Shown: piece by piece, positions 1 to 64,000 of the stretch | Position numbering within the stretch: position 1 is the stretch's first letter | How the letters are laid out: each line of letters starts with the position of its first letter | NCBI RefSeq assembly: GCF_900637655.1 | Contig: NZ_LR134384.1 | Coordinates: 2,604,001-2,668,000, forward strand | Direction: 5' to 3' | Length of the DNA: 64,000 nt | Source of the DNA: Segatella oris | Lineage (GTDB): Bacteria; Bacteroidota; Bacteroidia; Bacteroidales; Bacteroidaceae | Made by a program: the position numbers and the translations under genes | Notes under the pieces: generated by a model | What the model was told of the DNA's origin: nothing | Databases searched by the model: none | The model's input: only the letters and a program-made list of their open reading frames with translations

Positions 1-59
1 CTATTTTCTTTTTACACCACGTGCTTGCTGATATTGAAGATCACAACACACACAATAGA

Positions 60-398
60 AAAGTTAAGCTTTCAAGGCTTTATCTCTCGCAAGAGAATAA
101 GAGTGAGGCCACGTTATGCCTCACATGATTTATCTTTACAAATGCTTTCGCAAGAAGACCCCTGTTCTAAAATAAAACATCGGCGGTCAGAAATACGCGA
201 GTTTTGAGCCACTTTAACAACCAACTGATTATCAAACGCTTATAGAAAACACAACACTTTATTCCACATTTCAACGTAAACAAAAGTTGTGATTTGCGTC
301 AAATCACATGGTCATCTGCGTCAAATGAGCATGCCAAGTGACTTGAAATACACGACAAGATGATGCAGATTACAGGCTGATTTGACGCAAAACAGGAA
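60..398 (+). repeat. Interspersed repeat copy R1 with 22-bp array
   Basis: Copy of the window-wide intergenic repeat. Five degenerate 22-bp units run from 289 to 398. Their six-base cores start at 295, 317, 339, 361 and 383 (TGCGTC, TGCGTC, TGACTT, TGATGC, TGACGC), exactly in register. The part before the array (about 130-240) resembles end module A of the other copies, including the string AAATACGCGAGTTTTGAG, but it is diverged. I see no gene in 1-628; 399-560 holds nothing I can name. Confidence 0.7.
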
Positions 399-562
399 CT
401 CAAGGAAAGGAAAAAGAGAAATCAAAGCCGTCAAGAAGAAGGAAAACTTGCTGTTTCTCATCTTCTTTTTCCTTAGATTGCAACTTTTAAAGTGCATGTT
501 TTTACACCAATTTTCTTTACATATCAGCTGTAATCTACTATCTCATTCCCCCTAAAGAAAAA

Positions 563-599
563 CGTCCGTATAAGCATATGAAGCATACTTACACGGACG
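563..599 (-). terminator. Rho-independent terminator of the 630-1268 gene
   Basis: Stem of 12 bases (563-574 with 588-599, one mismatch) followed on the minus strand by a run of T. It lies 30 bases after the stop of the lipoprotein gene. Confidence 0.7.
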
Positions 600-629
600 A
601 TTGGCGATATAAAGAGTTATGTGTTGGTG

Positions 630-1268
630 CTACTTGCGGGGCGACGGAGCTGGAGCCACACCGGTTTTTCCACGGAAAATAAAGCCCACATTACCTTTAA
701 GCTTGTTTTCTGACATGGCATCTACCTGCAAAGAGAGTGCTATAATCTGCATAGCTACAACCGACTTGACCTTTGAAAAGCCAAAGGAATAATTGCTGTT
801 CCCAGCAAAAGCGATACTGATTTTATGGCTTCCTTTATTATAATTGAGTTCAAATACGGCCGTTTTGGGGTTCAACAGAAAGCCTACCGGACTGAGATTA
901 TAATAGCCTGTGAAGCATGTGATGTCCTGATTTGGGGCTGATTTCAACGCTTCTTTCAGTGCATTGTCGTTCACATAATCGGCAAAAAGGCTCATCGGGA
1001 AGTTCTTTATGGTCAGCGTACTGTCGGTCAATATCTCCCATTTCACGTCAGACGAATCACTCACATACTTCTTGTCAGTGGCACTCCAACGCTGATAATA
1101 GGTCTTACCTGCATAAGATCCCCTCACTTGTTGATAGGCCTGCTGTTGCTGTTCACGGGTAAGACTGTTGTCATTGCCACCACCTGGTTCACAAGCAGTA
1201 AAGGTTAAACCGAGCACTGTCAGGCATCCTAACAGCCATAGATACATTTTGTTTGTTTTCTGTTCCAT
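630..1268 (-). CDS. Lipoprotein of unknown function
   Basis: 212 residues. The first 25 form a lipoprotein signal peptide (basic start, hydrophobic core, lipobox ending LTFTAC with Cys26), so the mature protein is probably a membrane-anchored lipoprotein. After it comes a Gly/Asn/Gln-rich linker and then a beta-rich body with no catalytic motif that I can see. It resembles small Bacteroidales lipoproteins of the DUF4840 kind, but this assignment is weak. It is divergent from the ECF sigma gene and ends just before a strong terminator, so it is probably a single-gene unit. Function unknown. Confidence 0.8.
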   Translation of the reverse strand: MEQKTNKMYLWLLGCLTVLGLTFTACEPGGGNDNSLTREQQQQAYQQVRGSYAGKTYYQRWSATDKKYVSDSSDVKWEILTDSTLTIKNFPMSLFADYVNDNALKEALKSAPNQDITCFTGYYNLSPVGFLLNPKTAVFELNYNKGSHKISIAFAGNSNYSFGFSKVKSVVAMQIIALSLQVDAMSENKLKGNVGFIFRGKTGVAPAPSPRK

Positions 1269-1382
1269 TTTATATAAGGTTTATTTTGGTTTATCTACCC
1301 CCTAAATGTCAATGAAGAAGAAAACTTGCCTGATATGACATTAAATAATTGTTAAAATCAAGAAATATAGGCAAGACTGTCT

Positions 1383-1390
1383 TAACTTTG
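1383..1390 (+). promoter_or_regulatory. Bacteroidota -7 box TAACTTTG for the sigma operon
   Basis: Matches TAnnTTTG. It lies about 90 bases before the start codon at 1481, which leaves a leader of about 85 bases. Confidence 0.55.
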
Positions 1391-1480
1391 TGTTTAACAA
1401 ATAAAATGAGGAGAGTAAATGGTATAAGAAAAAACGCAGAATGACGTTTTTTAAACCATAAGAGGATATCCAAGCGCGGC

Positions 1481-2062
1481 ATGAAACTATTCACCACAGA
1501 CAAGGAACTGACCATAGTTCACAAGTTAAGCAGGGGCGAAGCCACTGCCATTGACTTGTTATATGCCGAGTATGCGCCTTTTCTTACGGCGGTTTGTGCG
1601 CGTTATATCCCGCAGAACGATGACATGAAAGATGTCTTGCAAGAGGCTTTCATCAAGATGTTCAACAAGGGAGACACGTTCACCTATCGTGGAAAAGGAT
1701 CGCTGAAAGCCTGGGCAACGCGCATTGTTATCAACGAGGCATTGCTTTTTCTGCGTCAACAGGCAAAGGAAGATGTGCTGACAACCGACAGGGATTTGCC
1801 TGAAACAGTCGATGAGGAGCCAGAAGTAAACACGCTTTCTACCGATGAAATAACAGCTATGATAAGGCAGTTGCCCACGGGATATCGCACAGTATTCAAC
1901 CTATATGTCATCGAAGGAATGAGTCATCAGCAAATAGCTGAACTGCTGAATATCAAGCCTGACACCTCAGCCTCACAGCTTCACAAGGCCAAGGTGATGT
2001 TGGCTCATATGATAAAATCACACCAACGACAAGAAGAAAAGACGGTATGGAGAATTGGATAA
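1481..2062 (+). CDS. RNA polymerase ECF sigma-70 factor
   Basis: 193 residues, the normal length for an ECF sigma factor. The sigma-2 region (about 25-95) includes the core-binding stretch DMKDVLQEAFIKMF and a following promoter-melting region with KGSLKAWATRIVINE. The sigma-4 region (about 120-180) has an HTH with GMSHQQIAELLNIKPDTSAS, which would read the -35-like element. The stop overlaps the start of the next gene by 16 bases, so the two are translationally coupled. That gene encodes a membrane-anchored protein in the position of an anti-sigma factor. The regulon cannot be told from this window. Confidence 0.93.
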   Translation: MKLFTTDKELTIVHKLSRGEATAIDLLYAEYAPFLTAVCARYIPQNDDMKDVLQEAFIKMFNKGDTFTYRGKGSLKAWATRIVINEALLFLRQQAKEDVLTTDRDLPETVDEEPEVNTLSTDEITAMIRQLPTGYRTVFNLYVIEGMSHQQIAELLNIKPDTSASQLHKAKVMLAHMIKSHQRQEEKTVWRIG

Positions 2063-3267
2063 ACGACATTAGGAAACGCTTTGAGAGGCATCAGCAGGAG
2101 CCTCCAAAGGGCTTGCTCGGCGATATCAAGGCCGAGATGCTGCGCCGTGGCCTTGCTTCGACCACCTCTTCTGCCCCTCGCCCAACTGCAACGCTTCGCA
2201 AATGGTGGATTGCAGCAGCCTGTATTGGTGGCCTGATTGCAGGAACTGCTGTGTGGTGGTTACGCAATTCAGCGCCCGAAATGACTGCTGTCATCGCTCA
2301 TCAACAGGCGAACCACGTAGGAAAACAGGTTGCATACAAGAATAAAACAGTGGAAAAACAACGGCAGATAGTGCAACAAAAGCTTGCATCATGGGCTGTC
2401 GGGCTCTCCGGAACAAGGCAATCGGACCGTCAAAAGCAGGAGGTTACGGTAGCGTCTGCCACAGTACAGACTCCTACACAAGTGCAACCGTCTGCAACAA
2501 ACACTGATACAACAGAGACAAAACCAAGAAAACGTCCCATAATATCAAGTCAACAGAATGATAAAGTCATAGCCGCACTTGAAGGAAACCTTGTACCTTT
2601 CGCTCCTCAACGCCTTTCATTAGACGTTTATATGGGTGGCAAAGGCTTGTCGAACGGAGTTTCAAACAATGGATTTCATAGTGTATCATTTAGGCAAGCA
2701 ATGCTGAATGAAGATGAAAAAGGCAAGCAGATATACAGTGCTCCGGGCTATTTGCCACAGCAATATCACCATCGATTGCCCGTCAAGATAGGTCTTTCTG
2801 TGGGATATCAGATAAGTCGAAACTGGACTATCCATACCGGATTGACCTACAGTTACCTGTCGGCAAGCATCTCAAACGCTAACTTATCGGATGGCAAAGA
2901 CGGTCTGCAACGCCTGCATTATGTCGGTATTCCATTGGCTGCAAGCTATCGGTTGTGGCAATATAAGCGGCTCCATGTCTACGCAACAGCAGGTGGTGAG
3001 GTCGAGAAACTCGTCAGCGGACAACTTCGTGAGCCACAGACTACAATGCAGGAAACCCCAAAGAGCGAGACCCTTCGTATCAAGGAATCGCGCTTACAGT
3101 GGTCAGTCAATGGCGCTGTCGGCTTGCAATATCAGCTTACTAATCGGATTGGACTCTATGCAGAACCTGGAGTGAGCCATTATTTCAATAACGGCAGCGA
3201 TGTTGAAAATAGCTACAAGCATCGTCCAACAGGCTTCCAATTGCAATTAGGAATAAGGATTAAATAA
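2047..3267 (+). CDS. Membrane-anchored outer-membrane beta-barrel protein, partner of the ECF sigma factor
   Basis: 406 residues in three parts. There is a short cytoplasmic N-terminus (1-55, with IRKRFERHQQEPP), one transmembrane helix around 56-76 (WWIAAACIGGLIAGTAVWWL), then a long Gln/Thr-rich linker. The last roughly 200 residues look like a porin-family (OmpA-like) beta barrel, with alternating patterns such as KIGLSVGYQISRNWTIHTGL and a C-terminal strand. This layout (inner-membrane anchor, linker, barrel domain) is typical of Bacteroidales genes placed after an ECF sigma factor. By position it probably acts as the anti-sigma or signalling partner; that is inference, because no canonical anti-sigma motif is visible. 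It overlaps the sigma gene by 16 bases. Confidence 0.8.
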   Translation: MENWINDIRKRFERHQQEPPKGLLGDIKAEMLRRGLASTTSSAPRPTATLRKWWIAAACIGGLIAGTAVWWLRNSAPEMTAVIAHQQANHVGKQVAYKNKTVEKQRQIVQQKLASWAVGLSGTRQSDRQKQEVTVASATVQTPTQVQPSATNTDTTETKPRKRPIISSQQNDKVIAALEGNLVPFAPQRLSLDVYMGGKGLSNGVSNNGFHSVSFRQAMLNEDEKGKQIYSAPGYLPQQYHHRLPVKIGLSVGYQISRNWTIHTGLTYSYLSASISNANLSDGKDGLQRLHYVGIPLAASYRLWQYKRLHVYATAGGEVEKLVSGQLREPQTTMQETPKSETLRIKESRLQWSVNGAVGLQYQLTNRIGLYAEPGVSHYFNNGSDVENSYKHRPTGFQLQLGIRIK

Positions 3268-3284
3268 TCAAAATAAAGAAAATT

Positions 3285-3704
3285 ATGAAGAAAATTATGA
3301 TGTTATTGTGTGCCGTCTGTCTGTTGATAGGCTGCACAAGCAGTCAGAAAGCGGTGAAATATCAAGTGGCTAAGAACTACTTCTTCGTTAATAATTCACC
3401 ATATTCCGGGTTATTAAAGATAACAACAGAACAGGAATTCGGTAAGTATTTCGGTATGGCAGCCACCATGGGAAAGGACGGACAACCGACTGAAATAGAC
3501 TTCAAGAAGCAGTTTCTCATTGCAAAAATACTGCCGGAAACAGACACTTTGACCCACATTGACCCTGTTTCAGTGACAGAAGAAGACAACACACTTCACG
3601 TGAAATACAATATTCAGCGTGGCGAGAAGCAGTCTTATACGATGCAACCTTTCTCCCTTCTCATCGTTGACAGACAGTATATGGACAAAGAACTCAAAGA
3701 GTAA
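3285..3704 (+). CDS. Lipoprotein with PrcB-like C-terminal domain
   Basis: 139 residues with a lipoprotein signal peptide (lipobox LLIGC, Cys17). The C-terminal half (about 70-135) resembles the PrcB C-terminal domain: KKQFLIAKILPE, a charged beta segment, then a terminal strand SLLIVDR. It is third in the sigma operon, 17 bases after the previous stop. Members of this family are small periplasmic proteins of unclear role; I assign no function. The stop codon lies two bases from the stop of the convergent mntP gene. Confidence 0.75.
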   Translation: MKKIMMLLCAVCLLIGCTSSQKAVKYQVAKNYFFVNNSPYSGLLKITTEQEFGKYFGMAATMGKDGQPTEIDFKKQFLIAKILPETDTLTHIDPVSVTEEDNTLHVKYNIQRGEKQSYTMQPFSLLIVDRQYMDKELKE

Positions 3705-3706
3705 AG

Positions 3707-4282
3707 TCATTCAAATAGGTGTGAAAGCAAGACTTTCACACCTATTATTATTAATATGATGCCCCCTAAAAGCTCCGGTTTCAAGCGTCGTTCAATCGGT
3801 TTTCCAAACTTGACACCAAGCAACATGCCGACAGTGGCAAGCAGAAATGACACAAGGCCGATGATGACAAGAGGAGACATGAGCATTGATATATGGCGGA
3901 AGCCCATGCAGGCAAACGATATTCCAATGGCCAAGGCATCAATACTTGTGGCCAAAGCCAACAGCAGTTGGGTCTTCAGTTTACAGGGATTCAGCGAGTG
4001 GTTTTCGGCAGGAAGAAACGCATCGCGTATCATTCGCCCTCCCAAGAAAGTTAAAAGACCAAAGGCTATCCAATGGTCAACCTCTTCAAGATAATGGGAA
4101 AAGGTGCTTATCCCGAGCCATCCAAGCAGTGGCATAGCGGCTTGAAAGAGTCCGAAAAGCAAGGCCATGCGCAACGTTATGGGCCAAACCATGCGCTTGA
4201 TGATAATGCCACCGGCAATTGAAACCGTAAAACAATCCATGGCTAAAGCCACTGCAAGGAACCAAATATCAAGCTGATTCAT
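3707..4282 (-). CDS. mntP: Manganese efflux pump MntP
   Basis: 191 residues from the ATG at 4282. A longer reading to 4318 would begin inside the terminator of the upstream gene and lacks family similarity, so the internal start is preferred. Six transmembrane helices are visible. The family signatures are present: the first helix with the acidic VALAMDCFTVSIAGG motif and the second half-repeat LALATSIDALAIGISFACMG, whose Asp residues bind the metal. MntP exports Mn2+ from the cytoplasm to prevent toxicity. In other bacteria it is controlled by MntR or a yybP-ykoY riboswitch; I see no such riboswitch in the short leader here. Confidence 0.93.
   Translation of the reverse strand: MNQLDIWFLAVALAMDCFTVSIAGGIIIKRMVWPITLRMALLFGLFQAAMPLLGWLGISTFSHYLEEVDHWIAFGLLTFLGGRMIRDAFLPAENHSLNPCKLKTQLLLALATSIDALAIGISFACMGFRHISMLMSPLVIIGLVSFLLATVGMLLGVKFGKPIERRLKPELLGGIILIIIGVKVLLSHLFE
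3714..3746 (+). terminator. Terminator of the sigma operon, inside the mntP 3' end
   Basis: Perfect 14-base stem (3714-3727 with 3733-3746), loop of 5, then a T-rich stretch on the plus strand. It lies wholly inside the last codons of the convergent mntP gene. Confidence 0.75.
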
Positions 4283-4294
4283 CTGTATATATAC

Positions 4295-4328
4295 AAAAAA
4301 ACTCCCCTCGCTTGACACGAAGGGGAGT
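4295..4328 (-). terminator. Terminator after the coiled-coil lipoprotein gene
   Basis: Perfect 8-base stem ACTCCCCT/AGGGGAGT (4301-4308 with 4321-4328) followed on the minus strand by a run of six T. It separates the rsmI-lipoprotein operon from mntP. Confidence 0.75.
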
Positions 4329-4346
4329 ATTATTTGATTTATTTTC

Positions 4347-5201
4347 TTACCTAACCTGAACTACAAGATACTTGCTTGTGCTCCAGAATATCTGCGGATT
4401 TGTTATCGTAAGCACATATTCCTTATTGGCATCACGCGTCAATGTGTAGCTGCTTGCAGGGTGAAGTGTCAGCAGACGAGCCGACTTAGAATAAAGTTTG
4501 ATCACCTTATCCACGCGGATATCAATCTTGGTAAAATAGTTCTTATTGAAGTTTCCCTGCAGAACTTTACCCTCATCGATAATGCGTTGATCCTTCAGTT
4601 CTTTCTTTGTGCCAAACACATACCATGCAGTGTTGAGCTGTTTGTCCTGTACATTAATCGTTTCTGTCTTCTGTGCACTCTCCGTTGTGAGGTGACTCAC
4701 ATTGGTATTCAGGTTGTTAATCGTTTCATCAAGCTCCCCGATGTGAATGTCTTTGGCATCAAGTTCGGCACGTAACTGGCGCAATTGTTGGTCTTTCTCA
4801 TCCAACTGCTTCACCAAGTTGTCAATAGTTGACTTGAGTTGACTGCCTTTCAGCGAGCTACTTGCTAACTGTTGACGCAGCTTAGCAATGAGTTCACGGT
4901 TCTTCTGCATACGCTCGGCGATGAACTTAACGTTATCTCTGAGCACCTGTTTCTTGTTAGCTCCCTCGCCATCTTTAGCGATAGTAACACGGTTCTCGGC
5001 CTCATTAATCTGACGAAAACCCTCTTGAACCTCGTTCATCAGGCCCATCATGTCGTTGATTTCAGTATCTTTCTGCGCAAGAATCTGCTGCAGAGAGTCA
5101 TTCTGTTCGGTGCCTGCGACGTTGTCTTTCGACTTGTTCTGATTACAACTTGTAACAGCCAGCAATAACATTCCGACTGAAACGAAAAGCAATTTCTTCA
5201 T
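4347..5201 (-). CDS. Coiled-coil lipoprotein
   Basis: 284 residues. Lipoprotein signal peptide with Cys19 (VTSC). Residues about 35-190 form a long heptad-rich coiled coil (for example LKSTIDNLVKQLDEKDQQLR). The C-terminal 90 residues form a beta-rich domain starting near NTAWYVFGTKKEL. This architecture is common in Bacteroidales as a conserved lipoprotein of unknown role; it may be a structural or spacing element in the periplasm. It follows rsmI by only 6 bases and is probably co-transcribed. No enzyme motif is visible. Confidence 0.85.
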   Translation of the reverse strand: MKKLLFVSVGMLLLAVTSCNQNKSKDNVAGTEQNDSLQQILAQKDTEINDMMGLMNEVQEGFRQINEAENRVTIAKDGEGANKKQVLRDNVKFIAERMQKNRELIAKLRQQLASSSLKGSQLKSTIDNLVKQLDEKDQQLRQLRAELDAKDIHIGELDETINNLNTNVSHLTTESAQKTETINVQDKQLNTAWYVFGTKKELKDQRIIDEGKVLQGNFNKNYFTKIDIRVDKVIKLYSKSARLLTLHPASSYTLTRDANKEYVLTITNPQIFWSTSKYLVVQVR

Positions 5202-5207
5202 AGTTTT

Positions 5208-5918
5208 TCACTCCTCTAATTTTAGTTTCTTATCTTTACCTTTCTTTATACTATGTCCTGCGAGTATGATTACAATCTCTCCTCGCGGATCTTTCTCTGT
5301 AAAATGGGCGATAACCTCCTGCAATGTGCCACGAACGTGCTCCTCATACAACTTGGAAATCTCTCGCGCTACACTCACTTGGCGGTCTTCTCCAAACACA
5401 TCGGCAAACTGTTGCAGTGTTTTCAGCAACCGATAGGGCGACTCATAGAACACCATTGTGCGCGTTTCGTCCTGCAAGGAGAGCAGATGTGTCTGCCGAC
5501 CTTTCTTCTGTGGCAGGAAACCTTCAAAGCAGAAGCGGTCGCAGGGAAGTCCCGAAGACACCAAAGCCGGCACGAATGCCGTTGCACCGGGCAGTGTCTG
5601 AACCGTTATTCCGGCATGAGCTGCCTCACGCGCAAGGTAGAAACCGGGGTCGCTTATACCCGGAGTGCCTGCGTCACTGACAAGAGCTATGGTCTGTCCT
5701 GCCTTCAAACGCTCCACGATTCCGGTAGCAGTGCCATGCTCATTGAATTTATGATGGGCCATCAAATGGTTCTTGATGTCGAAGTATTTGAACAGAATAC
5801 CCGACGTTCGCGTGTCTTCAGCCAACACCAAATCGGCCTCTTTCAACACCCGAATGGCGCGTAACGTCATGTCCTCCATATTGCCCACAGGAGTCGGCAC
5901 AATGTATAATGTTCCCAT
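5208..5918 (-). CDS. rsmI: 16S rRNA (cytidine(1402)-2'-O)-methyltransferase RsmI
   Basis: 236 residues from the ATG at 5918; a TTG two codons earlier is an unlikely start. The tetrapyrrole-methylase fold is clear: GTLYIVPTPVGN at the N-terminus, EADLVLAEDTRTSG, the SAM-binding stretch ALVSDAGTPGISDPG, and FEGFLPQKKGRQ. RsmI methylates the 2'-O of C1402 in 16S rRNA with SAM, which helps decoding fidelity. It is the first gene of an operon with the coiled-coil lipoprotein. The promoter box ends about ten bases before the ATG, so the transcript may be almost leaderless. Confidence 0.96.
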   Translation of the reverse strand: MGTLYIVPTPVGNMEDMTLRAIRVLKEADLVLAEDTRTSGILFKYFDIKNHLMAHHKFNEHGTATGIVERLKAGQTIALVSDAGTPGISDPGFYLAREAAHAGITVQTLPGATAFVPALVSSGLPCDRFCFEGFLPQKKGRQTHLLSLQDETRTMVFYESPYRLLKTLQQFADVFGEDRQVSVAREISKLYEEHVRGTLQEVIAHFTEKDPRGEIVIILAGHSIKKGKDKKLKLEE

Positions 5919-5928
5919 ATTCAAGTCA

Positions 5929-5936
5929 CAAATATA
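5929..5936 (-). promoter_or_regulatory. -7 box TATATTTG for rsmI
   Basis: Matches TAnnTTTG on the minus strand. It ends about 10 bases before the rsmI start codon at 5918. Confidence 0.55.
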
Positions 5937-6141
5937 AACAATTATTCATGATATGCAAAATATCATGTAGTTTCTTTGCAATTTTTAAAACCTGAAATAA
6001 CAAGTGATAACATATGTTTCTTTTCATACGTCCTAACTAATAGCAGTTCCTCTGCACCATAATTCCATCCCTTTCAGGGCGATTTGGCATCACCCTTAAA
6101 TACAAAGTATTCTGCATAATGGCAGCAAACGAAAAATAGGT

Positions 6142-6508
6142 TAATATTTTTCAAGGATGTTTACAATAGTCCTCGCATAGTCAGCGTATTCTGAATGAGA
6201 AGCTTCCTCGCTTCAAATATGCGCTGTTTTTAAGCACTTCACAACACGCTGACTATCAAATTGTTATGAAATCAAAGGCAGAATATAAGATAAAATCACA
6301 CTGAAAAACCATGCAATTTGCGTCAAATCAGCCTGCAAACTGCCTCAAATTATCGCGCATTTTGAGTCAAACAGCGTTGTGATATGCGTCAAATTACAAC
6401 GCATCATGAATGAAATTGCACACAAAGAACTTTGAAAAAGCAAAATAACTCCTGTTTTCTCGTCTGTTTTTCTCTGTTTGGTAGTCTTCTGAAATGTTAA
6501 AAACCATA
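6142..6508 (+). repeat. Interspersed repeat copy R2 (A-array-C)
   Basis: Module A is at 6142-6240 (TTAATATTTTTCAAGGATG and a following CTCGCATA). Five 22-bp units follow at 6313-6422 with cores at 6319, 6341, 6363, 6385 and 6407 (TGCGTC, TGCCTC, TGAGTC, TGCGTC, TGAATG). Module C is at about 6466-6508 (TTTGGT, then AAATGTTAAAAA). The divergent intergenic region 5919-6848 holds no gene that I can support. One more isolated GCGTCAAAT lies near 6644. Confidence 0.8.
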
Positions 6509-6832
6509 TAACAATCTTTACAGAAAGCAAACCGTTTTACAAGCATGACACCTTGAAACATATACATATCACTGAAGATATTAAAATCAGATGATGCAGA
6601 GATATCCAACATCATTATCTCACTTTGAAATGCTGAAAAACCGCGTCAAATCATCCCTGTCATCTTGTATGTAGAATGAGCATGACCTCATACTTGCCAC
6701 CGATGACCTCCTAAATCAATAGTTACAGCAAACTAAAAGACAATGAGAAACTTTTTAAAAAGAAGCAACTGCACGTAAAATTTGCTTCATCTTTTTCCTT
6801 CTTTTCCAAGTAACTATTCCCGTTTTTTTTCT

Positions 6833-6840
6833 TAACTTTG
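6833..6840 (+). promoter_or_regulatory. -7 box TAACTTTG for tdk
   Basis: Matches TAnnTTTG and ends only 8 bases before the ATG at 6849. The transcript is therefore probably leaderless or nearly so. Confidence 0.6.
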
Positions 6841-6848
6841 TAGCCATC

Positions 6849-7433
6849 ATGGTAGAAAATCTAATTGTTGAGGCACATCGCCCGGGCAGAATCGAGGTGA
6901 TATGCGGTTCAATGTTCTCTGGAAAGACCGAAGAACTGATACGAAGAATGAAGCGAGCTAAGTTTGCCAAGCAGAAAGTTGAAATCTTCAAGCCGGCAAT
7001 CGACACGCGCTATTCGGAAGAAGATGTCGTGAGTCACGACCAGAACTCAATCCATTCAACGCCGATAGACGCTTCGGGCGCGATACTGTTGCTGGCATCC
7101 GACATTGACGTTGTAGGCATTGACGAGGCTCAATTCCTTGATGACAATCTCGTTGATGTGTGCAATGAGCTGGCAAACCGTGGCATCCGCGTCATCATTG
7201 CAGGGCTTGACATGGACTTCAAAGGTGTTCCTTTCGGGCCAATTCCAGCCCTCTGTGCCATTGCCGACGAGGTAACCAAGGTGCATGCCATATGTGTAAA
7301 GTGCGGCGCATTGGCCTATGTGAGTCATCGTTTGGTGGCAGATGAGCATCGGGTGATGTTGGGTGAGCAGTCAGAATATGAACCGCTGTGCCGTGCCTGC
7401 TATCAGAAAGCATTGAAAGAGGAAAAGAAATAG
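6849..7433 (+). CDS. tdk: Thymidine kinase (type II)
   Basis: 194 residues. P-loop [18 protein letters not shown] (about 20-37), the Walker B segment [11 protein letters not shown] with the lasso region after it, and two Cys pairs (CVKCG and CRACY) that would bind the structural zinc. It phosphorylates thymidine to dTMP with ATP in the salvage pathway. The start fits: no other in-frame Met precedes the P-loop. A permease gene follows 5 bases after the stop, so the two are likely co-transcribed. Confidence 0.96.
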
Positions 7434-7438
7434 GAATT

Positions 7439-8545
7439 ATGAGAAAAGAGATTACCTTCGATCAGCTTATCCGTTGGGTAGGAACCGGCCTGTTAATCAT
7501 TGCGATTTTGTTGCTGGTCAACTATCTGAGCAACGTACTTCTGCCGTTCTTCATTGCATGGTTTATGGCCTATTTGCTTTATCCGGTAGTACAGTTCATA
7601 GAAAACAAGCTGCATATCCGTGTGCGCGCAATCAGCATTCTGCTTACAATGCTGCTGGTTATAGCTGTCATCGGAGGTGTATTCTACCTCATCATACCCC
7701 CCATGATAGAGCAGTTCGACAAGCTTCAAACCGTTCTTATGCGCTGGGTTCATCACACTACGCATACTAACAACCTGACGAATTACATCTCAGAATGGAT
7801 ACAGGCAAACCAAGAACACATAGAACGTTTCTTCAAAAGTAAGGACTTTGGCGACACCATCAAGAGCGCAATGCCTAAGCTTTTCTCGTTTGTAAGCCAG
7901 ACGGCCAGCGTCATCCTGAGCATTATCGCCTCTGCCATCACCTTATTATATATGTTCTTTATCCTGCTGGATTATGAGTACTTAACGACCAACTGGATAC
8001 GTATTTTCCCTAAAAAGAACCGTCCTTTCTGGCAAGAACTCCTGCAAGATGTGAAGCGTGAGCTTAATAATTACGTGCGAGGTCAAGGACTTGTGGCGCT
8101 CTGTATGGGCATTATGTTCTGTATCGGCTTTACAATCATTGGCTTCCCCATGGCTATCGGTCTGGGTATTCTCATCGGAATACTTGATTTGGTGCCCTAT
8201 CTTCACACCTTTGCACTCATTCCAACAGCCTTTCTTGCGATGCTGAAAGCAGCGGATACCGGGCAGAATTTCTGGATTGTTTTTGGCTTGGCATTGCTTG
8301 TTTTCATCGTAGTTCAGGCAATTACCGACTTCATTGTAACACCCAAGATCATGGGAAAAGCAATGGGACTCAACCCTGCTATCCTGCTGTTGTCGCTCTC
8401 AATATGGGGCGCACTGCTCGGTTTCATCGGCTTGATCATAGCACTTCCACTTACAACCTTACTCATTGCTTACTGGCAGCGCTATATAACGAAAGAGGAA
8501 CAAGGGCAAAACAAACCCCATTTAGAGGTCGAAATCAAAGAATAA
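7439..8545 (+). CDS. AI-2E family transporter (PerM/TqsA type)
   Basis: 368 residues from the ATG at 7439, which sits 5 bases after the tdk stop; a longer reading would overlap tdk. About eight hydrophobic segments: a first pair near 15-70 (including YLSNVLLPFFIAWFMAYLLYP), then a soluble stretch, then the conserved second half with GLGILIGILDLVPY and a final FIGLIIALPLTTLLIAYW. The family includes exporters of autoinducer-2 and Na+/H+ antiporters; the substrate here cannot be told. The C-terminus is short and charged. Confidence 0.9.
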   Translation: MRKEITFDQLIRWVGTGLLIIAILLLVNYLSNVLLPFFIAWFMAYLLYPVVQFIENKLHIRVRAISILLTMLLVIAVIGGVFYLIIPPMIEQFDKLQTVLMRWVHHTTHTNNLTNYISEWIQANQEHIERFFKSKDFGDTIKSAMPKLFSFVSQTASVILSIIASAITLLYMFFILLDYEYLTTNWIRIFPKKNRPFWQELLQDVKRELNNYVRGQGLVALCMGIMFCIGFTIIGFPMAIGLGILIGILDLVPYLHTFALIPTAFLAMLKAADTGQNFWIVFGLALLVFIVVQAITDFIVTPKIMGKAMGLNPAILLLSLSIWGALLGFIGLIIALPLTTLLIAYWQRYITKEEQGQNKPHLEVEIKE

Positions 8546-8692
8546 AAGGCTTCGGTAAAAGCCCAAGACCTATTGACATGCGACACCTTTCGAGGTCAAG
8601 CGTCTCACTTTATAATGCTCCTTGATTTGTTAAATATATTAAATTAAAGTATATAATCCCCACAAGTCTTTCCCTGTTTCAATTAAAATAAG

Positions 8693-8700
8693 TACCTTTG
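8693..8700 (+). promoter_or_regulatory. -7 box TACCTTTG for tRNA-Lys
   Basis: Matches TAnnTTTG and lies about 28 bases before the mature tRNA 5' end. Confidence 0.6.
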
Positions 8701-8727
8701 CACTCGCTTTCGAACAGGAAGTTGACT

Positions 8728-8800
8728 GACTCGCTAGCTCAGTTGGTAGAGCACAACACTTTTAATGTTGGGGTCATGGGTTCGAGCCCCATGCGAGTCA
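8728..8800 (+). tRNA. tRNA-Lys (anticodon UUU)
   Basis: Complete cloverleaf. The acceptor stem GACTCGC pairs with GCGAGTC, discriminator A at 8800. D-arm GCTCAGTTGGTAGAGC, anticodon stem CAACA/TGTTG with loop CTTTTAA giving anticodon TTT at 8761-8763, and T-arm with GTTCGAGCC. The 3' CCA is not encoded. A terminator follows within 15 bases, so it is a single-gene unit. Confidence 0.97.
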
Positions 8801-8810
8801 CAAGATAAAA

Positions 8811-8842
8811 AAGAGGAGTTCAAAATTGAACTCCTCTTTTTT
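8811..8842 (+). terminator. Terminator after tRNA-Lys
   Basis: 12-base stem starting AAGAGGAGTTCA, loop AAAT, matching arm and T6. It is also close to the end of the convergent 8874-11444 gene and could act on both. Confidence 0.85.
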
Positions 8843-8873
8843 CATTTCATAACATGCAGGGAACAGCATTTCA

Positions 8874-11444
8874 TCATTGTGCATTCAACCGTTCCATTTC
8901 AAGCGAAGCCCAGATAAACGGGCCAATACTTTTGGCGTCGTTATCGCGGATCAGTTCGCTCATATAATAGTCGAAGCTGCCGTCACGCTTATAGTTTTCC
9001 TTGCCTGCAGGCACGAACGGTCCCTTGCCTGGACCGAGTCCGCTCACACTGCAGCAATCCGTCAGCGAGATTGTACGGTCTTCATTCACACGAATAAAAC
9101 GCTTCAGAATGCCTTCATAGGCTCGCTTTCCAGCCTCATTGAAGTCAGTATCAAGCCAGCCCATACGCGAACCTTTCAGTAAAACATAGGCAAACATGCA
9201 CGAAGCTGTGCTTTCCAAATAGTTCTTCGGACTCTCAACGTCCAACACATCATACCAAACTCCACTCTTTTTATCCTGATATTGCACGACAGCTTTCATC
9301 ACTTTCTGCAACAATGCCACTACTTCTGCCTTGCGGGGGTAGTCATCCGGCATGATATCAAGGCACTCGGTCATCGCCATAACATACCAACCGAGCGCAC
9401 GAGCCCACGTGTGACGACTCTGTCCAGTAAGTGGATTTGCCCAGAATTGTCTATGAGTTTCATCCCACGCATGCTTCCAAAGACCGGTTTTCTCATCGTA
9501 AGTTCGTCTGTCAGTCTGCATCATCTGATTGACTGCATCATCAAGAATTCGGCAAGCTTTCCGTGGAGAACAGTTCTTCACAGCATAGTCACAATAGAAC
9601 GGTAAGCCCATAAATATGCCGTCAAGCCACACCTGATTGGCATATATCGCCTTATGCCAGAACACGCCTTCTCTTGTTCTTGGCTGGTTCAGAAGCTGCT
9701 TCATAAAGGTTTTCAAAGCAATCTTCTCCCCTTTCCTTGCCCCATACTGTTGCATGCGAAGAATGAACTTAGCAGGTCTTACATTATCAAGATTGAATGC
9801 ATTATAGTCATATCCCACTACATCTCCACGCTCATCAATCATCTTTTGCCTATATGTATGCAGATAATTCAAGATAGAATCATCTCCATGAACACGGTAG
9901 GTATCAAGCAATCCCTCGAGTTCTATGCCCACAGCATAGTTCCAACGAGGCTTCGAAGCGAAGTCAAGCAGATAGGATTTCGGTGTACGTTTCATCTCCG
10001 AATAAGTCATCCATTGCGCCATACTCTTATAAGGACGGTCTTCGGATGCCAATACCAATGAGCCGTTCATCATGACATTGTCAAACTTCACGTTACGAGT
10101 TTTGCCCGTTATCCTTACGTTTTCTCTGCCAATACCATTGAAAACACAGTCTTTCAAGCGTATATCCGACACATTTTCCACACTGTCACGCCCCACAATC
10201 AGTACGCCGTAAGCACTCTTCCGACACGTAACATCCTCTATATTCACGTCTCTTACCTCTGGTTCGAAGCCACGATAACAGGGCTCTTCGGGTTCATAAT
10301 CAAGGTTAATCTTAACGACTGCTTCCTTACATTGCCCCACTTTAACGCGTCGCATGTTGACATTTTCAATGCGACCACCGCGACAATTGTTCGTCTTGAT
10401 ACGCAGAACACGGTCCAGATGCGGCGAATCCATGGTGCAGTCTTCGGCATATACATTCTTACATCCACCTGAAATCTCACTCCCAATGACGATACCTCCG
10501 TGCCCATCTTCCATCACACAGTTACGGATAATGATGTTTCTCGAAGGCTTATTCCACATCCGTCCATCGTTATTCCGACCGCTTTTAATCGCTATACAGT
10601 CATCTCCCGTGTGGAAATGAGTGTTCTGAATCAATACGTTCTCACATCCTTCAGGGTCACAACCATCACCATTGGGCCCTTCATTCCATATCTTTACACC
10701 GTCAACGATTACGTTCTTACAGAGCAAAGGATGAATAACCCAGAAGGGAGAATGCAGTAATGTGACTCCCGAAACACGCACTCTGTTTCCCTTTACGAAG
10801 TTAATGAGCTGCGGACGGAGGCCTTGTCCCAAGCCAAAACGACGCTCATCCCATGGCACATCATCTTCTGCAAACTGCTGAAGTCGCCTGCGTGAGCCCG
10901 ACACCTGCGCCTCCTTGGTCACTCCTTTGACATAACCGAAGACCTGTTTCCCGCACATTGGCCACCAAGTTTCATTCGAACCGCCTCCGTCAATCGTGCC
11001 TTCTCCCGACACAACCACGTCATCTGCGCCGTAAGAATAAATGCAGGGACTGTAGTTCCAGCACATCATTCCCTCCCAAGATGTCTTCACCAAGGGATAA
11101 AGTGAACAGTCGAAAACAAACTGAAGCAAGGCATCCTTACTCACAACAAGCTCTATTCCAGATGCTAAACGCAAGGCACCTGTCTGCCACTTTCCAGCAG
11201 GAACAACCACCTTTCCGCCTCCCTGCTTCGCTAAATAAGCAATAGCGCGATGGATTGCCTGCTGATTTTGTGCTGCAGAAGCCGTTGTCTTGGCTCCGAA
11301 TTTCGTGATAACGACAGTGCGCTTCGCTATCTTTGGCTGCTCAATCGAACGCTCAATCGCCCGATACTCGACTTCGTTCCAACCGTCGGCCAAGGCAATC
11401 AACGGGAAGAACACCATTAAAATCAATACTGAAAACTTGTTCAT
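8874..11444 (-). CDS. Secreted pectinase: GH28 polygalacturonase fused to GH105 unsaturated uronyl hydrolase
   Basis: 856 residues with a cleavable signal peptide (about 1-19, ending ALA-D). Residues about 45-470 form a right-handed beta helix of GH28: NGDGCDPEG (258-266), GDDCIAIKSG (280-289), HGGIVIGSE (315-323) and RIKT, which carry the catalytic Asp residues, His and Arg. Residues about 490-850 form an (alpha/alpha)6 barrel of GH105, with WLDGIFMGLPFY and HTWARALGWYVMA. GH28 cuts alpha-1,4 galacturonan or rhamnogalacturonan; GH105 removes the unsaturated uronic acid left by a pectate or rhamnogalacturonan lyase. The gene stands alone, with no SusC/D pair nearby, and has its own promoter box. 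The exact substrate cannot be told from sequence. Confidence 0.94.
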   Translation of the reverse strand: MNKFSVLILMVFFPLIALADGWNEVEYRAIERSIEQPKIAKRTVVITKFGAKTTASAAQNQQAIHRAIAYLAKQGGGKVVVPAGKWQTGALRLASGIELVVSKDALLQFVFDCSLYPLVKTSWEGMMCWNYSPCIYSYGADDVVVSGEGTIDGGGSNETWWPMCGKQVFGYVKGVTKEAQVSGSRRRLQQFAEDDVPWDERRFGLGQGLRPQLINFVKGNRVRVSGVTLLHSPFWVIHPLLCKNVIVDGVKIWNEGPNGDGCDPEGCENVLIQNTHFHTGDDCIAIKSGRNNDGRMWNKPSRNIIIRNCVMEDGHGGIVIGSEISGGCKNVYAEDCTMDSPHLDRVLRIKTNNCRGGRIENVNMRRVKVGQCKEAVVKINLDYEPEEPCYRGFEPEVRDVNIEDVTCRKSAYGVLIVGRDSVENVSDIRLKDCVFNGIGRENVRITGKTRNVKFDNVMMNGSLVLASEDRPYKSMAQWMTYSEMKRTPKSYLLDFASKPRWNYAVGIELEGLLDTYRVHGDDSILNYLHTYRQKMIDERGDVVGYDYNAFNLDNVRPAKFILRMQQYGARKGEKIALKTFMKQLLNQPRTREGVFWHKAIYANQVWLDGIFMGLPFYCDYAVKNCSPRKACRILDDAVNQMMQTDRRTYDEKTGLWKHAWDETHRQFWANPLTGQSRHTWARALGWYVMAMTECLDIMPDDYPRKAEVVALLQKVMKAVVQYQDKKSGVWYDVLDVESPKNYLESTASCMFAYVLLKGSRMGWLDTDFNEAGKRAYEGILKRFIRVNEDRTISLTDCCSVSGLGPGKGPFVPAGKENYKRDGSFDYYMSELIRDNDAKSIGPFIWASLEMERLNAQ

Positions 11445-11520
11445 AGAGATTCTTAGTAGGTTTTGTTTTTAACGTATTTGTTTGTCTTTTAAATATATAA
11501 TGGGTATATATCTCCGCTTA

Positions 11521-11528
11521 CAAAGATA
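11521..11528 (-). promoter_or_regulatory. -7 box TATCTTTG for the GH28-GH105 gene
   Basis: Matches TAnnTTTG on the minus strand, about 75 bases before the start codon at 11444. Confidence 0.55.
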
Positions 11529-11606
11529 AAGAAAAAGCACGAATGCATGAGTATACTATTGTTAAAAAAAGTCACATGGATGCTTTTCACTTCGTGAATT
11601 ATTTGC

Positions 11607-11614
11607 TATATTTG
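11607..11614 (+). promoter_or_regulatory. -7 box TATATTTG for the 11637 lipoprotein gene
   Basis: Matches TAnnTTTG and lies about 22 bases before the start codon. Confidence 0.5.
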
Positions 11615-11636
11615 CCCCAGAAACAACATCACAAGC

Positions 11637-12530
11637 ATGATGAACACAAGACATTTCCTCACATTTACCGCCTCATTGCTTTCTACATGGCTTGTCATCA
11701 TGCTGCAATCAGCATGCAAAGAAACCAGAGTGTTGGCACAACCAAGCACGATATTTACGCCGAAACAATCGTTCAAAGCACAGAAAACAAGTAAAACCTA
11801 CAAGAATCTCACGCTCGATGCCGATACCACCTGTGCGGGGTGGCGTGTCATCCTGCAATCAGCTGACGCACCATATAAGGTGAAGCATGAAGACTTCTAT
11901 GACAAAATCGTGCTCATCACGCTTTATAAAGATGGCAAACTACTTGTTGACAAGCAGGAATTCACCACCAAAAACCTGCATCGAAAGCCTCAACCTTATC
12001 TGCAACTCTACCCTGCATATGTAAAACTCATCACGCGAACGACAGCCTATATCGGTATTTCCAACTGCTTTCCTGAAAGCGATGCATGCTGGATTTACAC
12101 GCTCTTCTACGGACAAGACGGCAGGATGAAAAGAACACTTATAAGCATAGCAATGGACGAATCGGACGAAGCAGCTGAGTTTTTCAGGTCATGGATACAC
12201 GAATGTCAACAGAAACCAGTTGACCAAACCTCACTGCAAATGATTGCAGATGCCTTCTGTACGCCTGCTTATGCCAAGCAGACAGACTGCAAGAACTGGC
12301 AGAAGATACTGCCGAAAAAGGTAGTTGACAGACTCAACAAAGACATGGAAGTAGATGCAGAGACCACTTTTATCTCGGAAGATGAAATGCTCCAGCGTGG
12401 AACAGTGCGTTTCCTTTCCCGAAATTCAACCCATGTCATTGACTCTGTCCATTATGAATTGAAGTTGAAAAAGCAAGAAGACGGCTTTTCAACCTATGAC
12501 GGTATCAGCAGGATATGGCAGGAAAAATAA
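11637..12530 (+). CDS. Lipoprotein of unknown function
   Basis: 297 residues with a lipoprotein signal peptide (lipobox LQSAC, Cys27). The body has mixed alpha/beta character with no visible catalytic motif; it may belong to the DUF4738 type of Bacteroidales lipoproteins, a weak guess. There are two tandem ATG codons at 11637 and 11640; either may be used. A strong terminator follows directly, so this is a single-gene unit. I do not assign a role. Confidence 0.78.
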   Translation: MMNTRHFLTFTASLLSTWLVIMLQSACKETRVLAQPSTIFTPKQSFKAQKTSKTYKNLTLDADTTCAGWRVILQSADAPYKVKHEDFYDKIVLITLYKDGKLLVDKQEFTTKNLHRKPQPYLQLYPAYVKLITRTTAYIGISNCFPESDACWIYTLFYGQDGRMKRTLISIAMDESDEAAEFFRSWIHECQQKPVDQTSLQMIADAFCTPAYAKQTDCKNWQKILPKKVVDRLNKDMEVDAETTFISEDEMLQRGTVRFLSRNSTHVIDSVHYELKLKKQEDGFSTYDGISRIWQEK

Positions 12531-12538
12531 GGTGACAG

Positions 12539-12584
12539 ACAGGGAAACAGGAAATGATTTTGTTCAGTTTCTTTCCCTGTTTTT
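12539..12584 (+). terminator. Terminator of the 11637-12530 gene, merging with repeat R3
   Basis: Perfect 9-base stem ACAGGGAAA/TTTCCCTGT (12539-12547 with 12572-12580), then T5. The T-tract is the first part of module C of the adjacent repeat. Confidence 0.65.
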
Positions 12585-12978
12585 AACATCTCTACGGATC
12601 ACCAAATAGAAAAAGAAAGACCACTTTTTGTGACAAGCGCAACCATTTCTTAGCTTCGATGCCCTCGTTTTTATCTTCAAGTATTGCAATCTCTGTCACT
12701 TTAGCTCGCTATCTGCATCATTTCACCCTGCCAAGTGCCTGAAAACACCACGCATTTTGACGCAGATGACAAGCTGAAGTGACGCAGAAGGCGAGTATTT
12801 TCAATGTTGCCAAACACTTTAAAAAGCATCAAATTGGATAACATCTTGACTGTCAATACCTTACGAAGAGGCCTCAAAACTCGCGTATTCTGAGCGAGGA
12901 AAGGTTGTGTTTCGAATATGCCGGCTATGCGAAAGCAATTGTAAACATACTTGAAAAGAATTAACATATAATCCGCTT
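12579..12978 (-). repeat. Interspersed repeat copy R3 (C-array-A)
   Basis: Module C at 12579-12612 (TTTTTAACATCTC, then CACCAAATAG). 22-bp unit cores at 12714, 12736, 12758 and 12780 (TGCATC, TGCCTG, TGACGC, TGACGC), in exact register. Module A in reverse at about 12860-12978. It fills the convergent gap 12531-13062, where I see no gene. Confidence 0.8.
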
Positions 12979-13062
12979 AAAAGCACAATACATGCTTACT
13001 TCTTTTGAACGGGCGAAACATTCCTATTTCCTCTCCCTCAAGAATGCTGGGGAATAGCACCT

Positions 13063-13533
13063 TTAATCTTTCTTGATGAGCATATATCCGATATCACTGA
13101 TGCCGGGAAGTATCTCACGTTTCATGTTATGTCGAACGCTGACGATGATGCTGTCGCCTTTCATCACGGTGATATCCTTTAGATTAAAGTTGTATTGGTA
13201 ATAGCTTATGCCACCTATTCCCTTACTGTTGCCACTCTGATCAATGAGTTTGCAGTTAATGGTGTCGCTCTCAACAGCATGCGAAGGCAGCGTAAGCTTG
13301 TCGATAATCAGCGTCAATCCCGTGAAAGGATAATAGCCGTTGATGCGCAATCCGAGGTTAGCAGTATAGCAACCTGCATCTTTGAAACGTGCAATATCAT
13401 CAAATTTGAGTGTATCATTGCGTTCCCAACCGACAACAGGTGTGTGTTGATACCGGTCGTAGACTCTGTTTTCAGTGCACGAACTCAGTATCAACGCAGT
13501 CATGACAGCTATGAAAACACTTTTAATCTTCAT
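13063..13533 (-). CDS. gldH: GldH-family lipoprotein
   Basis: 156 residues. Lipoprotein signal peptide with Cys19 (LSSC). The mature part starts with the family pattern VYDRYQHTPVVGWERNDTL and continues with GLRINGYYPFTGLTLIID; it is a compact beta domain. GldH is needed for gliding or type IX-related functions in Flavobacteria, but homologs are kept in non-gliding Bacteroidales, where the role is unclear. The start overlaps the ricT stop by 4 bases (ATGA), and the order holB-ricT-gldH is conserved in Bacteroidales, which supports the call. Confidence 0.85.
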   Translation of the reverse strand: MKIKSVFIAVMTALILSSCTENRVYDRYQHTPVVGWERNDTLKFDDIARFKDAGCYTANLGLRINGYYPFTGLTLIIDKLTLPSHAVESDTINCKLIDQSGNSKGIGGISYYQYNFNLKDITVMKGDSIIVSVRHNMKREILPGISDIGYMLIKKD

Positions 13534-14885
13534 GCCTTTTCTTCCGTATTTGGCTTCTGTTGTGGAGCTGTCTGGCGGGATTGACGCTCACTTTCAGCAC
13601 GACGTTCGCCGTCTTGCCGGCGCTGTTCGTCTCTGCCTCCGCGGTTATTGCGTCGGTTTCCGTTGTTATTGCGGGGCTGTTGACCGTTGCGTGGTTCCCC
13701 ATTGCCATTGGATTGGCGTGGCTGACGCTGGTTTTCGATGCCCTCTGCAGCAGTTCTTTGCGATCCATTTTCTTTGTTGTCGCGTGAAGGCATACGTTTT
13801 TTCTTCTTGCGTTTAGCCTTGTCGAAGCGGTTGATATCATCTTCAAGAAGGTCTTTCGGCTTATTGGGAGCCTTGCTCTTATTATCTTCAAGCAGAGAAA
13901 GAGGCTTCTCTCCACGACGGTTCATCATGATGATTTCGTATGCACGCTGGGCTGAAACGACCTCTAAGTTGGCAGCAAGATGCTTGTCGGTTGAATAGGT
14001 AATGAGACCTGCAAGGATATCCGTTTTGAACAGATAATAGTCACTATCCTGTGTCTGTAGCACGACATCACGGGCCGGCATGCATTTACCGGCCTCAACA
14101 TAGTCGTCGACTTCATAGTTCAGACAACATTTAAGTTTGGCACACATCCCGGCAAGTTTCTGCGGATTGAGCGATATATCCTGAAATCGGGCAGCATTAG
14201 TGCTGACGCTTACAAAGTTCTTCATCCACGTAGCACAGCAGAGTTCGCGTCCGCAAGGGCCTGTTCCACCGATGCGTCCGGCCTCTTGTCGCGCACCTAT
14301 CTGCTTCATTTCGATGCGGATATGGAAAGCACTTGCAAGGTCTTTGATAAGCTGTCGGAAGTCAACTCGCTCGTCAGCGATGTAGTAGAAGATAGCTTTA
14401 TTGCCATCACCTTGGTACTCCACATCGCCGATTTTCATCTGCAAACCAAGCCGTTTTGCTATCTGTCGGCTCTCAATCATCGTGGTATGTTCGCGTGCTT
14501 TCGCCTCATTATATTTCTCAATATCCACCGGTTTGGCTATTCGATAGATGCGTTTGATGTCGTCAGCCGACTTGAGATTGGCTTTCTTCAACTGTAACTT
14601 TACGAGTCGACCTGTGAGTGTAACCACTCCAATGTCGTGCCCGGGATTGGCTTCAACGGCTACAACATCGCCTTTTTTCAGGTCAAGATTGTTCACATTG
14701 TGATAATATCCTTTGCGCGTATTCTTGAATTGAACCTCCACAAGGTCAGTGCTTTCAGCATTTCCCGGCACGTCAGCCAACCAGTCATACGTGTTGAGTT
14801 GTCGGTTTTGTCGACCGCATCCTTTGTGGCAAAGGCCACGATCACAGCCACTTGCCAACTTGAATTTCATATTCTTGAAGTCCAT
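13530..14885 (-). CDS. ricT: PSP1-domain protein RicT with basic disordered tail
   Basis: 451 residues. N-terminal Cys cluster (CDRGLCHKGCGR), the PSP1 C-terminal domain (about 60-270) with AVEANPGHDIGVVTL, GPCGRELCCATW and the following KLKCCLNYE. These Cys residues fit the Fe-S site known for RicT in Bacillus, where the Ric complex affects RNA maturation. The last roughly 110 residues are unlike Bacillus RicT: first a lysine-rich stretch, then an Arg/Gly/Asn/Gln-rich disordered tail (NNNGNRRNNRGG and similar), which suggests RNA or nucleoprotein contacts; that part is inference. It lies between holB (8-base gap) and gldH (4-base overlap), in one operon. Confidence 0.92.
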   Translation of the reverse strand: MDFKNMKFKLASGCDRGLCHKGCGRQNRQLNTYDWLADVPGNAESTDLVEVQFKNTRKGYYHNVNNLDLKKGDVVAVEANPGHDIGVVTLTGRLVKLQLKKANLKSADDIKRIYRIAKPVDIEKYNEAKAREHTTMIESRQIAKRLGLQMKIGDVEYQGDGNKAIFYYIADERVDFRQLIKDLASAFHIRIEMKQIGARQEAGRIGGTGPCGRELCCATWMKNFVSVSTNAARFQDISLNPQKLAGMCAKLKCCLNYEVDDYVEAGKCMPARDVVLQTQDSDYYLFKTDILAGLITYSTDKHLAANLEVVSAQRAYEIIMMNRRGEKPLSLLEDNKSKAPNKPKDLLEDDINRFDKAKRKKKKRMPSRDNKENGSQRTAAEGIENQRQPRQSNGNGEPRNGQQPRNNNGNRRNNRGGRDEQRRQDGERRAESERQSRQTAPQQKPNTEEKA

Positions 14886-14893
14886 TTAGATCT

Positions 14894-16042
14894 TTACTTT
14901 CTGATTAATAAAACTATCATTTGCAGCGCCAAGTCAAAGAAAACAACCTTTGCATTGGCATTCTGCCCTATATCTCGCCGTGCTTTCTGCAACAGATTGC
15001 TGATATCTATCACATTGGCTTCGTTGATAAATCTTGCGAACTTGCGGGAGAAGTTCTCTTCTTCCTGCGTCATATAACATAGCTCTGGCTGCTGAAAATT
15101 ATACATGAAGTTCTCTCTCACCATATTCATGGTATAACTAAGCAGGCGCCGTTGCTTCTCACGTCCATATGTTGCAACGACCTCACTCCATTTTTTAAGT
15201 TCCTTGATATTGCGCTGATAAGCCAATCGCATGAGCATAATGAACATGTCAAGAAACTGCCGATTCTCATTACCTGCATCCAGATTTTCAAGCGCCCGCA
15301 GCCAGTTTCCGCCTGCAATGCGTGCAATACGATGGGCATTTTCAGCATCAATGGCACGCCGTTCGATAAGTGCCTGCTCCAAAGAAGCGTCATCAATGCG
15401 CTTGATGTCTATGCGCTGCGTGCGGCTCTTGATAGTATCAAGCAGCAATTCAGGCTCTTCACAAACCATGATGAACACCGTTTGATGAGGCGGTTCCTCA
15501 AGAAGTTTGAGCAGCTTATTGGCACATTCCACATTCATTCGCTCTGGTAACCAGATGATACTCACTTTATAACCGCCCTGACTTGACTTGATGCTGAGCT
15601 TTCTTGTCAGTTCATCGCTCTCGCCTGCACCTATTAAAGCCTGCTGATTTGCAGCGTCCATAGCGGTCAACCAGGTATCTATGCTGAAATAAGGTGACTT
15701 TAAAAGCAGTTCATGCCACTGTTGAGAGAAGTCGTCACTTGTCATCTTATGGTCTGCCGAAGTGCCTGTAGGTTTGATGACAGGATACGTAAAATGCAAG
15801 TCTGGATGTTCCCATTTGGCCAGCATAGCCTCTGCGTTTGCAATGGCACGAGGGTCAGAAAGCAACGATTCCTCATCGTTGCGTTCACCTAACAGATAGG
15901 AGGCAAAGGCAAGAGCAAGCGCCAGTTTGCCGCTTCCGACAGGCCCACAGAGCATCATTGTGTTAGGAATACGATGTTCTTTCACTAACTCTCGCAGTCG
16001 GTTCTTAGCCTCTTTCTGTCCGATTACATCACTGAATTTCAT
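14894..16042 (-). CDS. holB: DNA polymerase III subunit delta' (HolB)
   Basis: 382 residues. AAA+ clamp-loader fold: FSDVIGQKEAKNRL at the start, Walker A GPVGSGKLALALA, the sensor segment KLLKLLEEPPHQTVFIMV and the SRTQR arginine-finger type motif. Delta' is the stator of the clamp loader that places the sliding clamp on DNA. There is a family-specific insertion after the Walker A region (about 55-115). First gene of the operon holB-ricT-gldH, with a -7 box about 50 bases upstream. Confidence 0.93.
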   Translation of the reverse strand: MKFSDVIGQKEAKNRLRELVKEHRIPNTMMLCGPVGSGKLALALAFASYLLGERNDEESLLSDPRAIANAEAMLAKWEHPDLHFTYPVIKPTGTSADHKMTSDDFSQQWHELLLKSPYFSIDTWLTAMDAANQQALIGAGESDELTRKLSIKSSQGGYKVSIIWLPERMNVECANKLLKLLEEPPHQTVFIMVCEEPELLLDTIKSRTQRIDIKRIDDASLEQALIERRAIDAENAHRIARIAGGNWLRALENLDAGNENRQFLDMFIMLMRLAYQRNIKELKKWSEVVATYGREKQRRLLSYTMNMVRENFMYNFQQPELCYMTQEEENFSRKFARFINEANVIDISNLLQKARRDIGQNANAKVVFFDLALQMIVLLIRK

Positions 16043-16090
16043 GCTTACAATAGTTCTTTTGCATATTACCGAGCGTCGCTATATCTTCTG

Positions 16091-16098
16091 CAAAGATA
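16091..16098 (-). promoter_or_regulatory. -7 box TATCTTTG for holB-ricT-gldH
   Basis: Matches TAnnTTTG on the minus strand, about 50 bases before the holB start. Confidence 0.55.
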
Positions 16099-16217
16099 AT
16101 AAAAAAAATGCAACCAACACAAAATTGAAAGTAAAAGGCAAAGCATATATCACGAATAATGCCATTGACAAGATGATTTTTCTTAGCTAAACACTTGATG
16201 AAACAGAATAAATATCG

Positions 16218-16225
16218 TATTTTTG
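16218..16225 (+). promoter_or_regulatory. -7 box TATTTTTG for yraN-birA
   Basis: Matches TAnnTTTG, about 20 bases before the ATG at 16245. Confidence 0.5.
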
Positions 16226-16244
16226 TAACCCATATTCGTTGACA

Positions 16245-16619
16245 ATGGCAGTACATAATGAACTTGGAAAGATAGGAGAAGACTTCGCAGCTACATATCT
16301 TGAGCATGCAGGTTACGGCATTATAGAGCGCGATTGGCGGCAAGGACATCGCGATCTTGACATCATTGCCCGCTCACCTGACGGCACAACGGTGGTCTTT
16401 GTGGAAGTGAAAACGCGAGGTTCTGATGTGATTATGCACCCTGACGAGGCTGTAGATGCGCGGAAAATACGCAATCTCGGCCATGCCGCCAATGCCTATG
16501 TGAAGGAAAGAGCGATATGGGATGACTTGCGTTTCGATTTGATCAGCATCGTTGGAACGGCTCCCGAAAACTTCAAACTCGAACATATTGTGGATGCTTT
16601 CAACCCGCTTTTGGTATAA
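16245..16619 (+). CDS. YraN family protein (UPF0102), endonuclease-like fold
   Basis: 124 residues from the ATG at 16245; a TTG two codons earlier is less likely. PD-(D/E)XK-like core: NELGKIGEDFAATYLEHAGY, then DLDIIARSPDG and VVFVEVKTRG, with the Asp, Glu and Lys in the expected order. The family is widespread and often annotated as a putative Holliday-junction-type endonuclease, but the activity is not settled. It lies 21 bases before birA and is probably in the same transcript. Confidence 0.9.
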   Translation: MAVHNELGKIGEDFAATYLEHAGYGIIERDWRQGHRDLDIIARSPDGTTVVFVEVKTRGSDVIMHPDEAVDARKIRNLGHAANAYVKERAIWDDLRFDLISIVGTAPENFKLEHIVDAFNPLLV

Positions 16620-16640
16620 TAAACTTGCATATTAAGACAA

Positions 16641-17438
16641 ATGAAAATAAGAGATTGGCTCTTCAGTAAGAAGAAACAGCGGGAAAAACCAGAGGTAATC
16701 TGGCTCGAAGAAACCACATCAACCAACGATGAAATACGCAAACTGATGCCTTCGAACAGCCAGAGAATGAGCGTTGTCGTGGCAGATTATCAGCGTTCGG
16801 GACGCGGACAGGCTGCAAACCGATGGGAAAGTGAAGCAGGAAAGAACCTGCTTTTCAGTATCATGACACACCCTTTGATGGTTCCGGTGCGTAATCAGTT
16901 CCTGCTTTCTATGGCAGGCGGTCTGGCTTTGAAAGAGGTTTTGGATGGCTACACGACTGAAATCACGCTGAAATGGCCCAATGATGTCTATTGGCGTGAC
17001 CGCAAAATCAGTGGCACTCTGATTGAAACGACGCTCTCTGCAGGCCATATCAAGGACTGCATCTTTGGCATCGGACTCAACGTAAACCAACAAGTTTTCA
17101 AGAGTGATGCCCCAAATCCCGTCTCGTTGGCACAGATATCAGGTCATGAAATCGACCGAAAGAAACTGCTTAATGAATTGCTTTCAGCTTTCGATAAGTA
17201 TTATTCGTGGATTGAAAACGGACAATATGGTGACATTTCTGCACTTTATCATGAGGCACTTTATCATCGTCATGGGTTCTATCCCTATCGTGATGTGGCT
17301 TCAGGTGAGGTGTTTGATGCCGCAATCATAGAGGTTGAAGACGATGGGACATTAGTCGTCAGAAATCGGGAAGGCGTCATCCGCGAGTATAGGTTCAAGG
17401 AGTTGGAGAGCTTGAAAAGCTCTCCCCAGCCCTCCTGA
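16641..17438 (+). CDS. birA: Biotin--[acetyl-CoA-carboxylase] ligase (BirA, no DNA-binding domain)
   Basis: 265 residues. Catalytic core with ETTSTNDE, the biotin/AMP loop SGRGQAANRWES, TLKWPNDVYW and KISGTLIET. It activates biotin with ATP and joins it to the carboxyl-carrier protein. The N-terminal HTH of the repressor-type BirA is absent, so it should be only an enzyme. The last codons (Leu-Lys-Ser-Ser-Pro-Gln-Pro-Ser) run into the left arm of a short inverted-repeat element (17404-17590), so the native C-terminus may have been replaced by insertion of that element. Confidence 0.93.
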   Translation: MKIRDWLFSKKKQREKPEVIWLEETTSTNDEIRKLMPSNSQRMSVVVADYQRSGRGQAANRWESEAGKNLLFSIMTHPLMVPVRNQFLLSMAGGLALKEVLDGYTTEITLKWPNDVYWRDRKISGTLIETTLSAGHIKDCIFGIGLNVNQQVFKSDAPNPVSLAQISGHEIDRKKLLNELLSAFDKYYSWIENGQYGDISALYHEALYHRHGFYPYRDVASGEVFDAAIIEVEDDGTLVVRNREGVIREYRFKELESLKSSPQPS

Positions 17439-17590
17439 AAGAGGGAAACATATCTTCAAGGCATTCGAAATGAAATAAAATATCAATCTAACAAATGACA
17501 ACGGCACAATAAACAGATGACCATTCTCTTTCAAAAAGCGGTCTAAAAATCGCTTCCACCTCTTACAGAGAGGGGCAGGAGAGGTTGTTC
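17404..17590. repeat. MITE/REP-like inverted repeat at the birA 3' end
   Basis: Left arm about 17404-17446 (AGCTCTCCCCAGCCCTCC, then GAAAGAGGG) and right arm about 17561-17588, whose reverse complement reads CTCTCCTGCCCCTCTCTG then TAAGAGG. The arms are imperfect and enclose about 115 bases of A/T-rich sequence with no gene. The element fills the gap between birA and pyrH. Confidence 0.55.
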
Positions 17591-17613
17591 TGGTGCTTTT
17601 ATTTTATACTAAT

Positions 17614-18321
17614 ATGAGGTTCAAACGTATTTTACTTAAGTTGAGTGGTGAGAGTTTGATGGGCGAACAAGGACATGGTATCGACCCCGAGCGTCTGTCA
17701 GATTATGCACAACAGATTAAGGAAGCCCATGAAATGGGCGTTCAGATTGGCATTGTGATCGGTGGTGGCAACATCTTCCGAGGCCTTAGTGGAAGTCAGA
17801 AAGGCTTCGATCGGGTAAAGGGTGACCAGATGGGAATGTGCGCAACGGTCATCAACTCGTTAGCACTGAGCAGCGCATTGGGTGCGATTGGTGTTAAAAC
17901 AAAAGTGCTCACAGCTATTCGCATGGAGCCAATCGGAGAGTTTTATAGCAAGTGGAAGGCCATAGAAGCCATGGAATCAGGCTATGTCTGCATCTTCTCT
18001 GCAGGCACAGGAAGCCCATATTTCACGACAGACACAGGCAGTTCGCTGCGTGGTATAGAGATTGAAGCCGACGTAATGCTCAAGGGAACACGCGTCGACG
18101 GCATTTATACTGCCGACCCGGAAAAGGATAGTAAGGCCACAAAATTCACCGAGATTACCTACGATGAAATCTATATGCGCGGATTGAAAGTCATGGATCT
18201 CACGGCCACGACAATGTGTAAGGAAAACCATCTGCCTATCTATGTGTTCAACATGGATGTTTATGGCAACTTGAAACGGGTGTTGAACGGAGAAGAAATA
18301 GGTACGTTGGTGCATAATTAG
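17614..18321 (+). CDS. pyrH: UMP kinase PyrH
   Basis: 235 residues from the ATG at 17614. Amino-acid-kinase fold: FKRILLKLSGESLMG, the glycine-rich GIVIGGGNIFRG, then DQMGMCATVINSLAL and the UMP/ATP region GTGSPYFTTDTGSSLR, ending with VDGIYTADPEKD. It makes UDP from UMP and ATP and is an essential step of pyrimidine nucleotide synthesis. In many bacteria frr follows; here the next 1.3 kb has no gene, only a possible structured RNA, a terminator and repeat R4. Confidence 0.96.
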   Translation: MRFKRILLKLSGESLMGEQGHGIDPERLSDYAQQIKEAHEMGVQIGIVIGGGNIFRGLSGSQKGFDRVKGDQMGMCATVINSLALSSALGAIGVKTKVLTAIRMEPIGEFYSKWKAIEAMESGYVCIFSAGTGSPYFTTDTGSSLRGIEIEADVMLKGTRVDGIYTADPEKDSKATKFTEITYDEIYMRGLKVMDLTATTMCKENHLPIYVFNMDVYGNLKRVLNGEEIGTLVHN

Positions 18322-18377
18322 AAACCATCCAGTGCTCCCTTCTCAATGGAGTGAGAGCCAAAGTTTCAGATGATTTT

Positions 18378-18532
18378 GATGCAATGAGGCTGAATATGGC
18401 CTATAGGTCGGGGTGTTTTGCAGCGCAGAAGAGGCAGAATGCTTTGCTGCAAGCAGTTCCAACCCAATTGCATCAATCTTTCAATGGCATTAATTCTATT
18501 ACAGGGGAAGTGTAAAAGTGCTTCCCCTTTTT
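18378..18532 (+). ncRNA. Candidate structured RNA downstream of pyrH
   Basis: A closing stem GATGCAAT/ATTGCATC (18378-18385 with 18467-18474) encloses a small hairpin AGGC/GCCT (18387-18390 with 18399-18402) and a 7-base hairpin TTGCAGC/GCTGCAA (18418-18424 with 18446-18452). An intrinsic terminator ends it at 18532. A near-consensus -7 box (TGATTTTG, 18371-18378) lies exactly at the 5' side. No reading frame is convincing. I do not recognise a known RNA family; it could also be only a long pyrH 3' UTR. Confidence 0.45.
18504..18532 (+). terminator. Terminator of pyrH or of the candidate RNA
   Basis: Perfect stem GGGGAAG/CTTCCCC (18504-18510 with 18521-18527), then T5. Confidence 0.8.
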
Positions 18533-18823
18533 CGGTTTCAACCACCGATATAAGTCTTTTTGACAGGCTTCCTAAGAGACAATTGAGAATAATACAGCCC
18601 TGAGTTTCATCTCTCTATCAATGTCGAACGCTGCAGATGGCAGGTTAAACCATATCATTTTCCTTCCCTTTCATATGCAAACGAAACGCTATAGGCAGTA
18701 TTTTCACTTTGTATTATCAAAGCATTCAGAAACTGTTTTCCTTTTCTATATTTTCTTACAGAACTTTTGTTGAATTGCCTCCAATGCTCTCAAAAGCGCT
18801 GAAATCTATAAATATTATTTACC

Positions 18824-19297
18824 GTTTTTAACACTTCGGGGGCACACCAAATAGGAATGAAGTTCTGCTTTCTGCATATGTTTCAAATCATCTGCGAGCT
18901 TCAATCATCCTGTTTTTATCTACTTAGGCTGCAATTCCAATCATCATGTGTTGCAATATGACGCAAAACACACTGCAAAATGACGCAAATAGTGTGGCAA
19001 CTTGACTCAAATTACACGCTAACTTGACTCAAATTACACGGTAACTTGACGCTAATTACACTGTAACTTGAGTCACTTTATATCGTAAAATGACTTTAGT
19101 TGTGCGGTTATTCAATACAAATTGCAACGCCATGTAAATGGGACCTTATCTTATATTATCCAGAATTGAGGTATCAGATGAATGGAGTTACATGTCAAGG
19201 GGATAGAAAAGAAGGCGTCAAGGCCATAAAATGGCTTTGCATTTGCACTAAAAACGGTTTTTCATTTCTATTTGGTGATGCTCGGAAATGTTAAAAA
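18824..19297. repeat. Interspersed repeat copy R4 (C-array-C, double-ended)
   Basis: Module C in the forward sense at 18824-18860 (GTTTTTAACACTTCGG and CACCAAATAG) and in reverse at 19261-19297 (ATTTCTATTTGGT and AAATGTTAAAAAA). Between them are seven units in perfect 22-bp register, cores at 18959, 18981, 19003, 19025, 19047, 19069 and 19091 (TGACGC, TGACGC, TGACTC, TGACTC, TGACGC, TGAGTC, TGACTT). 19079-19297 is an inverted match of 31931-32140 (copy R5). The stretch 18533-18823 and 19298-19460 holds no gene. Confidence 0.85.
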
Positions 19298-19468
19298 ATG
19301 CCTTTTTTGTTTACAGAAATCATAGAACTTTCTGTGTTGAATGTCATTTGTTTTCCTGTATAGTGGTGGGCTTGTTAATTGACGGATTTCCTGAAATATA
19401 AGGCAGATTTCCAACAGACATCTTGTAAAAAACTTCAGAAAGTGAATGCTTTTATCAGATTTTATGAT

Positions 19469-19476
19469 TACCTTTG
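19469..19476 (+). promoter_or_regulatory. -7 box TACCTTTG upstream of the SGNH-MBOAT pair
   Basis: Matches TAnnTTTG, about 150 bases before the start at 19627. Confidence 0.4.
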
Positions 19477-19626
19477 TCGGCCGTCAGAAAAGCTTATTTC
19501 ATGTCTTGTGCAGCACTAAGATAAGTAATCTTACGCATGCAGCTTGCCCTGTGAGGCAGGGTTGCCAAAGGATTGTATTCATCTGTAAATGATAAGTCTG
19601 ATTATTTAAGGTAAAGAAAAATAGTA

Positions 19627-21015
19627 ATGGATCAGCCGGTAAGGACTTTTACTTTGGTAGGATTGGTGGTCTTTTTCCTTCTGCTCATGCATCAGTTGCC
19701 CACTGTCAGCATCGGTGGAACAGAACTTCGGCATGTAAACCTGCTTAGCCAGATACAGCCTGACGTTCATGAGAGTGTGGTTGATGTGATACCTGTGCCC
19801 AAAGCGCCGAAGTCAGTCATTGCCGTTGCAGCGAAAGGAAAGGTTGTTGAGTTCAAGGAAAAATGGCCCAAAGGCGTTGAACCGATATCCGATTTTTCGG
19901 AAGGAAAGGCAGGTGGCATGGATTTCTTCTATGCTCAGTTAGCCCGTTTGAAGCAACTTGACCGACCGGTGCGTATTGCTTATTTCGGAGATTCGTTCAT
20001 TGAGGGTGACATTCTGACAGGTGATTTGCGTGCACTCTTTCAAGATCGCTTTGGCGGTTCAGGCGTGGGATGGGTTGATTGCAGTATGCCTGCGGCGGTT
20101 GTCCGTCGTACTGTCAACCTGAAATCTAATGGAATTGTAGGATTTGCCACAGTGAAGAAGCCATTTGATAAGGGTCGGCAAGGCTTTTCGCAACGCTATT
20201 TTGTGCCTTCAGAGGGGGCATCGGTTACGGCTCGTGGCTCAAAATCTCAGCCTCATGTGGGCAGTTGGCAGCATGCTAATCTGTTTTTCCGTACACCACA
20301 AGCTATAGAAATCAATGTCGAGGCAGGCAATATGCCCGCTTATAGATATCAGACTCGTGCATCTGATGGCGTGCAGATGTTGACTACAAAGGGCGAAATG
20401 GGCGCTGTGAGCTATCGTTTCACACAGGTATCTCCCCAAACAACGCTCTTTGGAATAGCTTTGGAATCAGGAAAAGGAGTTATTCTTGACAACTTGTCTA
20501 TGCGTGGTTCGTCGGGTGTTCAGTTGGGAAGTATCCCCCATAAAACATTGTCTGACTTTGCATATTTGCGCCCCTACGACCTCATCATCGTGCATTTTGG
20601 ACTCAATGAAGCTATTAAGGGCAATACGGTTCCATTGTTGAAGATGTATATAAAGCGTATGAAAAAGGCGATTGAAAATATCCGTGCGGCCAATCCGGAG
20701 GCGAGTCTGTTGGTTGTGAGTGTGCCCGATCGTGACCAACGTTCGGCAGATGGCATCACGACACTTAAGGAGGTGAAAGACCTTGTAGGTCTGCAGGCGC
20801 AACTGGCTGCCGACAGTCATGTGGCTTTCTACAATTTGTATGAGGCCATGGGCGGTGAAAGCAGTATGAAAAAGCTTGTAGATCGCAATCTCGCTAATAA
20901 GGATTACACACATTTGAGCTTTGGAGGTGGCAGACAGATAGCCCGAAAAGTGTTCCCCTCTTTTATTGCAGGATTTGAAAATTATAAGCGCCGTAAGGCT
21001 TTGGAACAACAATGA
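19627..21015 (+). CDS. SGNH/GDSL-type hydrolase, membrane-anchored, partner of MBOAT acyltransferase
   Basis: 462 residues. One N-terminal membrane anchor (about 7-25, FTLVGLVVFFLLLMHQL), then a periplasmic body. SGNH blocks: block I YFGDSFIEGD with the nucleophilic Ser, block III HFGLNEA with the Asn, and block V DYTHLSFGGG with Asp and His. In Gram-negative bacteria such proteins (PatB-like, AlgX/AlgJ-like) move an acetyl group from a neighbouring MBOAT protein to a glycan or to peptidoglycan. The MBOAT gene follows with a 4-base overlap (ATGA), which supports this. The acceptor glycan is not known from the sequence. Confidence 0.88.
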   Translation: MDQPVRTFTLVGLVVFFLLLMHQLPTVSIGGTELRHVNLLSQIQPDVHESVVDVIPVPKAPKSVIAVAAKGKVVEFKEKWPKGVEPISDFSEGKAGGMDFFYAQLARLKQLDRPVRIAYFGDSFIEGDILTGDLRALFQDRFGGSGVGWVDCSMPAAVVRRTVNLKSNGIVGFATVKKPFDKGRQGFSQRYFVPSEGASVTARGSKSQPHVGSWQHANLFFRTPQAIEINVEAGNMPAYRYQTRASDGVQMLTTKGEMGAVSYRFTQVSPQTTLFGIALESGKGVILDNLSMRGSSGVQLGSIPHKTLSDFAYLRPYDLIIVHFGLNEAIKGNTVPLLKMYIKRMKKAIENIRAANPEASLLVVSVPDRDQRSADGITTLKEVKDLVGLQAQLAADSHVAFYNLYEAMGGESSMKKLVDRNLANKDYTHLSFGGGRQIARKVFPSFIAGFENYKRRKALEQQ

Positions 21016-22517
21016 TACAGCGACTCATCAGTCTTCTGACCTATAATCCCAAGGAACCTCTCATCTTTTCGAGTGGGTTGTTCCTTATTCTCTTTTTGGG
21101 ATTTTCATTTGTATATATGCTGCTTCGTCATCAATTGCGGCCTCGGCTGCTCTTTGTGACGCTTTTTTCTTATTACTTTTATTACAAGAGCAGCGGGCTG
21201 TATTTCTTCTTGTTGGCAGTTGTAACGGTGAGTGATTTCTTCATAGCTCGCCGTATTCATAGGCTTGATGAACAGGTGTCGACTGCCGAAATGAGGAAAG
21301 GTATTGACCGACAGCGCAAGTGGTTGGTGGCTTTGAGCCTGTTGATAGACTTGGGTTTGTTGGGTTATTTCAAATATACCAACTTCTTTGCCGGTATGAT
21401 TAGTCAGATGATAGGGCACAACTTCCAGCCTTGGGACATCTTTTTACCTGTGGGAATCAGTTTCTTTACTTTCCAGAGCATGAGTTACACCATTGATGTC
21501 TATCGCAGAAAGCTGAAACCTTTGCCCCATCTTCTTGATTATGCATTCTATGTTTCATTCTTTCCTCAGTTGGTGGCAGGCCCTATCGTGCGTGCTTCTG
21601 ACTTTGCCCCACAGATCAGCAAGCCTGTCATTATCACGAAAGATATGTTTGCACGAGGGGTATATTTCATCATTATAGGTCTGTTCAAGAAAGCAGTGAT
21701 CAGCGATTATATCAGTCTTAACTTCGTTGATCGCATTTTTGACAATGCTATGCTCTATAGTGGCTTGGAGAATTTGCTTGGAGTTTATGGCTACGCTATG
21801 CAGATATACTGTGATTTCAGCGGTTACAGTGACATGGCTATCGGCATTGCTTTGCTGCTGGGTTTTCATTTCCCACTCAACTTCAACGCTCCTTATCGGG
21901 CAACAAGTATCACGGATTTCTGGCGGCGTTGGCACATCTCACTGTCGAGTTGGATACGCGATTACATCTATATTTCCTTGGGTGGCAACCGAAAGGGTAA
22001 GTTTAGGCAATATGTCAATCTTATAGTGACGATGCTGTTGGGTGGACTTTGGCATGGTGCCAGTCTTAATTTCATCGCCTGGGGCGGTATGCATGGCTTG
22101 GCTTTAGCGGCTCATAAGTTCTTCAGTCAGGATATTCTGCACCATGAACGCGGTTATCAGTCGCATGGATTAAGGAAGTTTGTAGCCGTTGTGCTGACGT
22201 TTCATTTCGTGTGTTTCACCTGGATATTCTTCCGTCACAGTTCATTTGAGGCGGGTTGGGCAATGATTTCCCGGATATTCACAAATTTCCATGCTGAACT
22301 TTGGATGCAGATTGTGAGCGGATATAAGTATGTGTTGGCTTTCATGGCCTTTGGTTTTCTCACGCATTTCTTGCCTGATAGCTGGCAGGAAACTATGATT
22401 GGCGGTCTGCGTCGTTGTAATGTCGTGGTTTATGCGCTACTGATAACGGCCGTTATCTATATCGTTATTCAGGTGAAAAGCTCAACGATACAGCCATTCA
22501 TTTATTTCCAGTTCTAA
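21012..22517 (+). CDS. MBOAT family O-acyltransferase (PatA/AlgI-like)
   Basis: 501 residues with about 11 transmembrane helices. Family features: IFLPVGISFFTFQSMSYTID, YAFYVSFFPQLVAGPIVR, the cytoplasmic loop ITDFWRRWHISLSSWIRDY and the catalytic-His region LLGGLWHGASLNFIAWGG. It would carry an acyl (acetyl) group across the inner membrane and hand it to the SGNH protein encoded just upstream. The pair could O-acetylate peptidoglycan or an exported polysaccharide. The stop is followed by 233 bases up to rpoD, with a promoter. Confidence 0.93.
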   Translation: MIQRLISLLTYNPKEPLIFSSGLFLILFLGFSFVYMLLRHQLRPRLLFVTLFSYYFYYKSSGLYFFLLAVVTVSDFFIARRIHRLDEQVSTAEMRKGIDRQRKWLVALSLLIDLGLLGYFKYTNFFAGMISQMIGHNFQPWDIFLPVGISFFTFQSMSYTIDVYRRKLKPLPHLLDYAFYVSFFPQLVAGPIVRASDFAPQISKPVIITKDMFARGVYFIIIGLFKKAVISDYISLNFVDRIFDNAMLYSGLENLLGVYGYAMQIYCDFSGYSDMAIGIALLLGFHFPLNFNAPYRATSITDFWRRWHISLSSWIRDYIYISLGGNRKGKFRQYVNLIVTMLLGGLWHGASLNFIAWGGMHGLALAAHKFFSQDILHHERGYQSHGLRKFVAVVLTFHFVCFTWIFFRHSSFEAGWAMISRIFTNFHAELWMQIVSGYKYVLAFMAFGFLTHFLPDSWQETMIGGLRRCNVVVYALLITAVIYIVIQVKSSTIQPFIYFQF

Positions 22518-22669
22518 GGTCTTTCGTTACCTTTTGAGGCTCATTCTCTTTCTTTTGACGAAGAGAACAAGATGTTTTATTGATGAAACTTGCGTGTTAA
22601 TTAATATTGGAATAACGTAAATATTTGTAATTTTATGAATTAAAACTTGTTTTGTATTATAATAATGTG

Positions 22670-22677
22670 TACCTTTG
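22670..22677 (+). promoter_or_regulatory. -7 box TACCTTTG for rpoD
   Basis: Matches TAnnTTTG; TTTG at 22651-22654 could serve as the -33 element. About 73 bases before the rpoD start. Confidence 0.6.
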
Positions 22678-22750
22678 CAGGCCTTTTGTATGTTGGCGAA
22701 AGTGTGTGAAGTTGATTATCAGGAAGTTAGAAAAGAATTAGGTAAAAAGG

Positions 22751-23623
22751 ATGAGACAACTAAAAATTCAGAAGAGTATTACGAACCGTTCAAGCGAAGC
22801 CTTGGACAAGTACCTTGTAGAGATTGGTCGTGCTCCGTTGATTTCCATTGACGAAGAAATCGAATTAGCACAGAAAATCAAGAAAGGTGGTCGTGATGGT
22901 GAGCGTGCAAAGGAGAAATTAGTCACTGCCAATCTTCGTTTTGTGGTATCTGTTGCCAAGCAGTATCAGCATCAGGGACTCTCCTTGACCGATCTTATTG
23001 ATGAAGGAAACATTGGTCTTGTGAAGGCTGCAGAGAAGTTTGATGAGACCCGTGGCTTCAAATTCATTTCTTATGCAGTATGGTGGATACGTCAAAGTAT
23101 TCTTCAAGCCATTGCCGAACAAAGCCGCATTGTGCGTCTTCCGCTTAATCAGGTGGGTTCACTCAATAAGATTAATCGTGAAATTAACAAGTTTGAGCAG
23201 GAGTTCCAGCGTAAGCCTTCATTGGCAGAGTTGTCAAGTGCTACCAAAATTGAGGAAGAAAAGATAGATCAGAGCTTAATGGCCGATAGTCATCATGTGA
23301 GTATTGACGCTCCTTTTCAAGAGGGTGAAGACAACAGTATGGTTGATGTCATGGCAGGAGGCGAAGACAGTCGTACCGATAAGCAGGTGGATCATGAGTC
23401 AATGGCACTCGAATTGGAGTCTGTTTTGCGTAAGGTTTTGAAGGATCGAGAGATTACTATCATCCGTGAATGCTTTGGAATTGGTTGCCACGAGAAGGGA
23501 CTTGAGGAGATTGGAGACCAACTTGGTCTGACTCGTGAGCGTGTTAGACAAATTCGAGAGAAAAGTATTGCAAAGCTGCGAGATAGTGGTTATGCAAAGA
23601 TTCTGATGAAATATCTGGGATAA
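22751..23623 (+). CDS. rpoD: Primary RNA polymerase sigma factor RpoD (Bacteroidota type)
   Basis: 290 residues, the short form typical of Bacteroidota, without the long region 1.1. Region 1.2 SEALDKYLVEIGRAPLIS, region 2 with TANLRFVVSVAKQY, LTDLIDEGNIGLVKAAEKFD and FISYAVWWIRQSILQAI, region 3, and region 4.2 LTRERVRQIREKSIAKLR. This factor would read the TAnnTTTG -7 boxes seen throughout the window. It has its own promoter and terminator. Confidence 0.97.
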   Translation: MRQLKIQKSITNRSSEALDKYLVEIGRAPLISIDEEIELAQKIKKGGRDGERAKEKLVTANLRFVVSVAKQYQHQGLSLTDLIDEGNIGLVKAAEKFDETRGFKFISYAVWWIRQSILQAIAEQSRIVRLPLNQVGSLNKINREINKFEQEFQRKPSLAELSSATKIEEEKIDQSLMADSHHVSIDAPFQEGEDNSMVDVMAGGEDSRTDKQVDHESMALELESVLRKVLKDREITIIRECFGIGCHEKGLEEIGDQLGLTRERVRQIREKSIAKLRDSGYAKILMKYLG

Positions 23624-23649
23624 GTCATTAATTTAAAGAGATAAGATAA

Positions 23650-23677
23650 AGAGAGAAGTTTCGGCTTCTCTCTTTTT
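23650..23677 (+). terminator. Terminator of rpoD
   Basis: 9-base stem AGAGAGAAG/CTTCTCTCT (23650-23658 with 23665-23673) and T-run. Confidence 0.85.
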
Positions 23678-23851
23678 GTTGATGGATAAGAATTGTTTGA
23701 ATGTATTGAAAGGGATACTGGTGATGTGTATTTTTTGATTGGGTTGTATCTTAAGTTCATTTTGTATGCAGTTTAGTTTGCTTTATATTTAATTAATGTT
23801 AATATCTTTTCTGTAAACTATTCTTTTGCTCTTATTCTATAATTAAATGCT

Positions 23852-23859
23852 TATTTTTG
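23852..23859 (+). promoter_or_regulatory. -7 box TATTTTTG for the GltD-type gene
   Basis: Matches TAnnTTTG, about 24 bases before the ATG at 23884. Confidence 0.5.
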
Positions 23860-23883
23860 TAAACTCAAGATTACAAAACGAAC

Positions 23884-25263
23884 ATGTTAGCGAATAGAAA
23901 AGATAATATGAGTGTAGAAGAAATTAATTCATTTCAAGCTGTTGATGAAGGCTTTAGCATGCGAGAGGCCATCGCTGAGGCGAAGAAATGCTTGCAATGT
24001 AAGATACCCCAGTGTAGGAAAGGCTGTCCGATAGAGAACGAAATACCGAGTTTTATTCATGCATTGAGCATGGGTAATATGGGCGATGCCATGCACATTA
24101 TCAATGAAAAAAGTAATCTTCCGGCTATTTGTGGGCGTGTTTGTCCACATGAAAAGCAGTGCCAGGGTCATTGTGTGATGAATAAGAAGGGATCACCGAT
24201 ACAGATTGGAAAGTTGGAACAGTTCATCGCGGACTTTGATACGAAGATGAACTTGACGCGTGAAAGGCTTCCACAGAAGGATAGAGGCAAGATTGCAGTC
24301 ATTGGATCGGGGCCTGCGGGATTGACTGTAGCTGGTGATTTAGCGCGTAAAGGCTTCAGTGTGACTATTTATGAAGGGCAAAGTGAACCGGGGGGCGTAC
24401 TGATGTACGGTATTCCTGAATATCGATTGCCCAAGAAAGTGGTGCGTGCCGAGATACAGAAGATTGAGGCTTTGGGGGTAAACTTTGTGTGTAATGTACT
24501 CGTTGGTAAAGATGGTTTGACGGTTGATAGCTTATTTCGCCAAGGATTTGATGCTATTTTCATGGGTACAGGAACAGCAATTCCGCAGGATATGAACAGT
24601 ACACCGGGAGCGCAGTTGCGGGGGGTTAGTCAGAGTACTTACTTCCTTCATAATGTGAATAGTTATAATGAAGGAGCTGTGGGACGTGATATGGTGCCAT
24701 TGAAAGATGGTGAAAAGGTAGGGGTTATTGGTGGAGGCAACGTTGCGATGGACGCTGCTCGCACTGCTATTCGCTTTGGAGCTGATGTCACAGTGCTGTA
24801 TCGTCGTACTCAAGAAGAGATGCCTGCTATCAAGGCGGAATATGACCAAGCGGTGAATGAAGGTGTCAACTTTCGATGGAACACCTCGGTTGCAGAGTTT
24901 ATTGCAGGTGATAACGGGCGCTTGGCAGCGTGTCGTTTAAATACGCCTGAAGGTGAAGTTGTTGAGCATTTTGACCGTATTTATCTGGCTATTGGCAGTC
25001 GTCCGGCCAATCGAATTGTAAGTACAACCGAGGGTATTGATGTTGATGAGAAAGGGTATGTAAAAGTAGTTGAACGTCCTTATGGTATGACTACGCGTCG
25101 TGGAGTGTTTGCAGGAGGCGATGTCGTTCATCGTCCACAGACTGTTGTTTTGGCAATGAAGGCTGCGAAAGATGTAGCACAAGGCATGGCACAATATGTA
25201 GATGCTATTAAATTACTTGAAGCTGCTAAAAAAGTTGAAGAACAACATTCGGTGGATAAATAA
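23884..25263 (+). CDS. gltD: NAD(P)-dependent oxidoreductase, GltD/NfnB-like Fe-S flavoprotein
   Basis: 459 residues (start at 23884, or at the second Met at 23908). N-terminal Cys-rich domain for [4Fe-4S] clusters: CLQCKIPQCRKGCP and CGRVCPHEKQCQGHC. Then an FAD-binding GSGPAGLTVAGDLA, PGGVLMYGIPEYRLPK, and an NAD(P)-binding GGGNVAMDAARTA, with a C-terminal FAD segment GVFAGGDVV. This is the small-subunit type of glutamate synthase. It stands without a large gltB-type subunit here, so it may act alone or serve another partner, as in NfnB-type enzymes. Confidence 0.9.
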   Translation: MLANRKDNMSVEEINSFQAVDEGFSMREAIAEAKKCLQCKIPQCRKGCPIENEIPSFIHALSMGNMGDAMHIINEKSNLPAICGRVCPHEKQCQGHCVMNKKGSPIQIGKLEQFIADFDTKMNLTRERLPQKDRGKIAVIGSGPAGLTVAGDLARKGFSVTIYEGQSEPGGVLMYGIPEYRLPKKVVRAEIQKIEALGVNFVCNVLVGKDGLTVDSLFRQGFDAIFMGTGTAIPQDMNSTPGAQLRGVSQSTYFLHNVNSYNEGAVGRDMVPLKDGEKVGVIGGGNVAMDAARTAIRFGADVTVLYRRTQEEMPAIKAEYDQAVNEGVNFRWNTSVAEFIAGDNGRLAACRLNTPEGEVVEHFDRIYLAIGSRPANRIVSTTEGIDVDEKGYVKVVERPYGMTTRRGVFAGGDVVHRPQTVVLAMKAAKDVAQGMAQYVDAIKLLEAAKKVEEQHSVDK

Positions 25264-25309
25264 AATACAATTTTTTGTTGTTTTAGTGGATACTGTCATC
25301 AGTTTTTAG

Positions 25310-25317
25310 TAACTTTG
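25310..25317 (+). promoter_or_regulatory. -7 box TAACTTTG for the purH-mre operon
   Basis: Matches TAnnTTTG, 32 bases before the ATG at 25350. Confidence 0.55.
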
Positions 25318-25349
25318 CTCCCAAATATATCATATATTTCAAAATTATA

Positions 25350-25943
25350 ATGGCTGAAACAAAAAAAATCAAGACAGCTCTTATTTCGGTCTTCCATAAA
25401 GATGGTTTAGAGGAGTTGCTTGCTAAACTGCATGAAGAGGGTGTAAAGTTCTTGTCTACAGGTGGTACTCAGAAGTTCATAGAGTCTTTAGGCTACGAAT
25501 GTCAGACAGTAGAAAGCGTTACAACTTATCCCTCAATTCTCGGTGGTCGTGTGAAAACGCTCCATCCGAAAGTGTTCGGTGGTATCTTGGCTCGCCGTGA
25601 CAAAGAGAGCGATTTAGCTCAAATGGCCGAATATGAGATACCTTCTATTGATTTAGTGATAGTGGATCTCTATCCTTTTGAGCAGACAGTTGCAAGCGGA
25701 GCTGCTGAAGCAGACATTATAGAAAAAATTGATATTGGTGGTATTTCATTAATCCGTGCCGGTGCAAAGAACTTTAGGGATGTTGTCATTGTTCCAAGTA
25801 AGGCGGAGTATGGAGCGCTGCTTGAGTTGCTTAAACACAATGGTGCACAGACAGAAATAGAAGACCGTAAGATGTTTGCAGAACGTGCTTTCGGTGTAAG
25901 TAGCCATTATGATACGGCGATACACAATTGGTTTGTAAAATAA
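25350..25943 (+). CDS. purH: Stand-alone IMP cyclohydrolase domain of PurH
   Basis: 197 residues that cover only the MGS-like IMP cyclohydrolase domain: TALISVFHKDGLEEL, KFLSTGGTQKFIE, the SILGGRVKTLHPKVFGG loop, VDLYPFEQTVAS and KIDIGGISLIRAGAKN. The protein stops at the end of this domain (SHYDTAIHNWF). The roughly 310-residue AICAR transformylase domain of the usual bifunctional PurH (about 505-530 residues) is absent, and mreB starts 10 bases later. The enzyme would close FAICAR to IMP; the formyl transfer must come from another gene outside the window. The coding frame is clean, so this is not a recent frameshift. Confidence 0.9.
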   Translation: MAETKKIKTALISVFHKDGLEELLAKLHEEGVKFLSTGGTQKFIESLGYECQTVESVTTYPSILGGRVKTLHPKVFGGILARRDKESDLAQMAEYEIPSIDLVIVDLYPFEQTVASGAAEADIIEKIDIGGISLIRAGAKNFRDVVIVPSKAEYGALLELLKHNGAQTEIEDRKMFAERAFGVSSHYDTAIHNWFVK

Positions 25944-25953
25944 TAAATACAAT

Positions 25954-26976
25954 ATGGGATTTTTTTCTTTTATTCAAGAAATAGCGATGGATCTTGGTAC
26001 AGCCAATACAATCATTATCAGTGATGATAAGATTGTGGTTGATGAACCGTCCGTTGTTGCCCTTGACCGTCGCACCGACAAGATGATTGCCGTGGGGGGA
26101 AAGGCAAAAATGATGTATGAAAAGACGCACGATAACATCAGAACCATTCGTCCTTTGCGCGATGGTGTTATTGCAGACTTCACAGCCTGTGAGCAAATGA
26201 TGCGTGGCTTGATTAAAATGGTGCATTCAGGTAGACGGCTTTGGTCACCTTCATTGCGCATGGTGATTGGTGTTCCCTCTGGTTCGACAGAGGTTGAGCT
26301 ACGTGCTGTGCGCGACAGTGCAGAGCATGCAGACGGTCGTGATGTGTATTTGATCTTCGAGCCTATGGCTGCTGCTATCGGTATTGGTATTGATGTAGAG
26401 GCACCAGAAGGTAATATGATTGTTGATATTGGTGGTGGTAGTACCGAAATTGCTGTTATTTCGTTGGGTGGTATCGTTAGTAATAACTCCATTCGTACGG
26501 CAGGTGACGATCTTACTGCTGACATTCAAGAGTATATGAGCCGTCAGCATAACGTCAAAGTGAGTGAACGTATGGCAGAAAGGATTAAGATACATGTTGG
26601 TTCTGCATTGTCTGATCTTGGTGATGAGGCCCCGGAGGATTTCATTGTTCATGGGCCTAACCGTATTACAGCACTCCCAATGGAAGTTCCTGTGTGCTAT
26701 CAAGAGATTGCACATTGTCTTGATAAGACTGTGGCAAAAATTGAAAATGCGGTTCTTTCAGCACTCGAGAATACGCCACCCGAGCTTTATGCGGATATCG
26801 TGAGGAACGGTATTTATCTCAGTGGCGGTGGAGCTTTACTGCGTGGTCTTGATAAACGTCTGACCGATAAGATTAATATCCCGTTCCATATTGCTGAAGA
26901 CCCGTTGCATAGTGTGGCAAAGGGAGCAGGTATTGCCCTCAAGAACATTGACCGATTCTCGTTCTTGATGAGATAA
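25954..26976 (+). CDS. mreB: Rod shape-determining protein MreB
   Basis: 340 residues, actin/Hsp70 fold: phosphate 1 loop AMDLGTANTII, phosphate 2 VDIGGGSTEIAVISLGG and adenosine motif YLSGGGALLRGLDKRL. It forms membrane-bound filaments that direct lateral wall synthesis with MreC, MreD, PBP2 and RodA, all encoded after it. The gene follows purH by 10 bases and is probably on the same transcript. Confidence 0.97.
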   Translation: MGFFSFIQEIAMDLGTANTIIISDDKIVVDEPSVVALDRRTDKMIAVGGKAKMMYEKTHDNIRTIRPLRDGVIADFTACEQMMRGLIKMVHSGRRLWSPSLRMVIGVPSGSTEVELRAVRDSAEHADGRDVYLIFEPMAAAIGIGIDVEAPEGNMIVDIGGGSTEIAVISLGGIVSNNSIRTAGDDLTADIQEYMSRQHNVKVSERMAERIKIHVGSALSDLGDEAPEDFIVHGPNRITALPMEVPVCYQEIAHCLDKTVAKIENAVLSALENTPPELYADIVRNGIYLSGGGALLRGLDKRLTDKINIPFHIAEDPLHSVAKGAGIALKNIDRFSFLMR

Positions 26977-26984
26977 ATAAAATG

Positions 26985-27024
26985 TTAGGTGTTGGCAGAA
27001 TGAATTTTCATTGTCAACACCTAA
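26985..27024 (+). promoter_or_regulatory. Hairpin between mreB and mreC
   Basis: 10-base perfect stem TTAGGTGTTG/CAACACCTAA (26985-26994 with 27015-27024) with an inner AATGA/TCATT pairing. There is no good T-run, so an RNA-processing or attenuation site that sets mreB above mreC is more likely than a full terminator; this is inference. Confidence 0.5.
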
Positions 27025-27046
27025 TATTTCATGATAAATTTAGTTT

Positions 27047-27922
27047 ATGCGTAATCTTTTAGATTTTCTCGTAAAATACAGCTATTGGTTCCTGTTTTTT
27101 GTCTTGGAGGCGGTGAGTTTTGTTCTGCTTTTCCAATTCAACAGCTATCAAGGAAGTGTATGGTTTTCATCGGCCAACGCCGTAGCGGGAAAACTCTATG
27201 AGACAACTTCAGCGGTAGAATCCTATTTTCAACTGTCCAAAATCAATATAGAACTTACCCAACGCAATTTATATTTAGAGCAAAGACTCTGTAAATTGGA
27301 GAAAGAGAAGAGTGATTCTGTTGCAGATTCAACAATGGAAAACAGTCTGTTGCTCAAGAGTTTGCAGCCTTATCGATTGATTTCGGCCCAGGTTGTGAAT
27401 ATGAAATGGGGAAGAAAAGACAATCTTCTGACTATTGATAAAGGCGAGGCTGACGGTATTAAAAAAGACATGGGAGTAGTTTGTGGCACAGGTATTGTCG
27501 GCATAGTCTATCTTACGTCCGCCCATTATTCCATAGTTATTCCTGTCCTTAACTCTCAGTCTAACATCAGCTGTGTCATTCAGGGACGTGGTTATTTTGG
27601 TTATCTGCACTGGACAGGTGGTGATATTTCAGAGGCTTATGTTGACGATGTGCCACGCCATGCACATTTCAAACTCTATGAAAATGTCGTAACCAGTGGT
27701 TATTCCTCAGTTTTTCCAGCTGGTATTATGGTTGGAAAGATATTGCATGTGTATAATTCTGCCGATCAAATGTCTTATCGTTTACGCGTGAAACTATCTA
27801 CAGATTTCGGTAGGTTACGTGATGTCTGTGTCGTAGACAACACGGCTTTGTCGGAGCAAATAGAGGTTATGCGTGCTGCAGAAGACTCTATCCGAATGAA
27901 AGAAGCGGGGAAAGCAAACTAA
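27047..27922 (+). CDS. mreC: Rod shape-determining protein MreC
   Basis: 291 residues. N-terminal membrane helix (about 12-32), then a coiled coil (about 60-95, with LTQRNLYLEQRLCKLEKEK), then the two beta-barrel periplasmic domains (KGEADGIKKDMGVVCGTGIVG, VVTSGYSSVFPAGIMVGKI). It couples MreB to PBP2 in the elongasome. The gene lies between mreB (70 bases, with a hairpin) and mreD (24 bases). Confidence 0.95.
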   Translation: MRNLLDFLVKYSYWFLFFVLEAVSFVLLFQFNSYQGSVWFSSANAVAGKLYETTSAVESYFQLSKINIELTQRNLYLEQRLCKLEKEKSDSVADSTMENSLLLKSLQPYRLISAQVVNMKWGRKDNLLTIDKGEADGIKKDMGVVCGTGIVGIVYLTSAHYSIVIPVLNSQSNISCVIQGRGYFGYLHWTGGDISEAYVDDVPRHAHFKLYENVVTSGYSSVFPAGIMVGKILHVYNSADQMSYRLRVKLSTDFGRLRDVCVVDNTALSEQIEVMRAAEDSIRMKEAGKAN

Positions 27923-27946
27923 ATTAAAAGGTAGGAGACAAAGAAC

Positions 27947-28447
27947 ATGAATATACAGATATTAAGAGGAGCATTGCTCTTTGCGGTTCTTTTGCTTGTT
28001 CAGGTGTTGGTGTTTAACCATATCCATCTGTTCAACTGCGCCACACCTTTGCTTTATATCTATGTAGCGCTGCTCTTCCCACGTGACATTCCACGCTGGG
28101 CAGCTTTGGTTTCATGCTTTATCATGGGCTTTTTGGTTGACATGTTCTCCAACACTCCAGGGGTTTCCATGGCGTCACTCACGTTTCTCGGACTTATCCA
28201 GCCGTTCGTTTTGAATTTGTTCATGCAGCACGATAGCGCGGATGATTTGCAGCCATCAATGCGTTCTTTAGGTTTTGGTAGGTTCTTTTACTACACCGTT
28301 GTCATGGTACTTGTTTATTGCATACTGTTCTTTACACTTGAAACTTTCAATTTTTTCAATTGGATACAGTGGCTCGAAAGCATTGCGGGAAGCATGATAA
28401 TCACTGTCATTCTTATTTTGACACTTGATAATTTCCGTTCAAGATAG
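27947..28447 (+). CDS. mreD: Rod shape-determining protein MreD
   Basis: 166 residues, integral membrane protein with about five helices and the weakly conserved family pattern (ATPLLYIYVALLFPRDIPRW, FIMGFLVDMFSNTPGVSMAS). The call rests on the gene order mreB-mreC-mreD-mrdA-rodA as much as on sequence. Partner of MreC in cell-wall elongation. Confidence 0.9.
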   Translation: MNIQILRGALLFAVLLLVQVLVFNHIHLFNCATPLLYIYVALLFPRDIPRWAALVSCFIMGFLVDMFSNTPGVSMASLTFLGLIQPFVLNLFMQHDSADDLQPSMRSLGFGRFFYYTVVMVLVYCILFFTLETFNFFNWIQWLESIAGSMIITVILILTLDNFRSR

Positions 28448-28501
28448 GTGTAGAGAGTTAGAGATTGTCTGCTGGTTTATAACAAAAAACGATTATTATA
28501 G

Positions 28502-30352
28502 GTGAAATCTTATAATCTTGAAAATAGACGTTTTGTAATTGGTGGTGTAGCTTTAGCCATTGTGCTGGTCTATATCATCCGGCTTTTCACAATTCAATTA
28601 CTTAGCGATGACTTCAAGAAGAATGCCGATAGTAATGCTTTTCTCAAGAAAATCGATTATCCTTCGCGTGGCGCTATTTACGATCGAAATGGCAAACTGA
28701 TGGTTTATAACCAGCCTTCTTATGATATTATGGTTGTCATGAACGAGGCAAAAGGCCATATTGATACGCTCGAACTCTGCAATGCACTTGGTATCAGCAA
28801 GGTGTATTTCGTCAAACGGATGGATGATATCAAGGACCGTAGCAAGAATCCTGGCTACAGCAGATTTACCGAACAGCTTTTCATGACGCAGCTTTCCGAC
28901 AGGGAGTTCAGCGTATTTCGAGAGAAAATGTTTCGTTTCCCAGGCTTTTATGTGCAGAAAAGAAGTATTCGGCAATACACCTATCCCTATGCAGCTCATG
29001 TTCTGGGCGACATCGGTGAGGTTTCCGTTTCCGACATAGAAGAAGACAATTATTATCAACCGGGTGACTATATAGGCAAACTCGGTGTTGAAAAATATTA
29101 TGAAAAGGAACTTCGGGGCGAGAAAGGTGTGCAGATTATGCTGCGTGATGCCCATGGAAGAATACAAGGAAGCTATCATAATGGGAAGTTCGATCGACGG
29201 CCTGTTGCCGGGCGCGACCTCACATTGAGTATTGATGTGAAGCTTCAGGCATTGGGCGAGCGTATGCTGCAAGGCAAGATTGGAAGCATTGTTGCTATCG
29301 AACCAGCAACGGGTGAGGTATTGGCAATGGTCTCATCGCCGACATACGACCCTCGTAATCTTGTCGGCCGACAGCGCAGCAAGGCACATGCAGCTCTCTC
29401 GCGCAATGTGTGGAAACCGCTCCTCAACCGTTCTATCATGGGACAATATCCGCCGGGATCAACCTTCAAGACAACGCAAGCGCTGACCTATCAGACAGAG
29501 GGTATCATCACACCCAACACGATGTTTCCTTGTCATCATGGCTTTTCATACCGTGGTTTGCATGTAGGTTGCCACGGACATGCGTCACCTCTGAACCTCA
29601 TTGAGGCCATCAGCACGTCTTGCAACGGTTATTTCTGCTGGGGACTCTATTATATGCTGGGCAATCGACGTAAATATGGCAACGTACAGAAAGCCATGGA
29701 TCGCTGGCGTGATTATATGGTGAGCATGGGATTTGGCTATAAATTGGGTATTGATTTGCCTGGTGAGAAGCGTGGCTTGATACCGAATGCCTCGTTTTAT
29801 GACCGAGCTTACCATAAATCATGGAATGGATTGACGGTTATCAGCATTGCTATCGGACAGGGAGAAGTTAATCTTACACCGCTTCAAATAGCAAATCTTG
29901 GAGCCACCATTGCCAACCGAGGTTATTTTTACACGCCTCATGTGGTGCGAAAGGTGCAGGGATTGCCACTCGATACAGCCTTCACGCACCGTCATCGCAC
30001 GATGGCCAGTGTACGTTCTTACTCAGCTGTGGTTGCAGGTATGCGCTCCTCAGCTTTGAAGGGAACCTGTAAGGCGCTCGGACATCTGCCGTTCACGGTC
30101 TGCGGAAAAACCGGAACGGCACAGAACCGCGGTCAAGACCACTCGGTTTTCATGGGATTTGCACCAATGGATAATCCTAAGATAGCCATTGCGGTCTATG
30201 TAGAGAATGGTGGATTTGGTGCTGATTTTGCTGTACCAATAGCCGGAGTGCTCTTCGAACAATATATGACAGGTAAACTTTCACCGTCGGCTGAGCGCAT
30301 GGCCACGGCCTTACAGAATCGCAGAATAGCTTATGGTTCGAACAACAGATAA
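28502..30352 (+). CDS. mrdA: Penicillin-binding protein 2 (peptidoglycan transpeptidase)
   Basis: 616 residues, start GTG at 28502. N-terminal membrane helix (about 11-28), the PBP dimerization domain (with YPSRGAIYDRNGKLMVYNQPSYDI and HVLGDIGEV), then the transpeptidase domain: SxxK motif in GSTFKTTQ, SxN motif in STSCNGYF, and KTG motif in CGKTGTAQN. It crosslinks peptidoglycan during elongation, and it is the target of mecillinam-type beta-lactams. Its 3' end overlaps rodA by 20 bases, so the two are coupled. Confidence 0.96.
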   Translation: MKSYNLENRRFVIGGVALAIVLVYIIRLFTIQLLSDDFKKNADSNAFLKKIDYPSRGAIYDRNGKLMVYNQPSYDIMVVMNEAKGHIDTLELCNALGISKVYFVKRMDDIKDRSKNPGYSRFTEQLFMTQLSDREFSVFREKMFRFPGFYVQKRSIRQYTYPYAAHVLGDIGEVSVSDIEEDNYYQPGDYIGKLGVEKYYEKELRGEKGVQIMLRDAHGRIQGSYHNGKFDRRPVAGRDLTLSIDVKLQALGERMLQGKIGSIVAIEPATGEVLAMVSSPTYDPRNLVGRQRSKAHAALSRNVWKPLLNRSIMGQYPPGSTFKTTQALTYQTEGIITPNTMFPCHHGFSYRGLHVGCHGHASPLNLIEAISTSCNGYFCWGLYYMLGNRRKYGNVQKAMDRWRDYMVSMGFGYKLGIDLPGEKRGLIPNASFYDRAYHKSWNGLTVISIAIGQGEVNLTPLQIANLGATIANRGYFYTPHVVRKVQGLPLDTAFTHRHRTMASVRSYSAVVAGMRSSALKGTCKALGHLPFTVCGKTGTAQNRGQDHSVFMGFAPMDNPKIAIAVYVENGGFGADFAVPIAGVLFEQYMTGKLSPSAERMATALQNRRIAYGSNNR

Positions 30353-31805
30353 ACAACCCAGTGTGCTTCGTTCGCTTGATTGGTGGACGGTAGGCATCTA
30401 TATAGCCCTCCTTGTCTTTGGTTGGGTGAGTGTTTGCGGTGCAAGTTACACCTACGGTGACACTGATATTTTCAGCCTTTCCACTCGTTCAGGCATGCAG
30501 ATAGTCTGGATTGGCACATCATTGTTCTTGGGCTTGGTGCTGCTTTTGCTTGACGACCGCTTCTATGATACGTTTTCCTATGTCATCTATGCAATATTAT
30601 TGTTACTGCTTTTCCTTACGATCTTCAATCCACATGAGATAAAAGGTTCGCGTTCCTGGCTTGTCTTAGGTCCACTCCGACTGCAACCGGCAGAGTTTGC
30701 AAAGTTTGCAACCGCCCTCGCTGTAGCCAAATTGATGGGTTCTTACGGCTTTAACATCCACCATTGGAAAGATTTCGTTGCGGCATGTGGCGTTGTCTTG
30801 TTGCCCATGCTTTTCATTGTGGCCCAGAAAGAGACGGGGTCGGCGTTGGTTTATCTGTCGTTCTTCCTGATGTTCTATCGTGAGGGAATGCCTGGAAGCA
30901 TTCTGTTTACGGGTGTGGCCATGGTAGTTTATTTCGTTGTGGGCATTAAGTTTGAAGGCGTTTCTTTGTTGCAAACACCAACCTCCTTAGGCGTTTTTGT
31001 CGTCATTTTGCTTATTCAGACGTTTACATCTGTAATGGTCAACGTCTATTGTCGCAATAAGAAACTGATGTGGTACATGCTCGGTGGCAGCTTTGGAGCA
31101 ACGTTGTTAGCGCTGCTTTTCTCGCTTTATGTGATACCGTTCAACATTATTTGGGTACAGTTGCTTGTCACTGTTATCATTGTGGGCTATCTCTTGGTGG
31201 AGTGGCTACGCACGCGTTTGTCTAATTATTTCTTTATTTTGGCCTTTGCAATAGGGTCGATAGCTTTCTTCTATTCGGCCGATTATGTGCTCAACAATGT
31301 GCTCGAACCTCATCAGCGCGTGCGTATCAATGTCTTGTTGGGCCTTGATGACGACCTCAGTGGTGCGGGGTATAACGTTCATCAGAGTGAGATTGCCATT
31401 GGATCGGGTGGTTTGCGAGGCAAAGGTTTCCTTAATGGAACGCAGACGAAGTTGAAGTTTGTCCCCGAACAAGATACCGATTTCATCTTCTGTACGGTTG
31501 GAGAAGAAGAGGGATTCTTCGGTTCGGCAGGCGTACTCATTCTCTTTCTGCTGCTTATCCTGCGTCTTATTCATCTTGCCGAACGACAACCTTTCGCCTT
31601 TGGGCGCATCTATGGCTATTGCGTATTAAGCATATTCCTCTTCCATGTGTTTATCAATGTGGGCATGGTACTTGGACTTACACCTGTGATTGGCATTCCA
31701 TTGCCATTCTTCAGCTATGGAGGTTCTTCGCTATGGGGCTTTACTTTCTTGCTGTTTATCTTCCTTCGCATAGATGCAGGAAGAAATCTTGTGCGCATAG
31801 AATAG
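30333..31805 (+). CDS. rodA: Peptidoglycan glycosyltransferase RodA (SEDS)
   Basis: 490 residues. SEDS family with about 10-12 helices, longer than E. coli RodA (370) because of an extra hydrophobic stretch in the middle (about 190-300). Conserved: SRSWLVLGPLRLQPAEFAKF, QKETGSALVYLS, GSGGLRGKGFLNGTQTKLKF, PEQDTDFIFCTVGEEEGFFG and GIPLPFFSYGGSS. It polymerises glycan chains from lipid II together with PBP2. It is the last gene of the purH-mreBCD-mrdA-rodA unit; repeat R5 follows. Confidence 0.95.
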   Translation: MVRTTDKQPSVLRSLDWWTVGIYIALLVFGWVSVCGASYTYGDTDIFSLSTRSGMQIVWIGTSLFLGLVLLLLDDRFYDTFSYVIYAILLLLLFLTIFNPHEIKGSRSWLVLGPLRLQPAEFAKFATALAVAKLMGSYGFNIHHWKDFVAACGVVLLPMLFIVAQKETGSALVYLSFFLMFYREGMPGSILFTGVAMVVYFVVGIKFEGVSLLQTPTSLGVFVVILLIQTFTSVMVNVYCRNKKLMWYMLGGSFGATLLALLFSLYVIPFNIIWVQLLVTVIIVGYLLVEWLRTRLSNYFFILAFAIGSIAFFYSADYVLNNVLEPHQRVRINVLLGLDDDLSGAGYNVHQSEIAIGSGGLRGKGFLNGTQTKLKFVPEQDTDFIFCTVGEEEGFFGSAGVLILFLLLILRLIHLAERQPFAFGRIYGYCVLSIFLFHVFINVGMVLGLTPVIGIPLPFFSYGGSSLWGFTFLLFIFLRIDAGRNLVRIE

Positions 31806-31930
31806 GGGAATTGTCTTGCAATTTGGCTGTTGTATAGCGTGGGATAATTCTTTGTCAGGTTTCTGTGAAGCTTTAGTTTGATGATATTTCACGACACAAG
31901 AGCTCTTGATTTTGTAAAGATTGTTAGCAG

Positions 31931-32395
31931 GTTTTTAACACTTCCGGGGCAGACCAAATAGAAATGAAAACCTGTCTTTACTGTCAGTATAAAGCCATTT
32001 TATGACCTTGACGTCCCTGTTTCTATCCCTTTGGCATGTAGCTCCATTCATCTGATACCTCAATTATGGATAATATAAAATAAGGTTCCATTTACATGGC
32101 GTTGCAATTTGTATTGAATAACCTCACAACTAAAGTCATTTTACACCGCTATTTGAGTCAGATTACATCGCAACTTGATGCATATTACGGGATAATTTGA
32201 CGTAAATCGCATGGCTTTTCAGCGTGATTTCATCTTACATTTTGCATGGAATTCTGCAGCATTCTGATAGTCAGCATTTTACAAAACGGCCTTAAAACTC
32301 GCAAATTTTGAATGGCAGTAAATCTTGTTTTGAATTTACCAGTGATGTAAGAGCAATTGTAAATATCCTTGATTAAATTTAACATATAATCTGCC
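31931..32395 (-). repeat. Interspersed repeat copy R5 (C-array-A)
   Basis: Module C at 31931-31968 (GTTTTTAACACTTCCGG, ACCAAATAGAAATGAA). A stretch 31970-32140 is the inverted match of 19079-19260. Unit cores at 32154, 32176 and 32198 (TGAGTC, TGATGC, TGACGT) in 22-bp register. Module A in reverse at about 32290-32395 (ending near TTTAACATATAATCTG). It fills most of the convergent gap 31806-32637; no gene is seen there. Confidence 0.82.
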
Positions 32396-32558
32396 TCATA
32401 GGATTATGGCGAGAAAAACCATACATCAAGTCATTGCAGGAACAGATATTTACATAATCGAATGACACGATATGTCGGACATTCAAGCCCTCATCTTCCT
32501 TGAAACAGCAGCTACAGGCAAATCAACAGCTATCTAAAAACATCTTCATGAGCATGAA

Positions 32559-32594
32559 AAAAGCCTGTCAGACTGGTTAATCTGACAGGCTTTT
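32559..32594 (-). terminator. Terminator of trxA
   Basis: Perfect 14-base stem AAAAGCCTGTCAGA with its partner (32559-32572 with 32581-32594), T-run on both strands; best suited to the minus-strand trxA. Confidence 0.85.
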
Positions 32595-32637
32595 CCCTTT
32601 TTGACAGCCTACAATGGGCATGCACCCATCGGCATGA

Positions 32638-32952
32638 TTACAGCAAAGCCTTGAACTTTTCGTCGAGAATTGCCTTGCTTGCAGCACCTACAAACTTGTC
32701 AACAAGCTTGCCATTCTTGAAGAAGAGAATAGTAGGAATGTTGCGAATACCATAGTCTGCAGCTACATCATCATTCTCTTCGACATCGCATTTGCCGACA
32801 ACAATCTTGCCGTCATACTCTTCTGCAAGCTCTGAAATGATAGGCCCTACCATGCGACAAGGCCCACACCAGGTTGCCCAAAGGTCTACTACCAATGGCA
32901 ATTCGCCGTTCTTATAACTCTCAATGTTTTGGGTTGTGATTTTAACTTCCAT
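32638..32952 (-). CDS. trxA: Thioredoxin
   Basis: 104 residues from the ATG at 32952, the normal length; a longer reading to 32994 would include the promoter box. Active site WATWCGPCRMV with the Cys pair, and the cis-Pro segment IRNIPTILFFKNG. It reduces disulfides in the cytoplasm (for example in ribonucleotide reductase). Single-gene unit between its own promoter and terminator. Confidence 0.96.
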   Translation of the reverse strand: MEVKITTQNIESYKNGELPLVVDLWATWCGPCRMVGPIISELAEEYDGKIVVGKCDVEENDDVAADYGIRNIPTILFFKNGKLVDKFVGAASKAILDEKFKALL

Positions 32953-32991
32953 CTTATTTGTTTCTTTTATTAGTAATCTTATATACTTTTG

Positions 32992-32999
32992 CAAAAGTA
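32992..32999 (-). promoter_or_regulatory. -7 box TACTTTTG for trxA
   Basis: Matches TAnnTTTG on the minus strand, about 40 bases before the trxA start. Confidence 0.55.
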
Positions 33000-33064
33000 A
33001 TCATTCAGTTTCATAAAAGCAAATGCCATGCCAAAAAGTCTGTTAAAACAGTCGTAAAGACTCA

Positions 33065-36000
33065 TCAGTTGATGTGATAGGACATGGCAGAGTTGCTGTC
33101 AACATAGTTCAGGAGTTCTTTGGTGACGTCAACGGTGTGGCTCCGTGAGCGCAACATCACGCTGACATTATGCTCGCGGTCTATAACCTGCACATAGAGT
33201 TGCGCCTTCCCCGGCGTCTTTTCAACTAACGTGCTTAGGTCGTTGACGACGGCTTCTGTAAGTACTGTACTGTCAACAGATATGGTAATCTTCTCCAAAC
33301 GCGTATCTTTGACGGTCTGCATGTACTGAATATCCTGCACACGGAGGTCGTAGAAGTTACTGTCGCGATAGCGTTGTTGGCACTTGGCTGTAATATATAC
33401 GATGCAACCTTCAGTCAACATACCACGCCAACGCCCCCACTCTTCACCGAAGAAAGCCAATTCTCCGCTGCCTTCGAAATCCTCCAAAGTGACAAAACCG
33501 CATGGTTTCCCATTCTTGGTAAACTTGGATTTCACCCCTGTTACAATGCCACCAATAGAGATTTCCTCTTTCTTGGCAAGCTCTTCTTTCTTATCTATCT
33601 CCACACAATGCGTGTTACACATCGACTTCAAGATAACCCCATACTCGTCTAAAGGGTGCGCACTGAGGTAAATTCCTACCAAATCACGCTCGCGGTTGAG
33701 CCTTTCAATCGTGCTCCAATCCTCTGCATTGCCGGGAACCGGACGTGAAATCTCGACTGCACTCTCGCCTCCGAAGAGCGAGTTCTTGGCTTCTCGCTGC
33801 TCTTGCTGATAGAGCTGACCATAGCGAACAAGCGTATCAAGGAACACATCTCCTTTCATTCCTGCTGCGAAATATTGCTCACGGCGGAATTCAAAGCCAT
33901 CGAAACCGCCGCTCAAAGCCAGAGATTCGAATGCTTTTCGATTGACACAACCATAATCAACACGTTCAGCGAAGTCATAGATATCCTTATATGGGCCATT
34001 AGTTTCGCGCTCTTTAACGATTGACAAGGCTGCAGTTTCACCCATTCCCTTAATGGCAGAGAGGCCAAAACGTATTTCGCCTTTCTTGTTTACACCGAAT
34101 TCTGAGTAGCTTTCATTGACATCCGGGCCGAGCGTTGCTATCTTCATGCTCTGGCATTCCTCCATGAGTTTGGTGATTTCGGTTATCTGACTGAAGCGCC
34201 GAGTCATAAGCGCTGCCATGTATTCTGCAGGATAATGCGCCTTCATATAGGCTGTCTGATAGGCTACCCACGAATAACATGTGGCATGAGACTTGTTGAA
34301 TGCATAGGAAGCGAACTTCTCCCAATCACCCCAAATCTTTTCCAACACCTTCGGATCATGCCCATTTTCCTGTCCCTGCTTAATGAATTTAGGCTTCATC
34401 GCATCAACAATGGCCTTCTTTTTCTTACCCATCGCCTTACGAAGGGCATCACTCTCACCTCGTGTGAAGTTAGCCAATTGACGTGAAAGCAACATCACCT
34501 GCTCCTGATACACAGTGATACCGTAAGTGTCCTTGAGGTATTTCTCCATGCAAGGAATATCATATGTCACTAAAGTTGGGTCGTTCTTACGCTTGATAAA
34601 ATCAGGAATATAGTCCATTGGACCAGGCCGATAGAGGGCATTCATGGCGATAAGATCCTCGAAAACCGTAGGATGCAGTTCACGAAGATACTTCTGCATG
34701 CCCGGTGACTCAAACTGGAATGTACCGATAGTACGGCCCTGTTGATAGAGCTGATAGGTCAGTTCGTCATCTATGGGGATATTATCAAGGTCGATATCAT
34801 CACCAACAGTCTTCTTAACAACCTTGCAGGCTTCCTTTAACTCCGACAGAGTCTTGAGTCCAAGGAAGTCCATTTTGATGAGTCCGGTAGACTCAATGAC
34901 ATGCCCATCGTATTGTGTTACGGCAGTTTTCAAGCCTGGAAAATCAGGATCATCAGCCGTTGAGACTGGTACCCAGTTGCTGATCGGGTCACGACAGATA
35001 ATGAAACCACAGGCATGAATACCCGTTCCGCGCACCGTTCCCTCAAGCATTTTAGCATATTTGATTGTGTTTCGCTCGCGTGGATCCTGTGAAACTTCGG
35101 CCTCACGGAGTTCTGGTGTGCACTTAATGGCATTCGTAAGATTCATCTTCAAGCCGTCGGGCAGACGGTCAGGGATAGCTTTACAGAGGAAATTCGATTT
35201 ATCCAAAGGTAGTCTTTCCACACGCGCGACATCCTTGATAGAGTTCTTTGTGGCCATACTTGCATAAGTAATGATATGCGCGCAGTTCTCATGCCCGTAC
35301 TTATCCATTACCCATCGCAACACCTTTCCACGTCCGTCATCATCAAAGTCGGTATCAATATCGGGGAGATTCACACGATCTGGATTGAGAAAACGCTCAA
35401 ACAGAAGGTCGTATTTCAAGGGATCTATCTTCGTAATTCCCAAGCAATAAGCTACCACGGAGCCTGCTGCAGAGCCACGCCCAGGGCCAACCATGACACC
35501 CAAATCAGTGCGGGCAGCATTGATAAAGTCTTGAACTATGAGGAAATATCCCGGGAAACCCATAGTCTTCATCACGTGAAGTTCGAAGTTAATATGCTCG
35601 CGGACATTATCCGGAACAGGGTCTCCATAAAGCCTCTTTGCACCATCATAGGCTAATTTTGCAAGGTAGTCGGCCTCAAACTTGATGCGATAAATCTTAT
35701 CATATCCACCAAGACGCTCGATGACTTTCTGCCCTTCTTCCTGCGAAAGTGGGTTTTCTCCATTTTCATCAGATGTGAATTCCCTGTAAAGATCAGCCTC
35801 CGTAAATTTCTTCCTCCACCCTTCTTCTGTACCGAAAGACTCCGGAATTGGGAAGAAAGGCATGATAGGGCCATGCTCTATGCTGTAGAGTTCGACCTTA
35901 TCAAAGATTTCAAGCGTGTTCGATAAAGCCTCGGGAACATCTGAAAAGATATCGTTCATCTCCTCACGAGTCTTGAACCATTCCTGTTTGCTATAGCGCA

Positions 36001-36772
36001 TACGGCTTGGATCATCGAGATCTTTACCCGTAGAAAGACATAATAAATGGTCGTGTGCTTCGGCAGTTTCCTTGTCTTCGAAATGCACATCATTCGTACA
36101 GATGACCTTAATGCCATACTCCTTAGCAAATTCCAACAACACTTTATTGGCTTTCTGCTGCAGCGGGAAGGCTTCACGATTGGCCAGAATTGTAGGATCT
36201 TTCACCTCATGACGCTGCAATTCGAGGTAATAGTCATCACCGAAAACACGATGATACCATTCACAAGCCTCGCGTGCTCCTTCCAAATCGTCCTTGATTA
36301 TCTTTGAAGGCACCTCGCCGGCAATACAAGCTGAACACACAATCAGGTCTTCGTGATACTTCTCAAGCTCTACTCTATCCGTACGCGGACGGTAATAATA
36401 CCCCTCCATCCACGACTTGCTGACTAACTTTATAAGGTTCTTATAGCCGTTATAGTTCTTGGCCAATACGATAAGATGATAGCCGGAGTTATCTCCATGC
36501 TCTTTAACTTTATCCTGAAGTCTATGCCGTGCCACGTACATTTCACAGCCAAGGATAGGCTTGAAAGGTTCAAGTCCATCGGCTTTCCGCTTTTTATTGA
36601 CGCCGGCACAATAGTCGGCAAACTCCTTGATGCCGAACATTACACCGTGATCCGTAATCGCCATACCCTTCATTCCATTTTCGACAGCCTTATTTACAAG
36701 GTTAGATATCTTGGACTGGCCGTCAAGAACCGAATAATAAGTATGGACATGTAGGTGAATAAAGTCTTGCAT
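33065..36772 (-). CDS. dnaE: DNA polymerase III subunit alpha
   Basis: 1235 residues from the ATG at 36772; the reading could extend 31 codons upstream, but those lack similarity. PHP domain at the N-terminus (FIHLHVHTYYSVLDG, AITDHGVMFG, SACIAGEVP), C-family polymerase core with GPGRGSAAGSVVAYCLGITK and PDIDTDFDD (catalytic Asp residues), the tau/beta-binding region and an OB-fold (SIGGIVTGVKSKFTKNGKP). Replicative polymerase of the cell. Divergent from psd, with 138 bases between the starts. Confidence 0.97.
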   Translation of the reverse strand: MQDFIHLHVHTYYSVLDGQSKISNLVNKAVENGMKGMAITDHGVMFGIKEFADYCAGVNKKRKADGLEPFKPILGCEMYVARHRLQDKVKEHGDNSGYHLIVLAKNYNGYKNLIKLVSKSWMEGYYYRPRTDRVELEKYHEDLIVCSACIAGEVPSKIIKDDLEGAREACEWYHRVFGDDYYLELQRHEVKDPTILANREAFPLQQKANKVLLEFAKEYGIKVICTNDVHFEDKETAEAHDHLLCLSTGKDLDDPSRMRYSKQEWFKTREEMNDIFSDVPEALSNTLEIFDKVELYSIEHGPIMPFFPIPESFGTEEGWRKKFTEADLYREFTSDENGENPLSQEEGQKVIERLGGYDKIYRIKFEADYLAKLAYDGAKRLYGDPVPDNVREHINFELHVMKTMGFPGYFLIVQDFINAARTDLGVMVGPGRGSAAGSVVAYCLGITKIDPLKYDLLFERFLNPDRVNLPDIDTDFDDDGRGKVLRWVMDKYGHENCAHIITYASMATKNSIKDVARVERLPLDKSNFLCKAIPDRLPDGLKMNLTNAIKCTPELREAEVSQDPRERNTIKYAKMLEGTVRGTGIHACGFIICRDPISNWVPVSTADDPDFPGLKTAVTQYDGHVIESTGLIKMDFLGLKTLSELKEACKVVKKTVGDDIDLDNIPIDDELTYQLYQQGRTIGTFQFESPGMQKYLRELHPTVFEDLIAMNALYRPGPMDYIPDFIKRKNDPTLVTYDIPCMEKYLKDTYGITVYQEQVMLLSRQLANFTRGESDALRKAMGKKKKAIVDAMKPKFIKQGQENGHDPKVLEKIWGDWEKFASYAFNKSHATCYSWVAYQTAYMKAHYPAEYMAALMTRRFSQITEITKLMEECQSMKIATLGPDVNESYSEFGVNKKGEIRFGLSAIKGMGETAALSIVKERETNGPYKDIYDFAERVDYGCVNRKAFESLALSGGFDGFEFRREQYFAAGMKGDVFLDTLVRYGQLYQQEQREAKNSLFGGESAVEISRPVPGNAEDWSTIERLNRERDLVGIYLSAHPLDEYGVILKSMCNTHCVEIDKKEELAKKEEISIGGIVTGVKSKFTKNGKPCGFVTLEDFEGSGELAFFGEEWGRWRGMLTEGCIVYITAKCQQRYRDSNFYDLRVQDIQYMQTVKDTRLEKITISVDSTVLTEAVVNDLSTLVEKTPGKAQLYVQVIDREHNVSVMLRSRSHTVDVTKELLNYVDSNSAMSYHIN

Positions 36773-36873
36773 AAGATAATAATTTGGGTTGCTAAGGTAC
36801 TGCAAAAAAAGAGGAATACAAAATAAAACAAGGTTTTTTATTTTAGATATTTGCTCATAAAACAAAAAATAAT

Positions 36874-36881
36874 TACCTTTG
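36874..36881 (+). promoter_or_regulatory. -7 box TACCTTTG for psd-pssA
   Basis: Matches TAnnTTTG, about 30 bases before the psd start. Confidence 0.6.
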
Positions 36882-36910
36882 CGATGAATTAGTATCTATT
36901 CTAATAGACT

Positions 36911-37603
36911 ATGATTAAGAAGATAAAGAAATTTAAGAAAATACGTATTCACCGCGAAGGGACCGATACCCTTCTCTACAGTTTCATAGCCTACGCAGCG
37001 CTTGCACTACTATTGTTTCGGTTAGACAACAAGCTCTTTTTCTGGTCATTCCTAATTATTTTCGGTTCAGTTTATGCCATTGTGCTCAACTTCTACCGTT
37101 GTCCTGTGCGCTGTTTCTCTGAAACTGACGAGACAGAAAAGGTTGTTGTTGCCCCTGCCGACGGCAAGATTGTCGTTATAGAAGAAGTAGATGAGAACGA
37201 ATATTTCCATGATCGCCGCCTGATGATCAGCATATTCATGAGCCTTTTCAATGTTCATGCCAACTGGTTTCCTGTTGATGGCAAGGTGAAATTCGTGCGC
37301 CACCAAGACGGGAACTATCACAAAGCCTGGCTTCCCAAGGCAAGTGAGGAGAATGAACGCGCTGACACAATGATCACTACTCCCGAAGGAGAGGACATTC
37401 TGTGTCGTCAGATAGCCGGAGCCATGGCACGTCGCATCGTTACCTATGCCAAAGAAGGTGAAGACTGCTATATTGACGAGCACCTTGGATTTATCAAATT
37501 AGGAAGCCGTGTCGATGTGTTTCTGCCCATTGGAACCGAAGTTTGCGTGAAAATGGGACAGACTACGATAGGTGACCAAACGATTATTGCCAAACTGAAA
37601 TAA
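36911..37603 (+). CDS. psd: Phosphatidylserine decarboxylase (small type)
   Basis: 230 residues. Two membrane helices near the N-terminus (about 22-60), then the catalytic part: [34 protein letters not shown], and the self-cleavage site with [14 protein letters not shown], where the Ser of the LGS motif becomes the pyruvoyl group. It turns phosphatidylserine into phosphatidylethanolamine at the inner membrane. Its stop overlaps the pssA start by one base (TAATG), so the two steps of PE synthesis are coupled. Confidence 0.95.
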
Positions 37604-38313
37604 TGGGTATTAAGAAACATATTCCAAATAGTATCACCTGCTGCAACCTCATTTCGGGATGCATAGCCACGACGTTTGCTTTCGCCGGAGACGCTAAGAT
37701 GGCCCTTCTCTGGATTATCATCGGTGCAGTATTTGACTTCTTCGATGGCATGTCAGCACGTCTGTTGCACGTGTCATCTCCCATAGGCAAGGAACTTGAC
37801 TCGTTAGCCGACGATGTTACATTCGGCGTTGCTCCTGCCACAATTCTATTCTCCGAGTTGTCTGTTCTGGAGTATCCCGGAGTTCTTTTCGGCATAAAAG
37901 ACTACATCCCTTACATTGCTTTTCTCATGGCAGCATTCTCTGCTTTGCGCCTTGCAAAGTTCAATCTCGATGAAAGACAAACCACTTCATTCATCGGTTT
38001 GCCCACACCAGCCAACGCATTGTTCTGGAGTTCACTCATTGTCAGCAATCCTTCATGGCTCGAAAGCTCGTCTTATTCCATATTCATCCTCTTGATCATG
38101 CTTGCCGTCAGCTGCTATCTGCTCGTGTCAGAACTGCCGATGTTTGCCTTGAAGTTCAAGCAGTGGGGGTGGAAAGGAAATGAAGTGAAATACTGTTTTG
38201 CAGTACTTTCCATTGTCTGCCTTGCTGTTTTCGGACTTCTCGAAGCCTGGTGGATTATCATTACCCTTTATCTTGCCGGCTCAGTTTTGCTTTGGTTGAA
38301 GGATAAAGCATGA
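37603..38313 (+). CDS. pssA: CDP-diacylglycerol--serine O-phosphatidyltransferase
   Basis: 236 residues, about seven membrane helices. CDP-alcohol phosphotransferase motif DGxxARx8GxxxDxxxD in FFDGMSARLLHVSSPIG followed by KELDSLADDVTFG. It makes phosphatidylserine from CDP-DAG and serine and feeds the Psd enzyme encoded just before. The order psd-pssA followed by a DUF4834 protein is usual in Bacteroidales. Confidence 0.95.
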   Translation: MGIKKHIPNSITCCNLISGCIATTFAFAGDAKMALLWIIIGAVFDFFDGMSARLLHVSSPIGKELDSLADDVTFGVAPATILFSELSVLEYPGVLFGIKDYIPYIAFLMAAFSALRLAKFNLDERQTTSFIGLPTPANALFWSSLIVSNPSWLESSSYSIFILLIMLAVSCYLLVSELPMFALKFKQWGWKGNEVKYCFAVLSIVCLAVFGLLEAWWIIITLYLAGSVLLWLKDKA

Positions 38314-38363
38314 CAACCAACTTCACTTTTCAACACACCTATATAATTAAGGAGGGATAGACG

Positions 38364-38636
38364 ATGTTCTTATTCAAGTTTATATTTCTGCTTTTCATAG
38401 TACTCTTCATATTCATCTTGCTGACAGCTTTTCGCTTCATCAATACGTTCCGAAACAATATCAACAGATACAATCAACGTGCACAAGACTTCGGTCAGCG
38501 ACAACAGAATGCACAACGACGCCGCACCTACGGTGACAGGGAACAAGTATTCGACACACGTGAACCCGAGGAAGCCAACAAGAAGATATTCAAAGAAGAT
38601 GAAGGTGAATACGTAGATTACGAAGAAGAGAAGTAA
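38364..38636 (+). CDS. DUF4834-like small membrane protein
   Basis: 90 residues: one N-terminal helix (about 3-25, rich in Phe/Leu/Ile), a basic Arg/Gln/Asn-rich middle and an acidic end (DEGEYVDYEEEK). This fits the DUF4834 family of Bacteroidales, often found after pssA. No function is known. It lies 50 bases after pssA and probably in the same operon; a GGAGGG stretch 8 bases before the ATG is a good ribosome-binding site. Confidence 0.8.
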   Translation: MFLFKFIFLLFIVLFIFILLTAFRFINTFRNNINRYNQRAQDFGQRQQNAQRRRTYGDREQVFDTREPEEANKKIFKEDEGEYVDYEEEK

Positions 38637-38660
38637 ATCCTCATCAACTCTGTAAGCTTT

Positions 38661-38996
38661 CTATGCCCGAAAGAATGCTAAGCAGGCAGAAAGATTAATG
38701 AGCGTAAACAGAGAAGGAGGCACAAGTACCCAACGACGAAACCCTTTCCTATAGAAGCTGCAAGCCCAGAATGCACCGATATAAATCAAGAAAGTATAAG
38801 CGTTGGCCAATATAAACAAAGCCACAGCCTTCCAAGAAACGCCTGGTGCATCAAAGAAAAAGATGGTTACAAACACCACTAACGGTGATATTAATTGCGG
38901 ACTCAATGCAAACAACTTCAACCAAACTGGCACATCAGAGTTCCGCTTCAAAAAGAAATAAATGCAAATTGCATGTAATGCGAGGATAATTGTCAT
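38661..38996 (-). CDS. Small integral membrane protein of unknown function
   Basis: 111 residues with about three or four hydrophobic segments (positions about 1-16, 27-48, 55-80 and 90-109) and few charged residues. No recognised motif. It is convergent with the 38364-38636 gene. A -7 box lies about 35 bases before the start, which supports the start at 38996 over a longer alternative frame. Confidence 0.65.
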   Translation of the reverse strand: MTIILALHAICIYFFLKRNSDVPVWLKLFALSPQLISPLVVFVTIFFFDAPGVSWKAVALFILANAYTFLIYIGAFWACSFYRKGFRRWVLVPPSLFTLINLSACLAFFRA

Positions 38997-39030
38997 TCTG
39001 CCTTCTTCTGTTAGGTCTGTAATAATACTG

Positions 39031-39038
39031 CAAATTTA
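39031..39038 (-). promoter_or_regulatory. -7 box TAAATTTG for the 38661-38996 gene
   Basis: Matches TAnnTTTG on the minus strand. Confidence 0.45.
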
Positions 39039-39803
39039 GTAAAAAAACACAGAAACAAATGCCTTTTTGACAGGAAAGATAAAAAGAACAGTCCGCCATC
39101 ATCAGTTGGGTTTTCTTGCTGTTCCTCCTTACTTCCGACATATCCTTACCTGTTTTGGCAGTGAATTCAAGCAGGTAAATATCATCAGGACGATTGGACT
39201 GTATTTGTACTGAACTGAAACTATCTCCAAAAATCAAACGGGAAACAACCGAATACCATTGGTGTACAAAGAACTTTACAGTGCAAACGGATTATAAGTT
39301 AAATCTTATCAAGGAACTTTACAAATGTTCTCGCATAGCTCGCATATTTGAAATGAAAGACTATCCCGCTCCAAATACGGGCTGTATTTTGGCAATCCAT
39401 AACGCATTGGTTATCAGAATTTTGCAAAAATCAACACAAAATAAAGACTAAAATAACATTGAAATTCCATGCAATCTACGTCAAATCGTCTCACCATCAG
39501 ACTTAAATCACAGCACTTTTTGAGGTAAATAGCAGCATCAAACACCTTAGTTCAGGATAAGCAATTGAAACTATTCAAAAGCAAAGATTTATCCCCAATT
39601 CGTGTAATCCATATCTGTTTGCATAATCATTTGACATTGATTATTCTGCTTTTTGACTCAAATCACCATGCAACTTGCGTCACTTTACGCCGTAAAATGA
39701 CTCAAATAAGCATGCGTTCTATACCCTGTCGTGTAGTAATCTCCACCCTATTGTTTCATCATAATGACCATGTGGCAAGATAAGAGGCGAGAGGTGGGAG
39801 GGC

Positions 39804-40040
39804 AACTCTGTACGAGTTGTGCTTTTGAAAGCCTCACGTCGGCGAGCGAAGTGAGCCTACGTGGGGATAAAATGGACGTATGAAATGAACCCGGAACGGG
39901 TTCAGCTTTTTCGTATCCGCCACGTAATTGGAAGAAGCAAAACCCGTACCGGGTTTGAAAACCACGCGTTATCATTCCCACGAGGTAGGCTCGTTCCTCG
40001 CCAACCACGGGCTTTCAAAAGCATAACTGCTACGCAGTTA
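39804..40040. repeat. Cluster of compact palindromes, left copy
   Basis: AACTC-TGTAC-GAGTT (39804-39818), TGAACCCG-GAA-CGGGTTCA (39886-39904), AAACCCG-TAC-CGGGTTT (39940-39956) and TAACTGC-TAC-GCAGTTA (40024-40040). All are perfect stems; three have 3-base loops. The same set occurs in the right copy. Confidence 0.85.
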
Positions 40041-40306
40041 CTACATGAGAAATGTCTCATCGCATAACACAATATCCGTTGTCACTCATAGGAACGAAAG
40101 TCGGGATAGCCCAGCATGGCACTCATCGCACGACACAATATCCATTGTCATCATATAATAACAGGTAGTTTATAGAACAATATATACCCAATCATGTGAC
40201 AATCTCTATTAAATCGTGTGGCAACTTGACGCTAATTACGCTGTAACTTGACGCTAATTAGCGTGTAACTTGAGTCACTTTATATCGTAAAATGACTTTA
40301 GTTGTG

Positions 40307-40314
40307 AGGTAACT
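40307..40314 (+). other. Candidate left attachment core AGGTAACT
   Basis: Direct repeat with 58542-58549. Upstream, the sequence matches repeats R4 and R5 up to GTGAGGT; after it, the match ends, so the island junction lies here. Confidence 0.5.
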
Positions 40315-40442
40315 AATCACTGAAAATGAAGAAATGTTGAGGTTGATGTAAACTAACTGATAATGAGGAGGAAATACACGAATTAGCATAATACTGCTCT
40401 ATTTGTAAAGGGCAGAAATATGCAGATTTAGGCAGAAGTTCA

Positions 40443-40499
40443 GTTACCAGAGTGTTACCTTGTTTTGATGTTGGTAACGATGGAGAAGAAATAGGTAAC
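40443..40499. promoter_or_regulatory. Cluster of GTTACC/GGTAAC hexamers, candidate recombinase arm sites
   Basis: GTTACC at 40443 and 40454, GGTAAC at 40473 and 40494; the outer pair forms the inverted repeat TTCAGTTACC/GGTAACTGAA. It lies just upstream of the integrase genes. The right end of the island has the same hexamer at 58426, 58518 and 58543. Confidence 0.5.
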
Positions 40500-40559
40500 T
40501 GAATTATTATCGTTCGTGTGGCTGTTGCTTCGGTCGGCAGTTTTCTGCGTAAGTGAGGA

Positions 40560-40601
40560 ACGCTTTAATTCGGGTAATTTTGCCCACAAATATTAAAGCG
40601 T
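40560..40601 (+). promoter_or_regulatory. Integrase promoter flanked by a 10-bp inverted repeat
   Basis: ACGCTTTAAT (40560-40569) and ATTAAAGCGT (40592-40601) are perfect inverted arms, 22 bases apart. Between them lies the -7 box TAATTTTG (40575-40582). The start codon follows directly at 40602. This looks like an operator that covers the promoter. Confidence 0.55.
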
Positions 40602-41836
40602 ATGAAAACAGAGAAAATGAAGGTGTTGCTCTACCTTAAAAAGAGCGGTTTGGACAAGTCGGGCAAGGCCCCGATTATGGGACGTATTACCATTGGGCGT
40701 TCCATTGCCCAGTTTAGTTGTAAACTCTCCTGCAATCCCGGCTTATGGAATTCACGTGAGAGCAGGATGGACGGCAAAAGCCGTGAGGCGGTGGAGATTA
40801 ACGGAAGGTTGGAGAACTTGTTGCTTTCCATTCAATCTACCTATCAGTCGCTAATTGCCAAAGGACAGTCATTTGATGCAACTGATGTAAAGGAACAGTT
40901 TCAAGGCAGTGTGCAGGCACGATGCAGGCTCATCGAAAGGCTGGGGATATACTCATCAAGGAGAAAGAAAGCCATATCGGTATAGACATCAAGGAAGGAT
41001 CTATGTCCGCCTATTATTCCACTCGAAAACGATTACAGGAGTTTATACAGAAGAAGTATCATGTTTCGGATTTGGCTTTCTCGCAATTGCCAGAAAGCTT
41101 CATCTACGAATTGCAAGCATTCTGTCTTGGTGAGCTTGGTCATCAGCAAAGCACATTCTTCAGAGTTGCAGCAGATTTGAAGACCGTCTGTAGGCTGGCT
41201 TATCGTGAGGGGCTGGCAGATACGCTTCTGTTTGATAAAGTACATATAGAACGAGGAGACAAGAAAGCACCCAAAGCTCTCGACAAGGAAGCATTGGACA
41301 AACTCAAAGCACTCCGCTTTGATGAATTGGAAAAAGAAATGGAAACTGCTCGTGATGTGTTTCTCTTCGCCTGTTATACCGGTGCAGCCTATTGTGATTT
41401 GATGGAACTAAGCAAGAAGCATCTTGTCCATGATGATGCAGGTAGTTTTTGGTTGAAGTTCAACCGACAGAAGACGGGTGTGCTTTGTCGTATCAAACTG
41501 TTACCGGCGGAGGCTATTCGATTAATAGAGAAAATGCACAGCGATGAAAGGGAAACACTGCTCCCTTTCATGGGGTATAAAAACTATCAGAGTTGCCTCA
41601 AAGCTTTACGACTTCGTGCAGATATATCCTTTCCCTTTACCTCGCACACGGCAAGACACACCTTTGCCACGCTTATCACCTTGGAACAGGGCGTTCCAAT
41701 CGAAACGGTGAGTAAGATGCTCGGACATACGAACGTAAGTATGACCGAACGTTATGCAAAGGTTACACCGCAGAAACTCTTTGAGGAGTTTAACCGTTTC
41801 CTTTCTTTCACAGAAGATTTACGTTTAACCATTTAA
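40602..41836 (+). pseudogene. Tyrosine recombinase (integrase 1), frameshifted
   Basis: Restored length about 411 residues. N-terminal arm-binding and SAM-like core-binding parts (40602 to about 41250), then the catalytic domain with the first Arg in a region like FACYTGAAYCDLMEL, the HTARHTFATL box and the GHTNVSMTERYAKV box with Tyr. The two frames meet at 40943-40946: one G is missing from what should be five in a row (frame 1 reads L-G-I-Y-S, frame 2 G-D-I-L-I-K). This could be a real mutation or a homopolymer sequencing error. Both catalytic boxes are intact in the second frame, which also has its own ATG at 40922 and could yield a 304-residue protein. Confidence 0.85.
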
Positions 41837-41848
41837 CCAAGATTTTTT

Positions 41849-43093
41849 ATGAGAAGTACATTCAAGATATTGTTTTACATCAACAGACAGAAAACAAAGG
41901 CAGACGGCAAGACTGCTATTCTCTGCCGTATCACCATAGATGGTAAGAGCACTGCTATCACCACAGGCGAGCAGTGCAAGTCCTCCGAGTGGAACAGCAG
42001 GAAAGGACTGACAACCGACAAGAAAACCAATCAAAGAATCGGCGAGTTTAAGGAACTTGTAGAGAAGACCTATCAGGATATTCTGATAAAGGACGGAGTG
42101 GTAAGTGTGGAACTGCTCAAGAACCGTTTGCAGGGAATAGCCACCATGCCGACAACACTTCTTGCCATGAGCAAAGCAGAACTGCAAGCAGTTAAAGAGT
42201 GCGTGGGCAAATCAAGGGCAGAGGGGACTTATCAGAACCTATTCTATTCAGATAAGTTGCTTACGGAGTTTGTAAAAAATAAGGGAGTGATAGATATAAC
42301 CATAGCCACTATAACGGAAGACTTGTTTGAAGAATACCGTTTCTATCTGAAAAAACGAGGCTTGGCAACAGCAACCCTAAATCGTTACCTTTGTTGGCTG
42401 AGTAGGCTGATGTATCGTGCGGTCAGTCAAAGGCTCATTCGCTGTAATCCTTTTGAGAATGCCAAGTATGAGAAAGCGGAACAGAAGATACGCTTTTTGC
42501 AAAAGAGCGAAGTATCTAAACTTATGGCACTGAGAGTACTTGATAAGGAAGCAGAACAAGCAAGACGGATGTTTATCTTCTCATGCTTTACGGGCTTGGC
42601 TATTGCTGATATGTAACATTTGCAATTGGGACACATTCAAACGGCAGCCGACGGACAGAAATATATCCGTAAAGAAAGGCAGAAGACAAAGGTGGAGTTT
42701 ATTGTGCCCCTGCACCCGATAGCGGAGACCGTCATCAATCAATGCAAGAAAGAACAACTGAGCATGAAAGAAATGCAGACAGTGAAAGAAAAAGGCGACG
42801 ACTTTATCTTTCACTGTGCTTGTAGCCGTAGCGTGAAGAGTGTAAAGCTGCGCATCGTAGGCAAAGCTTGCGGTATCAGGGAACGGTTGTCCTACCACAT
42901 GGCGAGGCACACGTTTGGCACGATGAGTTTAAGTGCAGGAATACCCATCGAAAGCATTGCCAAGATGATGGGGCACGCCTCTATATCCAGTACTCAAATC
43001 TACGCACAGGTGACGGACAATAAGATTTCGGAGGACATGGACAGGTTGATAAGGAAACATCAGACAAAAGAAACGAAGGAGGAAACCGTATGA
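41849..43093 (+). pseudogene. Tyrosine recombinase (integrase 2), in-frame nonsense codon
   Basis: 414 codons. Arm-binding domain (MRSTFKILFYINRQKTKADG), core-binding domain, and the catalytic domain with ARHTFGTMSLSAGIP and GHASISSTQIYAQV (Tyr). A TAA at 42614-42616 interrupts the frame right after the first catalytic segment (FSCFTGLAIADM); the reading continues in the same frame with HLQLGHIQ. The full protein cannot be made without readthrough. It lies 12 bases after integrase 1; such double integrases are common in Bacteroidales mobilizable elements. Confidence 0.85.
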
Positions 43094-43494
43094 ATGTCAA
43101 TCACCATCAAACAAAAAGAGAGCGAAGCTATTTCGAATGGGGCGATAATATGCAAATCACTCGCAAAGGCAAAGGCGAGATAGCTATGACAGAGAGTGAA
43201 CTCGTAGATTTCTTTAATGTAACATGGAGGAAGCTCAATTATCAATTGCAACTACTCCTCAAAACATTTTCCCTACATCCCGAGGAAAGGAATGTAGGGG
43301 AGGTGGAAGTGTTCGTAAATGGACAGTTAAAAGGTTATGCTTCGCTTTATCCGCTTTCAATCATCATCGCTTTGTCTTATCAATTGGACAGCGCGGAAGC
43401 ACACCTGTTTAGAAAACACATCTGTCGAGAACTGCACCGCTCTGCACCTGTGATGGAGCAGATATATCTACACTGCAATGGCAGTATCAATTGA
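43090..43494 (+). CDS. Small protein coupled to the integrases, unknown function
   Basis: 134 residues; the start overlaps the integrase 2 stop (ATGA). Mixed alpha/beta, with SELVDFFNVTWRKLNYQLQL and EVEVFVNGQLKGYASLYPLS. No catalytic motif. It appears as a companion gene of tandem integrases in such elements (my impression of the family context), perhaps an accessory recombination factor; not certain. Confidence 0.6.
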   Translation: MNVNHHQTKRERSYFEWGDNMQITRKGKGEIAMTESELVDFFNVTWRKLNYQLQLLLKTFSLHPEERNVGEVEVFVNGQLKGYASLYPLSIIIALSYQLDSAEAHLFRKHICRELHRSAPVMEQIYLHCNGSIN

Positions 43495-43558
43495 TATGCT
43501 TTTCTCTTTCATCGATATCAACCTACGACATAACTACAAAAGATGTATTAAAATGGAG

Positions 43559-44866
43559 TCAGAAACTGTACTTTATCTTCACCCACGCTTCGGAGTTCTT
43601 ACCATACATGGCAAACTTGCCTTTGTTGGCATGGAAATAGTCGTAGCCGGCGGTTAGTTCTATATCGTCGTTGAGAAAATAGGAGGCGGAAAGGCGGTTG
43701 AAGATGCCGCCGTTTGCCACGTCGATGTAGGCAAAAGTGGAGAGTTTCAGCGTGTTGTGCAGCAATTCCTTCGAGAGTCTTGCTGTGGCAAGCCCGGCAT
43801 TGCGATAGACGGAGAGTGCTGCGAGATTGCCCGATGTGTATTTATGATAATACTGCACGCTGATGTTCCAGTCGTTACCCGGATACCAGTCTACCCCTGC
43901 AAGGGCGTTGAGCGTGTTGCGTCGCACGGCATTCTGCCCCAAGCCGCTTCCTTGTGCCTCGCCTATGTACTCGGCGACTTCGGCGCGGAGGACAAACTGA
44001 CCGACGGGCAATGAGCAGTCGGCACCCAACATCGTCATACGGCGGTACTGTCCGTTGATGTGGAGCGTCCTTCCATCGCCCGACAGGGCAGGGCAAAGGG
44101 CGGGCAGCTTGTTCCACGTCCGCAAGGCACTCACGGAGAAGTCTATTCCGCTGAGATTGACGCTTGCCCGGCCGCCAAACTCCATATTCTTGATTTTCTT
44201 CTCCGGCTTGCCGCTTTCCAAGTCGGTGGTATAGGGTAGTGTAGCAGATGGCAGGCGTATTGCCCACGGATTGCGCTCGTCTGTCGGCAACACGAAGAAG
44301 TCTGCTACAGGATTGCACACGGCTTCAAGGGTGACCGAACCTGTCGTATACTTTGCACGCAATCCGTTGACGGGCATGCGAATGTCGTCGTAGTCTTGTG
44401 CGAGAAACTCAGTATAATCGAACGGCGACACACAATCGGTAACGCGCAGTGCATCCGCCACGCCCCATACGACAATCTGCCGCCCGACGCGCAGGTCGAA
44501 GTTGCCCTTTGCATAAGAGAGATAAGCCTCGCGCAACTCCAGTCCTGTGCGTTCTTTCAATATTCCGTTGTAGGTGGCGTTCAGGGATAGGAAGAGCGAA
44601 GCCGCCCCTTTCTCGAGTTTGAGTTCTCCCCGCGCCCGAGTCCGCGAAGCCATCCAGTCGGCACGTCCCTCCGTCCTTACGGCATGGTAGGTATCAAGAA
44701 AACCTTTCACCTGCACCTGCAAGGCGTTATCGTCCGATGCTTCGACCGTTTCCTGCGGAGTGCATTCCGAACCGATGGTATCGCTATCGGCCGGCAATGT
44801 ATTTTCGATTTGGGCCGCTGCCTGCACCGAGAGTATCAGCACAAGCAAGAGCATAAATAGTTTCAT
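43559..44866 (-). CDS. Outer-membrane beta-barrel porin of the export cluster (DUF1302-like)
   Basis: 435 residues with a signal peptide (about 1-19, cut near AAAQ). After an acidic linker, the body is a repeating pattern of amphipathic strands ending in the terminal aromatic residue of YSF, typical of an outer-membrane barrel. NATYNGILKERTGLELREAY and GRQIVVWGVADALRVTD resemble DUF1302 and related porins that accompany MMPL exporters in other phyla. It is the last gene of the cluster, one base after the LolA-like gene, so it is likely the outer-membrane gate. Higher GC than the flanking mobility genes. Confidence 0.82.
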   Translation of the reverse strand: MKLFMLLLVLILSVQAAAQIENTLPADSDTIGSECTPQETVEASDDNALQVQVKGFLDTYHAVRTEGRADWMASRTRARGELKLEKGAASLFLSLNATYNGILKERTGLELREAYLSYAKGNFDLRVGRQIVVWGVADALRVTDCVSPFDYTEFLAQDYDDIRMPVNGLRAKYTTGSVTLEAVCNPVADFFVLPTDERNPWAIRLPSATLPYTTDLESGKPEKKIKNMEFGGRASVNLSGIDFSVSALRTWNKLPALCPALSGDGRTLHINGQYRRMTMLGADCSLPVGQFVLRAEVAEYIGEAQGSGLGQNAVRRNTLNALAGVDWYPGNDWNISVQYYHKYTSGNLAALSVYRNAGLATARLSKELLHNTLKLSTFAYIDVANGGIFNRLSASYFLNDDIELTAGYDYFHANKGKFAMYGKNSEAWVKIKYSF

Positions 44867-44867
44867 A

Positions 44868-45647
44868 TCAGAGTCCTTTCTCCAGTTGGGAAACAGTGAA
44901 AAAGTTAGGCGACAGCTTTATGTTAAACTTCTGATTGTCCATACGGATAATGGTTTTGTGTCCCGTCTGTACATTCTCCATCTGCATAAGGTGCATCGTC
45001 CAGAAGCCCTGCATTTTATTTATGTTGGAAATCGTGAGCCTACGGTGCAGCTTGTTCAGCTTATCGTAGTATTCCGCCTTTACCGCCATCAGGCAGTCCT
45101 GCCGAACCCAGGTGACGCGGCGTGTGTAAATCTCATCCTTGTCGTTGGGTACCGACTCTACCACCCAACATTTTTGACCGCCCAACATTTCTTCGCGCAG
45201 AAGCGTATGCTTCTCTTCGTCCACGCTGCGGGCGCTCATATCGTTGTAGGTAAAGTCGCTGCCCATGAAGTAATCGGTTTTTGATGACTTCCCGCTGATG
45301 CGCCTCGTCTTTTTCATTGCCGGAAGATAGAGCCACTTATCGTCCACCTTGGCGGTATTGTCGTAGTCCCAAGTGAGAAATCCCGTACCCTTCACGTCGC
45401 CGGGATAGGTGAAGAACATGATTTTCTTCATATCATTGCCTATGTCCATTGCCCACGATTCGAGTTTCCTCACACGCTTATGACCGCTCTTCTGAATGAG
45501 CGTCATTTCGATGGTGGCAGAACGTGTGTCGCCGTCTGCACGGTTTCTTACTTTCTGCATGATGTCTCTGCCTGACTGCCCTGCTGCTTGTGCACTACAA
45601 ACCGCTAGTATGGCGATGAACAGCAATGTAAAATGTCTTGTTTTCAT
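44868..45647 (-). CDS. Outer-membrane lipoprotein-sorting (LolA-like) periplasmic protein
   Basis: 259 residues with a signal peptide (about 1-21). LolA/LppX-type fold of COG2834: SATIEMTLIQKSGHKRVRKL, TGFLTWDYDNTAKVDDKWL, LPAMKKTRRISGKSSKTD and MGSDFTYNDM, KCWVVESVPND. The half-open barrel can hold a lipid or acyl chain. In other bacteria, such proteins occur together with MMPL exporters and carry a hydrophobic cargo across the periplasm. Here it lies exactly between the MMPL gene (33 bases) and the porin gene (1 base). Confidence 0.9.
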   Translation of the reverse strand: MKTRHFTLLFIAILAVCSAQAAGQSGRDIMQKVRNRADGDTRSATIEMTLIQKSGHKRVRKLESWAMDIGNDMKKIMFFTYPGDVKGTGFLTWDYDNTAKVDDKWLYLPAMKKTRRISGKSSKTDYFMGSDFTYNDMSARSVDEEKHTLLREEMLGGQKCWVVESVPNDKDEIYTRRVTWVRQDCLMAVKAEYYDKLNKLHRRLTISNINKMQGFWTMHLMQMENVQTGHKTIIRMDNQKFNIKLSPNFFTVSQLEKGL

Positions 45648-45680
45648 ATCGTTATATTTTGTTTCTTATGATGTTTTTTG

Positions 45681-48035
45681 TTACTCATGAAGTCTTTTTC
45701 CATTCCCAAATACTCGGAGATATTTAAAGGAAATGGGCGTGAGAAAGAGGTCTGCCAGCAGTGCCGACGTCATACCAGCAACAGCCAGAATGCCCCAATT
45801 GCGCATCTGTGTGCCATCGGAGAAGACGAAACCTGTAAACGTAGCTGAGATGACGACCGTGGACATCACGATGGCAAGTCCTTCTGTGCGGAAGGTTCGG
45901 TTGATGGATTCTGCATAATCGTCGCATCTGTCGTATGCTACATGGCTGTGGTTGATGAAATGAATGGTGTCGTCGACGGCAATACCCAAGACCATCGGAA
46001 TGAGCGAGGCAGTCATCATATCGAGCGGATAGCCCAACCAACCCATCATACCGCCCACAATGATGGCAGGGGCAATGTTCGGTATCATACCCACAAGCCC
46101 TACTTTCCAGTTGCCGAAGACAAGCACGAGGATAATACCGATGACCAATACCGACAACAGCATAGACCACATCTGCCCACGTTCCACATACTGCTGCATC
46201 ACGGTGAACTGCGGTATGCTACCTACCACAGAAATGTGTGCATTGGGAAAGAGCTTGCGTGCCTCCATCTGCAAGTCGTTCATTTCCTTTTCTGCCTCGT
46301 TGGAGTTGTAGTTTTTCATTTCTAACTGCAATCGTAAACGCTTGTAGTCGTAGTCCATCCAGTATTCCGACTCCGTACCACCTGCATTCTCATAGAGCAA
46401 CAGTAACTGCGCCACCATATCGGCATTGTCGGGAATACGGTAGAACTGCTGATTGTTGCCGTTGAGCGTGCAGTTCATGTCCTTTACGATGTCGGTGATG
46501 GAATTGTGGCGTTTCGTTAGTTTGTAGCCACCCGCAATCTCCGCCAGTCGGTCGAGTTTCTGCAAATTCTCTGGCTTTTTGGCGTCGTTGTCGTTTGGCA
46601 AGGTAATCATAAGGTCGTAGGCATATATCGAACCGAGCTCGGTTTCGCAGAGATCAAGGAATTTCTTGACATAAGGAATCTTTCGCCCCATCGTTTTTTC
46701 GATGTCGAATGCTGGTTCGATGAAGAAGAGTCCGATACCGCAGAAGATGGTCAGTAAAACCGACGATGCAACAATGAAACGATGGTTGCGCATCACGAAA
46801 CTGCCGAACAGTTCGAATCGTTTGCCGATATATCCTTCAAAACTTTTCGACATATCGGTGACAGGCTTGCGATCCTTGCCAAACGACAACAGAATGGGGG
46901 TAAGCAGCAGGCAAGTGAGCAGCACGGCAAGCAGACAGAGCGAGGTGTTGATGCCGATGGCTTGCATCGGTACTATCTTCATTGACAAGAATGTCATCAT
47001 AGCAGCCACGGTGGTAAGTCCCGACAGCAACACACCCCAACCTGTTTCGCTTACAGCTTCCTTGATAGATTCCCTGCGTTTGCCTGTTTCTACAAACTGC
47101 GTCTTGAAGAAATTGTACAGGTGGATATTATAGGCGATGGAGCAGGCAAAAGTTAGTATCACAGCTATCATTGTTGTAGTCATATCAATGTAGATGCCTG
47201 TCCAGCCGATGATGCCGAAACTGATAAGCAATCCGAACAAGGACGTGAGCAGTGGTGCAATAACGCCACGCAGCGAACGGGTTACGATGAGCATCACAAC
47301 GATGGAGATAATGAAGGCAAAAAGAAACAGTCTGCCCAATTCGCCTTTGAGATAATTGAATTTCTCATAGCCCAGATAGGGCATTCCTGTGGCATTGGGT
47401 GACAGCTCGGCATATTTTGCCTTGCCAATAATGTGTCCAGCTTCTTTGCCCGTAATCATGTCGGGTGCAATATCGCTTGTCTTCTTCCACACGCTATCTT
47501 CGGGGAACGGCCGCAATTTCACCATAATCCATGTCATCGTGCCATCGTGCGACAACATCTTCTTTGCCAAATACGGTTTGCTGTACGCTTTCTGCCGGAT
47601 AACATTCAGCGAATCGGTATCTGACGGAATTTCGTCGGGAACAATCTGTTCTATGGTCATACCCTCCTCTGTACCTGCGGTAAACTCAATATCGGTGAGC
47701 GACGTTACTTTGTCGGCATATGACAGGCTGTCTTTCAGTTCGTTGCTCAGCTCGCGAATGAGCGTTAGGCTGCGTTGAGAGAAGATATCTTTGTTTTTCA
47801 CCAGCACCGCCACATAGTAGTCGTTGCCGAAGATAGACTTGAACTCGTTGGTCTTGAGCAGCATCGGGTCGTCGCTCACGAAATAGTCGTCGAACGAGGT
47901 TTTCATCACGATGCGCTTCGCCCCCACAAACGAGAAAGCGATGATGATTGCGAACAACGCACCGACCACAAGACGGTGGCTGAGTATCCAGTCTGCCAAC
48001 CGCTTGAATTTACTATTGATTTTTACGATTTTCAT
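45681..48035 (-). CDS. MMPL/RND family exporter
   Basis: 784 residues. Two repeats of one helix, a periplasmic domain and a five-helix bundle (helices near 18-38, 230-380, 420-440 and 620-775), as in hydrophobe exporters of the HpnN/MmpL type. Conserved parts are SFDDYFVSDDP, AVILTFACSIAYNIHLYNFF in the first bundle and GIAVDDTIHFINHS with paired Asp in the second, the proton-relay position. It likely drives export of a lipid or other hydrophobic compound with proton motive force. Length and domains are complete; the substrate is unknown. Confidence 0.92.
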   Translation of the reverse strand: MKIVKINSKFKRLADWILSHRLVVGALFAIIIAFSFVGAKRIVMKTSFDDYFVSDDPMLLKTNEFKSIFGNDYYVAVLVKNKDIFSQRSLTLIRELSNELKDSLSYADKVTSLTDIEFTAGTEEGMTIEQIVPDEIPSDTDSLNVIRQKAYSKPYLAKKMLSHDGTMTWIMVKLRPFPEDSVWKKTSDIAPDMITGKEAGHIIGKAKYAELSPNATGMPYLGYEKFNYLKGELGRLFLFAFIISIVVMLIVTRSLRGVIAPLLTSLFGLLISFGIIGWTGIYIDMTTTMIAVILTFACSIAYNIHLYNFFKTQFVETGKRRESIKEAVSETGWGVLLSGLTTVAAMMTFLSMKIVPMQAIGINTSLCLLAVLLTCLLLTPILLSFGKDRKPVTDMSKSFEGYIGKRFELFGSFVMRNHRFIVASSVLLTIFCGIGLFFIEPAFDIEKTMGRKIPYVKKFLDLCETELGSIYAYDLMITLPNDNDAKKPENLQKLDRLAEIAGGYKLTKRHNSITDIVKDMNCTLNGNNQQFYRIPDNADMVAQLLLLYENAGGTESEYWMDYDYKRLRLQLEMKNYNSNEAEKEMNDLQMEARKLFPNAHISVVGSIPQFTVMQQYVERGQMWSMLLSVLVIGIILVLVFGNWKVGLVGMIPNIAPAIIVGGMMGWLGYPLDMMTASLIPMVLGIAVDDTIHFINHSHVAYDRCDDYAESINRTFRTEGLAIVMSTVVISATFTGFVFSDGTQMRNWGILAVAGMTSALLADLFLTPISFKYLRVFGNGKRLHE

Positions 48036-48102
48036 TGTTGTTTTATTTTTATTCTTAGTATTATCTCTAATCAGTCGTTGGGAACCTTTAATACTTACAG
48101 AA

Positions 48103-48142
48103 TTGGATACACATATCCAACTAAGTGGATGAATTTGTCCAC
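48103..48142. promoter_or_regulatory. Two small inverted repeats upstream of the MMPL gene
   Basis: TTGGATA/TATCCAA (48103-48109 with 48114-48120) and GTGGA/TCCAC (48125-48129 with 48138-48142), in the 215-base gap between the ABC and MMPL genes. They could be an operator or an mRNA hairpin; no clear TAnnTTTG box is seen in the gap. Confidence 0.35.
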
Positions 48143-48250
48143 GTCATTAGACTCGTCTGTCCAATTTGCACGAAAGGCATATACCCGTAAGTCATATATT
48201 GTTGCTGTTTGCCATAATCCTTTGCGAGCAATTGATGTAGAGGGGTATCA

Positions 48251-49975
48251 TTACTGTTTTTCCTGTTGCAGACGAATCATGCGGGCGAACTCGCCGTTAC
48301 GAGCCAACAGTTCGTCTGGAGTGCCCTGTTCGCTCACCGTTCCGCCACTAAGCACCACGATGTGGTCAGCATTGCGGACGGTGCGCATACGGTGTGCTAT
48401 GATGATAACGGTTTTGTTGCGCACCAGTTCGGAGATACCCGCTTGTATTTTCGTTTCATTCTCGGCGTCAAGGCTTGCGGTAGCTTCGTCGAGAAGTATG
48501 ATAGGGGCATTCTTCAGCAGGGCTCGGGCAATGGAAATGCGCTGCCGTTCGCCACCCGAAAGGGTTTCTCCGTTTTCGCCGATAACGGTATCGTAGCCTT
48601 GCGGCATTCGGCTGATGAAGTCGTCGCACTGCGCGAGTCGGGCAGCGTGGTGCACTTCTTCGTCGGTTGCGTTGCGTTTGCCGATGCGTATATTATCGGC
48701 TATAGAGGCATTGAACAGCAATACGTCCTGAAAAACAATGGAATAGTGTTTCAGCAACGTTTCGGGGTCAATCTTTGAGATGTCGTTTCCACCCACAAGA
48801 ATTTGTCCGTCGTTGATGTCCCAAAAGCGTGCGGCAAGCTTGGCAGTAGTACTTTTGCCCCCACCCGACGGTCCTACGAGGGCGGTAACAGAGCCTTGGC
48901 GTGCCGTGAAGGAAACATTGTGCAGCACTTGCTTCGCGGTTTCGTAGGCAAAACTTACGTTGCGGAACTCGATGTCGTAGTTGTCGAGTTGTACAGCTGC
49001 ACTTCCCTCCTGCGTGGGCATGCTTTCTATTTCCTTCATACGGTTGATGCGCACGTCGAGGAAGGAGAGAAGGGCAAGGTAGTTGCATACTTCGATAATG
49101 GGATTGTAGACCATTGCCGATGCCAAGAGGTAAGCCAAGTAGGTGAATACCGACACTTTGTCCTGCTGTAACAGCCACGCTCCCACCAATATAACGGTGG
49201 GCATACCGAGCTTGAGCAACATTCCGGCGAGGTTGAGGAAGACCCCTGCCACGAGTTCGCCGCGCACAAGCTCGCGTTCGTAGCCCTTCAGCAGCTTGTC
49301 GAAGCTGTGGCAGTATGCCTGTTCGCCACTGTATGACCTTATTTCCTGCATACATTCCAAGCCTTCCTGTATCTGTTCGGTTACACCGCGCTTCACTTTA
49401 TAGTGCTGAACGAAGGCTTTGTGGAGCTGACGGCGCGACAGCAGCAGTGTGGCTACGGCAAGCGGAACGACCCAAAAGAGGGCTAAAGCCAACTGCCAGT
49501 TGTAGGAGAACATACCAATGGCGATGATGACGACGCTCAGAGCTGATGCAAACAGCTGGGGAACAGCGTGCGAGAAGGTTTGCTCGAGCATCGTGCAGTC
49601 TTCCATCACGGTAGAGGTGAGGTCGGAAAGGTTGCGTTCGCCGAAGAAAGAGAGGGGCAGGTGGCGAAGCTTTTCTGCCACTCCGATGCGGCGTTGCGCA
49701 CTCTCGTTGTAAACGGTGGTGTAGGTGCTGTCGTACTGTCGGAGGGCTATGAAGAACATAAGCACAGCCAAGAGCAAAGCCACAGCCACATAGAACCACA
49801 GCGTGTGAGGCTCGGCGGGAGTTTCGGAGTCGATGTACTCCATGAGGAAGAAGAACAAATAGGTGGGTGGCAGCATCAATGCGAGGTTCATCAGTGTAGA
49901 GAAGGCGATGCCTTTCCGCAAGTCTTTCGCTCCTTTTTCGGTGAGGGCGAACCGTTGTTGAAGATATTTTATCAT
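48251..49975 (-). CDS. ABC exporter half-transporter 2
   Basis: 574 residues: N-terminal six-helix exporter domain (about 20-300) and C-terminal ATPase with Walker A GPSGGGKSTTAKLA, signature LSGGERQRISIARALL, Walker B IILLDEATASLD and an H-loop in IIAHRMRTV. ATPase motifs are all consensus. With the gene just upstream it likely forms a heterodimer, similar in plan to IrtAB/YbtPQ-type or multidrug exporters. The two genes are 25 bases apart. Confidence 0.93.
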   Translation of the reverse strand: MIKYLQQRFALTEKGAKDLRKGIAFSTLMNLALMLPPTYLFFFLMEYIDSETPAEPHTLWFYVAVALLLAVLMFFIALRQYDSTYTTVYNESAQRRIGVAEKLRHLPLSFFGERNLSDLTSTVMEDCTMLEQTFSHAVPQLFASALSVVIIAIGMFSYNWQLALALFWVVPLAVATLLLSRRQLHKAFVQHYKVKRGVTEQIQEGLECMQEIRSYSGEQAYCHSFDKLLKGYERELVRGELVAGVFLNLAGMLLKLGMPTVILVGAWLLQQDKVSVFTYLAYLLASAMVYNPIIEVCNYLALLSFLDVRINRMKEIESMPTQEGSAAVQLDNYDIEFRNVSFAYETAKQVLHNVSFTARQGSVTALVGPSGGGKSTTAKLAARFWDINDGQILVGGNDISKIDPETLLKHYSIVFQDVLLFNASIADNIRIGKRNATDEEVHHAARLAQCDDFISRMPQGYDTVIGENGETLSGGERQRISIARALLKNAPIILLDEATASLDAENETKIQAGISELVRNKTVIIIAHRMRTVRNADHIVVLSGGTVSEQGTPDELLARNGEFARMIRLQQEKQ

Positions 49976-50000
49976 TGTCTTGAGTCCTTTCTGTTTAGGT

Positions 50001-51755
50001 TTATAGTTTCCATGCCACCGACTTTTGGTATTCGTTCCACATCCTATAATATAATGTGGCTTGCTCCATGAGCTGTTGGTGGGTGCCCTGTTCGGCTATT
50101 CTGCCCTTGTCCACCACGACAATGTTGTCGGCATCTTGCACGGTGGTCAGTCGGTGGGCTATCATGAGCACAGTCTTTCCGCAAGTAAGGTGGGCAAAGG
50201 CTTTCCTGATAAGGTGCTCGTTTTCAGGGTCGGCAAAGGCAGTAGCCTCGTCGAGCACCACGATGGGAGCATCTTTCAGAATAGCACGAGCAAGCACTAT
50301 GCGCTGCTGTTCGCCACCGGAGAGGTATGTTCCCTCTGCTCCTATCACAGTGTTCAGTCCCTGTGGCTGCCGCTCGATGATTTCCCGACTCTGCGAGAGG
50401 TCTATGGCGTGGTTCACCTGCTCGATGGTTGCATCGGGATTGCCGTAGCGTATGTTCTCTAAGATGGAGGTCTTGAACAGTCGGGTGTTCTGAAATACGA
50501 ACGACACATTGCGCATCAACGTTGCCTTATCCATGTGTCGAACGTCCATACCTCCTATTTTCAAAATGCCTTCGCGCACATCCCAGAAGCGTGGAATGAG
50601 CCTTGCGATGGTTGTCTTGCCGCTTCCAGATGCTCCCACCAGCGCAACGATCTTGCCTTGTGGTATGTCAAGGTCGATGTGGCTTACGGCATCGTGCTCC
50701 GCCGCTTCGTATCGGAACGACACATTGTGCAGGCTGACATCGAAGGTTCCCACTTTATTGGGCTCGGAACTTTCAGGAAGCGGCGGTGTGGCGGTGAGTT
50801 TCTCCAATCGATCTACTGCTTCGTTTGCCAGAAAAAGGTTCTGACTGAGGTGCATGGCTTTCATCACGTTGGCTGCAATGATGGGTGCGATGAGCACATA
50901 CAGTACCATATCGGAAACTATGATGGTAGTTTCGCCGCCGTGCCCTATCAGTATGATGCCCATTGGTACAAGCAGAAAAGCGAAAGCATTGATAACTATG
51001 GTGTAGGTAGACATGGGGGTACGCCACAGAAGGGTGTACCTGATGACAAGGTCGCGGTAGTTGATGATGCTATCGTGAAAGCGTTTGAATGAGAATACCG
51101 TCTGTTGGAAAACCTTCACGACGGGTATTCCGCGCACGTATTCTACGGCTTCAGCACTCATTTTCTCTTGTGCGTCGAGGTACATACGCTGGAAATCGTT
51201 GTTCTTTGGGTTCATCATGTAGCCCATGATGCCGAAGGCGCACACTATCGGTACCATTGCGGCAATGCCCAACTGCCAGTCTACGGCAAGCAGAAGAACT
51301 ATAATGCCTATCGGAGCCACCACGCTACCTGCCACATCGGGCAGTATGTGTGCTACGAAAGTGTGGGTCTGACTCGAATCTTCATCTATTATCTTGCGCA
51401 TGCACCCCGTGTTCTGCGTGTCGAAAAAGCCCAACGGAATACGCATCAGCCGTTCCATTGCAGTGCGCCGCATATTGGTTTCGATGCGGAAAGCGGAAAG
51501 ATGTGAGAGCATGAGGGCGGAAAAATAGAGCAAAATATTCGCCACTGACACTGCGAACGCCGCAATGGCATAGTCCCATACGGGCGTATTGGCAAGGTTT
51601 CCATCGGCAGTGAGCAGCGTGCGCACTACCAACCATAGGAAAATAAAGGGTACGAGCGACAGCAGTCCGTTCACTGCCGACAGCACAACCGAGCAGGGCA
51701 GCAATGGCTTGCGCCCTCCCATGTAACGTCCTAAGCGTTTCAGTATTTTTATCAT
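50001..51755 (-). CDS. ABC exporter half-transporter 1
   Basis: 584 residues: six-helix membrane domain (about 15-310) and ATPase with Walker A GASGSGKTTIARL, signature LSGGEQQRIVLARAIL and Walker B IVVLDEATAFADPENE. The D-loop reads FADPENE instead of the common SLD/SVD form, as in one half of heterodimeric exporters such as the YbtP/IrtA kind. It is the first transporter gene after the TetR regulator (32-base gap). Export direction is inferred from the fused membrane-ATPase architecture. Confidence 0.93.
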   Translation of the reverse strand: MIKILKRLGRYMGGRKPLLPCSVVLSAVNGLLSLVPFIFLWLVVRTLLTADGNLANTPVWDYAIAAFAVSVANILLYFSALMLSHLSAFRIETNMRRTAMERLMRIPLGFFDTQNTGCMRKIIDEDSSQTHTFVAHILPDVAGSVVAPIGIIVLLLAVDWQLGIAAMVPIVCAFGIMGYMMNPKNNDFQRMYLDAQEKMSAEAVEYVRGIPVVKVFQQTVFSFKRFHDSIINYRDLVIRYTLLWRTPMSTYTIVINAFAFLLVPMGIILIGHGGETTIIVSDMVLYVLIAPIIAANVMKAMHLSQNLFLANEAVDRLEKLTATPPLPESSEPNKVGTFDVSLHNVSFRYEAAEHDAVSHIDLDIPQGKIVALVGASGSGKTTIARLIPRFWDVREGILKIGGMDVRHMDKATLMRNVSFVFQNTRLFKTSILENIRYGNPDATIEQVNHAIDLSQSREIIERQPQGLNTVIGAEGTYLSGGEQQRIVLARAILKDAPIVVLDEATAFADPENEHLIRKAFAHLTCGKTVLMIAHRLTTVQDADNIVVVDKGRIAEQGTHQQLMEQATLYYRMWNEYQKSVAWKL

Positions 51756-51787
51756 CTTCTTCTATATATGTTAAAAGGTTATTGTTC

Positions 51788-52402
51788 CTACGGTTTCATC
51801 AGCTCTCTCCACCCTGCCATACTGTAAGCGGCATACTGCTCGAGTGCACGGTTCACCTCGCTTTCGTCGTAGTCCTCGTGCTCCACAAGTTCGCAGAAGA
51901 TGTTCACCCACATAGAACTCGCAATGTGCAGGAAGAAGGGCGAGATGTCAATGTTGATGTGCGGATAGCGCGCTTTCATCAGTCGCAGGTATTCCGAACC
52001 AACTTTCATTTGGTGCTTAACTATCCTTTCCTTGTACCCAGTAAGCGATGTGCCCTCGGCATTGAACAGCAACAGCCGAAGCTCGGGGCGGTAAAGCCTC
52101 ACCATTCGTTTCATTGCGCCGATGTATTCGTTCTGGAAATCGAGTGCGTCGAACACCTCGATGCTTAGGTGCCGCTCTTCGTTGTGCGACAGAATGTAGC
52201 GGTTCAGCTCGTTGAGCAGCGGCCGCAGCACCTCACAGAACAGCTCGTCCTTGCTGCGGAAGTAGTTGTATACGTTGCCAGCAGCAATGCCCGCACGCCG
52301 CGCCACTGTGCGGATAGACGTGCTGCGTGCGCCGTGAGCGATGAACTCCTCTCGCGCCACGGCAACGATACGCAGCCGAATGTCGTCTTTCAGTTTCTGC
52401 AT
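51788..52402 (-). CDS. TetR/AcrR family regulator of the export cluster
   Basis: 204 residues. N-terminal HTH: REEFIAHGARSTSIRTVARR followed by AGIAAGNVYNYFRSKDELF, the TetR signature. The C-terminal domain is helical and diverse, as for ligand binding. It is first in the minus-strand cluster, and a palindrome lies in front of its start (52427-52447), so self-repression with release by a compound that the exporters move is likely. Confidence 0.92.
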   Translation of the reverse strand: MQKLKDDIRLRIVAVAREEFIAHGARSTSIRTVARRAGIAAGNVYNYFRSKDELFCEVLRPLLNELNRYILSHNEERHLSIEVFDALDFQNEYIGAMKRMVRLYRPELRLLLFNAEGTSLTGYKERIVKHQMKVGSEYLRLMKARYPHINIDISPFFLHIASSMWVNIFCELVEHEDYDESEVNRALEQYAAYSMAGWRELMKP

Positions 52403-52426
52403 ACCCCCATGAAAACTTTAAATAAT

Positions 52427-52447
52427 GAACAAAGTTCTGTTTTGTTC
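52427..52447 (-). promoter_or_regulatory. Candidate TetR operator
   Basis: Perfect inverted repeat GAACAAA/TTTGTTC (52427-52433 with 52441-52447), 25 bases upstream of the regulator start. Size and place fit a TetR operator. Confidence 0.5.
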
Positions 52448-52449
52448 AT

Positions 52450-52486
52450 AAAAAAATCGCACCGTTTCGTAATCGAACGGTGCGAT
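52450..52486 (-). terminator. Terminator between the HTH genes and the TetR operon
   Basis: 11-base stem ATCGCACCGTT/AACGGTGCGAT (52456-52466 with 52476-52486), with a run of T on the minus strand (52450-52456). It would insulate the cargo from transcripts of the HTH pair. Confidence 0.7.
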
Positions 52487-52598
52487 AGATTGAACGAACC
52501 CATTTGCGCTCTTACTATATAAATATTGTGTATTCGCATAGTTGCAATGTTTATTTTGCAAAAGTAGTAAAGATATAAAAACACTGCAATACCCCAAA

Positions 52599-52624
52599 AT
52601 AAGTATTTTGCAATAAATACTTAT
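52599..52624. other. A/T-rich perfect inverted repeat
   Basis: ATAAGTATTT/AAATACTTAT (52599-52608 with 52615-52624). It lies between the HTH genes and the cargo; possible binding site or hairpin. The rest of 52487-52714 holds nothing I can name. Confidence 0.4.
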
Positions 52625-52714
52625 GTGTGTTGAATATCTAAATTTATTTTATAAGTCAAACAACATATTGTGGAATAGAATATGAAGAGTTTCAGTTATA
52701 CAAAATCAATCCCC

Positions 52715-53005
52715 TCACTTGTAATTCTCCTCCAACATTCTCTCCAAGTCCGAAGCCTTGTAGAGTATCTTTCCTGCAAACTGCGTGTAGGGGATAATCT
52801 TCCTGTCTCGGTAGTCCTGCAAGGTACGGGGACTGATATACAGCCGCTCGCACACTTCCTTACCCGTGAGGAAAAGTTCGCCAGCAAAGAGTGGTTTGTG
52901 CGTCTGTGCTACTTCCACAATCCGTTTCCCCACACCTCTCAATGCCGAGACGACCAGCTGCATCTCGTCCGTCTCCATGTTCAAGTCTCTTGCTGTTTCC
53001 ATCAT
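52715..53005 (-). CDS. Helix-turn-helix protein (excisionase/DUF3853-like)
   Basis: 96 residues. The C-terminal half is a MerR-like winged HTH: LTGKEVCERLYISPRTLQDY followed by RDRKIIPYTQFAGKILYKAS. Such small proteins are common in Bacteroidales integrative elements, where they act as excisionase or regulatory factors. Its start overlaps the stop of a similar upstream HTH gene (ATGA at 53002-53005), so the pair was translated together; the upstream partner is now broken. Confidence 0.85.
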   Translation of the reverse strand: MMETARDLNMETDEMQLVVSALRGVGKRIVEVAQTHKPLFAGELFLTGKEVCERLYISPRTLQDYRDRKIIPYTQFAGKILYKASDLERMLEENYK

Positions 53006-53292
53006 ATCTGTCTGTTTTTAGATTTGTTCGACTTCGTAAGAAGAAGTGCTTCCACATCCTCGCGCTTGTAATAGCACTTGTGTCCGATTTGCGTAAACGG
53101 CAGCACACCCGTATCACGATAATGCTGCAAGGTGCGTTTGCTGATATTCAGCAGCTGGCACACATCGCCGTTGTGCAGTCAGTCCGTGTGCTTGCTTTTC
53201 TCTCCGAATGCCTTGTGGCAGCATTCCGCAAGGCTCAAGATTTCATCCCGAAGCTTTGCCCAATTGGTTTCCGTAATGATGTAATAGTTCAT
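53002..53292 (-). pseudogene. Helix-turn-helix protein, in-frame TGA
   Basis: 97 codons from the ATG at 53292. MNYYIITETNWAKLRDEIL at the start, then a TGA at 53179-53181 (codon 38, where relatives usually have Trp in a W-L-x-N-x-x-V-C pattern), then VCQLLNISKRTLQHYRDTG and YYKREDVEALL. A TGG to TGA change would explain it. The part after the stop has the complete HTH but no good start. Confidence 0.75.
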
Positions 53293-53316
53293 AATCATAT
53301 TTTGTTATTGTTTATT

Positions 53317-53341
53317 GTTTGTTGTTTGTTGTTTGTTGTTT
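53317..53341 (-). repeat. Heptamer tandem repeat upstream of the HTH pair
   Basis: GTTTGTT repeated about 3.5 times (53317-53341), 25 bases upstream of the HTH start at 53292. Length changes could alter the promoter spacing. Confidence 0.6.
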
Positions 53342-53859
53342 CAGGTCCTTCCTGTTTCCATCGGCAAAGGTAATGGCGTACGTACGCCTCTCAAAGCCGT
53401 GGGGAACAGCAGGGAATTATCGGGAAGAATAAGAAAAAGAGCAATCCGTTCCGTCGGTTCGCATTTGCGTTTTCCTGCCCCGTCTTTTTTCTTTCATTGC
53501 AAAATTAATATTGGGCATTTCTTATTCCATCCCTTTTCATTCAAGTGGCAGCTTGTGGAGTCGTAATGGAATAGGTTGGCACAGTAATCCGATATAAATA
53601 TGCTCCAGTCAATAGTTTGTAGATAGTTGGAGCAAAAGACTGCATCTGAAAGCAAACAACGACATCCACATTTCCTGCTTACTCTTCGTTCGTACTATCC
53701 GTTTTTTTCTTAATGAGACGATAAATGCTCTTCTTGACTACCTATCTCCCTAAGAAATTTAAAGCGGACGAGTGCAACATTATGCAAGAAGGCTCTGAAT
53801 ACTTGGAAGTTACGCATTCCCACTCTAACTTCACTCTTGGAAATCAATTCAAGGGAATA
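53342..53859. other. Non-coding stretch of the island
   Basis: No gene is supported. It has a 14-base perfect palindrome GGCGTACGTACGCC at 53375-53388. An in-frame extension of the next gene back to 53725 exists but lacks family similarity. Confidence 0.5.
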
Positions 53860-54909
53860 ATGAAAAAGAAAGCAGATGCAGGCAATATAGACAGCAGGAG
53901 AAATCTTCATCGAAAGAGGAGTCCCTCCAAGAACGCAGAGATAGAAAACTATCTCTCCACACACTACGAGTTCAGATACAATACAGTATTGGGTAGAACC
54001 GAATATTGCAGTAAGGGTAATAATCGTTTTGTAAAAATCGGTCGCTATGAAATCAATACGTTTCGCAGGGAACTTGATTGCGATGAAAGCATAGCGACTT
54101 CTGCCGAGAACCTTTATTCCATCATCGAGAGCAGTTTCTCTCCCCGTATCAATCCCGTGCAGGAGTATTTCAAAGAGTTGCCACTGATAGATATAGGCGA
54201 TGGTAGTAGTAATGGTAGTAGTTACAGTGGTAGTAGTGTTCCTATTTCCTTTTCACCAAAAGCAATTCCCAATTTGGCAAGTTGCGTGGTCGTCCGTAAT
54301 TCTAACAAGTGGTTGCCGTATCTTACCAAGTGGCTTGTGGCGGTGGTCGCCAACGCAATTGACGACCGCGAGTGCCGTAACCATACCTGTCTTGTACTGA
54401 CAGGTGAGCAGGGTAAGTTCAAGACAACGTTTCTCGATTTACTTTGTCCACCCAAACTGCACGGTTACAGCTATACGGGCAAGATATATCCACAAGAGAA
54501 GGACATACTCACTTATATCGGTCAGAACCTTATCGTAAATATAGATGACCAACTCAAAGCCCTCAATAAGCGGAATGAGAACGAGCTGAAAAACCTCATC
54601 ACCTGTCCGATGGTCAAGTACCGTATGCCGTATGACAAGTACGTGGAGGAGTATCCCCACTTGGCAAGCTTCGTGGCATCAGTGAACGGCAATGACTTTC
54701 TTACAGACCCGACAGGCAGCAGAAGGTTTCTGCCCTTTGAAGTTCTATCCATAGACGTAGAGAAAGCCAAGCGTATGGGCGAAGCCTTGAAGAAAGCAGG
54801 ATACATAAAGGTGAGCAAACGAAGAAACGGTGGTAGCCCCATCTATGTCTACAAGATTAGGAAAATCCTACCCTGCCCGCTCCTTCAAACTTGTAGTAAC
54901 CAAATGTAG
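53860..54909 (+). CDS. VapE/VirE-type (primase-helicase related) protein with internal deletion
   Basis: 349 residues from the ATG at 53860 (a start at 53725 is possible). Family features: EIENYLSTHYEFRYNTVLGR, EYFKELPLI, the P-loop-like LTGEQGKFKTTFLDLLCP, IVNIDDQLKALNKRNENELK and the SVNGNDFLTDPTGSRRFLPF motif. After FEVLSIDVEKAK the sequence jumps directly to RMGEALKKAGYIKVSKR, which in full-length relatives is the C-terminus; about 100 or more residues seem to be missing in frame. Glycine/serine repeats (SNGSSYSGSS) lie near residue 115. Likely role: replication or control of the element; function is probably impaired. Confidence 0.75.
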   Translation: MKKKADAGNIDSRRNLHRKRSPSKNAEIENYLSTHYEFRYNTVLGRTEYCSKGNNRFVKIGRYEINTFRRELDCDESIATSAENLYSIIESSFSPRINPVQEYFKELPLIDIGDGSSNGSSYSGSSVPISFSPKAIPNLASCVVVRNSNKWLPYLTKWLVAVVANAIDDRECRNHTCLVLTGEQGKFKTTFLDLLCPPKLHGYSYTGKIYPQEKDILTYIGQNLIVNIDDQLKALNKRNENELKNLITCPMVKYRMPYDKYVEEYPHLASFVASVNGNDFLTDPTGSRRFLPFEVLSIDVEKAKRMGEALKKAGYIKVSKRRNGGSPIYVYKIRKILPCPLLQTCSNQM

Positions 54910-55089
54910 TAGAATGTGTAGTATTGTCTTATACTACAAAGTAATACTGATTATCAATCACTTATCACAAAATAATATGTAGTAAGAAGAAAGATGAAAA
55001 AGTTTGGAGGGGAAAACTTTGGAAACGGTAAAACCATAAAACAGACAAGCATAAATAATTATCATTCAACTCATTAAAGTATCAAAACA

Positions 55090-56057
55090 ATGAAAGAAAA
55101 AGATTTATCAGCTATCAAGCAATATTCCATCGTGGAATATCTCGAAAAGAAAGGCATCAAGCCTGCCCGCAAAACACCAACCTATGCTGTGTATCGCTCA
55201 CCATTGAGGGAAGAAGTGCATCCGAGTTTCAAGGTGGACAGGGAAAAGAACCTTTGGATAGACTATGCCGAAGGCAGGGGTGGAAGTATCATCGACCTTT
55301 GTATGCGCTTGGAAGGCTGCACGCTCTTGGAAGCCATCTGCCGTTTGGGGCAGAACGCTTCAGAGTATATAGTGCCCAGCTCCAGCTCTCCAAAGAGAGA
55401 AACATCCATCAGCCCAAAGCAAACAGAAAATACAATGGCAAGCGGTACAAGGAGACTGATAAGCATATCAGAGACCTTGCCACCACATTTACAGGAATAT
55501 CTTATCAAGGAATGTTGCATCAATTTGGAAAAGGCAATACCCTTTCTCAAATGTATCAGCTATGAGGTAAGGGGAAGAAGACATGAAACCATCGGCTTTG
55601 CCAATTCTTCGGGTAGTTATGAACTTCGGGACAACAAAATATTCAAAGGAACGATTGTCCCCAAAGACATCACTCCGATATTTGAGGACAGGGCAAACCC
55701 GTCTGTCTGTTTGAAGGCTTTATGGACTTTCTCTCTTTTCTTTCAATGAAAGGGGAAGTAACCAACCAATGTCTCGTGATGAATTCTGTGAGTAATGTAG
55801 CAAGAAGTATTCACTACCTGAACAAAAGAAATATAACCTCTGTTCGTGCTTTTCTTGATAATGACGATACAGGGCGAAAAGCAGTACAGGAATTTGTAAA
55901 CGCAGGTTTTAAGGTAGAAGATATGGCTGTGTATTATAAAGACTTCAAAGACCTCAACGAGTATCATGTCAGCCGTGTCCGTGAGCAACAGAAAGAGTTA
56001 GAGAAAACTCCCAATACAAGCAACAAAAGAAAACAAGTCAGACTTAAAATAAGATAG
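55090..56057 (+). pseudogene. Toprim/CHC2-type primase of the element, frameshifted
   Basis: N-terminal part (55090 to about 55710) resembles the zinc-binding primase domain: AIKQYSIVEYLEKKGIKPAR and SFKVDREKNLWIDYAEGRGG. The Toprim part (about 55701-56057) is in another frame: VCLFEGFMDFLSFL, SVRAFLDNDDTGRKAVQEF. The frames cross around 55701-55712 within a GTCTGTCTGT repeat, a likely slippage site. The full protein would have about 322 residues. It would help replicate the excised element. Confidence 0.8.
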
Positions 56058-56061
56058 AGGT

Positions 56062-56523
56062 ATGGAAAAGAAAGCAGTCAGCAAAGAGGAAATGGAAAAT
56101 ACCATCAGGAAATCTTTCAGTATGAGCCAAGCTGAAAGTTCAAGTGAACAAACCGTAGCTGAATTTCGAGCAAAGGGAATGAAAAATATTCAAGAGCAAA
56201 AACAACAAGAAACAGAACATGCCATAAAATATGTTACGCCAGCCGAGCCTGCACAGCATACAGAGAACACAACCGTTCAAAGACGCATCAGTGCCAAGAT
56301 GAGAAAAGAGACACTCGACGCATACAAGTAGGCGTTCCTTGTTCCAACAAAGCTATATGAGAGAAAGGCGGTTTACCTGAGCAGGGAGACACAGGAATAT
56401 GCAGACTTCATCGTACGCTGGTTGGGTGACAAGAGTTCCAACCTCTCAAGCTTTGTGGAAAATATCATCCGCACACATTTGGATGAATATGGTGAGGACA
56501 TAGAGAAATGGAGAAAACTGTGA
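56062..56523 (+). pseudogene. DUF3408 protein, in-frame TAG
   Basis: 153 codons. N-terminal half polar and Gln/Glu-rich; a TAG at 56329-56331 interrupts, and the same frame continues with LVPTKLYERKAVYLSRETQE and FVENIIRTHLDEYGEDIEKW, the conserved part of the family. DUF3408 proteins are common next to the mob genes of Bacteroides elements. The start lies 4 bases after the primase stop. Confidence 0.8.
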
Positions 56524-56589
56524 ACCGTAATAAAAAGGTCGAGGGTTTAGGGAAAAAGGAACGCCTCTTCACTCAAAAACCTTCGACAC

Positions 56590-56942
56590 TTTTCAGAGAG
56601 TAAGACAACGAACTTTTGCTAAAAATACTGAATGGTGGAACGCCACGAACGCTGTTAGATACTGAATGCATAACATCCGCTTTTCTACTACAAAACGCTT
56701 TATGCGTAAACGGTCTGTTAGGTAGCATTGCAAGACGTCAGTTTGTACCCACAAACAGCGTTTGCTCCCCTTGCTAAGTTATCGGGGAGATTAGACCGTA
56801 ATCACTCTGTTCTCATCGGTCAGTGTCCAGAAATTAAGCAATAATAAATCATCTGCAATGATTAACTTTCAAAGAAACTTATATGGACAGATATAACAGA
56901 AAGACTGCCAAGTGACAGCAACGAGGTAAGGAAGAAGTGAGG
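56590..56942 (+). other. Candidate origin of transfer region
   Basis: A non-coding stretch just upstream of mobC-relaxase, with hairpins GTTTGT-ACCC-ACAAAC (56741-56756) and CTCCCC/GGGGAG (56765-56770 with 56784-56789). The place and hairpins fit an oriT; the nick site cannot be given. Confidence 0.4.
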
Positions 56943-57311
56943 ATGAATAAGACGGAGTTCATCAAGATAAGGTGTACCTTAGAAGAAAAGCAGCTTATCA
57001 AGTCGAAGTCGGAAAGTACAGGGCGGAAGTTCTCAGACTACTGCCGTGAGATACTCCTGAATGATGAGGTAATTGCCGTCCCTAAGATGACCGACAATGA
57101 AAGGGAAGCCATCGAACTACTCAGACGAACGACCTACTTCTTACATATTTCCAATCTTATCAAGGTAAAGGATGATGCATGGGTACTGATTACCCAAAGT
57201 CTTTCTTATCTGGCAAGGGAGGCATTTAAGCGTTTCTTCAATCCCAAATACCACATTGAGGAAAGGGTAATTAAACTCTTAAATCTAATGGAGAATGATA
57301 GGAAAATGTAG
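56943..57311 (+). CDS. MobC-like mobilization protein
   Basis: 122 residues from the ATG at 56943 (a GTG two codons earlier is possible). Ribbon-helix-helix-like N-terminus (FIKIRCTLEEKQLIKSKSES, GRKFSDYCREILLND) as in plasmid MobC proteins, which bind oriT and help the relaxase. The 3' end overlaps the relaxase gene by 17 bases. Intact. Confidence 0.85.
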   Translation: MNKTEFIKIRCTLEEKQLIKSKSESTGRKFSDYCREILLNDEVIAVPKMTDNEREAIELLRRTTYFLHISNLIKVKDDAWVLITQSLSYLAREAFKRFFNPKYHIEERVIKLLNLMENDRKM

Positions 57312-58344
57312 AGCAATTGCGCATGGCAGCAATGCGCTGGAATATATTTTCAGAGAGGGCAAGCTTAGTAGTCGACTTGCCTTACATAATCTTTGCAGCA
57401 GAGAACCGAAGGCTATCTACGAGGAAATGAAGATGGTCAGCGGTTATAACAGTCGTTGCAGGAATAAGTTCCTGCGTATCGAAATCGGTATTGCACCTCA
57501 AGATGAGAAAAAGCTGCCTGTGTCAGAACTCATGCGGATAGCTCATCTGTTTGCCAAACAAATGGGACTTGACAACCACCAATGGGTGGCAGTAACACAC
57601 AAGGACACCGATAACAGGCATATCCATATCATTGCCAACCGCATCAGCCTTTACGGAGAGGTCTATGATACCACCTTTGTGAACAATAGGGCAGCAAGAG
57701 TGGCAGAGGAACTCAGTCGTAAGTATGGCATGACCATCACAAAGGAGGTCAAGGCGAAAAAGAAACATCAGAATGCAAATGCCAATCCAACAAGAGAGCA
57801 AACCAAACAAAAAGTACAGCAAATTTGTTATACCCTACTCAACCAATACAAAGGCACAGGCATCGCTGGGCATTCTATATTTCTCTATGAATTGAGCAGG
57901 AATAGCATTGGTATTGAGCGTATGAAGAACAAATAGGACAAGGTCTATGGCTTGAAGTTCTCATACGAAGGAATGACTTTCAAGGCTTCCGAAATCGGTA
58001 GGGAGTTTGGCTATCATTCCTTGCAGAAAAACTTTGAATCAACTAGCAAAGAAAAAGCAAAGAAACCTAACCAAATAATACAGAAGGCAACAGAAAAGAG
58101 CGAACAACCTGATACAGGTTATCAACTTGTTCCCAAGAGCCGTTCTTCTATCTCACGAGACAGTGATACCTTACAAGCGAAGAATCTAATCAGTGAAGTG
58201 GCTGACACTACCATAAGCGCAGCTGACGAATTAGTGGAAGGATTAGGCGATTTGATTACACCATCTGCGCATAGCGATGACTATATCGAAGTTGCATGGC
58301 AACGCAAGCTGAGAAACCAAGCAAACAGAAAGAAGCGAGGATGA
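57295..58344 (+). pseudogene. Relaxase (MobB/BmgA-like), in-frame TAG
   Basis: 349 codons. The N-terminal catalytic part is intact: MIGKCRAIAHGSNALEYIF, a likely Tyr near codon 17, and the metal-binding HKDTDNRHIHIIANR (three His). TAG at 57934-57936 stops the frame after 213 codons; the same frame continues to 58344 with GLKFSYEGMTFKASEIGRE and a basic end. A truncated but possibly active relaxase domain could still be made. Confidence 0.85.
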
Positions 58345-58425
58345 GGTATGTAATTCCATTCCAACTACGAATAGCATTAGAAAAGTGCAGAAAGAAGAAT
58401 ATCTCATTAAAAACGCTTGTTATTC

Positions 58426-58549
58426 GGTAACAAAGTATTATCTTTGCAGACAGAATAACAAGCGTTCTTTGTTAGGCAGAAAACAGCGAAGCCAAGTAGC
58501 TTGCTCGTTTCCAAATCGTTACCAGTTTAGTTATACCAATAAGGTAACT
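58426..58549. other. Right-end GGTAAC/GTTACC cluster with candidate attachment core
   Basis: GGTAAC at 58426, GTTACC at 58518, GGTAAC at 58543; AGGTAACT (58542-58549) repeats the left core directly. No gene is supported in 58345-58590. Confidence 0.5.
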
Positions 58550-58584
58550 TCTTTATTTTCAAATAGATACATTGTAATAATTAT

Positions 58585-59575
58585 CTTAGCGTGTAATTTG
58601 AGTCAAGTTACAGCCTAATTTGAGTCAAGTTGCCACACGATTTAATAGAGATTGTCACATGATTGGGTATATATTGTTCTATAAAACTACCTGTTATTAT
58701 ATGATGACAATGGATATTGTGTCGTGCGATGAGTGCCATGCTGGGCTATCCCGACTTTCGTTCCTATGAGTGACAACGGATATTGTGTTATGCGATGAGA
58801 CATTTCTCATGTAGTAACTGCGTAGCAGTTATGCTTTTGAAAGCCCGTGGTTGGCGAGGAACGAGCCTACCTCGTGGAAGTGATAACGCGTGGTTTTCAA
58901 ACCCGGTACGGGTTTTGCTTCTTCCAATTACGTGGCGGATACGAAAAAGCTGAACCCGTTCCGGGTTCATTTCATACGTCCATTTTATCCCCACGTAGGC
59001 TCACTTCGCTCGCCGACGTGGGGCTTTCAAAAGCACAACTCGTACCGAGTTGCCCTCCCACCTCTCGCCTGTTATCTTGCCACATGGTCATTACGATGAA
59101 ACAATAGGGTGGAGATTACCACACGACAGGGTATAGAACGCATGCTTATTTGAGTCATTTTACGACGTAAAGTGACGCAAGTTGCATGGTGATTTGAGTC
59201 AAAAAGCAGAGTAATCTATGTCAAATGATTATGCAAACAGATATGGATTACACGAATTGGGGATAAATCTTTGCTTTTGAATAGTTTCAATTGCTTATCC
59301 CGAACAAAGGTGTTTGATGCTGCTATTTGCCTCAAAAAGCGCAGTGATTTAAGTCTGACGGTGAGATGATTTGACGTAGATTGCATGGAATTTCAGTGTT
59401 ATTTTAGTCTTTATTTTGTATTGATTTTTGCAATATCCTGATAGCCAATGCGTTATGAACTGCCAAAATACAGCCCGTATTTGGAGCGAGATAGTCTTTC
59501 ATTTCAAATACGCGAGCTATGTAAAGACCGTTGTAAACATTGCTGACAAATATTAACACATTATTCGTTTATAGG
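58585..59575 (-). repeat. Interspersed repeat copy R7, right flank of the island (inverted partner of R6)
   Basis: Arrays with cores at 58599 and 58621 (TGAGTC twice); at 59151, 59173, 59195 and 59217 (TGAGTC, TGACGC, TGAGTC, TATGTC); and at 59328, 59350 and 59372 (TGCCTC, TAAGTC, TGACGT), all in 22-bp register. Module A in reverse at about 59450-59575. The palindrome module lies at about 58630-59130. No gene is supported. Confidence 0.9.
58815..59051. repeat. Cluster of compact palindromes, right copy
   Basis: TAACTGC-GTA-GCAGTTA (58815-58831), AAACCCG-GTA-CGGGTTT (58899-58915), TGAACCCG-TTC-CGGGTTCA (58951-58969), AACTCG-TAC-CGAGTT (59037-59051), and a larger CCCCACGT/ACGTGGGG hairpin at about 58990-59024. 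These mirror the left copy. Confidence 0.85.
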
Positions 59576-59681
59576 GATTTCAGCTTATCACATGCAATAT
59601 AGGCTACGCTGACAATATTCAAAATCGTCCCTTTTAATGATTATTATACACATTATGAGCAAGCTAAAAACATTTTTTTCT

Positions 59682-59689
59682 ACCTTTGC
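59682..59689 (+). promoter_or_regulatory. -7 box TACCTTTG for the phytase-like gene
   Basis: Matches TAnnTTTG, about 77 bases before the start at 59767. Confidence 0.55.
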
Positions 59690-59766
59690 AACATTGAATG
59701 TTCGGCTGTTTCCATAGAGAAACCCATGGGATAACGAGAGACGCCTCTCATCAAAACGTTTTGCTT

Positions 59767-60753
59767 ATGAATTTCAGACGTGTAGTTTTATTCATCATCA
59801 TATTATTGCAAATCACCTTTCTCACAGAGGGATATGGCATTTTAGGCCCTGTCGACACGACCGAATTCAACGACTCTCTGCATGCGACACTGCTTCCGCA
59901 GCATGCAATAAAGACCATTCCTCCCGGCAACTACAGTGGCATTACCTGTTTGGGAAATGATGATTATGCCGTTGTAACCGACAAAGGTCAGCATGCAGGC
60001 TTCTATACTTTTCATATCACTTTGACAGCGAATGGCGACATCCAACAAGTAGAAAACAAGGGGTTCACAATGCTTGCAGGTGCAAACAACGACGAGGAAG
60101 CCATTGCCTATAATCCTCTGACGAAGCATCTCTACATCGGCAATGAGGCTTCTTCAGAAATTATCGACTATGACATGAAAAGCCAAAAGACTGTCAACAG
60201 GGCGGTTATCAGCGACTATCAGCGACGATGTCACGTGAACCGCAGTATAGAAAGCCTCACTTTCGACCGCCGTCGCAATCGACTTTTCACAATGAATGAG
60301 TCACCACTCATCGGAGATAATGGCTTGTTAGTACGCTTAAAACAGCTGACAACCGACTTGAAAGAAGAAAAAGAGTATTCTTATCTTATTGATGAACCGC
60401 TCGAATCGTCCAACAAAGCTGACAACCGACATGCTTATGGCGTAGCCGACTTGCTGGCTTTAGACGATGGAACCATACTCGTGCTCGAACGAGAGCTATA
60501 CATCAGGGCGCTGAAACTCAACAGTTGGGTGATGAATAAGATGTTTCGCATTAAGCCTGGTAACCCTCGTAAACAGTTTGTTGCAGGCTGGCGAACATGG
60601 CTTCGCCTTGTAGACAGCGACTTTGCCAACTATGAAGGTATGTGCGAAGGCCCTCGGTTGAGCGACGGGAGGCATGTAATCGTATTCTGTGCTGACAGTC
60701 AAGATCGTTACAAAGGCGTCTTGAAAGACTATTTCCGCACGATTGTCTTTTGA
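59767..60753 (+). CDS. Secreted esterase-like protein of the phytase-like family
   Basis: 328 residues from the ATG at 59767, chosen because it starts a proper signal peptide (about 1-20, VVLFIIILLQITFLTEG); the frame could begin at 59698 but that part is not signal-like. Beta-propeller type body with SGITCLGNDDYAVVTDKG, NNDEEAIAYNPLTKHLYIGNE and RSIESLTFDRRRNRLFTMNE, as in the 'esterase-like activity of phytase' family. Likely periplasmic; the substrate is unknown. Convergent with tadA. Confidence 0.82.
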   Translation: MNFRRVVLFIIILLQITFLTEGYGILGPVDTTEFNDSLHATLLPQHAIKTIPPGNYSGITCLGNDDYAVVTDKGQHAGFYTFHITLTANGDIQQVENKGFTMLAGANNDEEAIAYNPLTKHLYIGNEASSEIIDYDMKSQKTVNRAVISDYQRRCHVNRSIESLTFDRRRNRLFTMNESPLIGDNGLLVRLKQLTTDLKEEKEYSYLIDEPLESSNKADNRHAYGVADLLALDDGTILVLERELYIRALKLNSWVMNKMFRIKPGNPRKQFVAGWRTWLRLVDSDFANYEGMCEGPRLSDGRHVIVFCADSQDRYKGVLKDYFRTIVF

Positions 60754-60780
60754 CAAAGGGACTGAAACAATCTTTCGTTT

Positions 60781-61227
60781 TCATCTTTTCTGCTTGAAAA
60801 ACTCCTGCATCAGCTGGCGGCATTCGGCTTCAAGCACACCACAAGTCACCGTGGCTTTAGGATGAAAAGCACGTGGTGCATAAAGCTGATAGCCCCGTTT
60901 TTCATCGCTTGCTCCATAGACAATGCGACCAATCTGTGCCCAGCCTATGGCTCCGGCACACATCACACAAGGTTCCACGGTCACATAGAGTGTGCAGTCA
61001 GAGAGATACTTCCCACCTAACAAATCGGCTGCCGACGTGATGGCTTGCATCTCGGCATGCGCCGTGACATCATGCAGTTTCTCGGTCAGGTTGTGTGCCC
61101 TGCTGATGATTCTATCCTTGCAGACGATGACAGCTCCAATGGGTATTTCTCCCTCTTCGGCTGCCCTTTCTGCCTCATAGAGGGCTTTTCGCATGTATTG
61201 TTCGTCCTTGTTGTCAGTTTCTTTCAT
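60781..61227 (-). CDS. tadA: tRNA adenosine(34) deaminase TadA
   Basis: 148 residues from the ATG at 61227, 2 bases after the upstream stop (a start at 61245 would overlap it). CDA fold: HAEMQAI with the zinc His and catalytic Glu, and PCVMCAGAIGWAQI with two zinc Cys; also GEIPIGAVIV. It converts A34 to inosine in tRNA-Arg(ACG). Last gene of the operon with the ABC transporter and the 61230 gene. Confidence 0.95.
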   Translation of the reverse strand: MKETDNKDEQYMRKALYEAERAAEEGEIPIGAVIVCKDRIISRAHNLTEKLHDVTAHAEMQAITSAADLLGGKYLSDCTLYVTVEPCVMCAGAIGWAQIGRIVYGASDEKRGYQLYAPRAFHPKATVTCGVLEAECRQLMQEFFKQKR

Positions 61228-61229
61228 GT

Positions 61230-62084
61230 TTATTTCAGTGAACATTTCCTCGATACATTGGTAAAATTGATGCTGACCATGGTCTGTCCATACTGCTCTA
61301 CATTGATATGCTTATAGCAGGAATAGTCGAGGTTCATATCCGTGTTGGTTCTCAACAACAGATTTTCAATCGCAGTTCCTTTGCCTTCACTGATTGTTGT
61401 CGACCTACTGTTGATGGTATCTTCGGTTGCAAAGAATGTAAATTGACCGATATGTGTATCTGTTAAGCCCAGTCCATGCGTCCCGATATCAATGGTTGCC
61501 CGTTGAAAATTGCAGCCGTCTAACAACAATTCAACCTTTCTACGGAAATCAAAGGTGTCAGCTTTGAGATTTGCTATATTCAAGGAGCCACCTTTCAAGT
61601 TAAGACTTTTAGGGTTGGCAAGCAGCTGAAGCAACGTAGCCTTAGGCATATTGACAATGATGACCGCAGTTTGTGAGCTGTAATCAGTGTCGTAATCTTC
61701 TTCAGAGGTTTGCTCTTCCTCTTTCTTTTCCACAATTTCAAACGTCCTTCCTTCAGCCTTTGTTTTTCCCACTTCGCTACTGGTAATAATATCAAGCATC
61801 GTGCCTTTCATCTTCACTTCTACGAGTTCAGAAGGATAATCAACCGTGATTTCACGGGCATTATCGTCAGAAACCAACTCTATGATGTAGTTCTGACTCT
61901 CTTCATCATAGGGATCTAAGGCCACAAAAGCTTGAATGGCCGTGAGCTTCTGCGTCTTTAACGTTCCTCTTATGCAGGTTTGGAATATTCTGGCCGGCTG
62001 CTCCAACGACATGGTTGAAGTCATCACAAGCATCAGGTAGCTTGCAGCAATGAGTCCAAGGATTATCTTTGTTGTTGTTTTCAT
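61230..62084 (-). CDS. Exported or membrane-anchored protein of unknown function
   Basis: 284 residues with one N-terminal hydrophobic segment (about 5-24; signal or anchor). The middle holds an acidic, Glu-rich linker (EKKEEEQTSEEDYDTDY), and the C-terminal half has repeated short beta segments (SLNLKGGSLNIANLKADTF, CNFQRATIDIGTHGLGLTD) that suggest a small beta helix, like DUF2807-type autotransporter-adhesin head domains. It lies 17 bases after the ABC permease, so it may work with that transporter. Function unknown. Confidence 0.75.
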   Translation of the reverse strand: MKTTTKIILGLIAASYLMLVMTSTMSLEQPARIFQTCIRGTLKTQKLTAIQAFVALDPYDEESQNYIIELVSDDNAREITVDYPSELVEVKMKGTMLDIITSSEVGKTKAEGRTFEIVEKKEEEQTSEEDYDTDYSSQTAVIIVNMPKATLLQLLANPKSLNLKGGSLNIANLKADTFDFRRKVELLLDGCNFQRATIDIGTHGLGLTDTHIGQFTFFATEDTINSRSTTISEGKGTAIENLLLRTNTDMNLDYSCYKHINVEQYGQTMVSINFTNVSRKCSLK

Positions 62085-62101
62085 TATTGCTCCTCCTTCT
62101 T

Positions 62102-62872
62102 TTACATACGGTCAATCACTTCCAATTCACACAATCGGCGATAGGAAAGCCACAGATTTACAAGTCCGAGCAAGCCCACCCACGCAGTCAAAATATAGAA
62201 AGAAGCGTTGTTGTCGGCATTGAAGAACAACAGAGTAAGGCCTCCGATGAGCAACAACACAAAGGCGCTGATGGTGGTTCCTAACAGTGGTTTGCGCGGA
62301 AAAACAAAACTGCCGAGCATAAAGAACGAAACGGCAAAGACATACCATGCCGTGGCATACAGGATATTCAGCAGGCCATTACTGCCAAAACCCAACCACA
62401 TGACAGGGTGAGCAATCCTGATATCTACATTTGGAAACGCCGAGGAAAGGAGTAAATAACGCATGATTTCGAGCGCATAGAATATCACATGGAACACCAC
62501 AAAATAGCCCACGACAAACAACAGCGTACGAGCGAGCCAGTTTTCAAACATGCTCACGGGTATGGTCAGCACGTGAATGCGCCCTGCTTTCTGCTGTCCG
62601 TCGGTGAAAATCCGTGTGGCCGAGATGCAAGCTCCTGTATAAAGCAACAGTGTTCCCCATACAATGAGCGCTGTTTTCCCTGCATCATAAGCCTTTGTCC
62701 CGTCTTCAGGCTCATAGATAGAAGCATAGGAAATCAGGCAAGTCCACATCTCTATGATGAAAAGGATACCCAACAGAATGGCTGCCGAAAAGAGAATTGT
62801 GCGTCGCTGTTCGGTCCACAGTTTGCCTAAATAACACAAGAAACGCTTAAAATCAAAGAAATTATTAGTCAT
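62102..62872 (-). CDS. ABC transporter permease
   Basis: 256 residues from the ATG at 62872; a longer frame to 62968 lies inside the ATPase gene and is not supported. About six or seven helices, with GALL-type exporters in mind (ILFSAAILLGILFIIEMWTC, GTLLLYTGACISATRIF). It partners with the ATPase gene upstream, which overlaps it by 8 bases. Substrate unknown; ABC-2 type export is likely. Confidence 0.85.
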   Translation of the reverse strand: MTNNFFDFKRFLCYLGKLWTEQRRTILFSAAILLGILFIIEMWTCLISYASIYEPEDGTKAYDAGKTALIVWGTLLLYTGACISATRIFTDGQQKAGRIHVLTIPVSMFENWLARTLLFVVGYFVVFHVIFYALEIMRYLLLSSAFPNVDIRIAHPVMWLGFGSNGLLNILYATAWYVFAVSFFMLGSFVFPRKPLLGTTISAFVLLLIGGLTLLFFNADNNASFYILTAWVGLLGLVNLWLSYRRLCELEVIDRM

Positions 62873-63566
62873 GGTGTACCTCCTTTCCGTGCATAGCTTC
62901 CTCAAAATAGGCTTCAAGATCAATGTTTGCCTGAAGCTCTTCGTTACGAATAACCTCACTTCTATCAATCAGCAACACATGATTAAGTACGCTTTCAATA
63001 TCTTTCACCTGGTGTGTTGAAATCATAAATATACGGTCTGGGCCGATACCCTTCGTGATGAAAGTACGAAACTGGCGCTTCCCTGGAATATCGAGACCGT
63101 TGGTAGGCTCATCCATCAGCAGTATCTTCGTGTGTGTGGCCATGGCAAAACTCATGAAAATCTTCTTGCGCTGACCGAGTGAAAGATCGCCTAAATACAC
63201 GTTGGCAGTCATTCCGAAGGTTTGCAGATAGAGATTCATGTCGTCCTGAGAAAAGTGAGGATAGAATACGCTGTTTGTCTTGATATACTGCCGGAGCGTG
63301 ACATTAGGCAGTTCAAACTCGTCAGGAACGAGGAAGATTTCACGCATCGTGACAGGCTTGCGCTTACGAACATCAACGCCACCAAGAGTCACGCTGCCCT
63401 TATCTGGAGTCAGCAAACCGGCCATCATATATAATAAGGTGGACTTTCCTGCACCGTTCGGCCCCAAAAGTCCATAGATCCTGCCTGGCTGTAGTTGCAG
63501 ACTGAAGTTGCTGAACACAGGCGAATGATGCTTAGGATAACAGAAACAGAGATTGTTTATTTTCAT
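62865..63566 (-). CDS. ABC transporter ATP-binding protein
   Basis: 233 residues from the ATG at 63566. Walker A GPNGAGKSTLLYMMAG, Q-loop/regulatory VPDEFELPNVT, signature LSLGQRKKIFMSFAMA (LSxGQ form), Walker B ILLMDEPTNGLD and H-loop ISTHQVKD. Stand-alone ATPase of an ABC-2 type exporter with the permease encoded next. It heads the four-gene operon that ends with tadA. Confidence 0.93.
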   Translation of the reverse strand: MKINNLCFCYPKHHSPVFSNFSLQLQPGRIYGLLGPNGAGKSTLLYMMAGLLTPDKGSVTLGGVDVRKRKPVTMREIFLVPDEFELPNVTLRQYIKTNSVFYPHFSQDDMNLYLQTFGMTANVYLGDLSLGQRKKIFMSFAMATHTKILLMDEPTNGLDIPGKRQFRTFITKGIGPDRIFMISTHQVKDIESVLNHVLLIDRSEVIRNEELQANIDLEAYFEEAMHGKEVHHD

Positions 63567-63615
63567 AGATATCACTTGAAATTTTATCGAAAAGTAGGAA
63601 ACTGTCTGATAACTG

Positions 63616-63623
63616 CAAAGTTA
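63616..63623 (-). promoter_or_regulatory. -7 box TAACTTTG for the ABC-tadA operon
   Basis: Matches TAnnTTTG on the minus strand, about 50 bases before the ATPase start. Confidence 0.55.
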
Positions 63624-63749
63624 TAAAATTATCGGGAAGCTACAATTCCTATTATATATTTTTTTCATTTGAATGCAATATGACAAGTGAATTTATTTCT
63701 TCGCATACTCATATCTTACAAGCTCTGAGCCAAACTGAATTTACACAAC

Positions 63750-63785
63750 AAAAAAGCGAGCAGGAAACAAATTCCAACTCGCTTA
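63750..63785 (-). terminator. Terminator of the TPR gene
   Basis: AAGCGAG/CTCGCTT stem with an inner GGAA/TTCC pairing, and T6 on the minus strand. Confidence 0.75.
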
Positions 63786-63810
63786 ACTATATTAAATATA
63801 ACGCTGTTTG

Positions 63811-64000
63811 TTACTGCTTTGGAGCCTCTTCCTGAGCATCAAGACCAAGGGCTGCACGTGCGTTCTTATCTTCAGGATCGAGTTTGACAAGCTGCTCATA
63901 GTATGGTTTTGCAGCTTCAAGATCGTTCTTGGTGACCCAGTAATAGTAGCCAAGGTTAGCAAGAGCAGATTTCAAAGTAGAAGTTTCATCCTCCTGACGG
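63811..64000 (-). CDS. TPR-repeat protein, C-terminal fragment (runs off the window)
   Basis: Only the last 63 codons are in the window. One clear tetratricopeptide unit: LANLGYYYWVTKNDLEAAKP then YYEQLVKLDPEDKNARAALG, followed by a short Gln/Glu-rich end and a stop at 63811. TPR units mediate protein contacts; the rest of the gene is upstream of the window on this strand. Probably one of the periplasmic or cytoplasmic TPR proteins common in Bacteroidales. Confidence 0.85.
   Translation of the reverse strand, partial: RQEDETSTLKSALANLGYYYWVTKNDLEAAKPYYEQLVKLDPEDKNARAALGLDAQEEAPKQ

What the first reader, a model, noticed from the sequence alone, without database searches (positions are those of the whole stretch)
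289..59377. Interspersed intergenic repeat with arrays of degenerate 22-bp units in exact register
Seven copies occur in 64 kb (60-398, 6142-6508, 12579-12978, 18824-19297, 31931-32395, 39294-40315, 58585-59575). Each carries runs of a core like TGA(C/G)(G/T)C or TGCGTC, most often followed by AAAT, whose start positions step by exactly 22 bases: for example 18959, 18981, 19003, 19025, 19047, 19069, 19091, and 6319, 6341, 6363, 6385, 6407. I counted 11 arrays and over 40 units, none out of register within an array. The units are diverged in sequence but not in spacing. 22 bp is about two helical turns, so a protein bound to each unit would sit on nearly one face of the DNA, as with iterons or operator arrays. 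No reading frame explains them. I do not recognise the family. A protein-binding array (nucleoid organisation, replication or segregation) or a non-autonomous mobile repeat are the two main ideas.
Basis: seen in the sequence. Interest (0 to 1): 0.85.

Follow-up and report, generated by a model that had tools for sequence, protein, structure and literature searches.

The report
Regularly spaced 22-bp palindrome arrays, Prevotella
Between the genes of this Prevotella-type bacterium lie roughly three hundred short DNA arrays, each usually of four or five 22-base palindromic units in strict register and seldom within 4,000 bases of one another; several related species carry arrays of the same geometry with different letters, which suggests docking sites for an unknown DNA-organising protein.

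Summary
In 1.24 Mb of this 3.17-Mb chromosome I find 124 arrays (about 317 extrapolated), usually of 4 or 5 units, period exactly 22 bp (280 unit triples at 22; none at 12 other periods). Each unit is a 19-bp quasi-palindrome plus a 3-bp linker. Symmetric positions do not co-vary as hairpin pairs would; each position has its own substitution rule, and arrays tend to be inverted about their middle. That looks like protein assembling on double-stranded DNA. Of 81 elements examined, none overlaps a called gene; 42 carry a leader and/or tail, 39 are bare. Arrays avoid each other: 7 of 95 intervals are under 4 kb against about 25 expected, and 6 of the 7 lie inside compound elements. Several genus members carry 22-bp arrays of different sequence. 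One such repeat matches the published P. intermedia repeat PINSR (188 bp, beside a tryptophanase-type gene), whose 22-bp make-up the passages I read do not mention. At two loci tested, positions are not conserved. Best explanation: phased binding-site arrays of an unidentified oligomeric protein, probably chromosome-organising. Main rival: relics of a non-autonomous mobile element with target immunity. No protein was identified.

The parts
125..241 (-). tail (T) of copy 1; the leader is not recognised
   Evidence: profile hit, 52 bits
289..395 (.). array, 5 x 22 bp
   Evidence: unit profile chain; cores 295, 317
6128..6266 (-). tail (T) of copy 2, with an imperfect palindrome of the type CTCGCGTATTTG..CAAATACGCGAG
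   Evidence: profile hit, 105.5 bits
6313..6419 (.). array, 5 x 22 bp
6420..6504 (-). leader (L) of copy 2 (inner border approximate)
12579..12645 (+). leader (L) of copy 3 (inner border approximate)
12686..12792 (.). array, 5 x 22 bp
12839..12977 (+). tail (T) of copy 3
   Evidence: 116 bits, best hit
18824..18890 (+). leader of copy 4, left end (inner border approximate)
18931..19125 (.). array, 9 unit positions, the longest seen
19231..19297 (-). second leader of copy 4, inverted (inner border approximate)
31931..31997 (+). leader of copy 5 (inner border approximate)
32104..32210 (.). array, 5 x 22 bp
32260..32394 (+). tail of copy 5
   Evidence: 90.7 bits
39286..39423 (-). tail of copy 6
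   Evidence: 106 bits
39471..39533 (.). array, 3 units (copy 6)
39648..39710 (.). array, 3 units (copy 6)
39760..40190 (.). inserted block with REP-like palindromes (TGTACGAGTTG, GAACCCGGAACGGGTTC), resembling the surroundings of a Y1-transposase gene of this genome (borders approximate)
40221..40305 (.). array, 4 units (copy 6)
58593..58633 (.). array, 2 units (copy 7)
58690..59130 (.). the same block, inverted (copy 7; borders approximate)
59145..59229 (.). array, 4 units (copy 7)
59322..59384 (.). array, 3 units (copy 7)
59432..59569 (+). tail of copy 7
   Evidence: 103 bits

Best explanation
The 22-bp arrays are compact clusters of binding sites for an unidentified, oligomeric, sequence-specific DNA-binding protein. 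One dimer would bind each 19-bp quasi-palindrome; a 3-bp linker places successive dimers 22 bp (about two helical turns) apart, and four to five dimers would close into one nucleoprotein body with mirror-image ends. About 300 such bodies, about one per 10 kb and rarely nearer than 4 kb to each other, would act as chromosome-organising or insulating points rather than as operators of single genes. In about half of the copies the array sits inside an older, possibly once mobile, leader-tail cassette. SHOWN: geometry, copy number in the held sequence, intergenic placement, nearly fixed unit number, absence of hairpin-type covariation, position-specific degeneracy, array-level inversion, spacing exclusion, and 22-bp arrays of different sequence in other genus members. 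INFERRED: that a protein binds, that it oligomerises, and that its role is chromosome organisation.
For: Period exactly 22. 4 or 5 units in 72 of 82 arrays and 103 of 124 in the larger set. In 380 units, eight symmetric pairs match no more often than with half-units shuffled (z -2.2 to +2.2) and the innermost less often (z -9.3); the dyad across 298 linkers gives z -1.5 to +1.5. Substitution rules differ by position: positions 1 and 17 deviate from consensus by transitions in 157 of 158 and 131 of 132 cases; positions 3, 15, 8 and 10 in only 5 of 51, 9 of 63, 11 of 146 and 8 of 148. Purine-pyrimidine steps are nearly absent at positions 4-5 (12 or 13 of 760 half-sites). Of 103 arrays of 4-5 units, end units point < and > in 55, the reverse in 1. 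Units of one array exceed units of other arrays by at most 1.1 of 19 matching positions, and same-index units of tail-bearing elements match at 11.1 against about 10.6 for other indices, so the arrays are not slippage-homogenised or recent copies of one master. Spacing: 7 of 95 intervals under 4 kb against a mean of 24.6-27.4 (range 16-39, 500 draws per weighting). No significant preference among tandem, convergent and divergent gene pairs (chi-square p 0.29).
Against: No protein is identified and no candidate was tested. At the two loci examined, positions are not conserved: downstream of the FtsW-like gene a strong array is found in 1 of 11 other genomes, upstream of thymidine kinase in 1 of 11, odd for an essential organiser. 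Of ten sampled genus genomes G186 shows no 22-bp peak and G023 only a tie. In G028, which shares the tail, 22 was the best period in only 2 of 9 loci and 21 in 4. The spacing rule could come from transposition immunity, and the intergenic list behind its null is crude (16 of 124 arrays fall outside it). Direct similarity within arrays is small but not nil (z up to 3.9). Several symmetric columns hardly vary, so they say little about pairing. The tail palindrome and the direct TTTGTAAAGAT motif look like remains of a mobile element.
Confidence: 0.5

Rival explanations
1. Relics of a non-autonomous mobile element (MITE-like) whose transposase bound the 22-bp sites. Target immunity kept new insertions several kb from old ones, and the elements are now old and diverged.
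For: Leader and tail are recognisably related between copies (42 tails and 32 leaders in 864 kb). Outer edges share TTTGTAAAGAT in direct orientation; with up to one mismatch it occurs 42 times near arrays and 47 times elsewhere, a 12.5-fold higher density. In three loci of G014 and G108, TTTTGTCAAGATAATTCA-like direct repeats flank the element (by eye). Families are lineage-specific and positions differ between species. An exclusion distance is what target immunity would leave. From memory only: Mu and Tn7 ends consist of about 22-bp transposase sites.
Against: 39 of 81 elements are bare arrays. Old copies: the best long genomic match to copy 3 is 76% over 272 bp; only the copy 6/7 pair is near-identical. 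From each leader to the next co-oriented tail the distance is 192-285 bp in 29 of 31 cases and about 13 kb, unrelated neighbours, in 2, so no copy with room for a transposase gene. No target duplication or terminal inverted repeat was seen by eye. Position-specific substitution rules in old copies imply continuing constraint. Mu/Tn7 end sites, as recalled, are not palindromic.
Confidence: 0.25
2. REP/BIME-type extragenic palindromes mobilised by a REP-associated Y1 transposase (RAYT).
For: Short palindromes in intergenic clusters, lineage-specific, hundreds of copies. G000 has 3 Y1_Tnp matches, one a fragment with a stop; all three adjoin arrays, those at 624 and 669 kb on both sides. The REP survey PMC3733652 reports CGTC-tagged repeats also in Bacteroidetes (passage read), and TGCGTCA contains CGTC.
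Against: No Y1_Tnp match in G107, G309 or G128, which have arrays (G309 and G128 are drafts, 96% and 82% complete). In G084 and G092 the Y1 gene sits among other repeats (CCCTGAAAGGG type), with no lag-22 signal in 5.5 and 5.0 kb around it. No compensatory stem changes. CGTC is internal here, not an end tag; no 3'-end preference, whereas that survey places REPs mainly downstream of coding regions (abstract).
Confidence: 0.09
3. Operators of a global transcription regulator: each array controls the neighbouring genes.
For: Palindromic, phased, intergenic sites; 24 of 104 array-bearing regions are divergent.
Against: 27 of 104 are convergent, with no promoter expected; proportions are like those of array-free regions (100 tandem, 33 convergent, 32 divergent). 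Positions are not conserved at the two orthologous loci tested. The exclusion distance is not expected of operators.
Confidence: 0.1
4. A structured RNA element (chains of hairpins) acting in transcripts, for example as terminator or processing signal.
For: Units and tail are quasi-palindromic; the one 411-nt copy folded does better than all 100 shuffles on both strands (z about -2.7).
Against: No covariation in unit, linker or tail dyads; no Rfam match in the window at gathering threshold except a tRNA; no orientation preference to genes; similar fold strength on both strands.
Confidence: 0.05

Closest known systems
[quoted passage not shown] abstract, section 3.4, PCR method section and found passages read; figures and supplements not)
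   Same: 188 bp, intergenic, 177-184 copies, no coding sequence, no terminal inverted repeats, lineage-specific.
   Different: The window's family is bare (mostly 85-113 bp) or 353-399 bp with leader and tail, with other unit sequences; my G000 leader and tail profiles find nothing in 140 kb of G107. G107 is unnamed, its tryptophanase match is below the curated cut-off, and 17 in 140 kb is denser than about 180 per genome. The read passages do not mention 22-bp units, geometry or spacing.
BrickBuilt MITE of Porphyromonas gingivalis (PMC4596501; abstract and sections on identification, homology (part 1 of 2), structure and locations read)
   Same: Intergenic, leader + short tandem unit + tail, no coding sequence.
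   Different: 23-nt unit, 1 to 22.8 copies, 19 elements, IS5-like TIR; here 22 bp, usually 4-5 units, about 317 arrays, and the BrickBuilt TIR is not enriched near arrays (6 in 106 kb against 114 in 1,134 kb, up to 2 mismatches).
REP/BIME elements with RAYT transposases (PMC3733652; abstract, section on CGTC families and found passages read)
   Same: Short extragenic palindromes in clusters, high copy, often species-specific.
   Different: Strict 22-bp register, no terminal tag, no compensatory pairing, no consistent RAYT partner across species.
Plasmid iterons and phased operator arrays (recalled, not searched)
   Same: 19 bp + 3 bp = 22-bp phasing, four to five sites per array.
   Different: Hundreds of arrays on a chromosome; units quasi-palindromic and arrays inverted about their middle, not simple direct repeats.

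Membership tests
PINSR | intergenic repeat of about 188 bp, about 180 copies | tested here: not met
   window family: 35 of 39 bare arrays 85-113 bp, 28 of 29 complete elements 353-399 bp, about 317 arrays extrapolated; the G107 repeat does fit the length
PINSR | sequence match to the PINSR-like repeat of G107 | tested here: not met
   G000 leader and tail profiles: 0 hits in 140 kb of G107; blastn of three window copies: none at E 0.01. The published consensus itself was not available
PINSR | copy downstream of tnaA | tested here: inconclusive
   met in G107 for a tryptophanase-family match below the curated cut-off; G000 has no match in that search
BrickBuilt MITE | 23-nt minisatellite unit, variable copy number | tested here: not met
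   period 22; 4-5 units in 103 of 124 arrays
BrickBuilt MITE | IS5-like TIR GAGACCTTTGCA | tested here: not met
   no enrichment near arrays
MITE in general | terminal inverted repeats and target-site duplication | tested here: inconclusive
   edge listing shows a shared direct motif TTTGTAAAGAT; no inverted ends or duplication seen by eye, no formal test
REP/BIME with RAYT | hairpin with compensatory stem changes | tested here: not met
REP/BIME with RAYT | associated Y1 transposase gene | tested here: inconclusive
   3 of 3 matches adjoin arrays in G000; no match in G107, G309, G128; not beside arrays in G084, G092
CRISPR | near-identical repeats separated by unique spacers, with cas genes | tested here: not met
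   units degenerate, only 3-bp linkers; cas genes not searched
chromosome-organising protein-site arrays | a protein that binds the site | not tested
   no candidate was searched for; needs bench work

The most novel reading that the evidence does not exclude
A genus-level chromosome-organising system in Prevotella: hundreds of four-to-five-site nucleoprotein anchors of constant geometry (19 + 3 = 22 bp, mirror-symmetric as a whole), kept more than about 4 kb apart, whose DNA-binding specificity has been replaced again and again between species while spacing, symmetry and site number were kept.
Probability: 0.35. Interest if true: 0.92.

Novelty: new variant of a known kind. Interest (0 to 1): 0.77.

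Why it matters
Bacteroidota chromosomes have few well-characterised sequence-specific organising sites (my general knowledge, one paper search only). Here is a directly testable one: hundreds of discrete arrays with a simple geometric rule, an exclusion distance that random placement does not give, and fast turnover of sequence between species. It also gives the unexplained PINSR repeat, which its authors suggest for species identification, an internal architecture and a wider family. If it is a mobile relic instead, it would be a striking genomic footprint of target immunity.

Tried and rejected
Minisatellite expansion by slippage: rejected as the main process; units of one array exceed units of other arrays by at most 1.1 of 19 positions (z up to 3.9) and unit number is nearly fixed. 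RNA hairpins: rejected as the main explanation, no covariation in unit, linker or tail dyads. RAYT/REP: taken seriously because the Y1 genes adjoin arrays in G000; not general. On checking, all three G000 Y1 loci proved to adjoin arrays, so I raised that rival from 0.07 to 0.09. Promoter/UTR element: no orientation preference. Viral spread: 0 contigs with the strict tail hairpin, 1 with the strict G000 unit pair (L308, not followed up), 0 with the G107 unit pair in viral contigs; strict patterns miss degenerate copies. Other families of the order: no lag-22 signal in 61 kb from six genomes, one giving only 1.3 kb; too little to conclude. Named tail-bearing contigs (47 kb): lag 22 once, tied with lag 14. 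An early lag spectrum counted masked N runs; redone without them. A script failed while writing a file and was rerun; a first tail-arm count used a wrong register and was redone. Literature: searches found PINSR and BrickBuilt but no description of 22-bp palindrome arrays in Prevotella; the library holds only open-licence papers. PMC5771137 was seen as passages only.


Full report
WHAT WAS CHECKED. In the window, cores of the type TGASKCA/TGCGTCA pair at 22, 44 and 66 bp (11, 6 and 4 pairs) and at no other distance from 8 to 69; 100 simulated windows gave no pair at 22. A unit profile built from 344 units in 864 kb (40 spaced 20-kb stretches, denser in the first 1.16 Mb, plus the window) reads G-Y-A-A-N-N-T-G-A-S-K-C-A-N-N-T-T-R-C followed by three loosely constrained bases: a 19-bp quasi-palindrome plus a 3-bp linker. 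In 1.24 Mb of the 3.17-Mb single contig the profile gives 124 arrays, 280 consecutive unit triples at period 22 and none at 12 other periods. That extrapolates to about 317 arrays, assuming the held parts are typical. Density is 11.5, 6.8 and 10.2 per 100 kb in the arcs 0-1.17, 1.17-2.56 and 2.56-3.17 Mb.

ANATOMY. Arrays hold 4 or 5 units in 72 of 82 cases and in 103 of 124. In the 864-kb sample 81 elements were assembled from units, leaders and tails: none overlaps a called gene by more than 40 bp; 42 carry a leader and/or tail and 39 are bare. Of 29 complete ones 15 are 374-380 bp and 8 are 396-399 bp long, one unit apart. The tail is about 137 bp and contains an imperfect palindrome CTCGCGTATTTG..CAAATACGCGAG. 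The outer edges of leader and tail share TTTGTAAAGAT in direct orientation; with up to one mismatch it occurs 42 times near arrays and 47 times in the rest of the 1.24 Mb, a 12.5-fold higher density.

WHY PROTEIN RATHER THAN HAIRPIN. If units were selected as stems, symmetric positions should change together. They do not: z-scores against shuffled half-units lie between -2.2 and +2.2 for eight symmetric pairs and at -9.3 for the innermost one, whose commonest combinations are A-G, C-T and A-T. The dyad across the linker gives -1.5 to +1.5 in 298 junctions. In 41 tails the palindrome is in register (60% matched pairs against 14-34% when slid) but shows no clear covariation (z -2.0 to +2.1). Some columns hardly vary and say little. 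Instead each column has its own rule: positions 1 and 17 deviate almost only by transitions (157 of 158; 131 of 132), while 3, 15, 8 and 10 deviate mostly by transversions. Positions 4-5 avoid purine-pyrimidine steps (12 or 13 of 760 half-sites). Simple decay from one master copy would not do this. Arrays also tend to be inverted as a whole: of 103 arrays of 4-5 units the end units point < and > in 55, the opposite way in 1, the same way in 40, and are undecided in 7. Outward half-sites are more often TGC, inward ones TGA. Units of one array resemble each other little more than units of other arrays (0 to 1.1 of 19 positions more, z up to 3.9), and units at the same index of different tail-bearing elements little more than at other indices (11.1 against about 10.6 of 19, 35 oriented elements). 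So these look like old arrays that kept a motif, not fresh copies and not slippage products.

SPACING. Consecutive arrays in the held blocks are separated by 95 intervals. Seven are under 4 kb. Six of these lie inside compound elements that I set aside after seeing them: four in window copies 6 and 7, and two where a block lies between arrays at 668 and 978 kb; the seventh is 3.3 kb. The next smallest is 4.2 kb. Redistributing the arrays over intergenic regions of at least 200 bp gives a mean of 24.6-27.4 intervals under 4 kb, range 16-39 (500 draws per weighting). In the two contiguous blocks (200 and 420 kb) the mean interval is 8.8 and 9.6 kb, with 0 of 22 and 4 of 42 under 4 kb, the four being those of copies 6 and 7. 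A further close pair lies outside these blocks, either side of the Y1 gene at 624 kb. Caveats: the gene calls behind this null are crude longest-ORF calls, and 16 of 124 arrays fall outside the listed regions. Main-family arrays in G107 (10 intervals, smallest 3.8 kb) and G084 (4 intervals, smallest 8.7 kb) agree but are few. Two of seven array-free gaps over 15 kb were looked into and hold integrase genes (window 40.6-58.3 kb; 2.699-2.741 Mb), which recalls the remark in PMC4755523 that most strain-specific mobile regions lack PINSR.

RELATIVES. With this species' core and one mismatch, pairs at 22 bp stand far above control in G000 (291 forward, 250 reverse against 2 and 3); the 59 other genomes are near control, with modest excess in G055 (13/10 against 3/1), G031 (11/9 against 2/2) and G037 (7/7 against 1/4). 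In 299 genomes of the genus (G000 included) at zero mismatches, clear excess appears in G000 (87/86) and six others: G092 (49/49), G128 (27/17), G309 (21/15), G108 (7/14), G164 (8/5, control 3/3; its places were not listed) and G248 (6/6). Bases flanking the core differ between G092, G128 and G309. The tail is found well in G014 and G028 (15 matches each) and weakly, once each, in G004, G017 and G022, of 59 other genomes; by a strict hairpin pattern it is in named Hoylesella timonensis and Prevotella MAG contigs (7 stretches). In G014, 22 was the best period in 5 of 9 tail-linked loci, with units of a different core, CAWTG; in G028 it was best in only 2 of 9, and 21 in 4. Without any motif, self-similarity of non-coding DNA at lags 12-40 peaks uniquely at 22 in 8 of 10 genus genomes (G000 35, G107 20, G084 12, G010 4, G407 4, G374 3, G068 3, G309 2; next lag at most 4 in G000 and 1 in the rest); G023 ties at 1 and G186 shows none against 5 at lags 18, 27 and 36. 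Unit sequences read: G107 GCAAAA..TTTTGC, G084 GCAAATTGGGCGAAATTGC, G374 CTAAAAGTTGAACTTTTGG, G010 GTAAAAGGTAAGCTTTTGT. Most share an outer frame close to GYAA..TTRC. The lag-22 places in G068, G407 and G023 do not look like clear palindrome arrays. G107, G084, G374, G407, G186, G068, G010 and G023 were chosen for contiguity or tryptophanase, not for arrays; G309 was chosen for arrays.

PUBLISHED RELATIVE. G107's repeat fits PINSR of P. intermedia (PMC4755523, section 3.4 read): its consensus of 17 copies is 188 bp from end motif to end motif (the paper says 188 bp), one copy lies about 0.24 kb downstream of a tryptophanase-family gene (the match is below the family's curated cut-off, as for all 54 matching genomes), and the genome has two contigs of chromosome size. 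G107 carries no name, so this is an inference; its density is higher than 180 copies per genome would give (17 in 140 kb). The 22-bp architecture is not mentioned in the passages I read; the figure with the consensus was not available.

POSITIONS. At the two window loci tested, array positions are not shared: downstream of the FtsW-like gene a strong array is present in G107 only (1 of 11, with a weak hint in G407), upstream of thymidine kinase in G092 only (1 of 11) (no null was run for these scores). Families have therefore probably turned over or spread independently. That is the strongest point against an essential fixed organiser and for a mobile past.

JUDGEMENT. The geometry, the independent column rules, the mirror-symmetric ends and the exclusion distance fit a multi-dimer protein body on DNA best; the old leader-tail cassette and the direct edge motif keep a mobile origin open, and the two are compatible (a mobile cassette that carries, or was kept for, binding sites). 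No protein was identified, so function rests on inference. Interest is high because the rule is simple, found in several species of the genus, and testable.

Noticed in passing
window 40602-58344: An integrated mobilisable element: tyrosine-integrase parts (40602-40985 arm domain, 40922-41836 catalytic, in overlapping separate ORFs), VapE-like protein (53725-54909), MobA/VirD2-like relaxase (57295-57936), with MMPL and ABC exporters between. My profile finds no array in it.
   Followed up: partly
window 39285-40260 and 58594-59570: A 977-bp inverted repeat, 94.8% identical, flanks the mobilisable element; it could let the 18-kb segment invert.
   Followed up: partly
G000 610881-611222, 624154-624495, 669038-669235; L253; L255: Y1 (RAYT-like) transposase genes: at 611 kb in G000 with palindromes of the type CTCGGTACGAG, in G084 and G092 with CCCTGAAAGGG-type repeats. 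In G000 the genes at 624 and 669 kb have 22-bp arrays on both sides, the one at 611 kb on one side.
   Followed up: partly
L152 (G128) and L169 (G108), next to the TGACGCA arrays: Further tandem families that also look like 22-bp units with other palindromes (TTGACTTAAGTCAA; ACTACATTAATAATGTAGT) in the same intergenic regions (read by eye).
   Followed up: no
L219, L220, L223 (G107): A second 22-bp array family in the genome with the PINSR-like repeat, unit TTTACACGTAAAT.
   Followed up: no
L308 (IMGVR_UViG_3300032308_001277, 5421-5449): One viral contig with the strict G000 unit pair, a pattern that matches on both strands.
   Followed up: no
G186 stretches L244-L247: Non-coding self-similarity peaks at lags 18, 27 and 36 (a 9-bp period) instead of 22.
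   Followed up: no
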